DNA of 64,000 nucleotides from Asterochloris sp. CNOR1 (Eukaryota > Chlorophyta > Trebouxiophyceae > Trebouxiales > Trebouxiaceae): NCBI GenBank assembly GCA_963969365.1, contig OZ017753.1:2418001-2482000 (forward strand). Reading direction: 5' to 3'. The notes beneath the pieces are model-generated. The model had not been told where the DNA came from, ran no database searches, and worked only from the letters and a program-made list of their open reading frames with translations. Within the stretch, counting starts at the first letter, position 1. Every line of letters begins with the position of its first letter. This document shows, one piece after another, positions 1 through 64,000 of the stretch. Position numbers and translations under genes: made by a program.

Positions 1-155
1 TCAACACAAATGCGGACAGCATGCATTTATCTGAATTCTGCCCCTGCAGTCTGACTGCTGTGGTGCCATGGTGTGGTTGCCAAATGGCATGTGGAGAAAG
101 GGGCACAGTCAACTTTGTTGGACCAGAGATGACCTGACGTCTGGAGACAGCATAA

Positions 156-3100
156 CTAATCTACATCTGCTTCTGAGAGCTTACGCTTCTGCTTCTTCTT
201 TGGGGGCTTGCGACCAGAGCCTTTGCTCTCAGGCTGCGGTACTGCAGAGACGTTGTTGTTCTCGCCTGTATGGCAGATTGTAAGGCCTATTTCCTGTTGA
301 TACATATGGCAGCTAAGCCTTGATGGTTTAATACGGTCAAGGACAAACAGATGCTTGGCTTCTGGCTTTACTAGTGCAAGCTTGTGCTACTCACCTCCTC
401 CAGCAGAAGCTCTTGCTTTGGTGGCCTTGCCACCCCGCCTATGGGTGGGGCACAGCCACTTGCCTCGCGGCACATCATCCAGGCCAGCGCAGTGCACGTG
501 CATTGCTGTGGTGCAGCCTGCCTTGGCCTGCAAGCAGCAGTGACTTCTTCATGGGGGCCTCAAGCATGGCTCTGCCAAGACTGGTGTTGGCAAAGCCGAT
601 GAGACTGACAAGGCAGGCAAGCCAGGCTCACACATGCTAAGATAGGTGCAATCTGGTGCAGACTGCCCCTTTGCTGCATGCGTCAACCCTGGCCAAGGGA
701 ATAGCAAGTCCACCCTAAGTCCACCCTTTGCAAGAGGCTGCATGGTACTTGCAACCAGGCCTGGCGCCTACATCTCGGATCAATTGTCTTAAGCACAGCA
801 CAGCAGATCTCACCTTTCAAGGTCTTCTTACCCAAATTCTGGTCTTCTTTACCAAAACGGGTTTTACATTTCACCCCCCTCACAGCACAGCAGGTGTGCC
901 ACCGTTTCCATGCTTCCCCGACAACACAGCAGGCCTCACTGCCCCCGCCTCACAACAGGAAGATCCCATTTTTCTTTACACAGCACAGCAGGCCGCACTG
1001 TTGTCACGTCCCCACAGCACAGCAGGCCCCACACTGTCTCCACTCACCTCGCAGCACAGCAAATCCCCTGGCAGCCCGCACACAGCGCAGTCAGCGTCCC
1101 AGTCATCCTGGGGTGGGGGGGCATCGCTGCCCGCCCCATCTGTCTCCTCCGGGTCAGGAGTGCCCCCCCGCACGCCAGCGTTGCCCAGGCGGATCTTGAG
1201 CTTGGGGGCGGGCCCCTTCACCGCCTTTGCGCTAGCCCTGCAGGCGAGGAGGAACTTGGAGGAACAGTTACTTGGGGCTGCAAAGCTCTATGGCATTCCC
1301 AAGGCCACTGACGGCCCACTAAAGCAATGCTGATGCTGACAGGCTCTGGGCAGTGCATGCGGCTGTGCAATTGCATGAAGGCAAAGGAGGCACCCACCTT
1401 GAGCGCTTCTTGGAGCTGGCAGGCGGCTCAGCAGCCTCGACAGCCGCAACAGCTGCAGGAGCTGCCTCGATCTCCCGCTCCCGCTTGGCACCCGAAGCCT
1501 GCACCATCAACGCCGCCACATGAGCGCGGCAGGCTATGCTTTCCAGATTGCAGTGCTGCAGACAAGATAAACCCGCAATGGAACTAACGACATTGGAGCA
1601 CGGGATAGTCGAGCCTTTGCTTCAAGTCCAGCCTTGTTCCCTTGTGCAGGAAGGCTCCCACCTGCTTGGCCAGCTTAGCCTTGCCTCCCTTGGCAGCTGC
1701 CTTTAACGCGGGGGCGATGGGGTCGGCATTCTTCATCTGGCGGGCTCGCCGGTTGTTCAGGCGCCGCAGCAGGGGCAGGGCCCTGCAGACATGTGCAGCC
1801 AGTCACAAGGTGTGTCGGGGTCTGTCACACGGGTGCAGAGCCATACAGCGCAGTCTGTGAGGGCATGGGGATGCTCTGGCAGACGGCAGCTTGCATGGGA
1901 AGCTGTGCCTTGCCCCACAGCTTGGCACAGTTGGCCAGCACATTTGCTGCACTGCCCACCATTGATAAGACACGGCCTGCTGGAAGCAGGCCAGAAGGTC
2001 TGGCTGGCTGCTCCCAGCGTAACAGAGTGAACCCTGGATGTGCCTGATGCAATCCAACCTCCCCTCATGACAGGGCTTCAGCAGGGCTGCCCTGCTGCAG
2101 AGCACGTGCAGCTCAAAGCAGTTGCATGTTTGTCTGGGCAAGGCATGAGGTGGGCTGACCTGTCGCACAGCACAGCGGAGCAGTAGGTCACTGCGTTGAC
2201 GGTGCCGGTTGCATGCGCCTCTGCCCGCATCTGCAGCCAGACCTGGCGTTCTCGCCCTGTCCGCCAGAGCCCCAGACGACTCCTGTGGGGCTGCAGCGCA
2301 GGCGCAGGCCTTGTTTGGGTGTGATTCCACGTCGTGATTATGTGAGTGTGCTGCGCCCCTCAAGGATGCATGTTGCCGAGGTGGGAGAGGCCCGACCTGG
2401 CCGTGAGTGGCCTGGTCCCCCAGCTGCAACACAGTGCACAGGCTGCCAGCCTGTCCTAATTCTTTGTTCTGTTGACCATGTCAGTACCTTCTGCATGTGG
2501 TGCATGCACCCCTGCAGCTGTGCTTCCTCAGCTCACAGAGAAACCCCCGCGGCACAGCGCATTTTTTGTTTGATGCATTTCTATGGGCACTTGTCTCCTT
2601 TGCACACCTTGTCAGTGCCCTCTGCATCTGAGGCGTCCAGTTCCTCGCAGGGCTGAGGGTACAGCATCTGCCTGCCGGCCCCTGGCGCCCCCACAGCCTC
2701 CACCTGCTGAGCTCCCGAGCCACTGAGCTCTGCTGCTTGAGGCCTGACCTTGCTGCCTGCTGCCTGCGGCGCTTGCAAGGTACCAGGAGCCTCATGCTGC
2801 TGCTCCTGCTTCACAGGTGAAGCCTCCCACTTCACAGGAGATGCCCCAGGCAGCGCTTGCCTGCCTGAGTCTGCGGCAGCTGAGCTGGACTGGGGCTGCG
2901 CCAGCAGGGAGGGCTGCTGCTGGGCAGCCGCAGACTCGCGTGTGCCCTGCCCGGCAGTATGACCAGTTGCTGGCACTGCTGCCTCAGGCCTCATCGCCAC
3001 ACCAGGAGGGGATTCAAGCGACCCCTGCTCCTGCTGTGCAGCTCCGGCAAGCCGGTCATCATCCTCCATGCTCTGCCCAGCACCTCTGCCACTGGGCGCA

Positions 3101-6100
3101 GGGGAGGCTTCCATTTTGAAGGGCAGAAACTGCTGCAGCTTGGCTGCCGCTGCTGAGGTGGTGGGCGGCGCAGCAGGGGCAGCGCCATCGTCCATCCCAA
3201 ATGGCAGCGCCTGCTGCAGCTCAGCAGCTGCTGCCGCTGCAGTTGGCGGGGCGGGCTCTGCCCGCCCTGCCTCCTGCGGCTGGCCGCCACCTGAATAGGG
3301 CTCGTGGGGCTCAGGGCCAGGCTCGTCCACAACCAAGATCTTGGCTGCCATGTCAGCAGATGCAGGTGCAGAGCTGGCTGCTGCGATCTCAGAGGGGCCA
3401 GCAGCAGCAGCAGAGGGCCCTGCCAGGTCAACAGGAGCAGACGGCTGGGCCGTCTGCAGGCCAGCTGCTACTGCGCCAGAGGGCGCCACTGCAGCACCTG
3501 CGGGGGCAGCCAGCCCAGCAGAAGCGAGCTGCTGGGTTGCCGGTGGCATGAAGCTGCTGATGTGCATGGCGTCCGGCATGGCCTCATCTGGCAGGTCACC
3601 AGCACCGTCCACCTGCAGCACCCACACAATCAGTGAGCATGATATTGCCAGCGCAAGGCCGCCTGAAGGCATTCGCATCTATACCTGCACCGCTAACACA
3701 ACCATCCTTGAATTTTGTCCAGGCAGGATTTTTGCCGGACAAGCAGCGCAATGCAGGCTATGGGCAATGCCGTCCTTCTGCAGCACTACGGCACTCCGTG
3801 ACAAGAACAGCAGCAGTGTGTGGTGATGGCAGAAACCACCGCATTGTGGCAGGGCCAGGCCTTGCTCACGCCAGGTGCTGCTAGAGGGACACATGAGGCC
3901 CAAATGCCCAGTGCTCATTGTGGCAGCAGGCAAGCAACAAAGCATGACCCAAGCTCAGCCAATGCAGCCGACGTGTTGCAACCAGGGAATGATCTCAAAA
4001 CAGGGGTGCTAACTCCAGCAAATCCCTGCAAATGGAGCAGGGCGGAATGCAGCAACATGAGTGACGACGGCTAACAAATACCAGGAGCAGCATGTCATAT
4101 ACAGCTGCCGAGGAGTTCTGATGGGCAGACAATGTTGACAGCTGTTGGAGAACTGTGGCGAGCAACAAGATTCTGGTGCCCGCAGGACCACATTTGTGCG
4201 GTGGCGCACCTGCATGAGCACCGGCCCCGACTCCTGCTTGACAGCTGCTCCTTGGGGAGAGCATTGCCGCCGGGCAGGGGTGCTTGCCCCTGATGGGGCT
4301 GGCGCAGGCAGGGCAGGTAGCTCGGCGCCCGGCAGCGTGGCTGGTGTGGGCAGTACTGCAGGTGGTGGTGCAGGGCATGTGATCAAAGCTTGCAAGACAT
4401 GATGTTGTACATCTGGTGCCTCAGACTGCACCAGCCAGACAGGACGCTGGGAGTGGCCCTGCCCCTTGGTCGTCCACTGCTTGAATGGATATGAACTGCC
4501 CGCTACCCAAGGCTGACCTCTCCCTCCCCTAGTTCTAAGAAAGCAGCCAAATGCCTAGAAGGCAAGCAATACACTGCCTACAGCCATCAGGACCTAGCTG
4601 AAGGACAATGTGAGCTCTGCCAGCCCCCCAGCATCTCCTGTGTCTCCATAGCAAAGAGGCTCAACAAGTGGACAGTCGGCAGATGCATCGCACATGGACT
4701 GGATGCGTATACATGGCCAAGCCCATGGTCAAGATCCCTGCATCCTTATGACTTCTGAAGCCTGGGCTGTGCCACTCCAGAGGCTCCGTCAGCTCACTCC
4801 CAGCCAAAAGGCACCATTAGCTCATGCTTGGGCTGCCATTCCACCTCAATCAACCAACAGGACTTGGCCAAGAAGCATCCACTGAGCTCACGCTTGGGCT
4901 GCCCCTCCCCCAGGCCCCCCACCATCTCCTCCATCTCCTGCAGCTGCTCTGCAAACACGCCGGCATCGAAGACCTCCCGCATCTGGCGGAGCAGGGCCTC
5001 TGCTGCCTGCTGCTGGTGCACCAGGTGGGGCAGGAATTGCTCCAAAAGGGCTCCTGCCTCGTCAGCTGCCATCTGCACACGCCAGGGGTGAAGCCTCAGA
5101 CTGGCAGTGCGCCGGTTAGCAGGGCGTCCACCAGGCAAGGCAGGAGGTGCTCCAGCAGGACAGTTGCCTGTTGAGCTGCTGGTGACAAGGAGCAGGCGCA
5201 GTGGCTGATTGAGCCCCTGTAGAGGCTGGAGTTGCCTAGATTGACATCAAAGCACAAGCCGCCGGCCCCGATGGGCGTAGCACTGGTCCCCTGGACAAGC
5301 TCGGGAGGTCTGCTGGTTCAGGACGTTGAATCTCGGGGGCATGCTGCACCATCTGGACGCCTCGACAAAGGGTCTGTGGGCGGCATGGGCAGCTCAGAGG
5401 TGCAGACAAGGCTGACACGCTTGAAGCCGTGCCCTCACCCGGACTGCTTCCTGGTCCTGGGCATCTGCAGCCTCCTGCTGCTTCTGGGGAGCATGGTCCC
5501 CCTGCCCTCGACTCCTGCAGTGTGTGCTGTGTTCAGGGGGCAGCAGATGCAGTGCATGGCTTGGCAACAGCTTCTGCGCCCAGCGAAAGACCTGACCCTC
5601 TACAGAGCAAAGGGCTTTGAGTCTGGGGCATCCTCCATGCTTTGGGGACTGCCAGCCGACCAGGCAGCTTCTAGCAGCACCGCGCAGACAGCCTCCACGT
5701 GCAGGGCATGCTGCATGTACGCGGGCTGCCAGCTGCCCAGATGGCTCTTACTTGAACTGAATCTCTGGGGGATCTTGTGACAAGGTTGTGTGGCCAACAG
5801 GTTGAAGCAGGGCACCTGTAGAGGCAAGTGGAGCCCCAGCATGCCCACAAGACGCAGCCAGAGCCCCAGAACGCGGGGTGCCCATGCAGCTTGGGCTGCA
5901 AGCTGTGCAGCCCCTGACCGACCTCTCAACCTTTGACAGTGTGGCGTGAGTCTCCTCCACCAGACCAGCCTGACTTGGCCCACAAAGCTCACAACAGACA
6001 GCCATGCATGCTGCATGCCGGCAGGAGCTGCATGACTTGAGTCACCCAGGCCTCCACACGTGCCTGCAATGCCATTGCTATGCCCACTTGACTGACCTGT

Positions 6101-9100
6101 CAACCTCCGCCAAGTTGGCGTACGCCCCCTCCTCAAATGCGTCAGCAATGGCGCGGTACTTCCGGCGTAGCACGTTGAGCAGGACGCGCTCTCGGGCGCC
6201 CTTGCGGTTCAGGGCGGCCACCAGCGCATCCAGCTCGCCCTGGGTCTGGATGCACCCCATCTGACGCCCATCCTCTGACTCAATCAGGATGGTGGTGGGG
6301 TCACCTGCAACGAGCATGCCAGCAGGTAAGACATGGCTGACAGTGACTGAAAGGGCGGCCACTAAAGCAACCAGCTCGCCCTGGATCTGACCAAACCCTG
6401 TCCATAGGTTGACCTCTCCAACTCAATCAGGATGTGGTGGGGCCATTTAGAAGCCAGGCACTGCCCAAGGGGCGCACAGCTTGCATTGGCAACACTGCCT
6501 TCTGAGCAGGACAGCAGCAGCTGACTGAGTGATACACAAAATACCATCATGCTGGCGACGGCCTGGCCAAAGGGCAGACCTGCAGCAGCTGAAGTGCATG
6601 CTTGAGTCGCCCTTGTGTTGTGAGCAGCTCTGTTCCCTTGCCTTACTGGCAGGGAATCACAGCGCCCCTAAGCGCGCAGAGACCAAAGCCACACATCGCA
6701 TACTCACAGGCTGCTGATGGTTATGCAGCCAGCCAGCTGCACCTTTGTGGAATAATAAATGCAACTCTGGTGCCTGTCAAAGCCCAGCCCTGACGGATGG
6801 CTGCTGCGCAATGGGTAAAGTTGGCATCATCAGCATGCCTGGCGCAAGCTGGAAGAAACTGCCTGCACCTGGTGACCACCGGCAGCGCTGCCCATGCCTG
6901 TGTCGAGCAGCACACCCCGATAGGTGCCCGCTATGCAGGAGATAAGATGCCTGACGGCAGCTGTAAGAGGCGGGGTGCGCACCTGAGAACCACCAGTATC
7001 GCTGCTGGTGCCTGTCTGTGCCCAGCGGCGCAGTCCTGATGGTGGCAGCCGTCAGGCGCTGCTCCCAGTCCTGCTCCCGCGCTCGACGAGCCTCCTCCTC
7101 ATTCTCGGCCTGGCCCTGCTGGCTGCCTGCAGTCAGCCACAGACTGCTGCAGGTGGCCAGCTGCAGTCTTTGACATGGAGGCAGCTGGCAGTGGGGCAAG
7201 CTCAAAAGGCAGCTTATCTGGCCCTGCATGTGTCTGCCGGGGTGTCAACAAGGGCGCCCCTGATTGGGGTCAGCCTGGGCCTGCTGACTGCCTGCAGTGA
7301 GCCACAGTGGGCTGATGTGAGGCGTCCCAGGCCCACCACCCCCTCCACCCCCCCAACTAAACCAGTTAGGTGCCGCCTACATGCTGGTGCAACATGTGAC
7401 ATACAGCTGCAGGGCAGCTCAACTGCACATCTGGATGCTCTGGTCATCCAGAAGCGGCTGCTGGCTTGTAGTTGGTGACATCCTGACCAGCTGCATGGCT
7501 GCCAGGCAAGGCAGCTGCTGGCAAAGGTCGGCACAGCATTGCAGATGCTGAGGCACATCAAAATCGCAAGAGTGCTTGACGTGCTTGCTACAGCACCTGT
7601 GACTAAGAGACAAACACCCTCCAGAACGGCAAGAACCAAGCACTGACCCTGCATGGCATGGTCAAACCCTCAGTGGCCTGAGAAAGGCACATCAGGGTCC
7701 CCACCTGGTCCGAAGCCGTCCTGGGCTGCCCTGGCCCCTGGGGTGGCCGAGGATCTGCGCTGCTGGTATCCCTCCCCTCCCTCCTCATCCTCTCCATCCT
7801 CATCCTGGTCACCTGCAGGTGGCAGCGGTGGCTTGAGCTTGCTGCATTGCTTGACAGCAGCACTGCCAGAGTCATCACATGGGCAGCTGAATGACAAGGG
7901 CAATTGACCAAACTGGGCAGTCTCGTGCCCAGTGGCTCAGAGCATGTGGTGCTGTGCTGCATGGCAGACCTCACAAAGTTGAAACAAGAATCGCAGGGCT
8001 GCGGCCATGCTCAAGAAGTGCCCCAGTTGCTCCTGTAGCTGGCTCTGCAGCTGGTGGCTGCCACAGCCTGAAATGGACACACCACAGAACGTGCTGCGCA
8101 CAGACAGACCCGTGCCATTAATTTTGTCTCTGCTGTCCTCTTCCAAACAAAGCTCGTCTCCTCAGCATGTTTGCAGCCTCACGCACTCAGCATGCACCCC
8201 TGTTGTTGTCGCCACTACCACCTGCATGGTGGTCTTAAATCAGCCATACCTGGCTACAATACCCAACAGCCACAACGTTCTCTGTGAAGCCGCCCAGCCT
8301 TGAGCAGTGAGGCAAAGAGACAGATATGGAGAGCACCCACCCTCGTTCTTGTCGTCGCCGTCCTCATCGTCATTTGCATCCCCCTCCTCCTCCCCGGGTG
8401 GGGTCTGCCCCTCCCCAGGAGTGGCTGTGCCCTCCACCTTGGCGGGGCCATCCTTCTTGGCCGCTGCCTCTGCCTTTCTGCGCTCCTTGGCTTCTGCCTC
8501 CCGCTGCTTGCGTTGCCGCGTCTCCTGCAGGTACGTAACCCATTTTCAGTCAGCGCACCAAGGATCTGCTTTTCCTCACATGGCCTCAGGCTTGGCGAGC
8601 ACCCTGTGCCAGCGGATCAGCCACAGCCCCCTGCATGAGAAACAAGCTTTCTGTCATGTTCTGAATGACTTCTGTTGCTTGGCCTCCGCTTTGTGCTTCT
8701 TGCACTGCCACGTCTCCTGCAGGCAGGCCATTGCATGTGTGCATGTCGGCCTGATGACTGCCTCGCGCTTCAGCCCCTTCTGCAGGCAGCGTGGTGATGT
8801 AAAGCTGGAGGACCAGCACAGGGCATCCTGACTGCCATCTGCCCTGGACATGGGCCGTTGTGAATGCTCCCACCTCCTGGTGGGATGCCCAGAGGCACTG
8901 CCAACACAGTACATGCCAGCGCAAAGACGCCTGCTGCGCAGCAGATGCATGTTGCAAAGGCATCTGCTGAAGACAGAGAGGACCATGTGGCCCACCTCCA
9001 GGAAGCGGTGGTGCCTCTCAGAGTGGATTGCATTGATCTGGTCCACGCGCTGGCTGATGGTTTTCTTGACGGAGGGGCCATCCATGCAGTCGTTGCACAC

Positions 9101-12100
9101 AGCTGCCAGCAGGCGCAGGTGGAAGGCGGGAGTCAGCCTGCAGGGGGGCCCAGGCAGATGTCAGTCACCAGTCTTAGGAGCTCAGCCAAAAGGTAGGATT
9201 CCTTGGTGGAAGGCAGGAGTCAGCCTGCAGGGGAAGGCAGGCAGTTAATAGGATGGGAACACTTGAAATCACACAGAGGCATCCAGTATCGCCAGAATTG
9301 CAGGCAGCTGCCGGCGTGCATCAGGTTCTCTCGGTCAGCACTGGGAATGCTGCTGCAGGCTTGGCCTGGACAGCCCCATGCAGCCAGCTTGTGTACACAG
9401 CCTGCAACACATGTGCTTTGCACCCTCTGCCAGCGCAGGGCTAAGTGGGCACAGACAGGTGCATGTCAGCCAGCAAGGTGTGCGGCCACGTGCGTGTGCC
9501 AAGCACTTTCTGCCATGACAAGGCAGCTGGTAGAAGCAAAGACAGAATAGGGCAGGCCCAATGACGTAGCCGTACACATGTTTGCACACTGCAGTTGCGA
9601 AACCGCTGGGGATCGTGTGTTCTTGGGCTCACTGCTTCCCACAGGCAGCTGAGTGCACAAGCATCCGCATCCTGCAACGAGCAGCTGGTGCAGAGTGCAT
9701 GCTCAGGTGCACTAGATGTCCCCTGCCAGCACTGTCATCAGTTGTGGACAGGCAACATGATATAGCGCACCCTTTGGCAGATCAAGGCAGCTACCCTTTG
9801 AACTTTGCACTCACGTGTACCAGGCGTCCTCTGCCAGCACAAGGGCAGCCCGCACAGCCACCTCATGGTCCCTCAGGTAGGGTACCTCAGCATCCGAGCG
9901 CGTGAGCACCTCATCAGCGATGGGATGGGCGGCGCGGGAGGCCAGGAGGTAGCGCCGCAGCACCTCAGGCCACGTGGAGGCTGTCGTGACCCGCGCCCAC
10001 TTGCGGGCCTTGGCTGTGCTGATGCCGTGCTGCTGCTCGGCAGCCTGCAGGGCAGGGCCACAGGTTGACACCAGACAGGTTGCTGCTGCATCTGCACAAA
10101 GTCCTGCATGCACCAAATCAGGAGCTCCACTGTGCAGGGAGAGCTGACACAGCAGCACAGCAGGATGAGCAGCTGTACATGGAGCTGCGAAACATACTAT
10201 ATCACGGCTACCACAGCGTGAGCGCCAAGGCTAAGGGCTCACGTGGTCATGCAGCAGGATGCCGAGCAGCGTGCTGTACAGCTGGGCCAGGATGGTGGAG
10301 TCCAGGGGCCACAACGCTGCATGCTGCAGGGTGGCCAGGTCTAAGGGGTCCTCTGGCCACAGGTGCCGGAAGGTGGTGAAAAACTCCAGGACAGCCAGAG
10401 CATCCTTGAGGACTGTCTGGGCTGCTGTCCCAGGCAGCACTGGCTGCAGGCAGAAGAGGTGGCTTGATGCAACAAGGGCATGTTGCACGACTGCCTGGGC
10501 CACAGCAGCTGCAGCGACCCGGCCTTTGCTCGCAGCAGGTATACAATCAGCTCCTTGGCTGCAAGAGCCGGCACAGATTGGGCCAGCCAGGCCGTGCACC
10601 ACATACTCTGCGCATAGGCTGAATGCCAAGACTGCAACAATGTGGCAGCGGTATTGTGAGCTGCCATCAAGCAGCACCTAGCAAATGGCACACACTATGA
10701 TCAGGGGAGCTGAAGAGCTAAGGAAGACACAGAATGCACAGGCATGCAGCGGGCAGGGCAGCAGCCTTCACGTGCACTGCAGCAAGCATCTTGGACACAC
10801 AACTGGTCCTCGAAGAAGGTGCTCACTCAGGTCTGGGCCCTGGACAAGTGCCTGACCGTGTTGGTGTGCATGCACGAATATCATGGCCACCCAGAACATA
10901 GCTCACCTCGCTTTGGGCCATCCCCTAGAGGGCGACCTGGCCTCAGCAGCTAGCTGTATGGGAAGCTTTGCTTTGTGAACACAAAGCTTGCTCACCTCTG
11001 GCCTGAGCGGTCCCTGGACAATGGCCTTCAGGCGTCGCACCTCCTCCTCAGCCTTGTCAGCGGCCTCGCGTTTGGTGTCGGCGGCTGCTCTGGCTGGCCC
11101 CTGCAGCAGCCAGCACAGCGGCTTTCAGCTTTGCATCCACAAGCATGCTCAGCAGCTGTCAGACACCATTAGCTGTGTGGTACTGGAGGAGTCGGAGCTC
11201 ACTCCTGCTTTGCCTGTGCCAGGTAAACAATGGCAATACCTCATTTGCTCGCTGCAGCTGTCTCAAAAACACTCATCGTGTGGGCTTCCCCCAGCAGCGC
11301 TCCTTGAGTGGAGGTGTCTAGTGCTCCGCATGACAAGCCTGAGCACAGTTTGCCAATGCGTGACTACCCAGCAGGGCCTCACCGCCAGCTCCTGCGCCTG
11401 CTCCAGGCGCGCCTGCTCCTCACGGGGGGGACCCTCCTCCTTGACTCTCCGCTCAGTCTGGACTACCTGGCTTGCATGCGGAGCCGGGCTACGAGGGGGG
11501 CCGTCCTGGGCTGCACCATCTGTGTCCATGGGAGCTGGCCCATCCTGATCTGCAAAAGCATCCTTTGGGATTAACTCTAGCAGCACACAAGGGCAGAGAT
11601 ACTGCTGCCGCCAGCCAGGCTCATGTGCAGGCAGTCGAAGCAGCCCACCAGGGCGATAGAGAGTGTCAGTCTGGCAGCGTGATGTAGCTGTCGAACGACA
11701 ACATGCCCTTCTACACTGCTCCCTGTTATCATCTGATGCAAGCCAAGCTTAGGTGGAGGGGATGCAACTCAGTACAGCTTCTGTGATCATGAACTCAAGC
11801 GCACTTGGGTGGGCTCAGCTGGAGCGCGATACGGTCCCATCTTTGCTCTAAGGCATTGTTGTGCAGCCCAAGAGCCTCCTGGCCCGCCAGCACATGAAAG
11901 CTCTGGCCAAACGCTAAGCATGCTGCAAATGCTTCCCCCTGCAGCATGGCCTTCCCCTGAGCCAAATTCAGGCCACCACCTGCCACACCTGCACGTTAAA
12001 CCCTGCCTCACCTGCCCCATTGGCTTGTCCGTCTGCCTGACCATTTGCTGTAGCTGGTGAAGCCTCCCGCAGCCCCTCTGTGGCAGGCTGGCTGTCACCT

Positions 12101-15100
12101 CCAGCAGTGCCATTGGCCAGGGGCTGGGCATTGCCATTTGCCAGCCCCGCACCACTCTCAGCATCCACACCTGCCAGCCCCTGCCTGTCCGCTGCCAACT
12201 GCCGCTTGGGCTTGGCCTGTGAGGCGGCAGCTGCAGCACCTGCTGCTGCTGCATCCAGGGCAGCCTCGGCCTCTCTGGCGGCCACCTCAGCAGCCTCTGC
12301 CTGCTCCAGCAGCCGCTTTGCCTTCTTCTCAGCCCTGGCCAGGGCAGCCTCCTCTTCCTTGATGATCTGCAGGCACAGTGGTGGGACTCAACAAGGGGCT
12401 GCGTGGATGCTGGTGCACGGCCGTCCTCTGTGCCTGAGCCAGGAAGGCATGCTCTTCACATCGTCAGATGATAGATGATGCTAAGACAGGCTGTCGGTGG
12501 CACCCATACCATGTCATCCACAGGCCTTGTGCCGTGGCCTGTCTGGCCTCCTCAGCTGCAGCAGCTGACAACCCTGTGGCCCGTAACCATGCCACTGCTT
12601 CACCAAAGCTATGCAGCCCGCTCCCCAACCAGCTTTGCTTAAACAGGGACTCACAGCCATGTCATCCAGACCATGTGCCTTGGCCCGCCTGGTCTCGTCT
12701 CGTCGACGGTCGCGCTCCTCCTTCTCCTTGGCACGCTCCGCCTCCCGCTCAGCCTTCTCCTCAAGCTGCGGGCACAGGCGCCAACAGGTGAGCGTGTTGC
12801 TGAAGAGAATGATTGTGACAACTAGCATGGCAACAGCTCCTGCGACAGCATGCAGCCTTCCGCTCAGCCTCTTTCTCATACTGCAGGCAGTTGGGGGACA
12901 GGTCGTTGTGTGCAAGGCAGATGGGGCAACACCTGCTCCTGCAAATGCACTCGGCCTCCTGCAGAGCCCTCTCAATGAGCTGCAGGCACACTCGTGACAT
13001 ATGTTGCAAAGGCTCCAGGCAGACATGCATGCAGGACTCTTATGCAAGGCATCCAGACGCCGCTCAGTCTTGTTTCAAAGCTGGCGGTGGCCCTGGAGTC
13101 AAGCTGCATAGACTCTGGCTCACACTGCAGGCAAGGAGCCTGGGCATCCTTCAGCCTCCCGCTCAGCCTGCAGGCAGCCTTCTCATAGGGGCAGGCAGGT
13201 GATAGCACTACCGTGTACAATGGAGCCACTGCATTGCCCAGCTTCACCTTCTCTCTGCAATCTGCTGGAAGCTGTTGCTGGAAGTGTGCGCGAGTCCGAA
13301 TTCACTGATCAGCCGTCTCTCACGTATGGTCTGGCCCCTGGTTGCAGATGTAAGACTGAACAGGGCATGAAAGGCTAGGGATGCCTTTGCACTGCCCCGC
13401 ACCTGAAGGGGCACCGTCAGGCCTGCGAGTGCGGCAGGACACTCCCCACAAAAACACTGACACTTGCATGATGATGGCACAGCAGGCTTGGAACAGAGTA
13501 CCGGATGCTGGCTCACCCGCTTCCGATCTTTCTCCTCCCTCTCCTTGACCTTGGCCAGCATCTTCTCCTGCCTTTCCCGCTCGCTGTGAGCCACCCTGAA
13601 GGCACGGCAAGCAGACCAACATGCGGCCATGCATCCAGCACAAGTCTATTCTGTGACTGTGCCCCGGCATAGCAAGCAGTAAGGCTGCGCAGCCAAGCAG
13701 GGCAGTCCCCCTGGTCTTGGACAGATTCAAGTCTTCCAATATCTTGGCCACTATGGGGTAACTTGCATCTCCTGGCATGCCAAACATGGCTGAGCCAAGA
13801 TACAGCTGAGCAACTCTGTTTGTACCAGGACTGCCTCACATTCACAGTCGGAACCCTGCTCACTCTTCCAGAAGCCTGCTTTTGCGGGACTCAAACTCAG
13901 CGATCCTCTTGGCGTCCTTCTCAGCCCTCTCGGAGCACTTGATGCAGCTCCACTCCCCCTCAGGCAGGTCTGGGTAGGTCACCTCCAGGCATGCCATGTG
14001 GAAGGACCGCGGGCAGGTGTCGCACAGCAGCAGGGGGCTGCCATCAATGTGGTGCGTCTGCAGGGGAAGCGGCGTGATCAAGGTCGAGCATGGCATGGGG
14101 GCACATCCGTACAACAGCTGGGGCTGCTGCTGGTGTGGTCTTGTCTGCGGGGAGGGCAGCACAACAAGTTAGGTCAGCAGGGTGTGAGCGCACATCTTGC
14201 ATATTACTCAGGCTGCCTTCAATGTTGTGCGTGTGCAGGCAACAGGCCTGTATGGAGCTTGTGGTGCAGGGCTACTGCCAGACTGCTGTCCACGCATGCA
14301 TTCAGAGAACAGCTTGGACATCCCAGATGCTTGACATCTGCAGACGCGCTGCCTGCCTGGACAAAGGACTTACAGCTCCTGCATTCCACCTGTGAGTGCC
14401 CCAGCTATGTTGTGTACGCAGAACTGGCCTGAAAATCAGCTGGCACTTGCTCCCACCTTGAGGCACTTGCTGCACTTGAAGTTGTTGCGGTCCACCCTCT
14501 TGGTGCGCTGGGAGGGCAGGCCCTGCTCGAGGCGGGCCAGGGTCTCGGCCTGCTTCGCCTCCACAGCAGCGGCCGCGTGGGCCTCGGCCTCCTCCGTCGA
14601 CATGGCGGGGGCACGTCCGAAGGGAGCGCCCGACGTCTGCATCTGCGGGCAGCCGGGGCGGAAGCTCAGGGCTACCACTTAATTTGCAGTATCTGACTGC
14701 AAAGCCATCAGGACGGAGGCCAGAAAGAAGACTGCGACGCCCCTCCTGATTCAGCAGCCTGATGAGCCAATAGGCAGCCTCATGGGCTGGAGCTTGCCTA
14801 TGTAGCATTGGGCCAGCAGCGTAGGGCCAAGCTGATAATGCAGGAATCTGTCTCAGAGCCTTGGTACCAGCGTGCGGAGCAGGGCGGGCGTCCTGGGCGC
14901 GCAGACTGTGGTGTCAACCTGATCGGTGAACAGCGTTCTGTAGGGAAGGCCCATCAGCTGATGAACAGCAACTCACATCCACCACAATGCGAGGGAGATG
15001 CGGAGGAGGCTCAAGCTTGCATTTTGGCAGCTGTTATCCCGACGGTCGTCCACCACGCTTGGCAGGCAGCGCAGGGCAAACACTCCTGGATGTGCTGACA

Positions 15101-18100
15101 GAGCTTATGGCCAGAAGCCAATGCAGCCCCACTGAGGTCGGAACAGCAGCTCACCTCCACCACACCCGGCAGGCAGCGTAGGGCAAACACGCCTGGGGAG
15201 ACGCGTGCAAAGGCCACCTCGTGGCCGCAGCTGGAGCCAATGGAATTCTTGGCCTTGGTCATGTCCTCAAAGGTGCGCAGGCCCCGCCGCTGTAGCTCCT
15301 GCACTATTTTACCGATCTGAAGGCCCTCAGCACCTGCATCTTTCAGCACCTGCACACAAACACGGTACTCCTCATTGATGCTGGCTGGTCTCTGGTGGCT
15401 TGACTGACGTCTCTGCCTCAGCATGCCGTGATGCCAGAGAGGTCTGGACACAGTTGTATCATGTCAGGCGCTTCACGCAGCCAGAGTACCCTTTGCTTGG
15501 TCACTGAACATGCCCCAGGTCATGACAGGTCTCAGGGCCCAAGAGGGCTCGCCAGCTTGCTGATTCAGGCACCTAAAGCCAAGGCTGCTCACATAAGCAG
15601 CAGGCTGCAGGCAATCCTCTACAATGGTGGCACTCACCGAGAAGATGTCATGCTTCAGAGTTCCTGTCTGCATGCGCTCCTGCACAGCCTCCAGGGTCTC
15701 TGTGTACTCCCGGACCTGCAGTCAGAAAGAAAAATCATTCAATCAACCATCCAGGGGCAAGTGCTGCCAACACACTTGCATGTGAGGTGGGAAGCATGTC
15801 CAGCCCGGTAAGTTGAGAGGGGCAGGCCTAAGTGACAGTCTCGTCCAGCAGCGCTGACCTGTGAAAGGACCTGGAAGTTGTATGTCCGATGCGCAAGACT
15901 CTGTGACTGTTGCAATGCTGGGAGCTAAGCACTGTGACATGATCAGTCAGCATCATGCCAGGCTGCAGCATGACCATGTGCAGGCACAGCAGCAGCGCGC
16001 CCTGATACTGACGGACCCCTCAAGGATGGCTGCCCACTTGTATGCAAGGCTGCAACGAGGTCCGCCGGGCTCAGATCCCCAGTGCAAAAGAGAACAAGAC
16101 TTTCATGTGAGCAATATTGCTGTGCGAGAGGAGCGACCTGGGAGTTGGGCAGCAGCACTGGCTGTGCCTTGAGCACCACAAGGTGCCTTGAGCACCACTT
16201 CCCCCTTTGCAGCTAATCGCAAGCAGCCAGGACTGTTTCTCAAGATGTCAGCTCAAACAGCCTGACTGCACCTGAGGCTTAGGCAGGAGCACAGGTGAAG
16301 CCTTGGGCAGTCTGGGGCCTCTGCCTCGGCCGCCAGGCTTTGCAGCTGATGGCGCCTCTGCATCGCTGATATCAGCCTCCTCGTCAGAGAGCGTGACAGA
16401 CTTGTCGCTGTCGTCATGAGCCCCATCTGCACAGCAGCAACTCCATCAGTGGATGTGCATGGAGATGATGAGGGGCACAGCAAACAAGTGCGGCCCAAGA
16501 GCAGGGTACCCAAACACTGGCTGAAAGCTGCATGGCTTGCACAACCGGTGCTGTGCGCTGCTGCAGCTCATCAACCTTCATCCATGCACGTCACGCAACT
16601 GCTTCTTCAAGAGCTGTGGCGTGACTGACCCCACGCCACTGGAGCTACAGCAGCCCTTGCTCTCCAGAAGTGTCCCCATGTCACCTCCGGGGGCAACATA
16701 CCGCAGCAGCAATCTTGGCAGGCTAAGGCAGTTTCTTGCTGCCAACCTTATAGCGGCAGTGACTCACCCTTTTTATTCTCCATGTCACCAACACAGATTT
16801 ATAAAGCAAAAGGACTACCAGCAGCCCAGTGCATCTGGAGACCACAGAAGATAATGCAGCCCTGACGCACCCTGGTCATCTTCCAAGTCACCGCCAGACG
16901 CAAAAACGGCGCCAACGATCTCAGCAGCCCGGCGCCGAATCTCCTCAGGGTCTTGGGACCCTGTTGAAGCCCTAGCACGCGATTTGGCAAGCTTGGCTGC
17001 CTCAAACTTTTCGGCCTGCAGCAGCAACGTGCAGAGGAGCTTGAGCATCAATAGGCAACATGTTGAGCATGTGCATGATTGTTGTCCCCTGCAGGTGCTG
17101 TCACTAAGAAGTGCTGCAGAGCAGATCTCCATGCCCTTGTCCCTGCCATTGTGGTGACACACGGAAGCCCAGCCGCTCCCAGGCAGTTGGGGCTGCCTCG
17201 TCCTTAGACAGCCATGTCAACAGTGCAAGGCATGACACAATGTGTCTGATCAAGCTTGCAGGGCCGCAGATAATGCCACCTCCGCTGGCAGGTTGAGCGT
17301 CTCCGCCATGGAGGTCAACGCGCACTACGCAGTACTCAAATAAAGCCAGGAAGGGATTGATACAGCTCATCAGCTCTCTTGAACACACTGCCCTAGCTTC
17401 CTGTGAATGGATGGTATAAGCCCCCGGCAGAGCCAGTCAGGGCTGAATGATCCTCAGACACAGTCAAGGTGCGTCTGATCAAAGCCCAATCTGCAGCTTG
17501 ATGGTCGCGCTGCAAGATTGTCACAGCCTGCAGGGTTGGTGAGGCTCACCAGCTCCTCTGGAAGCTCCTCAGGCAGGTCGTGCCGCTCCCTCAGCTCCGC
17601 CTTCACCTTCCACACCCGCGGGACGCCTTTGACCCTCTGCAGCACAACCAGGGTAATGTCACCACAAGCCGGGCTTGAGCCTCTGCAACCTGGCAGTGGC
17701 AGTGTCAGGGTACCAGGTAGTTTGGGGATGCCTGGGACTGTCTGCAGTGCGGCACACCCTACATGCAACATATCCAGAAGACGAAACTTGTGCTAGCGGC
17801 CCTGCTCCTTGCCACAGCAAGATCTTTGTTGCTGCTGAACAGGAGGCAAGCTGTGACTACAACCTCTTCCTGCTGGTCAGACGCCTGAAAGACACTGCTG
17901 CTGGAGTGTGGCTGATCACGTACCCATGCGGAGCAGAGGCTTTTTGCAGTGCAGCTAGGGAGGCAGCTGTTGATGGTGATGCTGATGAGCCTTGCATCAT
18001 ACGCATAATACTGAACAGTCCCTCTCAGCCCTTTGCAAGCCTTGCCTGAGCTCTAGAGACTGCGATACTACACCTCTCAATGAGCTCTAGAGACTGCGCT

Positions 18101-21100
18101 ACCATGCCCTTGCAAAGCTTTCAAGCCCCAGCCAGAGCTCTCCGGGTTGCAGAGCCACATGGCCCCACGTTGCTCCGTTCTCCCAAAGCAGCCAGTGCAG
18201 CAAGGCCTGTGGCTTGCTGGCCTCGCCTGAAGCACCTCTACCCCTGCACCAAGCTCCAGGGGATGCAGCGTCGCACCCTTCAGTGGTTTGGAGACCCCGC
18301 CAGCGCCCCTGCCACCCTGTAGCTTTCCTGATGGCAGAGCCACATCTCCCCACAGTACCCAGCGCCCTTCCCACAAACTGTCTCTGGAAGTCAGCCAGTG
18401 TGGCAGGCACAGCAGCTCCTCTCACAAATCTGGCCCCACCTGCAGCTTTTGCTGCATATTCCAGGAACTGTGGGAGCCCAGCTGCTCAGAAGCGCTCATC
18501 GCCAGCACAGCCCTTGCAGCGGTGGCAGCCGCCCCTCTCACACTGTCTGGCCTCACCTGCACCTTTTCCATGTCCCCCACGCGCTCCAGGAACTGTTTGA
18601 TCAGCGGGCGCGACAGCAGCTTCTTCTGGCGCACCATGTGCTCGCGCTTGAGGCGGGAGGAGGCCCCCGCAGCCTCCTCCTTATCCAGCCACTCCACATC
18701 ATACTCCAAGTCAAAGGGGCGGTGGCCTGCAGGCAAGGGAATTCTAGAGATCAGAGGTTTGGTTAAGATGTTGTATAGACTGTGTGCTATTGAACCACTG
18801 TTTGAGTCGTGCAGCTCACACTCCTGGTGGAAGGGGTGGTGGGTTGCAGGCAGGGAGGCCTGGAGGTGAGAGGCTTGCATACTGTGGGACACTGAAGAAC
18901 TCGCGGGGATATGCAAGTCATAGTCCACGTTGAAAGGGCGGGACCTGCAGCCCCATGAGGTGCAGCTGTGTTGGAAGTGGCATTGTCAAGGGGACTGGCA
19001 TTGCTGTGGAGCATGCTGCAGTCTCAAAGTGCTGTGCCCACCTGCCTGACAGCAAGAGGTGCCTCTGCTGCCTAAAGGACCTCTGCCAGCGCCCTTTCTG
19101 ACAGGCAAGCTTGCTCATCTGTGCCCAACACTGCCGCTGGGAAAGCAAGTGCCTGCCTGCATCCCAGTCTGCAGTGCCCCTGGGCGTCCACAGCCTGCAG
19201 GACTCTGCAGGGCGCATGCCTGACAGGAAACCTTAGGGTCTGGCGGCTGACCCAGCTTGCCTGCATCCAGGTCGACGTCGTCCCCCTGCTCGTCCACAGC
19301 CCGCAGGACCTTGCAGGGCATGAGGTGCCCCTCCACGCTGCCCACCGCCTCCTCCCCAGGGACAAAGTGGTCGTTGAAGAAGTTGAGCAGTTTGGTCACC
19401 AGCTCGTCCAGCTTGGCCGTGCTGTGGTGCACCATCTGGAGCGCACGTTCCTTGTACAGCTCTGGGAACTGCAAGGGGGACATCAGAATGTGAAAATTTG
19501 TAATCGGCTCAAGCAGTGCGTCTGCAGTTGAAGCGTCCTCTGGCAACGCGGCTCTATGGGCAGTGAGTGGGAAACGTGCTGCTCATAGAGCTCAGGAGAC
19601 TGCACAGGGGTCAGTGCAAGGGTATCAAGCAGCCTGCTGAGGCTGACAGTCTTCCAAAGCAATTGTGTTGGTGCTGTGCGTCATGGCAGCTGGCTGAAGT
19701 CGCTTGAGCAGCTCAGTCTGCCTGTGGGTGCACATGCCGGGTGGCAGGACGGGCTGAAAGGACTCAGCAGAGCGCACATTCCTGTCTGCAGGCTGCAGCA
19801 GATAGGTCTGCGGGCAGGGGACCATATCCTGTGCACAAAACATGTGTGACGGTGCCCCTCAAGCTAACAGCAGGTTGCCCCGACACCAGTGACACCACCA
19901 CATCTTCATGTCACCTCCTCTAGATGCGAGCCAGCTGGTTGCAAGGCTGCTTTGGCAGAGGCCACCAGGGAGTTCTCGCACGTCTGGACCTCTCAGCTCT
20001 GGGCCCGACCCTGCGCCGACTACACGTCCGCAGCTACAACACTGGCCAAGACTCTACACGCAGCCATACCCACGGCCCTTCAGTCACATACCCCAAAGAA
20101 AGCTTTCAGATTAAGAGGACTGGTGACCCCTCTGGAAATCGTAATGCCCCCCAGCTCTGGGCCAGTCCCAGCGCCCACCACACTCTGCAACAGCCCGACG
20201 CTCGTCAGTTACCTCTGTTAGAGCCGTCTGGGAGCCAACTGGGCGCAATATTGCCTCGGCAGAGGTTGCCACCAGATACCGTCACTCGCAACTGCTGCCG
20301 TCTCAAGAGTAAGCGCCAAACCCAGCCCTCCCCCGAAGCTCCCTGTACCGCTGCTGGGCGCCCCTCCCACCCTGAGAGGCCAGTCACCGAAATCAACCTT
20401 CACAAGTCCTGCTCACCTCAGTGGGAGCCTCTTTGGAGCTGGCGGGGCGCGAGGCTGCCTTGGCAGAGGGTGCCACCAGCACCTCAGGTGGAGCCTCTGG
20501 GGGGGCCTCCTCCACGGTGGGCTTGTCTGCCACCAGAGCCTCCTCATAGTTTAGCCCACTCCTGCCTGCTGCGGACCATGTGGGGCGACGCAGTAGGTTA
20601 TGGAAGTTGACATACTCCCTGCAGGTTGCACACAGGCCTGATGTATCATTTGCTTGCGGCTTGTGTCCAGCATTGCAGGGGCTTCTGGCTGCGGGCTAGC
20701 CTGAGGCATTGCCCGGGTGTGCGTCTGCAGCATGTGCCCTGCAGACTTTGGGCTTGCGTAAGAGATTGCTCTGCTGGAGATTTCAATGCATGGCTGGACA
20801 ACATCAGCCTGTTGCGCGATTTGATCCTGGGGGCTGCAGACAACTGTTCTTAGCCTGCTGATGGTTACTCTAGGCCTGCAGCGCTGTGTGCAGGCTTAAA
20901 GAGGCAGCACTTGATTGCAGGGAGGCCCTTAGGCACACGAGGGAACATTTATATAGTGCAGCAAGGTGCAGCACCAACTACAAGCCAGGCAGTCTTGATA
21001 GCATGGCCATGACTGTGGAGTCTGTTGGCGTGGCCACCACAGTCGCATATGTCATGTTGGCATGGCTGTACCGTGAGATGGCCACCACTGTCAAAATGAA

Positions 21101-21979
21101 GACTCACTGGTATGAGGTGCACACGCAGCCAGTCGCCCGCACAACCCAGACCTCCTGAGAGGGGGCAATTGCTGTGGCTGCCAGGCGGGGAACGAACCCC
21201 TTACTGTGCTGTGGCTCCAGCATCCTGCCTTGGGCCTGGGCTGTGCCCCAACTGCCCAGTGTCCGGGAGCACAGGGGAGCACAGCCTTGCAGTCACGACC
21301 TCGATGGGCTGCCTGGCCTAGGCCGAAGTTGGAAGCCTTCTGCGCGGGGACTGTGGGCTTCTATGGCAATGCACACACTGCTGGAGTCTGCTGGGTGTGC
21401 GATGGCCACTCCCTAGGGCTGCTGTGCCCCCAAAGGGCAGCTGCAGGGCACCCGTCTGCGGCGAGCAAGTCCCTCAGAGCCCTGATCTGCCCAGAGCATC
21501 TTAGGCGTGCTGTGCATGCTGAGCTCTGAACCTGCAGCAGACAGGCCAAATGGAAGGCCCTGGGGGCACAGATCAGCTTGACGGTAGGGGGTGAGTAAGG
21601 CAGAAAAGGGCCTCTGGACAGCCTGAGGCACCGGTGGCCATGGACCATCAGCCTCGCAAGTGCCCAGTACAGCTGAACGGCTGGCTGGGCAATGCAGGTG
21701 ATGGGCACGACAGGCTGCCAAAAGGGTGAGAGGGTGACATGAGCAGCCACAGGCTGACCAGCAGCACACTGCTGGTTTCACCATAGCACTTGCTGCACAT
21801 GGCATCAGCAAAGGGGTGATGCGTTCCATGCAAGCCAAAACGCCAGCAGTGCAAGAGAACTGGGGACTCGTACCTGTTCACTGCGCAGATCCCTCGCTCT
21901 GAGCAGCAAGTAAAGTTTGCGTGGGTCAGAGGGGACTCCAACCTGACTGCTGATGAATCGCAGTGGGCACCAGCAAAGC
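156..21979 (-). CDS. BAZ/ACF1-like chromatin remodelling subunit (WAC-HARE-PHD-DDT-WHIM-PHD), 5' end unresolved
   Basis: Likely a nuclear partner of an ISWI-type ATPase, by analogy with ACF1/BAZ proteins. Exons, 5' to 3': 21874-~21979, 21108-21154, 20417-20618, 19252-19468, 18557-18726, 17550-17636, 16871-17015, 16272-16426, 15638-15715, 15155-15349, 14457-14642, 13864-14057, 13517-13595, 12655-12765, 12012-12366, 11383-11549, 10996-11100, 10243-10443, 9815-10044, 8996-9137, 8341-8524, 7705-7812, 6983-7126, 6105-6304, 4892-5072, 4210-4355, 2608-3612, 2160-~2242 (start could be 2230 or 2290), 1662-1782, 1398-1555, 1048-1237, 395-527, 156-241. Junction phases agree throughout, giving about 2000 aa. 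Domains in order are WAC, acidic/basic linkers, HARE-HTH, PHD, Glu/Arg coiled coils, DDT, WHIM1, WHIM2, a 335-codon Ala/Pro/Gln-rich exon, a second PHD and a Lys-rich NLS-like tail ending in a TAG at 156-158. The initiating ATG was not found; the donor at 6104 is weak (GTTGAC). There is no bromodomain. Confidence 0.85.
395..1237 (-). other. Second PHD finger (two exons)
   Basis: Exon 1048-1237 ends DDWDADCAVCGLPGDLLCCE and exon 395-527 continues AKAGCTTAMHVHCAGLDDVP, then GKWLCPTH. The finger reads C-x2-C...C-C...C...H-x2-C...C-x2-H. Its last ligand is histidine rather than the usual cysteine, and the CCD-C segment is altered, so it is a divergent PHD. The junction across the 520-nt intron is in phase. 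Confidence 0.75.
4800..4862 (-). repeat. Exon echo of exon 4892-5072 3' edge
   Basis: A direct decayed copy of the exon end plus donor lies about 65 nt into the following intron. The minus-strand parent reads GGCAGCCCAAGCGTGAGCTC and the copy GGCAGCCCAAGCATGAGCTA. The copy's GT donor has become AT, so it cannot act as a normal splice site. Confidence 0.75.
6345..6443 (-). repeat. Exon echo of the WHIM2 exon
   Basis: About 93 nt of this intron align to exon 6105-6304 (parent segment about 6211-6300). Shared plus-strand blocks include AGGGCGGCCAC, CCAGCTCGCCCTGG and ACTCAATCAGGATG. The copy on the minus strand still reads HILIELE where the exon reads TTILIESE, but it has stops and small indels. 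Confidence 0.85.
7269..7308 (-). repeat. Exon echo of exon 6983-7126 acceptor
   Basis: About 40 nt match the acceptor and first codons of the parent (7104-7142) with a few substitutions, including TGCCTGCAGT and AGCCACAG in the intron part. The copied block therefore spans the intron-exon boundary. Confidence 0.8.
8668..8727 (-). repeat. Exon echo of exon 8341-8524 acceptor
   Basis: The parent begins ETRQRKQREAEAKERR after CTGCAG. The copy, about 200 nt upstream in the intron, reads ETWQCKKHKAEAKQQK after the same CTGCAG. The match runs about 55 nt, with the motif CGTCTCCTGCAGG shared on the plus strand. Confidence 0.85.
9202..9242 (-). repeat. Exon echo of exon 8996-9137 acceptor
   Basis: About 40 nt nearly identical to 9117-9160. 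The plus-strand core AGTCAGCCTGCAGGGG is identical in both. The copy keeps an intact acceptor-like CTGCAG and lies 85 nt upstream of the real acceptor. Confidence 0.85.
10243..10443 (-). other. DDT domain exon
   Basis: The 67-codon exon carries KDALAVLEFFTTFRHLW, then PLDLATLQHAALWP and ILAQLYSTLLGILLHDH. This is the leucine-rich three-helix pattern of DDT domains, which bind ISWI-family remodellers in BAZ/ACF1 proteins. The next exon (9815-10044) has KWARVTTASTWPEVLRRYLL, the usual sequence after a DDT domain. Confidence 0.85.
12850..13190 (-). repeat. Array of echoes of coiled-coil exon 12655-12765 acceptor
   Basis: Four degenerate copies of the exon start (parent LEEKAEREAERAKEK) lie near 12852-12888, 12950-12985, 13048-13075 and 13149-13185. 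They read LQYEKEAERKAA, LIERALQEAE, FETRLSGV and YEKAACRLSGRLK. Two or three keep a CTGCAG beside the copied codons. Spacing is near 100 nt. Confidence 0.75.
13864..14642 (-). other. First PHD finger (two exons)
   Basis: Exon 14457-14642 ends RNNFKCSKCLK and exon 13864-14057 continues THHIDGSPLLLCDTCPRSFH, then MACLEV and GEWSCIKC. Together these give the C4HC3 pattern (CSKC, CDTC, H-x2-C, CIKC) of a PHD finger, followed directly by a charged coiled coil. PHD fingers commonly read histone H3 tails; the specificity here cannot be judged. Confidence 0.82.
14209..14242 (-). repeat. Exon echo of the PHD exon 13864-14057 acceptor
   Basis: The parent (14034-14068) and the copy share GGCTGCC, TCAATGT and GTGCGT in register across the acceptor. 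The copy reads THNIEGSL on the minus strand where the exon reads THHIDGSP. Confidence 0.8.
14969..15092 (-). repeat. Two echoes of the HARE-HTH exon 3' edge
   Basis: 15048-15092 matches parent 15155-15200 almost base for base (GGCAGGCAGCG, AGGGCAAACAC). A shorter, weaker copy lies at 14969-15000 and keeps CTCACATCCACCACA against the parent CTCACCTCCACCACA, which includes the donor. Confidence 0.82.
15155..15349 (-). other. HARE-HTH domain exon
   Basis: A single 65-codon exon reads VLKDAGAEGLQIGKIVQELQ, then RRGLRTFEDMTKAKNSIGSS, and ends FARVSPGVFALRC. This fits the HARE-HTH winged-helix fold (hydrophobic 'vL...G.pL...eI...i...GL', then 'F.rv.pG.faL'). The domain is known from HB1/ASXL/RLT proteins and is proposed to sense DNA state. 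It sits between the WAC and PHD regions of the same gene. Confidence 0.72.
18047..18330 (-). repeat. Tandem repeats in the intron after exon 18557-18726
   Basis: A 34-nt unit beginning TGAGCTCTAGAGACTGCG occurs at 18047 and 18081. Two longer degenerate blocks follow that share ATGTGGCTCTGC on the minus strand, near 18160 and 18340. They may be further decayed copies of the exon end, but that is uncertain. Confidence 0.6.
18421..18472 (-). repeat. Exon echo of exon 18557-18726 3' edge with donor
   Basis: Matches parent 18537-18597. The copy retains CTGCAGGTGGGGCCAGA on the minus strand where the parent has GTGCAGGTGAGGCCAGA, so exon end, donor and intron start were copied together. TTCCTGGA is also shared. 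Confidence 0.82.
18816..18950 (-). repeat. Two echoes of exon 18557-18726 acceptor
   Basis: The parent starts HRPFDLEYDVEW (18698-18740). Copies at 18818-18857 (HHPFHQECELH) and 18916-18950 (RPFNVDYDLHI) sit upstream in the same intron, each beside a CTGCAG or TTGCAG-like acceptor. Confidence 0.82.
19168..19220 (-). repeat. Exon echo of exon 19252-19468 3' part
   Basis: The copy reads APCRVLQAVDAQG against the exon's MPCKVLRAVDEQG, about 50 nt aligned, 100 nt downstream of the parent. GGCTGTGGACG is identical in both on the minus strand. Confidence 0.83.
19252..21154 (-). other. WAC domain-encoding exons
   Basis: Three exons assemble a WAC domain. Exon 21108-21154 gives EVWVVRATGCVCTSY. Exon 20417-20618 gives PTWSAAGRSGLNYEEAL, matching the 'W-C-G-(K/R)-(S/T)-G-L-(T/N)-Y-EEAL' core of WAC domains. 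Exon 19252-19468 gives FPELYKERALQMVHHSTAKL followed by a FVPGEE stretch, as in ACF1/WSTF. The exon just upstream (21874-~21979) ends RARDLRSEQ and joins in phase. In ACF1 this domain contributes to DNA binding; that role is inferred here. Confidence 0.8.
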
Positions 21980-22158
21980 CTGAAAATGGATGGGACTTGG
22001 GTTGGCCCCGCAATATTTGTATTTGTTTGAGGGAAAGAAGGAGCAATCTCAACTCAGCTTTCAACATAGTCACTGCTCAACAGCTGCTGCCATCTGAACC
22101 GGCACAGCAGCTTTGTAGAGGTGCCCACAGTTGAAGGGCCTCCAGGTGCTGCCTGAGG
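21980..22158. other. Spacer between the chromatin gene and gene 22159-24381
   Basis: About 180 nt separate the in-phase first exon of the chromatin gene from the stop of its same-strand upstream neighbour. It must hold the 3' end of one gene and probably the promoter or leader of the other. An ATG at 22073 (minus) opens a short frame that does not match the WAC frame. No clear promoter or poly(A) motif is visible. Confidence 0.5.
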
Positions 22159-24381
22159 TCACTGCTTCTCTGTGGCCATGTCCCTGATCTTGTCTAGCCG
22201 CAGCTCCGCCTTCTGCCCCCAGCCTCCTGTACCGCTCTGCACAGTTGGCCTGAAGCGCTCATACAGGTGGTAGGCCTGCTTCCCAATATCACCAGGCGGC
22301 CTCGAGTCAGCCAGCGCCTTGAGGGCAGCCTCTGCGTCCTGCATGAGGGGTGAGCCAGGATCCGCGGCTGCAACTCAGATGGTGATGGAGAGGGCCTGCC
22401 AGAGCCATGCGCCAGGCTGCAGAGGTGCATCGTGATGAAATGCAGCCGCCAGCTGTTCTGGTAGGTCATGGCTGCAGTTCTGCACACTCCCTGGGCTGCA
22501 CGTCTACAGACTGACTGTAGCCCAACACATCCCTGTACACACACAGTGGCCGACCATGTGCAGTAGTGTGTGCAGCCAGGCATGCAGCTTGGAGGACAGG
22601 CATATCCAGCAAGTCAAGCAGCTCCTCACCTCCAGCTGGTCCCCAAAAGCCCTCTTGAGGTACGACTGCACACTGGCAGCATTGATGACCTGCAGCCACA
22701 GGGCCTCCTTTTGGGAAGAACACCAACCAGTCTGTGCCCAGCACAATGACACCAGCTCCAATAGGCTCAGCTGCCTGGTGACATTTATGCCAGATAAACC
22801 TACACTGGCAGCCTCAATCCATAACAGGCTGGACCACACGACGCAGCCCTATGGTCATGAGGTCAGAGTTTCCAGCATCGTGCGCCAGCTATCACACATG
22901 GCTCACGTTTTGATTGCCATCCAGGGCGCGTACGTCACCATCCTCGTCCACCTCCTTGCCCCACACCTCCATGCCAAACACGCTGTGCTACAGCACAGCG
23001 ATTGTGGTGTCAGGTCCAGCTGTTGAGCGCACAGCAGGTGCACAGTGCTGAGCCACAGTCGGCACTCAACAGCATCAGGTGCACCTGAGCATTGATGCAA
23101 CAGGTGCAGATGTCAGACTTCAGGTCAGCTGAAGCGACTGACAATAGTGCATACTTCACTGCCAGCTTGCTGGTCCTTCGACAGATGCAAAGTCGTCACT
23201 GCAGAGCCAGACTGTAGTTGGCCTGATAATGCCGCTCATGAGCTGCAGTGTCACCAACATGCCAATCAGCTCGTGCAGGGGAGGCACCTTTGCAAGGCCT
23301 GCATCCTCGCGCTGCTGGCGCTTCTCTGCTGCTGCCGCCTCATCATGCTCCTTGCCCTCAAAGATGCCAATGGCCCTGCAAGCAGCTCAAATCTCAGTGC
23401 CTCCAATTGTTCGGTCCCTGTGCTTGCTGTACAGGCCCTTACATGCCAGCCTCTGCACCAGGCAAGACAGGCTGCCATCAAGCCTTGTTCCTGTTCGTAC
23501 CCCAGATTGCCGCCGAGCGACGTGTGGTACTCCAATTCAGCAGCAGGCACTTACCTGCCCTTGCTTTGAGCCAGCATGCCAGAGATGCTCTTGCCAAATG
23601 TCAGTCCGGCATCTCTGGAGAACCCCTCCCTCTCTGCCACCTTTGTCACCTGTGTGACAGGTGCCACGGCTAAGCTCGGATGTAGCACTTGATTGGCGAC
23701 AGAGCCTGCATGGTGCCAGGGTGCCTGGCCCCCAGCTGCTGAAAGCATCATCAGTGCTTGCCAAGCAGGCACTTAGGCTGCAGGTGCACCAGGCCCTGCC
23801 TCCAAGCAACAGCCTGAGCATGGTGCACAGGCAAAGCAGTGCCCCTGCAATCAGGCGAGGCAGGCAGGAGTGGACTGCATGGCAGCCTCTGCCCTCACCC
23901 AAAGCGTGAGGACAGGCGCCCGGTTGATGTGGACCGTCTTTCGCTCCTCAGCCTCAACAGAATTTGGCAGCTTGTCTTGGATGGGGGCTGCATGCTGAGC
24001 TTCCTGCTCCCGCTTTGCAGCCTTGGCTGCGGGGCCCTTGCCTTTGATGTCAGGGGTGCTGGGCTGCTCTGACGCACCCTCGTCATTCTCTGCATGCTCA
24101 GCTGCCGCCTTGCTGCGCTTTGCAGGCTGCTTGGCTCTGGCAGGGCCTGCTGCACGCTTTGCGCCCCTCTGAGCCTTCTTTGGGCTGACATCTGCAGCAG
24201 AGTGCTGCTCAGAAGCTGGCGTTATACTCTGAACAAACCTCTTCCAAATGCCTTTTGCCGCAGGTTCCTCCAGAGATGTGCCATGGGTGGAACACTCACC
24301 TTCTTCTGCTTCACTGGCAGAGAAGTCCTCAATGTGGGTCTGCTTCTTGCGAGGCCGCAGGCTCCTGCCTTCGTTTGTCAT
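22159..24381 (-). CDS. Conserved protein of a prokaryote-associated uncharacterised family with a basic N-terminal extension
   Basis: Exons 23899-24381, 23555-23649, 23255-23375, 22907-22987, 22630-22689 and 22159-22338 join in phase into 339 aa. Residues 1-150 are charged and disordered-looking with nuclear-type basic clusters (RPRKKQ, SPKKAQRGAKR, KQPAKRSK). From residue 152 the sequence follows a family I recognise mainly from bacterial genomes: VHINRAPVLTLW, then GLTFGKSISGMLAQSKGR, AIGIFEGKE, VQSYLKRAFGDQLE, and AYHLYERFRP near the C-terminus. I know of no established biochemical function. The start is the first ATG of a clean frame, 230 nt from the divergent glucosidase I start. Nuclear location is inferred from composition only. 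Confidence 0.82.
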
Positions 24382-24611
24382 AGTCTAATGCTATAGCCTG
24401 CAAGTGCTGTCAGAAGAAGGCTGGGTAGACCGATTCATAAAAAGCAAAGCACAGCATGCATGTGTACTTCAGAGTCCCACAGCTGCTGCGAGGATCGGGC
24501 TGATTGCATTGGACGGCTTGGCTTCAATGCACGTGAGAAGTGCAGTGGCAAATCATGCTAGAGGTACACCCCTGCACGGATCGATGACCTGCGCTGCCTG
24601 AATGCTTCAGG
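24382..24611. promoter_or_regulatory. Presumed bidirectional promoter between divergent genes
   Basis: The minus-strand ATG at 24381 and the plus-strand ATG at 24612 are only 230 nt apart, so both promoters must lie here or inside the genes. I see no convincing TATA box. Confidence 0.45.
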
Positions 24612-27600
24612 ATGTGTACAGCAACAATTTATGCAGGGACTGCCAACGCCATTCGCGGAGGAATGCTGGCAGTGGCCTTGAGTATTATTGTGGGAGCCTA
24701 TTTGTTCAAAGGTGACTGTGTTCAGGCTGCAGGCCTGATCGGCTCAATGGCATGCAGCCTCTCACCCCAAAAGTGTATGCTGCAGGTCGACAAGAGCACG
24801 CTGTCGTTGAACAGTTTCCTGCACTCAAGCTGCGGGGCCTGTCAGAGTTTCAGGGTTCATATGCAGAGGACACGCTGTGGGGAACCTACAGATCTGGGCA
24901 GTACCTTGGTACGTGGCACTGCTGCACATGTGCTGCATGCTGATTTTGGGAGTGGGCTTATTTGTGCATCCAAGCCCCTGACAGGCTGCCACAGCTGCCA
25001 GCACTTTCGCAATCCTTCAGCTCTCAGTGAGCTGCTATCATGGAGTATCTGGCTCATTAGCAGAGACTGAGACAGTCAGCAAATGTCATCACTCTGCAGG
25101 TCTACGCATGCGAGTGCCTAGCTCTTTGCTGGTTGGCCTCATGTGGTTCGATCCAGACCTGCCCAATGCGCCTGCAGCGCTCAGGCACAATGCTGAAGAC
25201 CGGGACGGTGAGTACAGGGGAGGAGAAAGTGAATCTAGATTGTTGGCTGCAGGCAGGGCTGGTAGCAAATTATCGCAGCCGTTGCTTCGGCCGTTGTGCC
25301 CAGCTATGTGCTGCAGCTTGAGCTCGTAGGTCTGCAAGTCGGTGCAGTTGATATCCCCTCTACCTGCTTAGCAGTCTTGCATCAGCCACTGGTGTGCACC
25401 TGGCCTGGCAGCTTGTCAGAAGCCAAGAAGCAGCGCCAACAAGCAGGGTCACCACTCAGCATCTGCCTCACCCAGTGGGCGCAGCAGGCTAACTGATGAG
25501 TGCCCCTGTCAGCAGGCTTGCGCAAATTTGGCTGGGAGGCTCACGATGGGCACACCTATGGGCGGCAGGAGCTCTTTGACCAGGGCCTGCACCTGACAGC
25601 CAAATGGGTGAGGACCACGTGCCCCTAGGCCCATTGTTGACGCTGCAAAACTCCCTTGCGCATCGGCACCTCCTGCCAGGGTCAATGCGCTTGTAGACAA
25701 CTCAGCAGCTGGTCACGTAGAGCACACATCTATCTCAGATGCCAATGCTGTTGCAGCTCGGCAGGCAAGGGCCTGCTCGAGTTTCGCGGGAAAACTTGCC
25801 TCAGACTCAATACGCGGTGGCTGTATGGCGGTTGCTGCTGCAGTGTGACAGAGCATCGCATGTGCCAGTGCTGACTTGCACACCCGTCTTGCAGGTCAAG
25901 CGCCAGTGCGCGGGGTGTGGCATGGGTGGCGACTGGGCCCTCAGGCTTTCAGCCAGGCAGGATACATCTTGGCAGCCACTGCCAGCAGCTGAGTCGCAAG
26001 AGGAGCGCCAAGCTCAGAGTCGGGTGTCGCTGCTGCTGTACATTGCAGGCAAGTTGCTAATGAGCTCTGCACTCACCATCGCTGCCCTGAGGCGCACACA
26101 TTGCAGCCTGCAGAGTGCTGCACATGTCAAGCATGGCAAGCAGATGCCTGCTGGGTCGTGAAGAGCTGCTCCTTGCATGACACCGGCTGGCTGCGGGGTT
26201 CCTAGTTTGCTGACAAAAAGGTATTTGTGTTGTGGTTGTGCCTCCAGTACCTGATCTACAGGTCTTGAGATTTCACTTTAGCGGCTCCCATCTGCCTGTG
26301 CAGACGAGGATATGCAGAGTGCTCGTATGGATGTGCCAGAGGAGGCCTCTGATGGCACAGTCGCTTCTGGCAAGCATGATTTGATTGGAGACTGGCTGCT
26401 CAGCTTGGAGACCTCAGCAGGCAAGCCATCTTGTAGGTGGCATTTGCTGTCATGCTGGAGTGACGTGCAGTGTGCGCCTCCAGCGACAAGCCTCTGCAGT
26501 CATGTTCAGCAGCCACAGCTAGCTCAGGACACAGGCAGGCAGCCTACTGTGCTCAGCGCTGCCTACAGGGTTGGGGGATGTACAGTGCCTGTGACACAGC
26601 TGCCTGGCAAGAAGCAGCATCAGCATCTGTGCTCAGCGCTGCCTAAGGGGTCGGGACAAGCACAGCACCTGTCATCGGAGATCCCTGATCAGAAACAACA
26701 GCAGCGGCTGTGCCCAGCATGACTCACCTCTGCTTGCGTGCAGCGTGCAGGCAGGGTGCGACACATGGGACTGGCTACTCCCCACTTTCATAACCTCACC
26801 GATGCTGTGCGGCAGAGCTTAGAGCTGTGGCATCCTCGCAGGCGCTCGGGGTGAGGGCAACTGCATCTGCTCACGTCTTATCTCACCAAGTGAGCTCTTA
26901 CAGAACAGCTGCGGTGGTGGGGCCAGAGCTGCATTTGCAGTGATGTATGACGTGGGGCAGGCAGGGAAGTCCCAGAAACTCCAGAGTGATACTGCAATGT
27001 TGACTTTGTTGCGGCTGAAGCATGTTGAGGGCGCCTGCTTGCAGCCCTTTTTTGCAACTGCCTGCTGACTGCAGTTGCTGTCTGGTGTGTCAGGGTAATG
27101 CAGTTGCCAATCAGCTCTGCATCAAACAGGATATACCTTTTCTTCCATTTGATGCCTGAGAGAGAGTGAGAGAACAAAAACAGACTGGATCGGATGTGCT
27201 TGCTGAGCATTGCAGTTCATGACTGCAGGGCTGCAGCCTCCTGGCAGCTGCCCAGCACAGTGGAACCTGGCAGCAACCTGGCAGTGGTGCAGGTCACTGC
27301 CACCCTGCCCTGCGTAGTGGACCTGCGCTTCCTCAGCGGCCGTCCAGTGGCTCAGCTAGCTGGCAGCACCCAGCAGCAGGCAGCACTGTCAGGTCAGTCG
27401 AGTCGTTCCGCCTGGTGTGCTGCTGTCAACCCGCTGCTGTAGCGAGCCTCAGCAGCCCTTGTATCTGTCTGTGCGCAGGCTCGGCGCTGACAGAGCTCTT
27501 TGAGTCAAGGGAGGCTGCGTTCAAAGCCCGCTTCCAGAACACCTTTGGCAACCTTGAAGCATCTGATGCACCCTCAGGTGAATGAGCCCTCTACACCTGC

Positions 27601-30600
27601 CTGCATTGCGCCAGCAAATCCACAACCATGATGTCAGAAGCCTGGCATACAGAGCAGACTGACATGCTGGGCAGCCTTACACTGCCCTGGGAGCCAAGGC
27701 AAATGTTGCAGGCACCCCAGCAGCCTGCAACGGCAGCTCCCAGCACCACTCTATGCTCAAGTCCCTCTTACAGGCACCCAGCAGCTGGCAGTGGCAGGCC
27801 TCAGCAAGGTGCTGGGCACTGTGTTGCAGGCAGGCAACCCAGCAGCTAGTCAGCGTAACTCTCTGCTGGGAGTAACAGCCAAGACTTGCCTCATAGGCAG
27901 CTTGACAAGGCAGCCCCCGGCACTAACTTGTGTTCAACTTCTGACAGCCACCACTTGTTGCCTGTGCTGCAGGCACCCAGCCACTGGCAGAGGCAGCCCT
28001 CAGCAACATGTTGGGCAGCATTGGGTACTTCCATGGCAGCTCGATCATCCAGCTGCCCCTAGACGCCGGCCAGCAGGCAGCAGGTGTCCCACCAGCTCTG
28101 GTGGACAGTGCTGCCGCACCCCTGCTGACTGGAGTGCCCAGCAGATCCTTCTTCCCCCGAGGCTTCCTCTGGGATGAGGGCTTCCATCAGGCAGGCCTGA
28201 GTTTGCAGTTCAATCTTGCTTGCGTCTGGCTCACCTGCAGTCACCTGGGGTCGTGAGCACTGATAGTGCGCTAGCCTCAGAGGGGTCGGCGTCACCAGGC
28301 ATATAAGGCTGCTTTGTCAGCACGTATGTGGGCCACCGGCTGCCAGAGTTCCCGTGTACAGGGGCACTGGCCACCACAATCAAGGCTTTCAGCCATATAT
28401 GGTGGTGGCCAGTCAAGTCACGACCATTGCCAGTCCGCAAGCCGCATGGCTTGAATGGCTTGTTGCATATCATCACTGCCATACTGCGCTGCTTCAGCAG
28501 AGTGGAGGGTACAGGTGGCAGCTTGTGCTGCTGACGCTGTTTGTACATGCAGATAACGATGTCCAAGGCACTGACGCAGCACTGTCTGCCAGCAGGTGCT
28601 GACTGTTTGACAGCAGTGGTGTGCCTGCTGCAGCTGCTGATCAGCAAGTGGGACCAGCAGCTCAGCCGCAACATCCTGGCGCACTGGTTGGACCTGATGA
28701 ACAGCCAGGGCTGGATTGCACGCGAACAGGTGAGCTCCCTCAGAATGGCCGCAGTCATGCAGCTCCATACAGGCAAGGCTGCATGGCACAAGAGCAGGTG
28801 AGCCCATTTGCAACCGGATCCCAGTTCAATAGCCTGAGAAATCTGTCTGGCCAGCCAACAGATTGAAGTTGTGCTAGGATTTGTCCAGGATAAATCAGAA
28901 AGATATGATGGCCAGCATACTGTGGGTGGCTGCTTGGGCAGCCACTGTAGCCTGTGCTGCCAGGCAAACCCTTTCAATGCCTGTTGAAGGGCGTTGCCAT
29001 TGCAGATCTGCTGCCCAATCAATGCTGCAGCAATGAGCCACCTGCCGCACTTGTTGTGACAGCAGCATACCCTCTTCTGAGCTTGGTCACCATGCAACTG
29101 CCGACTCTGCCCGCGCCTCATTGTGGCTCCCTGCCTGCTGAACATGTTCTTCTTTTGTTGCAGATTCTGGGACTGGAGGCGCGCTCGCGGGTCCCAGCTG
29201 AGTTCATGGTGCAATACCCTGACAGCGCCAACCCCCCCACCCTCTTCCTGGTGCTGTCAGATATGGCCAAGAGGGCAGCGGCCGCTAGCCAGGCTGGCAA
29301 CGCACTGTCCCCGGAGCAGACGGCAGAGGCAGACTTTCTGCGAGCAGGTGCACCTGCGACCAGGCAGCCTTTTGAGACTGTGAGCTGCTTGAGTGAAGCA
29401 GCAGGCAGAGGCAGTGCTGCTGCAAGCAGATGGGCCTGCAGCCAGGCAGCTTGCCAAGTGCTGGGCTTGTTGATTGTAGCAGCAGGCAGTGCAGACTTCC
29501 TGCAGGCAAGGTCTGCCTGCCACTTGTGCAGTTCTCGGCTTTGGCAGTCCACTGCAGCCAGGCAGCTGTCAAGGGGCAGCTGGGTGCACCTGGTAGCTGG
29601 GTAGCTTCTTGGGCTCTGAGCTTGTTGAGTGAATCAGCAGGCAGAGGTGGTGTTGCTGCAAGCAAGTGTGCCTGCACCTTTCGTGGATGCTGACGCCGCA
29701 GGTAGGCCACCATCAATCGCTTTGCAGCAAGGGCTCTGGAAGGCATGTGGCAAGCCACAGCAGCCAAGCAGCCACCCAGGGCACCTGTTGCAGGCTCATG
29801 GTGTGTTGGCTGGAAGCCAACCCGGAATTCAGGCTTTCTGCTGAGGGGCACTAGGTTGCATGCAGCATGGGCTTCACTCCTGGCGGCTTGGGACACCTGC
29901 AAGTCAACGCCAAACCAGTCTTGTCTGCTCTAAAGACCATGCAGAGCTCTCATCTTGGGTCTGGGCTACAACCATGAAATGATGGGCACCCTAGAAGCAG
30001 TGTTGTATCCGCCTGGAGATGACAGATGCCTGCAGCATGCCCCTGGCTGCATACCAGACAAGGGATGGGGCACCCTGGCCTGGCTGCAGCGTACCACCAG
30101 TTGCATGCTGATGAAGCACCTTGTCTGCTGCAGCATACCCCAGGCTGCAGGCATGGTTTCAGTGGTTCAACATGACGCAGGCTGGGCCAGTGCCTGGCAG
30201 CTACCGGTGGCGGGGCCGGCCAGAGGGTTCAGACCGCGAACTCAATCCCAAGACCCTCACGTCAGGTCTGGCCCCCCCAGCCTGCAATTGCCTCTGAGCT
30301 TGGGACGTGTAAGCGTAGCTGCAGGGTGTGCAGCTGAGCAGCCCACTGCATGCAAAGTGCTGCAGATTTGGACACAGAAATGGTCAGGAATTGAGCAGCT
30401 CTGTCAAAGTTGCCTTGCAGCACTCACCAGAGCTCTCATGAGCGACACTCCCAGCACTGAGGTGCTCCCGGCACTGAACCTGCAGGACTGACTGTTTGTC
30501 TGACGCCCATGCATTGGCAAAAACCCTTGAGGGTGAACGTATAGGCACTGCAGGGCTGAATGGCGGTCCCTGCGCCATGCATCCTTCCCCTGCTGAGCCT

Positions 30601-32624
30601 CAAAGAAGCCTGTGTGTGCTCTGCAGGGCTGGATGACTTTCCCCGTGCCTCCCACCCCTCCCCAGTGGAGCAGCACGTGGACCTGAGGTGTTGGATGGCC
30701 CTGGCTTCACGAACCCTGGCCAACATTGGCAGCAGCGTCGGCTTGCCTGAAACTGAGGTGAGTATTTGAGTTCGAAGATTGGCAGCTAGCTTCTGTCTTG
30801 TCTAGCCGGCTTGGCAATACAGCATTGGCGCCGGGCTTGTCTCAGACACCTGGTGCATTTGTCCCACACAGCATGGAGCCTTCTGCTTTCATACTGCAGT
30901 TCAGATGTTATGAAACCGTTGCAGCCCTGCTGCTCAACTCGACTGCCCTCTCCCTCCACCGCAAGGGCCATGGGGGACATGCACACAATTTGCAGGCAAG
31001 ACTTCTCCTGATGCAGGTGTCACGCTATGAAGGCACTGCAGCCCTGCTGGAGGACCCAGTTGCCCTGGCCCTGCTGCACTATGACAGGGGCAGGGGGCAC
31101 TTTGCCGACTTTGGCAACCACACAGAGGCGCTGCAGCTGGGCTACAGCCTGATCAGGGCCCCCAATGGGCAGCCAGTGGGGCGTGAGGTGAAAAGGGTTC
31201 CCAAAACCCCTGGCCACCTGCCGCAGCCACAGATGGTACCTCATTTTGGGTGAGTGTCTCCGCAGCTCAGGCAGCTTGAGCATCAGAAGCTCTGCAATGC
31301 AAGCTTGAGCTGCCCCGTGCCTCTACTTGGACATATACCCTGAAGAGCTTGTCTATGGCTGGCAAACAGGAGGACTGACATCCAGTGCTGTTGTGCAGAA
31401 ATGCAGGGGGCGCATGGCATTTTTGCGTATGCAGCCTGCAAGGCCATATTGCCAGCGCCACCTGACACCTGTCAGGCGTTCTCTCCTGCTTGCAGGTATG
31501 TCAGCCTCTTCCCGCTGCTCATGCAGCTGCTGGAGGCTGACAGCCCTCACCTCAAGCAGCAGTTGGACCTGCTGCGGGACCCTGAGCAGTTGTGGACACC
31601 ATACGGCCTCAGGTATGTCCCAGTTTCGGCTGTGGCTGTGTTTGGCCATGCAGAGGCTGAGACCCAGTTTGTTGGCCTGTCTGGTGGCCTGAGCTGGACC
31701 GACTTCTAGCTGTTGGGTGAGCTGGTGTGCTGCTGGCTGCGCATTATGATGTGCACCCGACCAGGCGCAGCAGCCACACACCCTGCTTGCCAGAATGCAG
31801 TGACAGCATTTAAAACCCGCAATGCCAATAGGTTGTGTGCAGTTTTCTGAGCAAGGAAGGCCCCGCCCCACCTGGTGAGCTTCAAGCCCGCTACTGCTAC
31901 ATATCAATGCATGCTTTCAGCCATCAGACCCCTAGATTTGCCTGCAGTTTTGCAAACATCAGCAAGAAAAGCCCCCTGTCATGGGCGCAAGCCATTTCTC
32001 CCTGGAGTGAGAGTGCCATTGTGTGCAGGTCCCTGAGCAAGTCGAGTACCCTGTACCTGGCCCGCAACACAGAGCACGATGCCCCCTACTGGCGAGGTCC
32101 CATCTGGTTCAACATCAACTTCCTCACCCTGAGGGCTCTGCACCACTACAGCAGCAACAGAGGGCCTCATGCAGCCCTGGCTCGGAGGCTGCACGATGAG
32201 CTGAGGAGGAATCTTTTAGGGAATCTGGTGAGAGGGCCCTTGCAGGTGCAGAGCCATCTATGACCATGGCTCCGGTGTAAGATGGCCCGCTTGTCCTTAC
32301 CGACATGCTCGAGGCACATGGTACGCTGGCCATCTTGAAACCCTCATTCAGCATCTGGCACCCACAGCCATGGTAGATTGGTGTTCTTGAGTGTGTCCAG
32401 ATGCCCAGGACACCGACACTGATATCAGCTGCTGCTCAAGGCTCTGTAAGCATTTGCCTGAAGTTCCAAGTCCTTCCTCCTGTCTGTCCATCCAGGTGCG
32501 TGTATACAATGAGACTGGCTTCCTTTGGGAGCACTATGATGATACAGACGGACATGGCAAGGGCACACATCCATTCACCGGCTGGACAGCGCTCCTAGTG
32601 CTGGTGGCTGGAGCCAGCTACTGA
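24612..32624 (+). CDS. GCS1: Mannosyl-oligosaccharide glucosidase (glucosidase I, GH63)
   Basis: Removes the terminal alpha-1,2-glucose from Glc3Man9GlcNAc2 on new glycoproteins in the ER. Exons: 24612-24711, 24786-24908, 25100-25207, 25516-25607, 25895-26048, 26304-26420, 26751-26850, 27229-27392, 27479-27577, 27973-28190, 28634-28729, 29164-29347, 30134-30265, 30627-30757, 31017-31249, 31496-31612, 32029-32227, 32496-32624. All phases close, giving 831 aa, the usual family length. Residues 12-34 form a hydrophobic signal anchor (type II ER membrane protein). Family signatures in order: [32 protein letters not shown] (~412-425), [40 protein letters not shown] and [15 protein letters not shown], which include the regions of the catalytic acidic residues. 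Three introns have GC rather than GT donors (after 26048, 26420 and 28190). Confidence 0.95.
26549..26712 (+). repeat. ~82-nt tandem repeat in glucosidase I intron 6
   Basis: Two full units and the start of a third begin with CTGTGCTCAGCGCTGCCTA (26549, 26630) and CTGTGCCCAGC (26708). They diverge inside but keep a CAGCA-rich end. The array stops just before the exon 7 acceptor at 26750. Confidence 0.7.
27705..27860 (+). repeat. Three echoes of glucosidase I exon 10 acceptor
   Basis: The parent at 27966 reads CAGGCACCCAGCCACTGGCA. The best copy, 27768-27822, reads CAGGCACCCAGCAGCTGGCA and continues similar for about 55 nt ([13 protein letters not shown] against the exon's [13 protein letters not shown]). 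Weaker copies start at 27709 and 27831. Confidence 0.85.
29390..29680 (+). repeat. Three echoes of glucosidase I exon 12 3' edge
   Basis: The exon ends [11 protein letters not shown] (29315-29362 including the donor). Downstream intron copies at 29395-29450, 29478-29522 and 29628-29680 read [14 protein letters not shown], then a block with GCAGACTTCCTGC, then [23 protein letters not shown] just inside the intron is copied too. Confidence 0.83.
30028..30058 (+). repeat. Echo of glucosidase I exon 13 acceptor
   Basis: CTGCAGCATGCCCCTGGCTG mirrors the real acceptor and first codons at 30128 (CTGCAGCATACCCCAGGCTG), 100 nt upstream of it. Confidence 0.75.
30893..30988 (+). repeat. Echo of glucosidase I exon 15 (~95 nt)
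   Basis: The copy reads [20 protein letters not shown] and then KGHGGHAHN. The real exon reads [20 protein letters not shown] and then [11 protein letters not shown]. The reading frame is still open across the copy. It lies 117 nt upstream of the parent and has a CTGCAG at its start. Confidence 0.87.
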
Positions 32625-32995
32625 TGAAGTCCTGCTTTCCCCGCTTCCCCAATTTTGAGTAATTTGCTTGTGAGAGTGCACCCTCACAATTCCTTGAAAC
32701 AGCAGTGGCCATCAACTTTTTGAACGTAAGGCAAGCTGGAAGCTTTAGGGAGAGCAGGATAAGTCACACAGACCCTAGTTGCTGCTGCATGCTTTTTCAT
32801 GCAAAGAATACTGATCAATTTGGACTTGGGATTCTGTGCAAAGTTTAAGGAGGCTGACGCAAGGCAATCAAGGGGATAAAAGATGCAAGACAAGAAGGGC
32901 CAATGGCAGGGTGATCAGCAAAATAAACGGTGCACGGCGGCACCCACCACCTGATAGCCAACGCTACAGAGGACGCATGCTTCCTGGGCCCAGGC
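32625..32995. other. Convergent intergenic region, glucosidase I / expansin
   Basis: 371 nt between two stops facing each other, more A/T-rich than the surrounding DNA. It should contain both 3' UTRs. I see no strong hairpin or gene. Confidence 0.6.
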
Positions 32996-35900
32996 TCAGC
33001 ACTTGCACCTGCCGCATGTGATTTGACAAAAGCCTGCAGAGCAAAGTTGAGCAGTTTTCATGATACCTTAATGCTTGCAAGAAGGCGCAGGCGTTTCAGG
33101 CAAAGATTGTACACCACTTACAGATGCGAGACCAGATAGTGACACACCTTGGGGATTGTTGGCATCGCCGGCCAACATCCATGGAGCTGTACACTTACCC
33201 CATCCTTTCTGGACCCAGACATTGGGATTGTTAGCGAAACATGGTAAAAGCACGGGCTTGAACAGAAGGGATACACCTCACCTGTAGTTCGCAATCGTTG
33301 GTGACTGTGCTGCTGGGCATGTCTGTGCAGTTGCAGCCCCCTGAGCTGACTTGGACTGGTCCAGGAGACTGATTGCCGGCAGGGCTGGCTGGGATGGTAA
33401 TGCCCGGGACTGGAGTGTTGCTGGGCAGGGGAATGGGCTCTCCGGTGGGTACTGGGGGGGATGGAGTTGCATTGGCTTGCATGGCGGCAGGGCTGACGGA
33501 AAATGCTGTCGTACTGTTGGCTGCTGGAACTGCTGTGCCAGCTGTAGCAGACGAGCCTTCTGCAATGGGTGCTGACATGGCTGTGGCTGCAGGGTTGTTG
33601 ATGCTGAACTGCACCTGGGTAGGCAGGGGGCCCACTGTGCCATCCTGCTTGAGGGCCTGCAGAGCTGTGACCTGCGCACAACAAGGGCGAGTGAGGAGGC
33701 TTGCAATGGGGTGCGCACCACTTGCAGTGTCAATGTAGCAACAGCTGTCCTTTGCTGTCTGGGAGTTCACTTTGCCCCAGCTAAGACGAGGGGATGCTTC
33801 TCACCGTCTGACCATTGGCTGCTTCAATACTGAGGTCAAGAGGTGGCGTGGGGTGCCAGGGCAGCTCCCAGTCTGCACCAAACTTGTTCTGCAGAAAGAA
33901 AGTTCACCTTGTCAGCCACCCTTTTCATTGAGTTGGGCGCTGAGGCACGCAACGGCACCTCCCCACCTGCATTGGGATCCACCAGCTGTCCACGCCCTTT
34001 AACTGCACACTAGCGATGGCACCTTCACCCCCAACTTCCTGCATGCATACAAGTGAGCTTGAGTGATAATGGGGTCGTGACTAGACAGGATGTTTCCTGC
34101 CCCTGCGCTCAAGCCTCAGTCAAATGGCACAGCTGTGCCCTCACATGTATACTTTGCAGCAGCTAGACCCTCAACTCTTTATTCGTATGCACAGCAGCAG
34201 CTGCAAGAGCTTGCATTGTCCCTTCCAGAGGCAACCTAAGCCTACCTGCTGGGAGCACAAAGGCTGCAGCCTCTCTTAGGGCAACTTTGTAATACTTGAT
34301 CAGTCCAGCCCAACTTCAGGACTGTTGCCAGATTGGAGTCAACCCCGTATTGTTGCAGGACCGGGACAGACCTTTTGCTGCACCCCTCATGCTGCATTCC
34401 TGGGCTGCAGACCTTGGCAGCCTGTACGGTGATCACCCTCTTGACTGCTGCTCTTTCTGACATATATTATGATCTAAGCCCCGTCTCCCAGGTGAGTCAA
34501 TAACAACATCATTCCGAATGCTCCCCTTCAGACAGCCTCTGATCCTCCGTCGGTGGATCTGCAGGCACCTCAAGCCAGCAATAGTCCTGGCAACAACAGC
34601 AGATGGGCTGTACCTGCAGCCCTTTCAGACTCGTCTCCGTTCAAGCTCCATCTTCTGGGGAGTGGCTGCTGAGAACATTTTCTCTGAAAAGCATACCTGT
34701 TCCTAGCAGCCCCTTCATGCGGAACCTCTGATCCAGCCCCTGCACAGATGTGGAGACACCCCCAAAAAGGCAACAGCGCTGACAGTGCCAGCAACCAGCT
34801 TGCTGCCTCTGCAGCTGCTCTGCAGTCTCACCTCTACATACATCCTGATCCAGCCCCCACCGGGCGTGTTGACATCCACCTCGATGTTAATGTCCGCAGG
34901 GGGCACACACTCAACCTGGCGGTACCTGATGTCGATACGGCCTGCCTCAATGGGAGCAATCTTGTTGAAAGTCAGAGCCTGGATGTCCAGGTGGTCGGGC
35001 TCACCTGCAGCACTTGGGCAGGCTGCCTGTAGAAAAGCAATGCTGTAAGAGCAGCATGCATGGAAAGCCGAGCAGCCTGGGGCATGCAGCCACCAGCAGC
35101 ATGCAGTGCACAGCCTATTGGGCTGGTAACAGGCATGGCACAGGAGCAGGTCTTCTGCTGCATGCCATGCACAGCCTGCCAGGCTGGCAGGCGGGGCTGC
35201 AATGGCCATGAAAGAGCCGCCACTGCACACAGACTCACCCTTCGCGGGACATCAACAGCCATCAGGCGCACCAAAGTAGTCAGGGCCCCTGGCCTCCCTC
35301 ACAGTGATAACATGACCCAGTCAACAGTGCGCAGCAGGGCAGCACTCACACTGGGGACATGAGTCGCTGATCATCACCACGATTGACTGCTGCCCACTGC
35401 CCGTGATGCAGCGCCCCTGGAATGCGTCTGGCAGGTCCACACACTCCACCTGCAGGCAGGCCCTGCGCAGGCACGGGCAGGTTGTGGCATCCTCGCTTTG
35501 TGCAGGCAAAGGCTGACCGGCAGAGGTGCCCAGCACACATCCCATCAGGCCTTCGACGCCAGTTGCAGTGCATGTCTGCAGAGTGCACTGGTTGCAGGCC
35601 AGGCACGAGGGTGCAGGCTTTTGCCCGGTTCTGGCACTTGAAGGCAAGCTGCCCAAAGACTGACCCTGCAGCAGCAGAGGGTGTCTGCTGGTGGATATTC
35701 ATCAATGAACTCTGCAGAGGGCGGCCACGTTGCTCCTGCCCAGCACTGCAATGCCGCCCAGGCGCAGCATCCCTGCCAACTGCATCCTGGTGGGTGCCAA
35801 CGTCTCAGCCGAGGCCAGTGCATGCCAGCATGTCTGCTGTTGAGCCTGCAGCAGTCACTCACCCACAGCCCTGGCCTGAGAGCCCTGTGTAGAACCTGCT

Positions 35901-36210
35901 GCTGGTGCTGATTCCCACCACACTCCAGTAGGGGTAAGCTGTCTTGTCCATGATTCCATAGCCACAGCTGCCCTTCAGCGTCCCGAAGCTGGGATCATAG
36001 GGCTGCATCCCATCCACGGGCCCCCCATAGTTCGTGGCTGCAACCAGTGATCTGTGTGAGAAGAAGTGCTGCTTAGAGTGTGAAGCCATGGCCACCAGGA
36101 ACAGGTGGCTCACCAATGCCATCAATCCAATCAGATAGGTTTGTAAACTGAGCCATGGCCAGCCTGCAGCTGATGACTGTCAGAAATGCACTCCCTATGG
36201 CAAATGACAT
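32996..36210 (-). CDS. Secreted expansin-like protein with Cys-rich C-terminal module
   Basis: Likely a non-hydrolytic cell-wall loosening protein. Exons 36114-36210, 35863-36037, 35350-35462, 34832-35004, 33967-34038, 33805-33888, 33282-33671, 33148-33208 and 32996-33033 close in phase to 400 aa. Residues 1-20 are a signal peptide (hydrophobic core, then RLAMA). Residues ~33-140 form a double-psi beta-barrel: TNYGG, KGSCGYG, SGQGCGACLQVECVD, DSCPQCEPDHLDI (the DHLD stands at the expansin HFD site). Residues ~150-262 resemble the CBM63 domain (IDIRYRQVECVPP, SVQLKGVDSWWIPM, WELPWHPTPPLDL). A Pro/Ala/Thr/Ser linker follows to ~350, then CNCTDMPSSTVTNDCELQKG, WGKCTAPWM and FCQITCGRCKC: a WGKC-type cysteine module resembling those on algal secreted proteins. 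Intron 7 is only 73 nt and contains a CTAAC branch-like site. Confidence 0.9.
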
Positions 36211-36926
36211 TGTGGGAGGTCTGGGATGCCTGCAGCAGCCACAAACATGTGTCTGAGGTTGAGGGTGCAAGGTAAAGCATCTGATCCCAAGCCGAAATGC
36301 ATGAACGGAACGCTTGCCTATGTAGCTGGCTGCCAATAATCGCTCCTAATTCGAATGGAACGTCAGGGATCGCAGGGATGAAAGCAATGAAAGACCGTGC
36401 AGTCTGGAAACAGCACAAGCGCACGAACAGCCAGCCAGGAGTCAGCAGCGATGACTCCACCTGTAACGCGCCGCCTAAGCACAGTCCGACTGCAGAAACC
36501 TCTGCCCCCAGCACTATGTCTGACCGACCTGCCAGCTGGTCAACTGCCAACTAGAAAGATCTTGGCGAAAAGAACATGTTGCACTCAGAAGACAGCCACA
36601 ACATGGTATGTTTAGGCAGAGGTCCCGGGAAGCACTTCAACCCAGCATATGACCTTGTGATGGTGACTCAGTGCTGCGGCCAAGCTGAGGCAGTGGTGGG
36701 ATCAACCAGAATTGGTCTGTCTGGAACACCGCCTGCAGCATTCCGCACGTCATAGGCAATTCCACTGCAACAGCACCAGACCTGCAACAGCTTGGGAGGG
36801 CTGCATTTGTGTGTGTGGTGGAGAGGCCAGGTACATCAATCAGGCGGCAGCATGACTGAACCTAGCCAGCGTACCTGTCTTGCTGTTGCAGACCCAGCAT
36901 GCCTGCAGACAAGGAGTAGAAGAATC
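36211..36926. other. Intergenic region upstream of the expansin gene
   Basis: 716 nt between the expansin ATG and the stop of the next minus-strand gene. A minus ORF near 36131-36550 overlaps the expansin start but shows no family similarity. The region should contain the expansin promoter; I see no clear element. Confidence 0.55.
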
Positions 36927-39781
36927 TTAGCGTGACAGCTCATGAGCGAAGTGAGTGTCCCCAGCTGTCAAGAGCACCTTGACTGTGACGTCCTTCCAAT
37001 CTTCATCCAGCCTCCCATCAAACTCCATATCTTGGATGGCAAGGGCTGGCGGGTCACCGCCATCTGGCAGTGGCATTTCAGGCAGCACCTGCAGTCGCTC
37101 GTAGCAACGGTCAATGTGCATCTGAACGGCATGCAGCCAGACAGCTTTACTGATGGACCCTGGGGAGCAACAGATGTAGCACCAGGTTGCTGTGCCTCAC
37201 CTCAATGTTGCACCTGCAGGGCAGTGCTGAGATGGGCTCAGCTCTCAGCGGTGCAGGTGCCCAATGCAAGACCAGAGATGGCTGATGGCTGCAGCAATGG
37301 CGGTCATGTGGCAGCCAGGCTCACGTTGGGTCCATCCAGAAGTGAATCCCCTTGTACGGCACCTGCAGACAAGCGAAGCAGACGATCAGCACTCGCGAGT
37401 GTTCTGGAGAAAGCCAGAAGGACCGCTGGCGCACCAGCAATGGCCAGGGGACAAGGCCTGTGGTGGGTTTTGGGGCCCCTCTATGCCTTGGCACAGGCAG
37501 CAAAGTGCACGATGCAAATTCATGCGCAGCATGATGAAGCAGGGCAACAATTTGTGGCAGTGGGGCTGTCTCAAAGACATACTGGAGCCTGCCAAGGCAC
37601 TGGGTGAGCAGCAAGCCAATCAAGAGCCACACCAGCTTGCAGGTGCCGGAGCCCTCACACTGATGCCCACAGTACAGGTCCCCCTACCTTGATGACGGGG
37701 CAGCCCAGCTTCTTGGCCCTCCGCACCTCATTGTCAGATGGGGAGTGGTTGCGCAGCGGGACCACCCGCATCTCTCCATACCTGCGGGGGCACCGGCACA
37801 AGTGAGCAGGAGTAGCCATCCTCTGTATGAGAGCACTGCTCTGCAGGAGCACCAGATTGCATTCTAGTATGATGATGCTAGGCATGTGGTAGGCCTAGTG
37901 CCAGAGCATGGGCACACAGGGCAGCTTACTGTCTCACTCAGGCAAGCTGGAGGCAAGCACAGCAGCTGAGAAGGACACTGTCGGACATACTGCAGCCTGC
38001 ATTGCACTGGTCCTCAGGCTGTGCCACACACTTGCTCTAGCAAGCTGTGCTCGATGCTCAAGGCCCGATGCATGTCGTCCGTGGGCCGCCCCAGTGCTGT
38101 CTCAGAACATGGGCCCATGCACACAGTGGCTTCGTGCATCTGCTCTAAGCCTGTGCCAACATTCGAATCAGCCACCTGCATGTAGTATTGCTCAGGCGTG
38201 GGCACAGAGCTGACCTGCTAACAGTGGCAAATGCTGGCGTAGCTCACACCTCCCATCAGCACTGCCACATGCATAACATGACAGACTTGCCTGCCAAAGT
38301 CCACCACAGCAGCCGCCGTTTTGCCGTGGAAGTAGTGCTTCTCCTCGGAGTCGGGGTGGGGGTCCAGGCAGGGGCTGTAGTCGGCATCACCCGTGTGCAC
38401 CCAGCAGAACCTGCAGCGTCCATGTGTCCATGAGCTGACAAAGCGGCAAGAGAAAGCTCAGGCACAGGCTGTACCCTGCATCACCCGAGTGCACCCAGCA
38501 GAGCCTGGAGCAAACTCCCAGAAGTCAGCTGCAGTGTGCTTCTAGCAGAAGCCCCGACTGGACCTGCAGCAAAGTCCCCAGAGGTCAGCTGCAGCATTGC
38601 TGCAGTGTGCACGCACTTTGCCTGTGGGTGACAAGGGGTTCAGTACAGGTTTCTTACAGATCAATGGTCGTCTGCTAAGCACACGTCCACCTGACAAGGC
38701 CTGCAGCAGTATTTTAAAGTCAGCCTGGACTGGCACAAGGCATCTCTACAGTCAGCACTCAGCAAAACCTGCAGCGTCAGCCTGTCGATGGCTGCAGGTG
38801 CCTGAAGTGTGTGCCAAGCCTGCAGCAGCAGACCTCTTGTGAAGTGATGAGGGATTGCTGCCCCCAACACCCATGGCGCCGCGCACCAGGTTGCAGGTAC
38901 GGCTAGGCAGCTATTTGACAGAGGGGGCAGCCGTTCTGCTTGGCTCTGGTAGCTGATTGTATGGTGTGGCCTGGTGACTTCCACGTAGAAGCACTCGGCA
39001 TGAGAACAGAAGCTTTGCAGGGTATGACCTGGGCAGAGTGCCCAGCAGGCGCTGCCATGCAGATGCCTCTCCAGGGTTCTCCTTGGCATAGGGTAAAAAT
39101 CCTTGAGGCTGGGCCCCAACAGGCTTGCTAACCCAACCCGAATGGTGCATGCTGGCACCTTGGGCACTACCCCCCATGCGGGCAGGAAAGCAGGCATGTG
39201 CATCAGGCACACATCCCCCAGCTTTGCTACCAGCAGGTGACCCCACAATGCATGCTGCATGCATTTGGCAGCAGGGGTCATCTCCTGATGAAGCAGCAGG
39301 CAGTCGTAGCAGGCAGCAATGTCACTGCAACCAGGGCCCACCTCGGCATCAGATAGACATCCCCCAGCTTGGCCCCCAGGAGGAAAGCCCCCTGGGGCGG
39401 GACACTTTCATCGTCGCTGTCGGACGAGCTGGTGTCTGGGCCAGTGGCAAAGGTGCGGTCCCCAGGCTTCAGGCCAAGAGGGCGACTGGGCTTGCCAGCT
39501 GTGCTGCTGCGGACCGGTGTAGCCCCCAGGTTGCAGGCTGCTGGGATCAGGCTGAGTCGCCTGATGCTGGGTGCCTGGTCCGCCCCAGCAGCCATCAGGC
39601 CTGCAGCGCAGCTGGCCAGCGGGCAGGTGGAGGCTGGTGCCTGTCCTGAGCTGCCCTCTCTGGCAAGGGAGCCTGAGGCGGGGCAGCTTTGGCCCCTTGC
39701 CAGCTGGAAAGCAGGTTTGCTCTGCAGGCTGGACCCAGCCCACGCGAGACTGCTGCCAGCCAGCCTGCATGGGGCAGCCAT
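36927..39781 (-). CDS. Unrecognised protein, possible plastid or mitochondrial presequence
   Basis: I do not recognise the family. Exons 39342-39781, 38291-38410, 37688-37781, 37325-37362 and 36927-37149 close in phase to 304 aa. The first ~60 residues are rich in Ala/Ser/Arg and poor in acids (MAAPCRLAGSSLAWAG), as in organelle transit peptides. An acidic Ser/Asp patch (DTSSSDSDDES, ~115-125) precedes the compact part: FLLGAKLGDVYLMPRFCWVH, TGDADYSPCLDPHPDSEEKH, AAAVVDFGRYGEMRVVPLRN, KKLGCPVIKVPYKGIHFWMD, PTKAVWLHAVQMHIDRCYER. The aromatic-rich core looks like a folded globular domain. Intron 2 has a GC donor and exon 4 is only 38 nt. It is divergent from gene 40226-44005, another possibly organelle-targeted unknown. 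Confidence 0.75.
38460..38520 (-). repeat. Echo of exon 38291-38410 acceptor
   Basis: About 45 nt match parent 38369-38416. TGCACCCAGCAGA is identical and TCACCCG is shared on the plus strand. The minus copy reads LCWVHSGDAGYSLCLS where the exon reads FCWVHTGDADYSPCLD. A further fragment with AAAACCTGCAGCGTC lies near 38762. Confidence 0.85.
39190..39242 (-). repeat. Echo of exon 39342-39781 3' edge
   Basis: The minus copy reads LLVAKLGDVCLM against the exon's LLGAKLGDVYLM, about 45 nt aligned (plus-strand CATCCCCCAGCTT identical), 150 nt downstream of the parent. Confidence 0.83.
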
Positions 39782-40225
39782 ATATGTCAGACAGTGCAGT
39801 AGACAGTGCACCAGCAGTGCGCAGGCCAGATGATGTTGCGCCAGCTCTGTGCATGCTTGTACACTCATCGAAACACACCCAAAGGCGCTTGTGCAGGCAA
39901 GCTACTTGCCCCGTCAGCATGGCGCAAGTCAGCCGATGTGTGCTGGATGCTTGTACCCTCTGCAGCATGGCAGCTGAGCAAAACTCTCTGGGCAGCCGCA
40001 GCAGTCCTTGTCAGCAGTTTGACTGCCTTTGACTGGAACAGACACTTAGTGGCAGTGGCCTGCCAGCCCAATACGAGTGCAGCTCACCATGCCCAGGCTC
40101 CTGAAGGCAGCGAGGTGGCTGGCAGCCATACAGCACAGCTGTCGGGGCATCTATGACTGGCCAGGGTGCGCCTAGATGTAGCTGTCCTGTACTGGAGTGA
40201 CAGCTGCACGAGGACAGCTTGCGGC
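39782..40225. promoter_or_regulatory. Presumed divergent promoter between two possibly organelle-targeted genes
   Basis: 444 nt between a minus ATG (39781) and a plus ATG (40226). No recognisable core element is visible. Both flanking proteins have transit-peptide-like starts, which may mean shared regulation (inference). Confidence 0.4.
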
Positions 40226-43200
40226 ATGGCATGCTGTATGCGTGTCTGCAGGCTGCAGTTGGCCATCAGAGCAGCGGCGGTGCAGCCTGGTGCCTGCATC
40301 AGCACTGGTGGCAGCAGCCAGCACGCATCAGCTGCCTCACTGGCTGGCAGGCGCCTGGCTGGCCAGCAGCAGACCAGCCAGGGCACTGCAGGCAGAGAGG
40401 CATTTCCAAGTGGCCTGTGGGAGGCCAGACACGGCAGCCTAGGGCAGTTAGCTGGGCTGAGCAGCCATCAGGGCACCTTCACTGAGAGCGCCAATGTCGT
40501 GTAAGCTCCTGGGCAATCTGCGTCCTGCATCTCCCAGCCTTTGCTGCTCCCAGCTGGCAGTGCGCCTGCATTGCTGCAAGAGCTGCGGCCCTGCATGCAG
40601 GACAGACTGCTGCTTCAGCCAACATCACCCTGGGGACAGATACTTATGCCCCTGCCTGATTCGATTGCAAGTTTGGCTGGCAAGACTGTATGCAGCACAG
40701 ACACCTGAACGCTCCTCCATGCTTGCCGCTCCAGCCTGCTGAAGCCCTGCTCACAGCTGATCGCCATCAGATGGGCTTGTTCTGGACGGTAGCAGACAGC
40801 GGGAGGCCGGCTGCTGCAGGTATGATGACCCCAAGCCTGCAGCAGTTGCCTCAGCTGCCAGCGGGAGCCCCGTGGAGCCCATGGGTGCCAAGCCAAACAA
40901 TGCCGATGACTTGCAGCTGGCTGACCTCCTGCACGCAGAAACTGGGCAGGTCTGGCTGGTGCCCAGGTGAGTACCCATCTTGCCTCACATGGCAGATAGC
41001 TGCTTGCCCTGCGCCTAACATGTCAGTTTCCCCTCAGTCTGAGGGCCACCCCCTCCATGGGGATTCCAGCGGTTGGGCACCCCTCAAACCTACTACATGC
41101 AGCTTGCAAAGACTGGACAGGGCTGGCTTCTCGGCGAGAGCTCACCTTGGCAGGGGTACTAGAGCGCTGTTGACATGCTAGACTGCATCCTCTCCATTGT
41201 GTGCCGTGCTGTATGTCCGCATCTGGAGGTGAGGCTAAAGGTAGGTGTTGGCGTTGCTGCCCACGCTACAAGACAATAGTTTCAAGTGCTCTTGTCTGTT
41301 CCTGCGCTGCAGCACCCGCACCAGGCACTGGACCTGGCACAGAGTTTGCTTCTCGCTTATCTGCTGCTGTCTGCTTTGCGGCTTGCTAGCGGCACTGGGC
41401 TGGGGCAGGCGGAAGCTGCTCGGCGGCATAGCCCTGCCGCTGTGTGGGTCTGGCCAGTGCCATGCGCTGCTGTGTCCACACCGCAGCTGCCGTACTGAGC
41501 ACTAGGCTGCGGTGGGTCATGCTCTTCTGGAGGCTGAGCTAGACTGAAGACTGATCTCAATTGAATGTGCAGGAAGGGGTGGAAGCCGCTTCACAGCACA
41601 CCGCCTGCGCTGTGCGTGGATGGGTCTGTCTGCCCAAGCTGACAGTTTCAAAGCCTGCAGAAAGTGCTGGAAGCCGCTGAGCGGCACACCGCCGGCGCTG
41701 TGTGTGGACCCCACCCCGCTGGGTCCTGTCAACCCCATACTCAAGGATTTCTGGGACGGCTACACGGAAGCAACAGGTGCAGCTGGTGCACAATGCATAC
41801 GCTCACCACCTTGTGCACCAGGGGCCATGTGTGCATAGTGCTGCCCTGCACTCAACATTACAGGCTGCTCTGCAGTCTCACAAGATGGGCAGCCACCTGC
41901 ACACGGTGCCCCACTGCAATGGGCAGCAATGGCTGACACCCTGCTGCTGCTGCCGTTGTCTGCCAGGGCATGCTGCTGAAACCCCACTGCAGGCCAGCTG
42001 TTGGGCCGATATGGCTGCTGCCCCTGCAGTCCAGACATTCCATCTCGATGGCCACCTATGCTATGTAAGGCTGTGATTACCATTACATGCTGCTCTGCAG
42101 TCATCACCACTGAACAGGATGGCCACCAACTGTGGGTTGGCGCCCCTGCAGTTCACTCTGCACTGGCCTTGAATGGCTTGATCCCTGCTGCTGCTGCATG
42201 CCCCGGCCAGCGCGTGGTACTGACCCACCTGCAGTCGAACATTCAGCTGAGTGCTGTTGCCCTGCAGTCTTGATTACTGCGCTTGGTGCCCCTGCGGTCA
42301 CCATCACATGCTGCCCTGCAGTCACCACCATCGAGAAGGATGGTCACGTGCGCTTCGTGCCCCTGCGCCTGAACAAATTCATGGCTGAGGATGAGCTGGA
42401 CGCCGCCAAGCACAAGTGTCCCACCTGCGATATCATGTATGACATGAATGAGCGCTGGGTGCACGGGGCATGCGAGGTGAGGAGGGTGCCGTTACAGCTG
42501 GCCGGGCAGGCACACTCATGGCCATGCCACATCTGCAAAGCAATGGGGCCACATGAACGAGCTTTGGGTGCATGGGCCTGCAAGATTGAGGGGGGCCCCC
42601 TTCCAGCTGGCTGGGCAGGTGGACAATGTTGCCTATGCCCCATCTGCAAAGCAATTAAGGCACTTGAACAAGCTCTGGGTGCATGGGCCCAGACAGGTGG
42701 GCCTGCACTGCTGCCCAGGCTGAACTTTGCAGGCAACATCTGCAAAGGCACAAACGCCCCATCTGTGTAGCAACGTGGGACGTGAGGAAGCGCTGGGTGC
42801 ATGGGGCAGGTAAGGATGGGCTGCACAGGGCTCACAGGGCAGATTAAGCACAAGTGCCCCGTCAGCAAAATTACAGTGGGGTTTGGTCTGGTGCAGAGAG
42901 CAAGGTGTGCTTGGACTGTATGACACTGGACACAGCACGAGAAGTCAGAGGCTGCGGGCAGCAGGGGCCTGGTGGCAGGCAGCACATGCACATAAACCTA
43001 CGTGTCAAGATGCGCAGCGCAGCAGGCAGGTATCGGCACTATCAGGTGGCCACGCACAGCAGACAACAGGTGGACAATGAAGGTCTGCATGTTCACACCC
43101 TGGAAAGCAGGTGTGCTGATGCCCACAAAATGGAATCTTGTTCGTAAGGACCGAAGACTGGCTGTGTTGACTGCAGGTGGAGATGTATGCCACGGATCGC

Positions 43201-44005
43201 AAGGTGGCTGATGCCAATGTAAGTGACCTGCAGCTGCAGGGCAGGCTGGAGGAGGCCTTCTGGGACCATGTCACAGGCGCGTGCGTGACCTGCGAGGCAC
43301 TGCACGGCACAGGTAGGGCCGCCTCCAGCCTCGTCACAGCCTCTTGTATGCCCCCTGGCCATGCATGGTACAGGCGGGGCCTTTCCATGCACCCCCCTCG
43401 CCCTCCTGTAGCATATATGAGGCGCTACACTTGAGGCTGCATTTAAGCACCGGCCAGCCTTGTGCATTTGCCTGTGAGACATTCTACAAAAAGGTCAAGC
43501 TGCGTCAGGCACATTCACAAATGCAGCCTCATACAATGCAAGTGAGGTGCTGCACAGCTCAGATGATCTGCATTAGGCGCCTGCCAGCCCTGTGCAACAC
43601 CTGTGAGGCGCTCCACGAAACAGGTGGGATGGTGCCAAACACTGGTGCGGCCTCATGTCGCGCCTGAGGTGCACCTTCCATGGTACACCTTAGAAGCATC
43701 TCTGGTGCTGCATGGCACAGACAAGCTGCATCAAGCCTTGTCACAGCCTCATGCAGCATGTGTGAGATGCTGCATGGCACAACAGGCATACAACTTGGGG
43801 TGTCAGGGCACTCTGTGCGCTGCGTGTCACAGCGAGGCTGCGTCAGGTGAAGGTGTTAGAGTCATGCGCAGAAGCAGGGCTACCAGGTCACCTGCCAACA
43901 CTCCAAAAGCGCTAAGTTGCTCAGCTCAAGCTGCTGCCACCTTGTAATGTACATGCAGGTCCTGCCAAATATGTACGGCTGAGGAGGACGGCAATTGCAG
44001 GCTGA
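40226..44005 (+). CDS. Unrecognised Cys/His-rich, putatively zinc-binding protein with organelle-type presequence
   Basis: I do not recognise the family. Exons 40226-40500, 40820-40966, 41661-41776, 42322-42476, 43177-43312 and 43959-44005 close in phase to 291 aa. Residues 1-~60 are basic and Ala/Ser/Gln-rich with few acids (MRVCRLQLAIRAAAVQ), suggesting a mitochondrial or plastid presequence. The mature part contains LLHAETGQVWLVPRKCWKPL, a linker ending ILKDFWDGYTEAT, then C212-x2-C215, H227-x2-C230, C267-x2-C270 and H274, set in KCPTCDIMYDMNERWVHGAC and ACVTCEALH. These could bind one or two zinc ions. The C-terminus is short and basic (YVRLRRTAIAG). The large introns (545-855 nt) are largely echo arrays. 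The exon 1 start could also be the ATG at 40238. Confidence 0.72.
41400..41625 (+). repeat. Two echoes of exon 41661-41776 start
   Basis: Copies at 41405-41450 and 41574-41621 match parent 41660-41708. CACACCGCC and GCGCTGTG appear in the nearer copy, GGCGGCATAGCC and CGCTGTGTG in the farther. Divergence rises with distance from the parent. Confidence 0.8.
41860..42300 (+). repeat. Three or more echoes of exon 42322-42476 acceptor
   Basis: The parent (42300-42370) has ACCATCACATGCTGCCCTGC before the exon and reads VTTIEKDGHVRFVPL. The copy at 42075-42150 has ACCATTACATGCTGCTCTGC and reads VITTEQDGHQLWVGA. Copies at 42024-42065 (VQTFHLDGHLCYV) and 41860-41912 (GCTGCTCTGCAGTCTCACAA) are weaker. 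At least 20 nt of intron upstream of the acceptor is copied too. Confidence 0.88.
42477..42870 (+). repeat. Three echoes of exon 42322-42476 3' edge
   Basis: The exon ends KCPTCDIMYDMNERWVHGAC. Copies in the following intron read PCHICKAMGPHERALGAWAC (~42520-42590), LCPICKAIKALEQALGAWA (~42630-42700) and a frameshifted version near 42735-42815 that keeps GAGGAAGCGCTGGGTGCATG. Spacing is about 110 nt. The CxxC pair is still visible in the first two. Confidence 0.85.
43330..43800 (+). repeat. Array of echoes of exon 43177-43312 3' edge
   Basis: The exon ends ACVTCEALHGTG. Degenerate copies read IYEALHLRL (~43411), ACETFYKKV (~43468), CNTCEALHETGG (~43595) and a TGTGAGATGCTGCATGGCAC block (~43761). 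The best copy (43589-43670) also keeps the intronic GCCTC-TGT-CGC flank. The intron is mostly this array. Confidence 0.8.
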
Positions 44006-45508
44006 CAGAGGTCAAAGAGCTAGGCTGGAGGAGGCAGGCTAGAGCAGACTTTCAAGTGCTGAATAGTTGAAACACACCGTATAGCAATCGGTGAGTGCTA
44101 GTGGCACGATGCTAGAGCCACAAGCAGGTTGTAAGCTAAACAATACATTGAATGAGGCTGGCAATGTAACAGCAGCACAACTCCAGACCGGCCGTCGCTG
44201 GTGCCCTGTTGACCAATCTTCATCTTGGATACAGACAAGGAAGGCAAAGGTTCCTAGCATGGCAGGACACGACACCTTGCTTGCCTCTATGACAGCTGTT
44301 GCACACCTCCAGGCACCTCCAGGCAGTCAGGCGCGCCTCCAGGCAGACGGGCTTGTCTGGGGATTTGATGAACCTGCAGAGACTGCATCCCATCAGAAAG
44401 TAAAAGCCCCCAAAACTGTCATGACGAGGAGCATAGACTATGCTGGCCCCACTGCATGAAGCGCACAGACTGTGCTGGCCCCACTGGATGAAGCACTAGG
44501 TCCCCGCCCACCTGGGGCGCCCTGTCCCTGCAAACGCTGCAAGCATGGCTCCAGCTGCACACAGAGTAGCGACAAATTCTTGGGAGAGCTGAGCACCTCT
44601 GCGGCAGTGTGACAATGCCAGAGGCACAAGCATGACAGCACATCGACATGGCGCCCGCATCCCAGGGATGCAGATTGCTGTTTGCCTGCAAATTGTGCAT
44701 GACCCACTTGACTGACCCGCGCAGAGCTTCTTGTTGGACCAGCTATTGCTGTCGTGGCTTGCGTGACGCCTGCCGCTTGCATTACTGCAAGCACACTAGC
44801 TGTCCTGGGCTTGAGGCAATGCAGCGTGGGGGCCTCCAGCTGCTGCCTGAGCTCTAGCACTCAGATTCTTGATTCCCTAATGGTAGTCTTTAAGCCACTG
44901 GCATAATGCTATACCTTGCAGCTTCACAGCAGGGGCACAAGCATGCACCAGGCTATCTTGGTTCAAGACCTTTCAGAAGGCTGTTCATGCGGTATTCCAG
45001 ACTGCACCAGGTAGATCTTGACTGATGCAGACATTAAACCCCCCACTGTTTGTGAGGGCACAAGGATCTTTCCCAGTAACAGATGTAACTCTGCATGTGC
45101 CTGACCTACACATCGTGGGCCTGAGCATTTCAAAGCATTTCCAGCATGCATTTTGTCTTCCAGGATTTCTGATGCTGAAGGGAAGTAGCAGCACATTCCG
45201 AATGGCATTTGTCTGAGGCTTCCCCGCGCAACAGAGAGGCCGCAGTCCGACATCTCTTGAGGTTCACCTTGGTTTGCACCAAGCTGACAACACGCTTTGG
45301 CAACATCTTATTTCCATGTCCAACAAAACTTGAAGCTTTACACACTAGAAATTTCACAGAAGCTCACCTATACAGGTAGCTCCCTGATTGCATTGTGCTT
45401 GCTGGGCGGATTTTGCAATGTATCGGTCTGCTTTGTCAGCTTGTTGTGTGCCTCTATGGGAATCACTGCTGCAGATGGCAATTATGAACAAGCCTGCTCT
45501 TGACCAAC
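44006..45508. other. Intergenic / upstream region of the sterol glucosyltransferase
   Basis: About 1.5 kb with no supported exon. A Cys-rich frame near 44648-44857 is open but has no splice support. A 32-nt tandem duplication lies at 44433-44496 (units share GCTGGCCCCACTG and ATGAAGC). The rest is unremarkable and should hold the promoter and perhaps a leader exon. Confidence 0.5.
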
Positions 45509-48500
45509 ATGCTGCAGATGAGCAAGCCAGATGGCAGCAGGGGCAAATCCCTGCTAGACAGATGCAGCGTGAGGCTGGACAAGGTCAAGGCCAAGCTGTG
45601 GCACAGACAGTCCCTCCCAGACGCCAGAGCCATCAGTGGCAGGCTGGAGGACTTGCCCTCTCCAAAGCAGGTTTTTGGAAACCCCTCAGGGCTGCTGCAG
45701 AGCGGCAAGCTTGCTGCTCACCCTGAGGATCTATCAGAGGCCTTTGAGGAGGACACTGTCGTTCCAAATGAGGCTCAGGTGGAGCTGCATGGCCCCACCA
45801 ATGATGGGGGTGAGTCCCTCTGTGTGCAATGCAACGTGACTGTCACGGCCCAACAGCTCGTGCTGACGCCAGGCATTGACAGGGACGGTGCCAGTGGCTG
45901 CCCTGGCTGCTGTGTTTATGCCTCAGCAACATCTGTGGCAGCAGGCTTGCCGTCACGCTTGCTGGTTCAGGCTGTGTGCTGCTAGTCTAAAGCTGGTGCT
46001 GCAGGGCGCGTCCATTGCTTTTCTCTGCACTGGGTCTGCTCTGGTTGAATGTGCGGTCTGCTACAGGGCTGCATGGCTCAGTGCCACTGTTGCCCTCAGG
46101 TCAGGCCGCCCTGGGCAAGGCACCTTCTTAGGTAGCCAGTCTTACTGGACTGGCCAATGCTGGCTGCCTGCAGAGGGCTTGCAAGGTCCAGTGTCTGCCT
46201 GCAGGGATTGCCCTCCAGTTTACTTTCAGCGATGAGCTGTCCTCTGGGTCTCTGCCGCCAGACGTGATAGAGCAGGTTGAGAGCGCTGCTGTCAAGGTGC
46301 GAGACTGCCGGCCAAGAGACTCCTCTGCCCTCTTGCCTCAGCTCTCGAGACAGTTGACTGCGTCAGGCTGCGGCTCGCATCCAGCCGAAAAGCTATGCTT
46401 GTGGCAGAACGCCTTCTTGTGCTGAGATCGGCCTCAAGGGCAGTTGCGCAAGCCAGCAGGGCACACCTAGCCAGCAAATTGACCGAGGGTGGCATGTGCG
46501 TGCCCTGTGTTGCAGACCAGCTGCAGTACCGCAGTTCTGGCCTGCCCATTTGCATACAGTTTGTTGTGCAGACGGACCACAGTAAGAGCCTCAGCAGGAG
46601 TGTGTGCAGTGCTTCATGAGGCACTGCTCAGCACGAGCGGCACTGTCAGTACAGTCAAGCACGTAATCAGGCCCCTACATCAGCGTTCAATTTGAACATG
46701 CATCAGCGTTCAACTGGAACATGCAGACCAGTACAGAGTAACCTCCAGCAGCACCACCAGTGCTGCGGCTTGAGACAGCTCTGACAATGCCTACACAGGA
46801 ACGGCCTGCAGGAACAATTTGATGGGAAGCAGGGATCATCAGGGGCTTCAGGGAGTTTCCTCTCAGGAGCTTAAGCCCCTCTGCCATGTCCGACCAACAT
46901 CACCGCCTGTATATCTGGGGCGCTGTGCTGTGCAGGACGATGCAGACGGGAGCTGGACAGCGTCAGAGGTGGAGCATCATGAGGTTCTGCAGCAGGTGGC
47001 AGCCCAGCAGACTACTGCGCAGCAGATTGCCAAAGTTCAGGGGGACACAGGCATCCCGCAGCACTCCAAAGCACATACAGAGAACAAATTGCGGCCGCCA
47101 GTGCCCAATCTGCGGATTGTGATCATGGTGGCCGGGACGCGGGGAGATGTGCAGCCCTTCATTGCCCTCGGGCTCAGGCTACAGGTGGGTTGACAGCCTC
47201 AAGTGCTGGGATCTTGCCCTAGACCTGGCCCTCATTGCCGAACATGCATCACCTGAATCACTAGAGTTGATATACTTCCAAGGGACTCATGTTGCTGGTG
47301 GGTGACAACCAAGGGGGCTGGCATAGCCAGCCCTCATGCAAAGCTGACAATGCCTTGCGGGCTTGAGCCTGACCTGAGTCCTGGATGCTGTCCAGGTACC
47401 AGCACCATCTGTGTGGTATTGAGTGCGGCTGTTGTCTCTGTTGCAGCTCACGGGCTGCTGGCCGAAGCAGCATGGGCCCACGTGTGTGGCCCACAGCTCT
47501 TTGCAGTTCATCTGCACTCTTCCATTGCCTCTAGTGCCAGCCATGACCCGTCACTGTGTGCAGTTTGCTTCACCTTGCCCAGAAGTCATCCGGGCTGATC
47601 AGATGCTCTGTGTGGTGCAGGAGTATGGCCACAGGGTGCGTCTGGCCTCCCACGCAGTCTACCGGGAGTTTGTGACCTCTTTTGGCCTGTCATTCTATCC
47701 GCTTGGGGGGCGCCCAGAGGTGAATGGCTGTAGTCCTGGCTGCAGCTCTGGCATGCTCACACTCAGCGAGAACCTGATGATCCCTCAGCAAGCGTCTGGT
47801 GTGGGTCAGCAACCTCTCCTGTCGGTGCAGGTGCTCTCAGACTACATCGTGAAGAACAGGGGCATCTTCCCAGGTGAGCGCTGCCATGCGCTTTGCTGCA
47901 TGCAGCTGCTTTTGCTGCTGGGCCATTGGCAACCTCCAGAAACCTGTTGCAGTTGCTGTCGTCTGTGCTCCACAGCGCACCATCACATCCCTGTCCTTGG
48001 TCTGCCACTTGAAGCGTAAGGCTGTGCTTGCAAGATTTACAATGCAAGTCAGGCACCTCTGGTGCGGAGGGTTCCAAGTATGACGACTCTGTATTGGCCA
48101 CTTTTGCATTGCAGGCAGTGCCAAGGATGCTTACGACAACTACTCTGAGGTGGAGGACATTGTCATGAGCACCTTTGACTCGTGCGTGGAGCCAGATGAG
48201 GACGGCACAGAGTTTGTGGCTGAGGTGCGCGGTTGCAGACGCCTCAGGCCGATCAGCCTGCTTAAAGTTGGGGTCAGGTCATTTGGCAGGTCTTCCAGGC
48301 TGCTGGCTTGACAGGCTGTGGCACCAGCTGCTCATGGATTAGAACTGCAGGCCAGATGAATGCAATTCAGGGTACATTGCTGTGTGGCTGTGTGCATGCA
48401 AGCTTGATTGCTGCAGGCTTGCTTTCTGTTCTTTGGCACCTGCTGCTGGGTGTGGGGTGGGGGCTGCAGACGCATGGGGGTGGCACAGGGGTTATCTCTG

Positions 48501-51500
48501 AGCATCGTTCTGGGCCAGTGCATCTGCTGGGAATGCAGCCTGTGCACACTCCCTGCTTGAGGTCGGGCGCCATCACATACTGACATGTCCATGAACTCTT
48601 GCCCTGTCCGGAAATTCACCGGCTTAAGGCCAGTGCAAGCTTTGCGTGAGCTTTCGCGTGATGCCAACCCTCCTCTCGAGCTGGTGCTGTGTCAATGTGC
48701 GCAGCCCACATCATGCCAGCCTTGTTGTAGGCCTGTGCAGGCCATTCCAGCCGCAGCAGAGGCTGCTGCGCTGGTTCTGATTTGGTAACAAAACTTCCAA
48801 ACAGCACCCATCACTACGCCTGGTGCAGGACAACTCTGTACAACGCAACGACATGAGCAGGCATTGCAATCTCATGCCTCGGCTTTGCTCTCCTGTGCAG
48901 GCCATCATCGCCAATCCGCCCTCCTATGGCCACATCCACTGCGCTGAGAAGCTGGGCATTCCCTGTCACATGTTCTTTACCATGCCCTGGTCTCCCACAA
49001 AGGTGTGGGCTTGCGCGCTGTACAGCCCACTGGTGTTGTCAGCCTGCTCTGGGCACACCAGATCCAGGATGTAAAAGAAGTCCTCAACAATAGGGTTGCA
49101 TCAGGTCGCCCCTTCTTGGCCAGCTTCACTGAGGGCTGCGCATCACTACGTGGCCGTGAGGTGTCAGCTTGCGCCGCATGCAGCGTGGATCATCAACCCC
49201 TTGAGCAAAGCAACAATGGCCGCTTTGTGCTGGTACGAGGAAATGCACCTAAAAGCTCCTCCTGCTGTCTGTTTGCAGTACTTCCCTCAGCCTCTGGCAC
49301 GTCTCAATCACGTGGAGGATTCTCGAATGATTGGAATCAGGAACTACCTGTCCTATCTTGCTGTAGATGACTTCACCTGGGCTGGTCTTGGTGAGTGCAT
49401 GCACTGGGACAGGAGAGCTACAAACTTCGGATCCAGCCAGGCTCCTCTTCAATGCAACATGGCTCTCACATTGGCGGTGCTGGCTGCAGTCATCATTTTC
49501 AACAAATTCAGAGTAGAAAAGCTCGGCCTGGCCCCCATCAGGCTTGGCAACAAGGTGACAGCCTGCTGTCAGGCTTAGCATTGCCTGTCCTCATTGCTCT
49601 GCTGCAGCTGTATGGCAAGCCATGCTGCTTGTTGACCTCCCTGGCTCTGGTGCTTTGCAGGGTCCACACCTGTTGGCAGCACACGAGGTGGGTGCTCAGC
49701 TTGCTGTGTACGCCAATCTCCTGACCTGCGTTGTTGCAACACCTGGGCATCCCTGCTAGCCCCTTGCCTGTGCTTGAAGAGGCTGAGGGCTACTGTCCCT
49801 GCTGCCAGGTTCCCTTCGGCTACTGCTGGTCGGAAGCGCTCATCCCTAAGCCAGCAGACTGGGGCCAGCACATTGATGTGGTGAGGTTTGCAGCCTGTGC
49901 TTGTTGTCTTATCATCAACATGTCGTCATTATGTGCATCTCATATGGCTTTACCTCATATGACTGCAGCCTGCTCAACCCTACACCTCAGAGGGCTGCAC
50001 TGCCACCCTGATTCTGTTCAGTCGATCTCTTAATTTTGATGTCTGGCATGACTGCATTGCCCTCTGGTGATGGCTGCTTCAGACCTGCATTTCTTGGTGG
50101 CTGTCTGGCAGCCACTCTGCCATCTGTGGGCCTTGCCTGGTAGAGCACTGCTGAGAGGCCTGCAACTTATTCAGGTCCGCTGATCTGCACTGCCTGGTCT
50201 CACCTGGCATGGCTTGACTTTTCAGGGTAAAGTCCTGCAGACCAGCACTGCCTCCCGGGCTGCTTCTGATTAGGCGCCTGCATTTGCAACCAATCTCAGC
50301 ACATGTGACCTGGCCTCCTGCAGGTGGGCTACTTCTTTCTAAACGAGTCAACTCGCATGACCTACAACCCCCCTCAGGCTCTGACAGACTTCTTGGCAGC
50401 CGGCACACCCCCGGTATATGTGGGCTTTGGCAGCCTGCTGGTGGACAACCCTAAGAAGGTTACCCAGATGATCCTGGATGCTGTGGCCACCACCAAGCAG
50501 CGGCTCCTGCTGTCTAAGTGAGAGCTTGCAGCAGCAGCAGATGCGTTCTCAGGCAGTCACACTGCTGTGCAGATCACCCACGCAGCACCTGCAGCTTTTC
50601 ATTTGCGCCTGTTTGCCACAGAAGAAAACAGTACGTGTTGGCATCAGCCTGGCAGGCTTGTCTGACAGGGTCCAAGGGATGTCTGGCTGTCAATGCACAT
50701 CACTAAGCTCCGCCTCTGGCTTGCAACCTCCTGTAAGCATGCAACCTTCCTGGTGATGAGGCAGCTCCATATGCAACAGCCCAGCATGCCGTTGCAGCCT
50801 GCAAGGGTTGCATGCTCAGCCTGCTTCTGCCTGCAGGGGCTGGGCCAACCTTGGTGAGGGCTGCCACATCCCAGACCATGTACTGCTGCTTGACAATGTA
50901 CCCCACGACTGGCTGCTACCGCAGTGCTCGGCTGTTGTGCACCATGGCGGCGCTGGCACCACTGCTGCAGGTGAGTGCTTCCAGCTCCAGCCTGCAGCTA
51001 CTGCCTATTCTCTGTGCACGAGTGGCACTTTGTGGGTTCCTTCCAAAGCTGTCGAGCATTTCTGCTTTGTTGCGTCCTGGTTTTTGCCCAGGCAGAGGCT
51101 GGACTTAATAGCATTTCAGGAGGCCTGCATGGTGCCACTGCAGCCCTGCTGCAGACTGCATAGCGCTGCATCAGGTGCAGGACACAACCTTCTTGTGACA
51201 GCAGCACGATGAACTCTCAAAGCCCCGACCCTTTTATTAGCTGCTGTCCACGCGGGCACCTGTGTCTCTCTTGGTGCAGGGCTCATGGCTGCCTGTCCCA
51301 CACTCATCATCCCCTTCTTTGGCGACCAAAGGTGACCTTCTCTGATGAGCACCTTGCTGCAGTCTTGGCACGCCCTGGTACAGCAGACCCTGTGCAAGCG
51401 CCTGCTGCACCTTGTCAGGTCAAACGCTATGTTGCTCATGCATTTCATACATGTAACGGTGTCTGGTGGCTGCCTGCAGCTTTTGGGGAGGCGCGGTGGC

Positions 51501-54500
51501 CAGGAGAGGCGTTGGGCCTGAGCCTATACCCATTGTGAGTTGATCCCTGCATAGGCTTCACGACCAGGGCAAAGCATCGCCGGTATCAACTGTGCAGCCA
51601 TGCCACGCCTCCAGGTCGCAGGTTGAGCCGCTGTGGCAGCCATTGGGTTGCAGTCTGTAGCATGCACCTGCTGGTAGACTCAAGCTGTTGTCACTTGCGA
51701 ACAGCCTGGCACACCTCAACTTGGCGAAGCCGCCAAGCCCACTTCTGCAGGACGAGCTGACCACGGAGAAGTTGACTGAGGCCTTCGACTTTCTGAAGGA
51801 CCCCAGCGCAAAGAAAGCTGCCCAGGAAATTGCAGGCAAGATCGCAACAGAGGACGGCGTGGCTGCAGGCGTAGAGGTGGGCAGCTGCCTGTGATTCCAG
51901 CTGCACATGGGCAGATGTCGGTGAACATGACAGCTGCAACCCTCTGCTCATAAATTGCCCTGGATATTTGTTGTAAGCAGCATCAGATCTTTTTCCCTGC
52001 CTCAGCTGAGGCTGAAGAGTGAACCTGTGATGCGGCATGTGATCTCGGCATCACATGGGACATGACTCATGAGAAGTTGCACATGACAGCTGCAACCTTC
52101 TCATGGACTACTTGGGGACTTTTTTGCGGGCATCTGCAGCTCTCTCTGCCTCAAAAGGCTGAGTATAGGTTTGACTCCTCTTCGCTTATGCACAGCTGCT
52201 GTATCTGCAGGCTGTTGCCTCTGATTTGAAGGTGCAGCTTGGACTGGCTATAGCAGAAGTGGGTTGCAGCACAGCTCGTGACTTTCGTGGGCTGCTCAGC
52301 TCGTCCCCGAGTCATCTTGAGCAATGGAGCAGCTTGCTGGCGCCAGCTTGCTGTATAGAGGCGCTCAAGACAGGCACCAACAGTTCAGACACATGCAGGC
52401 ATCAATCAGCTGGCTGTCCCTGCTGCAGGCTTTCCACAAGCACCTTCCATTGGAGCGCATGGCCACAAAGAAGCCCCTCAAATGGCACCTGGTGCGCGTG
52501 ATTTGTGCATGCCAGCCTGCCTTTTAGCCAGGTCGTCTGCTGATGTGTCAAGTACCTTGGGTGCCTGCCCTGCACCTGCAGCAAGCCCTGAAAGGCATAT
52601 TGCCTGTGATCTTTTGGTTCTGTGCACTGGAGCGTGTTGCAGGATGGTTCCATGCCCAGTGATTGGAGGCGTCTGCAAAGTGATGACCCTGCTGCACTCT
52701 GCTTTGTGATACACGCGTCAGTATATTTTGTATCTGCCGTATGCTGCAGTCTTGTTGCACACGGCAACAAAATGGCTTCTTGCACCAAACCTGAGTCCTA
52801 CGCTGCTGTGCAGGCCAAGCCTCACTTCTCCAACTTCTTGCACGAAATCACCTTTGGGGTGGTGGGCATCTTTTCAGAGCCCATTCAAGGGGCAAAAAGG
52901 AATGGTGAGCATCTGCTGTGCAGTCAGCCTGCGCTGTCAAAGTTGCACAGCTCGTCAGCAGTACGCGGGCAATGGCTTGGGGGTTGCTGCTCATCAGTCC
53001 CTGCTGAGTTGCAGCAGTGCAAGCAGCGATAACAGAGCAGCTCACATTGCGTGGTGGTACCTGCCCTCCATGCAGTCTCTGCAATCGGCAGAATGACGGC
53101 AACATGATGAGCCTCGTGTCGTGAACAGCATCAAAACTTGATCCCCTGCACTTTTGCTAAAATAAAGCAGCTACTAGCCAAACTGCAGCGTATCATTGCT
53201 GCCTGATTGCAACACACATGGCCCAGCCACATCAAGTCCCCTTGGCTGTAGCCTGCTGCAGATCTGGTGGGTGCAAGCTAGTCCATAGCACAATGTAGAC
53301 TCTCTGTTACGACTGCTCAGCCTGATGCGACACCAGTGGGGTTTGCAAGCTGCAAGGGTGGCCATGTACGCCATTCTAGCACACCCAAGCTGCTCGCCTG
53401 GTGCAGGTTGCTGGGATCTGGCAGCCGCAGACTGGCACAGCACAGCACATGGCCCGTAAGCTGACAAGCTGCTGCATGCGCTGTACTGAGGGCTAGTAGC
53501 GTGGAGTGGTCAATGACTCGCAAGCTACCTTGTTTGCTGCAGCGGGCGGGAGCAGTGCTGTGGCTGCAAAGCCAAGCTCGCACACCACATGCAGTCCCTG
53601 TGCAATCTCTTTCCCAGCAAGCTGCCCGCTCTGCGGCAGGCGTTGTGCATGCTGTGGTGGCTGCCAGGCTTGCAGTCTGGCAGCAAGCCTGCCACATCAG
53701 TCATGCATCAGCTTCACACAGAGGCTGCTTGACTGCTGCAGGCGGGGTGGGGCCTGTGCTGGGGATGGACAATGGGGACACCACTTCTCTGACAGACTGG
53801 TCCACCTGCTGCTGGCTGTCTGGGCGGTGCCCATTGCTGAGCTGCAACTCTGGATCATGTGATGCAGGTGTGGTTGGAGCTGTGCTCGGGGTGGGGAAGG
53901 GTCTGAGCGGCGTGGTGATCCGCCCGCTGAAGGGGCTGGCGCTGTCTGGGATGGACATTGGGAGCCATGCAGTTGATGCAGCAGTGCTACTGCAAACCAA
54001 GCGCAAGGAGACGTTCTTGATCACCAAGGAGATTGTTGAAGGGTGAGTCTCTATGTGTCGCCTTAGAAAATCTCCTGCAATCAGACCTTGGGCCTTGCAT
54101 GCTCCTCTGCCACAGACTGAGGAGGGGCATCAGGCAGCCTTACTGCTTGTCAGCAGTGACCTGGGCTACAGCATCTCCCTGCACAGTGGCAGGCTGCGCA
54201 GCAAGCCGCCTCACAACGGGCTTGCATTCCTGCTGCTGCAGATTGCACAAGACGATACCTGGCACTTCCCGGTGTCTGCAGGATACATGTGATGTCCTGG
54301 CAGGATCGCTCTGCCCAAGGTCTGAAATACCCCCCTGCCATTGCATGCTGCACATATGAGAATCCCTGGCCGCAAGGCACCCCTCAAAGGATGTGAGAGA
54401 CTGCGTGGCCCCTCCTGCTGCTGCAGGCTGCAAAGGAAGGCACTGGGCGGCAGGCCTCCGAACTCAGTTGGCGTACATCTTCTACAGGCTGCAGACAAAT

Positions 54501-56055
54501 GTACAAAGGAGCCAACAAGGGTCCCTGATGGTGAAGCTCTGCTTAAGCCTGCACGGAATGCTTTCCAGAACATGATCCCATCAAGCTGCAGGCCATAGGA
54601 GAAGGTGCCTGGCAGCAAGGCTGTACGCAAGGCAAACAGCAAGGTCCTTTTCAGGTTGTCTCGCTGCTGCAGGCTGTGTGGAGAGGGCCCTGCTGCCCTG
54701 CCAGGGAAGGTGCCTTCACCAAACAGTGTTGCAGGAAGCTCATCCGTGCACACAGGTTGTATGCGCACCTGTGACTGCAGGCCTTGCAAGGTCCCCAGCA
54801 GCAATGCCATGCTACTTAGAGTGTGACAAGGACACTCTTTCCTGGTAGGTAGTGATGTCTTGGTGTTGGAGTCCAGCCCTGCCATCTTGGGCTGCACAGC
54901 AGCGTCCAGGTGCTGGGCGATGTGGAGCATCAGGCATGGGCCCCACTGAAGCGCGCCCCCCTACTCTGCTGCAGGCTGCGCAGGAAGGTGCCTCGTGGCC
55001 ACGCCCTGCCCAGGTTCAAAACTGAGAAGCAACTGATCCTTGAGGCCAGCAATCTCAGCGTGTCAGGCTCAAGCCAAAGCAGGACGGCAGTGCTGGCAGA
55101 GCAGGCAGCTGGGCAGGAGCTGGCTGGGCTGGCCCAATCGCGGCATGAGGAGAAGCATGCCCCCAAGCATGAGGATGAGGGGGAGGAGGCCCCTGAGGAG
55201 GATGGGAAGCCGGGGTGCGCTTTGAACGTTGTGTCTGTTCTGTTACGAGGACGTTGCACTGCAATGTGTGGGTGAGGGGCAATCTGCGCTTGCAGATGAG
55301 CAGGCAGATGAAGATGCAGCCATGCTGGCCCTGCAAGTTGACTGCAGATGCTCAGACTCACAGGCATTTGCAGGAGGCAGACTCTGTGAGAAGCTTGGGT
55401 CCTCAAGTACGCTGCTTGGCCCTGCAGAGGGCAGCATGCGTTGAGGCTGCCAGTAGTCTGCAGGGAATTGCAGATTTGCAGGAGTTGAGCTGCTTGAGGT
55501 AGAGCAGCAGCACACTTGCATGTGCTTAAGTTCAGCATGCGCAGTGTGGCCCTGCAAGGGGAGCTGTGATGCTGCAGTGCTTTGCAAATGGTGTGAGGTC
55601 AAGGCCGGCATGCTTAAGTCCAAGCTCATGCAGCTCATGCCACTGCCCTGCCTTGAGGGGCCTGAAGGTTGCAAAGGATGCCTCCCGCGGTAACGCCTGC
55701 AAGTCAGTAGACACTGGCAGGCGCACAGGCTGGAAGCTCATACACTGAAGTGCCCATCTGCAGGCACATGCGTCGCATGCTCAACTTCAAGCTGACACAT
55801 TTCACGACGCTGCCCCGGCTGCACCGGACCTCCAAGGTACGTGAGTCAGAGGACGATGCCTCTGAGGCTGGAACTGAGAGCTTGGAGAAGCTGAGCCCGG
55901 AAAAGGACAGCCAGAAGGGCAGCTCCAAATGGTTACCTGAGGTCCTGAGGCGCTCTCCCCGGCCCAGCAGCAGTGGCCGCAACAGCAAAACTCAGCCTGA
56001 AGAGGTGGCTCCCGACACGGCACAAGACAGTGGATTGAAACAATGTTTAGTATGA
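45509..56055 (+). CDS. UGT80: Sterol 3-beta-glucosyltransferase (UGT80/UGT51-type, GT1 fold) with C-terminal extension
   Basis: Transfers glucose from UDP-glucose to the 3-OH of sterols at membranes. Exons: 45509-45809, 46205-46296, 46936-47184, 47621-47719, 47831-47873, 48115-48224, 48901-49002, 49279-49390, 49490-49554, 49661-49687, 49809-49880, 50324-50517, 50837-50970, 51280-51331, 51481-51535, 51751-51876, 52429-52491, 52814-52904, 53868-54042, 54975-55214, 55764-56055. All phases close to 897 aa (894 from the ATG at 45518). Signatures: [70 protein letters not shown], and the UDP-sugar site [33 protein letters not shown] follows. The last ~265 residues lie beyond the usual catalytic unit: a glycine-rich [20 protein letters not shown] segment, then acidic and Ser-rich tails. 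There is a 27-nt micro-exon (49661-49687). Confidence 0.94.
51925..52110 (+). repeat. Dispersed duplicate in sterol glucosyltransferase intron 16
   Basis: ACATGACAGCTGCAACC occurs at about 51926 and 52081, each followed by a similar CTCAT-containing stretch. It suggests a 155-nt duplication that has since diverged. Confidence 0.65.
53730..53778 (+). repeat. Echo of sterol glucosyltransferase exon 19 acceptor
   Basis: TGCAGGCGGGGTGGGGCCTG at 53738 mirrors TGCAGGTGTGGTTGGAGCTG at the real acceptor (53863), and both continue GTGCTSGGGRTGG. It lies 125 nt upstream. Confidence 0.8.
54105..54710 (+). repeat. Array of echoes of exon 20 acceptor (intron 19)
   Basis: The exon starts LRRKVPRG after CTGCTGCAG (54966). 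Similar blocks appear at ~54110 (ACTGAGGAGGGGCATCAGGC), ~54190 (GGCTGCGCAGCAAGCCG), ~54416 (CTGCTGCAGGCTGCAAAGGA), ~54487 (ACAGGCTGCAGACAAATG) and ~54665 (CTGCTGCAGGCTGTGTGGAG). Two keep a complete CTGCTGCAGG acceptor. The intron is 932 nt. Confidence 0.78.
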
Positions 56056-57062
56056 CAGTCAGTGAAGTCACATAGCAGCAAGGCTGCATTCTACCGCTCA
56101 TAGAATGCATGCAGTGCCGTTTACTCGCCTGTACCCAACTTACTGACACGGGTGAGTCCTCAATCATTTGTGTTTCCAGCGCTGATCCCCAGAGTCATGA
56201 TAACCTGCATCCCCCACATTTCCTGTGTGCATCATCTACCTGTCCATGCACGCCTGTACCCAAGGTACACAGCCTTTTAAAATCATAGTTTTCAGGTATT
56301 TTGCAAGCCTGCTGCTACATTTCAGAAATATCCAAATAGATTGCGCTGTCTCCCTTGGATGAAAAGGCACCTCTTTGCTGCCATCCTGAGTCTGGGTATG
56401 ACGTCAGTGAGATGGTTAATGTGCATGCCCAGGGACAATAGCAAAGAAAGACATGTTGACGCCCAGCATCCTGTATGCCTCCTGCAGCAGTCCTGTGCAT
56501 CAACCACCAGCACTGAGCAATAGCTCCCCTTTGCTATCAGACTTGAAGCCTGCAGGACGCTTAGAGTGCTGCAGTCATCCCCAACGCAAAACTGGTTGCC
56601 CTCACTTCAGGCTGCAGCCACTGCCTCTGCTGGCACTGCAGCCACTGCCTCTGCTGGCACTGCAGCCACAGCCAGCTCAGGTGAGCTTCTGCCACAACCG
56701 TTGCATGCTGCAGATGGTTGTTTGCTGAGCAGAAAGGTCTCACAACAAGCCCACTCCAACCCTGTCAAAGCCGCCTATGTCCTGCAGGCTGCCATGCCTG
56801 CAGAACCTCTCTGCACCGTCCCCTCTCAGTCAGTCTTTGGAACAAGCAACCTGCATCAGCAGCTCAAAAGCATTGCCAAACTCCCCTGCACTGCCACCTA
56901 GCATATGTGCATACTAAAACCAGTCTCATAGCATATCGTGAGCCACAAGACAACTTGGACAAGCGTGTTGACGTTTGACAACTGCCTGGTGAGAACAAGA
57001 TGATGAAATGTGGTTCAATCAAAAGCTTGATATCCAAATGTGTTGTACACAGGGACTTGTCT
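56056..57062. other. Convergent intergenic region with 24-nt tandem repeat
   Basis: About 1 kb between two facing stop codons. It contains two and a partial copies of GCAGCCACTGCCTCTGCTGG (24-nt unit, 56614-56668). No exon with splice support was found, and it should contain both 3' UTRs. Confidence 0.6.
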
Positions 57063-58415
57063 TCATCTGCTCCTATACTTGTAAGTCAGGCTGTCCTTGC
57101 CAAAGCTCTTGGGCTTAGCGGGAGCTTTGACGCCCACAACAGCCTTCTGCTTCTTGCCCCCAGGAACAGCACTTGCATACTCCATGTACATGCCCCCTGC
57201 CCCAGACATCTTGGCCATGGACCCCACTGTGCGGCGTGCCACAGCCTTGACAGTTTTGGTGACATCATCAGCAGTGGTGTCAGCCTCCTCCCCAACCTCA
57301 TTCTCGCCGGCAACCAGCACCTGCAGGGGAGAGCATGAGACTCATAGGGCAACTGATTTGCAGCTTTGCAAAGCTCCCTGCACGCCATGGACAGGGAGTG
57401 CAGGCTGCTTGGCAACTGCTGGCAGACTGCTTTCTGGCTGAGCTCGGTGGACAAAAGCAAGCAGACTGACTGGCCGCTGCAGCACACTGAGGGCTGTCTG
57501 ACTGACTGAGAACAGCATGCTGGCTGATGGGCAGGGGGCAGTTTGAAGCGAAGGCTGCTGTCAAACCGAGCATTGGCTGGCTTGCGAGACTGCCATCTGG
57601 AGACATAGGCCACTGCTCACCGAGGCCAGCAGGTCAGTCTGTTCCTCTCTGGTGCCATACATGAGATCCTGATTGTCTGCAGCCACGCAAGACACCTCAC
57701 TTCACACTGGCCTAGGCTGTGTACAGGCACTTGCCTGTATTCCAACTCCAGGCCACCTGCTGGCCAAGAGCTCGTGACAAGTTGCACTCCATCACAGCAA
57801 AAGGGATGCCTCTGTGCTGCTTGCAGGGAGGCCACAGTGGGGCACTCCAGCAGGTTAATGGGTGGCCAGCTCGACGCGAGCAGTGTCAGCACGGCAGGCA
57901 CAGCAAGCAAAGCCCACCTGCCCCGTCCAGTAGGTTGGTGATGACCTTGAAGCTGTAGCCCTGGTCAATCAGAAACTGCTGGCGCTTTGCACTATAGAAC
58001 ATCTCCTGTGTGTCCTTGGAGACCAGGGTGTAGAAGAAGGCATTGTACTCCAGCTCCCCGGTAGCACCTGTAGCAGATGCACAGCTTGCTGCTGGCCGGT
58101 GCTTTCAACAACGACTAAGCTTGGCTCAATTATTAAAGGCGTTGTGTGCTACCTCGCCAGCAAAACCAGCAGCAAGAGGGATGTGCCTTTTGCAGTTCAG
58201 GGCGCCAGAGCACAGCTGTCGAGCAGTCGGCTTCCCAAGCTGCAACTGCAGCGATAGAACGCCATGGGCTTTCTGACAACTGATGAGCTGTGCTCTGAAA
58301 CTCTGGCATGCCTTTTGGAGCAATAATGACATGTTTGGCACTGCTCACAATCACATCCAGCTCCACTCTGAGCTGCTGCCCAGCGCATTCAAAGCAGCTG
58401 CATGGACCAGAAACG

Positions 58416-58446
<31 letters not shown>

Positions 58447-61400
58447 AGCTATACGTGCAGCACAAGCCCCTATGCAGTTTGCTTCAGACCCTCCTTGGCG
58501 TCCTGGGCTGCAAGGCCCCACCCAGTGTCATCCCAGCCCATCTCAGAACCAACCCATCCCAGGCACCAAGACCGCACACCCCAAATTCTCTACCTGGCTT
58601 TGTCTTCTTGGCCCTCAGGATTCTGCCCAGCCTCTGAGCCTCCTGGCGCCGCGAGCCAGCGTGGCTGGAAATCTGGATCAGCACGTTGGCTTCAGGGATG
58701 TCGATCGAATTGTCCCCCACCTTGGACAGAAATATAGTGTTCACCTGCAGCCAGGCAGCTCGATTTGTCTGCAAGGCAGCGGCATGTCCGGCTTGGTGAA
58801 GGAGCATTGCACTTTGGCCCTTAGTATTAAGGCTGGCATTGGCACACATCTGGGGCATTCCAGCTTGAGGCAGGCGCCCTCAGCAGGGTTCCCTTGCCTG
58901 ACAAACAGGAAGGCATCAGCCCACTCCCTGCATTCCCAGCCAACCATGCCACAATTCCAGCTCAGTATTCCTGGCAGAACAGGAGCTTAGCCCTGGGCAA
59001 AAATTTCAGACTTGTCAAGCCCCTTGGAAGGGCAGTGAGCAGGCTCAAGCATCTGCTGCCGCACTGCACACTGCAGCAAGCTGCAACCCTACAAAAGCAG
59101 CCTGCGTCCAGCAGTTGGGAGTTCACCGTGGCGCTGTGCTTGAAGGCGTGCAGCACGCGCGTGCGCTCGGCATGGGAGGTGGCGCCATAGATGAAGGGCT
59201 TGTTTAACGCGACCGCGTACGAGCGCAGCGCAAAAATGTTGTCTGAAAAAACGATGACCTTGTCGCTGCGCATCTGCAGGAGCTCGGCTGAGGTGAGCTG
59301 CAAGATGGACCTGCCAGTTGGGTGCAAGAATCACATATGCCAGAGGAGACCTGGCAGGGTGTCAGCAATGCAATGTGTAGGCCAGGGTTCCGGAGGCAGG
59401 CGCCCCTTCAAACTACAGGAACATGATGCTCGTGCATCTGTAGCTGCCAGCAAATTAGCAGGCCCGATGGGGCTCTCTGATGTGGCCCTCACAGCAATGC
59501 ACATGAGCTGTGGAGCTGAGAGGGTGGCACCGCTCTTGGTTTCAATGTAGCTGCATGCTGTGCATGAGCGGCTCTATGCATTGGCACAAGCGGGCCACAA
59601 AGGAGGAGATGTCTATCGCTCAGCAGCCATTGAGGTTTGCTTCCAAGGAACACAGCATTGCACTACGCACCTGCCTGCTTGTGGTAGTGTATCAGCGTTT
59701 GGCAGAAGCAAGGTGAGCTCCAGTACTCACCCAGGGGTGGCGCTGCAGAATCTGCTTTGTGCTGAAAGGGTGCACTGACAGAGTATCTGTTTCTTGCCTA
59801 TACAGGCTTAGCGTAGCAGAGCTATAGCAGGGCTGGCGGCGTACCCACCTGCTCATGGTAGTGGATCAGGTACTGGCAGGCTCGGAACTTGTTGGGGTTC
59901 ATGACGTACATCAGCTGGCGATATTTGGAACGCTCAGGCTTAAGGTACTCAGCGTAGAACTCCTGCAGGGGTGATGACAGGCTCAGGGCGTGAGGAGGGC
60001 ATGCTGCTGGGATTTGTCACGGCGCCCTGTCACTCAGGCTTGAGGTCTTAAACACAGACTGGTGCAGAGGCCACAAAGAGCTCAGGGCATGCGATGGCAT
60101 CCTGCAAGAATATTGTCATGCTGGGGTTTCAGAGGACGCCAGGCCAGCTGCATGCTGCTGCTGCTGCTGCTGGTGCAGAGGAGCGTGTGCAGCTCCTTGT
60201 GCATGACAGCACCTCAAATCTTGGGCAGGCAGACATTGTCTAACCCCTCCTGAAAACCCTCTCTCGTCAACTCTCCCTCACCTTGATGACTTGGCACCAA
60301 AGCTTGTCTGCTACTGCTATTTATGCCTATGATGGCAACAGCCAGCACACTGGACAGCCTTGACGCGCAATCCTGCATCCCCAGTGGCCCCACCTTGGTC
60401 ATCTCGCACCACACCTCCACACAGGACACCTTGGCGATGTGCCCTGCATTGGTTAGATCCAGCCAGTTGGCCTCATACAGCTTGGGCCCGATCAGGAAGT
60501 TGAGGTCGCCAATGCGTTCATCTTCGCGCACCAGGGTGGCTGTCAAGCCCAGCTTGCAGTGGGCCTTAGTGATCCCGATGACCTACGGCAAGGGAAAGAG
60601 ACTGGTCAGACAAGTGTTGGTGGCCACAACAGGCTGGCCCACACCAAAGACCGCAAATGTGACCAGGGTGTTGGGCCTGGGTTGCAGTGGGCCTTGGTGT
60701 CCGAGCGACCTGCTCAGCACACAGACATGTTCCCGACCAAGGCCCTCCTTCAGCAGCCTGCGCAGCGCTGAGCTCGATGAGGTGGCCACTCACCCCAGCC
60801 TGCCCAAGCCCAGACAAGCCTCATTATTGCATGGTTTGGTGCCACCACAACAATGCACACAGCCTGCTGTCTAGAGGTCAAGTGGTGCTATACACTGCAC
60901 AGCACAGCTTCCATGTGAGAAATGTGCCTACAGTGTCAGCCTTGCAGCGACAGCAGAGCCATGGCCTTGGCGAGGACCTGGACAGCACCACCACACCGCA
61001 GGTGCACTGACCTTGCGAAACATCTGAGCAGGGACCACGTGCACCTCATCCATCAGCAGCAGCCCCCACTCGCGCTTCTTGATCTCGTTCATCACCTGCG
61101 GCATGAGCAGAGCCTGTCCTGCTGCCATTTTGAATCATCAGGACATATGACCGCTATGCTGCATGAGGTGCAGCTCACCAGCAGGTCCCTGCCAGATGCA
61201 GGCAGCATCCAGCAGTGGCTCTTTGGGAGCAGGTAGTCCAATGGCCCTCAAGCACCTTAAGGCATCAACCTTGGCGCGCAGCTTGGCATGGAGCCAGATC
61301 TCACTGCCTTGCATTCCTTGCTACGCTTGCCGGGGCACCAATGATGACGAGCAGTGGCATCAACAGGAACCAGTAGTCATTCCATAAGCAGCAAATGCCC

Positions 61401-63637
61401 CCGGGTGTTGATCAAAGCTGGTCTGCGTGGCACTCACTGCTTCGCTCTCCTCACTGCGCTTGCCGCTGTATGCGATCATGGTGTAGGTGGTGATGCACAC
61501 CCCAGAGACGCCTGCAAATTGCTCCTTGCTGTCTGAAGTGAACCTGCAGGCGGGCAGCACAGCCTGTGGGGGGCTGCAGTCCCTCAGCACGCTTCAGCAT
61601 GACGCTTGCTGACTTTAGCAGCTCTGTTAAAACAGCCTGTGAGGCAGCACCCTTGTCCTCGCTGTCTGAAATGGACCTGCACGCAGGCTGTGAGGCGGCA
61701 GAGCCAGGCTGCACAGCAGTGCATAGATCCTGCCTGCTGCTATCTGATGTGAGCCTGCAGGCAGGCAGCATCCTGTGGGATGCTACTATTTCCATGTTTG
61801 ACCTCCGGCTTTGGGCGAGGTAAACCACAAGCAGAGTGTGTAAGGTTATAGACTCCTCCTCACTATCGGAGGCATACCTGCAGGCAGATAATTCCTGTAA
61901 CGCCGCAGAGCCAGGCTGTACAGCAATGAGGAGAGGTTCTGCTTGCTGCCGTCTGACGTCATCCTGGAGATGGGCCTAGGCCAGCCTGATGAGTGGAGTA
62001 GCTCTGTGCTGCTACAACTGTCTACTGCCACGCAACCAGAAGGAATATGCCACTCACTTGATAACCTGTGCAATCAACACATGCATACTGCAGGCTCCTG
62101 ACAGGGGCACTTCTGTGCAGTGGGCTGCCGATTATCTCCGAGCTCCTTGAAGAAGCGCAAAGACAACAAAACCCTGTTTAGAGGAGCAGACTCACTTGGA
62201 GATCTGGTGGTCCTGAAGGTTGGTCCATAACTTAAACTGGTACTTCCACTGGTCCACGCTCACACTGTTGGTTACCAGGCACAGCACGCTCTTCTTGATG
62301 CGGGCAGCTGCGCTGATGCCCACCAGGGATTTGCCTGCCCCACAGGGCAGCACGATGATGCCTGCAGCAGGGCAGTACCGCATCTAGGACTGTGCAAGCA
62401 ATGCAATGCATGTCTGACAGCGCCAGACTATTGCCAGCCCCGCAGGGCGGCACGGCCATGCCTGCAACAGGGCAGTGCTGAGTTCAGCACTGTAGCCAGA
62501 AACATGTCTGTCAGCATCCAGGGCCTGCCCAGCCACAGGACAGCTTCATGATGCCTGGGCAAGGCAAGTGCTACCTATGGTGGCGAAGCAAGCAGTGCCT
62601 GATCTGCAGTTGTGCAGTGTTCCATGGCAGAGACTTGAGCCAGTACAGCTCAGTGATGTGCCTCTTCAAGCCGGACTCGCCAGAACATGACTGACTTTTG
62701 CAAAAGAACAGCCAATGCTGATGGCAGCCCAAGGGCATTGCAGACACTGAGCAGACACTGAGCGCTGTTTGAGCTCTACTCACCAGATCGTGCTCGCCCA
62801 TTGCCAAACATCTTGCTAAGGCTCTTGGTCTGGTAGGGGCGGTGTGTGACGGTGGGCTTCAGATCTATGGCCAAGTTGGGGTTGACCGTGTCATTCCTGC
62901 AGGCAAATGCAATGGCGTCTGTCCCTGGGTTGCAGCTTGGTAAGCTGCAGCCAGACTGCTTGGAAGGAGCGGCACATCACAGGCTTAGTGGAGCAAGGTA
63001 TCCAGAGCACTATCTCAGCAAGCCTGCATGCCCTGTACCTCGAGCAGCACTGCACACAGCTGCAACAGCCAGGTACAGAATGCTGCTGGCAGGGACACAA
63101 GACAGCAGGGCGGGGCCGGCCGCAACTCCCTGGGACACATTCCTCTGATTGCCCTGCGCTTACCAGTCCTGAACCACCTATTGATCACCACTTCTGACTT
63201 GGTAGTGTCATATTCCTCCAGCTTGGCACAACAATTGCTGCAGCCTCTACTTCATTCCAAGTTGATGGCCGCCTCAAGATCATGCTGATTGCTGTAGGCA
63301 AGCAGGGCAAGCCCCTGCGTGCCTGTCATCTCCAGCACAGAACATGAACAAATTCACCAGGCACAATCTGCTGCCAGCTTGTCCAGCGCCTGCATCTCTC
63401 TTGATAGAGGCACAAACCCAGCAGCAGCTGGTAACACGAGTGCGGACCTGAAGTCATACTCTTCCAGCATGGGGTAGTTGAGGCCGCCAGGGAGGCAGCG
63501 CTGCTTGACGTGCTCCACCTGGGACGCATCAATCTCAAAGCTATGCAGCTGGCGCTCTTCCTCTGTGGCAGCCACGATGGCGCGGGCAGCCTCCATGCCC
63601 GGGTCGGGGCGCACTCCGCCGGCTGCTGTTGCCCTGC
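57063..63637 (-). CDS. XPB: XPB/ERCC3/RAD25 3'-5' DNA helicase of TFIIH, 5' end outside the window
   Basis: ATP-dependent translocase of TFIIH, needed for RNA polymerase II promoter opening and nucleotide excision repair. Exons, 5' to 3': 63448-63637, 62784-62896, 62196-62361, 61438-61543, 61012-61095, 60394-60582, 59849-59962, 59127-59273, 58594-58744, 57918-58067, 57621-57676, 57063-57320. All join in phase. They cover from just before [20 protein letters not shown] to the C-terminus; the N-terminal exons lie past 64000. Motifs: Walker [12 protein letters not shown], Walker [12 protein letters not shown] (the XPB DEVH), the XPB-specific RED loop [20 protein letters not shown], motif V region [20 protein letters not shown], motif [17 protein letters not shown], and [20 protein letters not shown]. 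The basic C-terminal tail ends YKYRSR. It converges on the sterol glucosyltransferase. Confidence 0.95.
58421..58446. repeat. 26-nt poly(C) tract in an XPB intron
   Basis: An uninterrupted run of 26 C on the plus strand (poly-G in the transcript) in the intron 58068-58593... more exactly just downstream of exon 58594-58744 in gene direction. It is a hypervariable mononucleotide tract and could form a G-quadruplex-like structure in the RNA (inference). Its length may be affected by assembly error. Confidence 0.9.
60655..60714 (-). repeat. Echo of XPB exon 60394-60582 5' part and acceptor
   Basis: About 50 nt match parent 60534-60585; on the plus strand TTGCAGTGGGCCTT is identical and CAGGGTG and GACCT flank it in both. 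The copy lies 125 nt upstream in the intron. Confidence 0.8.
61560..61995 (-). repeat. Array of echoes of XPB exon 61438-61543 acceptor
   Basis: The exon starts [11 protein letters not shown] after CTGCAG. In the intron upstream, copies read [12 protein letters not shown] (~61650-61690), [12 protein letters not shown] (~61728-61765), a shorter YASDSEEES block (~61850-61882), and [12 protein letters not shown] (~61930-61970). Each is beside a TGCAGG or CCAGG. Spacing is 80-110 nt. Confidence 0.85.
62418..62480 (-). repeat. Echo of the XPB Walker A exon acceptor
   Basis: About 60 nt match parent 62321-62380. The copy reads [13 protein letters not shown] where the exon reads [13 protein letters not shown], so the Walker lysine is Asn. 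The match continues past the acceptor into the intron (GCAACAGGGCAGTGC against GCAGCAGGGCAGTAC). Confidence 0.88.
63197..63233 (-). repeat. Echo of XPB exon 63448-63637 3' edge
   Basis: The minus copy reads KLEEYDTT where the exon ends MLEEYDFR. The plus strands share TCATA-TC-TCCAGC. It lies about 250 nt into the intron and is shorter than most other echoes. Confidence 0.6.
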
Positions 63638-64000
63638 CTGCAGGGCATGGTGGCTGCCTGTCAGGCTCAGCTGTGACTGATGTTACTGGTAAGAGTTTGT
63701 GTGCACGCTGCCTGCCGCAGCCCCGCCTGTAGGTGGGCTTGTTGGGCCTGTCAGGCTAGGGCACAGGCAACAGCGCTGGGAGCCCTCATGCCAGGGTTCG
63801 GCCACACGCCGTCTGCCCCTGCTGCCGTGAGAGCCTAGGTGCACGTCATGTGCATGAAGAGCAGCAGGAGCCTGGGTCTGGGTGCAACCTGCCAGCTATT
63901 TTTGGAAGTGTCCACAACCCGACTGCAGGCACTTCTCAGGCTGAAGAGCAGATGTGGGGGCCCGGCTGCACAGGCTACAGGAGGGTGCGTGCAGCAGCAG
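63638..64000. other. Right-edge intronic sequence of XPB
   Basis: No frame here matches the missing N-terminal part of XPB, so it reads as intron. A block near 63700-63735 resembles the acceptor side of the first in-window exon and may be another weak echo. Confidence 0.5.

Follow-up and report, generated by a model that had tools for sequence, protein, structure and literature searches.

According to published accounts, tandem duplication, simple or complex, makes up about 80-90% of short insertions in flies and primates (PMC2374710). In the potato RdRp gene, a new intron arose through one duplication that postdates the divergence from wild relatives, with the exonic piece supplying its donor (PMC4974935), and novel intron positions in Drosophila have been ascribed to tandem duplication or sliding, the new positions arising from proto-splice sites within exons (PMC2891723). 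Introners have been reported from 5% of species (PMC9860276), and Micromonas, an alga, is reported to have undergone a recent intron invasion (PMC3879977). Among relatives of Chlamydomonas, median introns measure 198-343 nt, their advantage being called unknown and the driving mechanism likely ancient (PMC8226300).

The introns of the green alga studied here carry decayed local copies of exon edges (echoes), both in the window (the whole 64-kb stretch of DNA that was analysed) and genome-wide. As in potato RdRp (PMC4974935), duplication reaches across a splice boundary, so that a piece of exon turns intronic; here, however, many old duplications appear to have lengthened existing introns, without a clear signature of intron birth. 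In the alga, as in flies and primates (PMC2374710), insertions are attributed mainly to tandem duplication, but the algal copies lie mostly 60-300 nt apart, are old, and are visible through the copy located in the exon. The Drosophila cases (PMC2891723) share an exonic duplication of which one copy is intronised, whereas the algal junctions were pre-existing. The Chlamydomonas relatives are likewise green algae with long introns, although of a different class, and in the available text of that study no mention of exon-edge copies was found (PMC8226300). Among the matches listed in a literature search that left most subscription papers outside, no account was recognised in which decayed copies of exon edges are described as a feature of a whole genome.

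Local repeats were collected by self-blastn (score of at least 36, lag between copies of at most 400 nt) in the window, in a further 18 stretches of 10 kb from this 56-Mb genome and in a held-out 60 kb. Direct pairs outnumbered inverted ones by 36 to 0, 65 to 2 and 23 to 0, respectively, which bears out the direct orientation claimed in the earlier note and extends it beyond the window, and echoes were found in genes on both strands, as it had stated. An ungapped scan of 304 kb returned 148 pairs at lags of 12-600 and one at control lags of 2000-2588; intron-only pairs and short-period repeats were common. The distance from parent to echo, put at about 65-250 nt beforehand, agrees with lags of 60-300 in 57 of 68 exon-noncoding pairs in the 304 kb. 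Blastn drops alignments near the main diagonal, so that lags below about 50 were missed by the blastn scan; of the 39 pairs that the ungapped scan found at lags of 12-60, 26 were noncoding, 2 exon-noncoding and 11 exon-exon or of other kinds. The apparent minimum of 60 nt thus partly reflects this blindness to short-lag repeats in general. Both copies are noncoding in 33 of 108 pairs, and the duplication process is thus not restricted to junctions. At least 75% of the lag is covered in 10 of 101 pairs, 7 of them exon-noncoding, as expected for a plain tandem copy, and the remaining 91 cover less than 75%, perhaps through decay or later growth.

Gene models were our own predictions with a small HMM; edges in the XPB/ERCC3 helicase gene were checked against homologues, and the remaining edges depend on the gene finder. 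Short or weak predicted exons were counted as intron. An echo in the adjoining intron was found for 72 of 774 predicted edges and for none of the unrelated edges. In the window, 26 pairs link exonic or exon-edge sequence to a noncoding copy; 17 of them span the edge, and in 9 one copy is fully exonic. These pairs, and the 24 edges that have an echo at a score of at least 28, confirm the claim of more than 20 intronic blocks resembling exon edges. At a score of at least 26, 24 of 164 edges (82 introns) matched their intron; the controls gave about 0.4 (shuffled introns), about 0.9 (unrelated edges) and 2 (reverse-complemented edges). In a larger set the figures were 38 of 478, 2 unrelated and 2 reverse-complemented, and none of 245 blocks taken 100-150 nt inside the same exons matched the adjoining intron. 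Neither of the two outcomes that the earlier note had given as refuting, an equal match rate in shuffled introns or equal similarity to unrelated exons, was seen. The earlier placement in seven of eight genes holds in part: 7 of 10 predicted genes, a figure close to it, have edge echoes under a loose criterion (score of at least 26, at which a few chance hits are expected), but 5 of 10 at a score of at least 28 with exon bases only.

The copies are also concentrated at the edges. With two false XPB exons (61614-61676 and 61803-61877) demoted by hand for the classification, 40 pairs cross an edge, against 16.4±3.7 under random placement, and in the held-out 60 kb 9 do so, against 2.8±1.6 at random positions. 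Alignments spanning a predicted junction number 43 (18 donor, 25 acceptor; a few lie in exon-exon pairs), and such direct, close copies, whose similarity runs on across the exon-intron boundary, are what a tandem duplication that crosses the junction would leave. In 54 of 73 pairs the copies agree better on the exon side of a junction than on its intron side, and in 18 the reverse holds; similarity on the intron side is almost down to that of shuffled sequence after about 20-40 nt at acceptors and about 10 nt at donors. The exon part of an echo is about 50 nt, at most 113.

In the XPB gene (minus strand), the acceptor edge at 62361 of exon 62196-62361 is the parent of two echoes: one, of 62331-62421, at 62431-62515 (lag 100, 75%, 91-column alignment) and one at 62523-62566 (lag 190, 78%). 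The exon at 61438-61543, which encodes FTSDSKEQF, is the parent, by its acceptor edge at 61543, of an array that comprises an echo of 61523-61555 at 61656-61688 (lag 133), overlapping the first of the false exons, an echo of 61527-61570 at 61738-61779 (lag 211, 84%) and a copy of the echo block 61688-61760 at 61895-61969 (lag 207, 76%), the third having been found by alignment through the second. Arrays of up to five copies had been described; arrays exist at 61543 (three aligned copies beside the parent), at 62361 and at 42442-42808, but further copies at 61543 are discernible by eye only. Exon and echo differ at 10 codons in four pairs, where ten algal homologues match the exon in 100 of 100 comparisons and the echo in 0, and on this sequence evidence the polarity from exon to echo is shown for XPB. 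The residues added where the gene finder had called two XPB echoes as exons have no alignment to human XPB.

A full-length tandem copy is seen on the plus strand, where 42442-42578, the donor edge of exon 42322-42476 with the start of its intron, is repeated at 42551-42689 (lag 109, 140-column alignment, 78%), with a third copy at 42748-42808 (lag 338 from the exon part). In the GH63 gene on the same strand, the donor edge of exon 29164-29347 with the intron start (29315-29428) recurs at 29397-29508 (lag 82, 72%, 115-column alignment); a further copy, of 29347-29440 and almost all from the intron side, lies at 29583-29676 (lag 236, 79%), and acceptor edge 27970-28017 of exon 27973-28190 has its echo at 27771-27818 (lag 199, 85%). 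Also on the plus strand are the echo of donor edge 43300-43346 (exon 43177-43312) at 43708-43753 (lag 408, 79%) and a weakly placed one, at 54409-54440 (lag 549), of acceptor edge 54958-54988 of the UGT exon 54975-55214.

The others lie on the minus strand. Acceptor edges are echoed at 38459-38511 (from 38365-38417, exon 38291-38410; lag 94, 85%), 9205-9244 (from 9118-9157, exon 8996-9137; lag 87, 88%), 8678-8723 (from 8486-8531, exon 8341-8524; lag 192, 78%), 7270-7307 (from 7105-7142, exon 6983-7126; lag 165, 89%), 12855-12889 (from 12740-12774, exon 12655-12765; lag 115, 80%), 14211-14239 (from 14036-14064, exon 13864-14057; lag 175, 90%) and 18816-18877 (from 18699-18761, exon 18557-18726; lag 117, 75%), and the acceptor side of exon 6097-6304 (6211-6303) at 6352-6445 (lag 141, 73%). 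Donor edges are echoed at 4803-4845 (from 4867-4911, exon 4892-5072; lag 64, 80%), 18410-18450 (from 18526-18567, exon 18557-18726; lag 116, 83%) and 19151-19213 (from 19255-19319, exon 19261-19468; lag 104-106, 78%), and donor-side segments at 12509-12553 (from 12657-12699, exon 12655-12765; lag 148, 80%), 15049-15089 (from 15156-15196, exon 15155-15349; lag 107, 88%), 20211-20275 (from 20415-20479, exon 20417-20618; lag 204, 74%) and 39200-39237 (from 39346-39383, exon 39342-39600; lag 146, 82%).

Divergence between exon and echo, taken over 77 pairs, was K 0.181 (0.159-0.202) at codon positions 1 and 2 and 0.304 (0.267-0.341) at position 3, a ratio of 1.68 (1.42-1.99), as is expected from a constrained exon and a neutral echo; all pair identities come from trimmed local alignments, which understate divergence. 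Columns noncoding in both copies of the same alignments diverge by 0.235 (0.176-0.279), less than the doubling to about 0.36 that the model predicts, and this is not a clean fit, although local trimming lowers the figure. The expectation that divergence rises with distance failed (Spearman 0.02, P 0.85, n=101). Echoes differ from each other by a mean of 0.236, against 0.148 and 0.189 between parent and echo, but the echo-echo distance exceeds both in just 19 of 34 triples, and the columns had been selected as matching the parent; no weight is placed on this comparison. The echoes are old: among 58 exon-echo pairs with 40 bp or more, not one is 90% identical, and of 76 pairs with 25 bp or more, 1 reaches that level. 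The age spectrum is inconsistent with a steady rate. Repeat-induced C-to-T mutation was rejected as the cause of divergence, the exon-to-echo spectrum being broad (247 transitions and 218 transversions, all twelve types). Copies already diverged at birth are unlikely, because the third-position excess implies that the exon copy had time for mostly silent changes.

The reading that these data favour, and which we consider very probable, is that of ordinary tandem duplication across splice junctions, with one copy kept as exon edge and the other decaying as intron. Small tandem duplications would arise in and around genes; where the unit straddled a junction, splicing would go on at the site lying farthest out from the intron's middle, in the second copy at an acceptor and in the first at a donor. 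The protein would be unchanged, and the other copy, including its exon fragment, would become intron and lengthen it. Purifying selection would slow the exon copy while the echo evolved neutrally, so that at exon edges old pairs could still be recognised when equally old duplicates lying wholly in introns had faded. The edge tests, the codon asymmetry and the XPB homologues make this origin, already proposed in the earlier note together with selection for a single exon copy, the best supported; we infer the duplication event, the order of events, the disuse of the echo site by the spliceosome and a mostly past activity. As the lag climbs from 40-90 to 260-460, the exon part stays at about 40-70 nt (medians 41.5 to 67.5), and the long lags consequently need added later growth between the copies or the loss of middle copies.

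A copying mechanism specific to junctions, for instance RNA-templated or linked to splicing, would account directly for the excess of edge-crossing pairs (40 against 16.4), but we regard it as very unlikely. Sequence on the intron side of the junction was copied as well, so spliced mRNA was not the template, and the intron-only pairs and short-period repeats point to a process of wider scope. A slowly changing exon copy can explain most of the edge excess: simulated random duplications gave detected edge to noncoding ratios of 1.27-2.15 at a neutral K of 0.19-0.25, although the observed 82:43 fits only if true divergence is higher than measured. The concentration at edges is thus largely a product of the slowly changing reference copy, which keeps old pairs recognisable, and needs no junction-specific mechanism. 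This explanation of the clustering is absent from the earlier note. Echoes might instead be functional, as alternative or mutually exclusive exon pieces or as regulatory decoy splice sites under selection. Many retain their splice dinucleotides (10 of 18 donors, 21 of 25 acceptors, with no preferential loss of sites seen among them), 7 donors and 15 acceptors fall within the strength range of predicted real sites, and the gene finder accepted two XPB echoes as exons; yet an echo copies just a piece of the exon, some 50 nt long, 24 of 77 pairs have a stop or frameshift within the echo, and divergence reaches 0.18 at codon positions 1 and 2, which makes such a role very improbable. Complete exon duplication was rejected on the fragment size, the unmatched inner blocks and these disruptions. 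The supply of decoy sites suggested earlier is weakly supported, equally strong sites being about as common on the antisense strand of introns (donors, 940 sense and 1038 antisense; acceptors, 860 and 875).

Under the intron-birth model of Rogers, an echo would be the other half of an intron-creating tandem duplication of an AGGT-bearing exon segment. The kind of mutation is the same, and single cases are known (PMC4974935), but with splice motifs masked, the donor window of an intron is hardly more similar to its own acceptor window than to a mispaired one (239 introns: 25 against 19.2 expected at a score of at least 22, 9 against 8.3 at 24 and 3 against 4.1 at 26), and no pair in this test has a lag equal to the intron length. 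We therefore rejected the model as a general source and hold it to be highly improbable, although a few single introns could have arisen in this way. Dispersed elements, such as introners or small transposons that landed in introns close to exons, have precedents (PMC9860276, PMC3879977), but the echoes match their own exon and 0 of 774 unrelated edges, and 4 of 4 array blocks were found in the genome at their own place only, in a search that skipped very common words and scored just the best candidates; this origin was rejected as extremely improbable. Most echoes are not arrays of the ordinary minisatellite kind detected by Tandem Repeats Finder: none coincides with any of its six window arrays, and it reported no period above 60 in 244 kb, but three arrays in other stretches (L006:3583-3771, L018:47-153 and L004:4924-4982; 73-89% matches) overlap exon-edge pairs.

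The data agree in direction with intron growth by tandem duplication across junctions, as had been proposed. Introns that bear an echo have a median length of 518.5 nt (n=34), against 276 nt (n=205) for those without, but long introns also give more room for echoes, and detectable duplications make up just 6.8% of intronic bases, a lower bound. Much of the remaining intron sequence may be similar, unrecognisable debris. It is possible, although we put this forward tentatively, that exon edges are a fossil record of intron growth, left when junction-spanning duplications, whose copies now lie mostly 60-300 nt apart, came in a wave that has by now almost ended. Each edge would then hold a datable trace of duplications that have faded elsewhere in the intron, and the approach could apply to any genome with long introns. 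If edge copies are common elsewhere, they would allow intron growth by tandem duplication to be measured and dated directly, the slowly changing exon copy serving as internal control, and they bear on the open question of why some green algae retain long introns (PMC8226300). Echoes can also mislead gene prediction, as the two XPB echoes called as exons illustrate.

Worn direct copies of exon edges lie inside the adjoining introns (exon echoes; the exon-edge copy still in use is termed the parent), both in the window and in other stretches of the Asterochloris sp. CNOR1 genome. Self-comparison of the window at spacings between copies (lags) of up to 400 yielded 36 direct and 0 inverted pairs at equal alignment score. 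The same bias was found in 18 stretches, one from each large contig (65 direct, 2 inverted), and in six further stretches kept out of training (23 direct, 0 inverted), which confirms the pattern described in the earlier note within and beyond the window. At least one pair with a score of at least 40 and a lag below 500 occurred in 15 of the 18 stretches, and scanning the full 304 kb without gaps returned 148 pairs at lags of 12-600 versus 1 at lags of 2000-2588.

The echoes are fragments of exon edges. In 82 strictly chosen introns, 24 of 164 edges had an echo at a score of at least 26, compared with about 0.4 expected from shuffled introns, about 0.9 from unrelated edges, and 2 from reverse-complemented edges; shuffled introns therefore do not match equally. 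Nor do echoes resemble unrelated exons equally well: 38 of the 478 edges of 239 introns bore an echo (unrelated, 2; reverse-complement, 2), as did 72 of 774 edges at a score of at least 28 (unrelated, 0). None of the 245 exon blocks located 100-150 nt from the junction in the 239-intron set had a match, and the exon part of the echoes, with medians of 41.5 to 67.5 nt, grew little with lag. The first 244 kb yielded 108 pairs: one copy crossed an exon edge with a noncoding partner in 40, versus 16.4±3.7 under random shifting of pairs, whereas both copies were noncoding in 33 (58.4±4.7 at random); one copy was entirely exonic in 27 (21.4±4.0), and 8 were of exon-exon types. The 26 held-out pairs comprised 9 edge-crossing (2.8±1.6 expected), 6 with a wholly exonic copy (4.6±1.8), 10 noncoding on both sides (15.8±2.3), and 1 exon-exon. 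Exon-exon pairs of the 244-kb set occur at L007:8630-9241, in another stretch, where predicted exon sequence is repeated internally in direct orientation and is partly CAGCAGGC-rich.

The excess at edges is explicable in simulation by unequal decay. Two intronic copies would diverge doubly, whereas a pair with one exonic copy would diverge little more than singly. When duplications of 60-150 nt were placed at random and the detected edge:noncoding ratio was read out, it was 0.95 at a neutral divergence (K) of 0.05, 1.27 at 0.19, and 2.15 at 0.25; the ratio observed in 304 kb was 82:43 = 1.9. Because the alignments were trimmed, the measured K is too low, so that no junction-specific mechanism producing copies at exon edges is needed, although a moderate one may contribute. 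That selection keeps one copy as exon, as proposed earlier, is supported by the minus-strand XPB/ERCC3 helicase gene (XPB) and by codon positions. XPB exon and echo differ at ten codons spread over four pairs, and ten homologues, picked from the match list as algal, carry the exon version in all 100 comparisons and never that of the echo. Across 77 exon-echo pairs, divergence was 0.181 at codon positions 1+2 versus 0.304 at position 3, an asymmetry that would be predicted for a neutral echo compared with an exon changing chiefly at silent sites. Two neutral copies would give a ratio of 1, but the measured ratio was 1.68 (bootstrap 1.42-1.99), and a constrained echo would show little change at positions 1+2, in contrast to the 0.181 measured. 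A stop or frameshift lay inside the echo in 24 of the 77 pairs, and of 73 pairs compared across a junction, 54 were more similar on its exon side than on its intron side and 18 showed the reverse. The model fits less well in columns where both copies are noncoding, with a divergence of 0.235 (0.176-0.279), not twice 0.181, a figure lowered by the trimming of local alignments.

Tandem duplication, the source suggested in the earlier note, agrees with the exclusively direct pairs in the window and is a known mutation type: one study attributes short insertions in flies and primates chiefly to it (PMC2374710), and another describes a duplication over a splice boundary that created a new intron in a potato gene (PMC4974935). 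Unlike the potato case, the Asterochloris copies do not mainly represent intron birth sensu Rogers, since the donor end of an intron did not clearly resemble its own acceptor end beyond chance (9/239 versus 8.3 expected at a score of at least 24; 25 versus 19.2 at a score of at least 22). For four array blocks, no second genomic place was found by a search that skips very common words. In the literature searched on the subject, we recognised no paper that treats degenerate copies of exon edges as a property of a whole genome; what would be new is their abundance, judged from one genome, and a state that renders intron growth measurable.

The case for special decoy splice sites is weak: sites within echoes were often intact (10/18 donors, 21/25 acceptors), but introns carried equally strong sites in similar numbers on their antisense strand. 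In the 136,069 intronic bases of the 304 kb, sites of functional strength numbered 940 sense and 1038 antisense for donors, and 860 and 875 for acceptors; donor-like and acceptor-like sites each occurred roughly once per 150 nt on either intron strand. With such frequencies, short splice motifs by themselves can hardly define exons in the introns scanned, and we find no sign that decoys in echoes have been either purged or kept. Two XPB intronic stretches with echo copies, at 61614-61676 and 61803-61877 (minus strand), were called exons by our hidden Markov model (HMM), and gene predictors applied to this genome may gain false exons from such copies.

Introns with an echo were longer (median 518.5 nt, n=34) than those without (276 nt, n=205), in line with the proposed intron growth, although part of this difference could reflect more room for echoes in long introns; at least 6.8% of intronic bases fall within the lag interval of a detected pair (lag ≤400). 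Divergence did not rise with lag, contrary to the earlier note. Were the rate constant, the youngest class would contain about as many exon-echo pairs as the 80-90% identity class (38), but identity of at least 90% was reached by 1/76 such pairs when a length of 25 bp or more was required and by 0/58 when 40 bp or more was required. Long duplications may have turned rare, or copies may begin close together and later growth may drive them apart; the almost constant exon reach across lags fits the latter. Noncoding pairs were richer in young ones (5/40), and of the 24 ungapped pairs that reached both 25 bp and 90% identity, 14 had a lag below 60. Examples of younger noncoding local duplications lie at L016:4454-4846, L016:7030-7155, and L018:5132-5195 in other stretches and at 56612-56673 in the window, with best ungapped parts 93-100% identical at lags of 24-226; with gaps permitted, the first is 85% identical over 147 bp.

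The assembly analyzed comprises 56,383,464 bases in 21 contigs (C1-C18, 2.0-4.5 Mb each; C19, 43,319 bases; C20, 110,056; C21, 215,390). Gene models came from a small two-strand HMM seeded with 24 exons recognised in translations and retrained on the window and 18 other 10-kb stretches; it learned CAG|GTGAGY donors and CTGCAG|G acceptors and predicted ten genes in the window. XPB, with a run of 26 C (58421-58446) in one of its predicted introns, is backed by protein homology and was compared edge by edge with homologues, the remaining exon edges in all stretches being HMM-predicted. Its closest protein matches come from trebouxiophytes (Trebouxia sp. C0006, 76%; Coccomyxa, 75-78%); the second-ranked match, an XPB entry filed under Artemisia annua amid green algae (70% identity over 93%), may stem from a plant assembly contaminated by an alga. 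Of seven other window proteins or parts, three had no Pfam family and four had matches (GH63 glucosidase, glycosyltransferase-28, WAC/PHD chromatin, and DPBB proteins). On C21, the plastid cemA frame (L027:466-2142, 558 residues) has Trebouxia lynnae as its best organism-named match among the 120 matches listed; only about 26% of residues align to that homologue, so a long insertion is probable, and a 100%-identity cluster is present in an ENA source.
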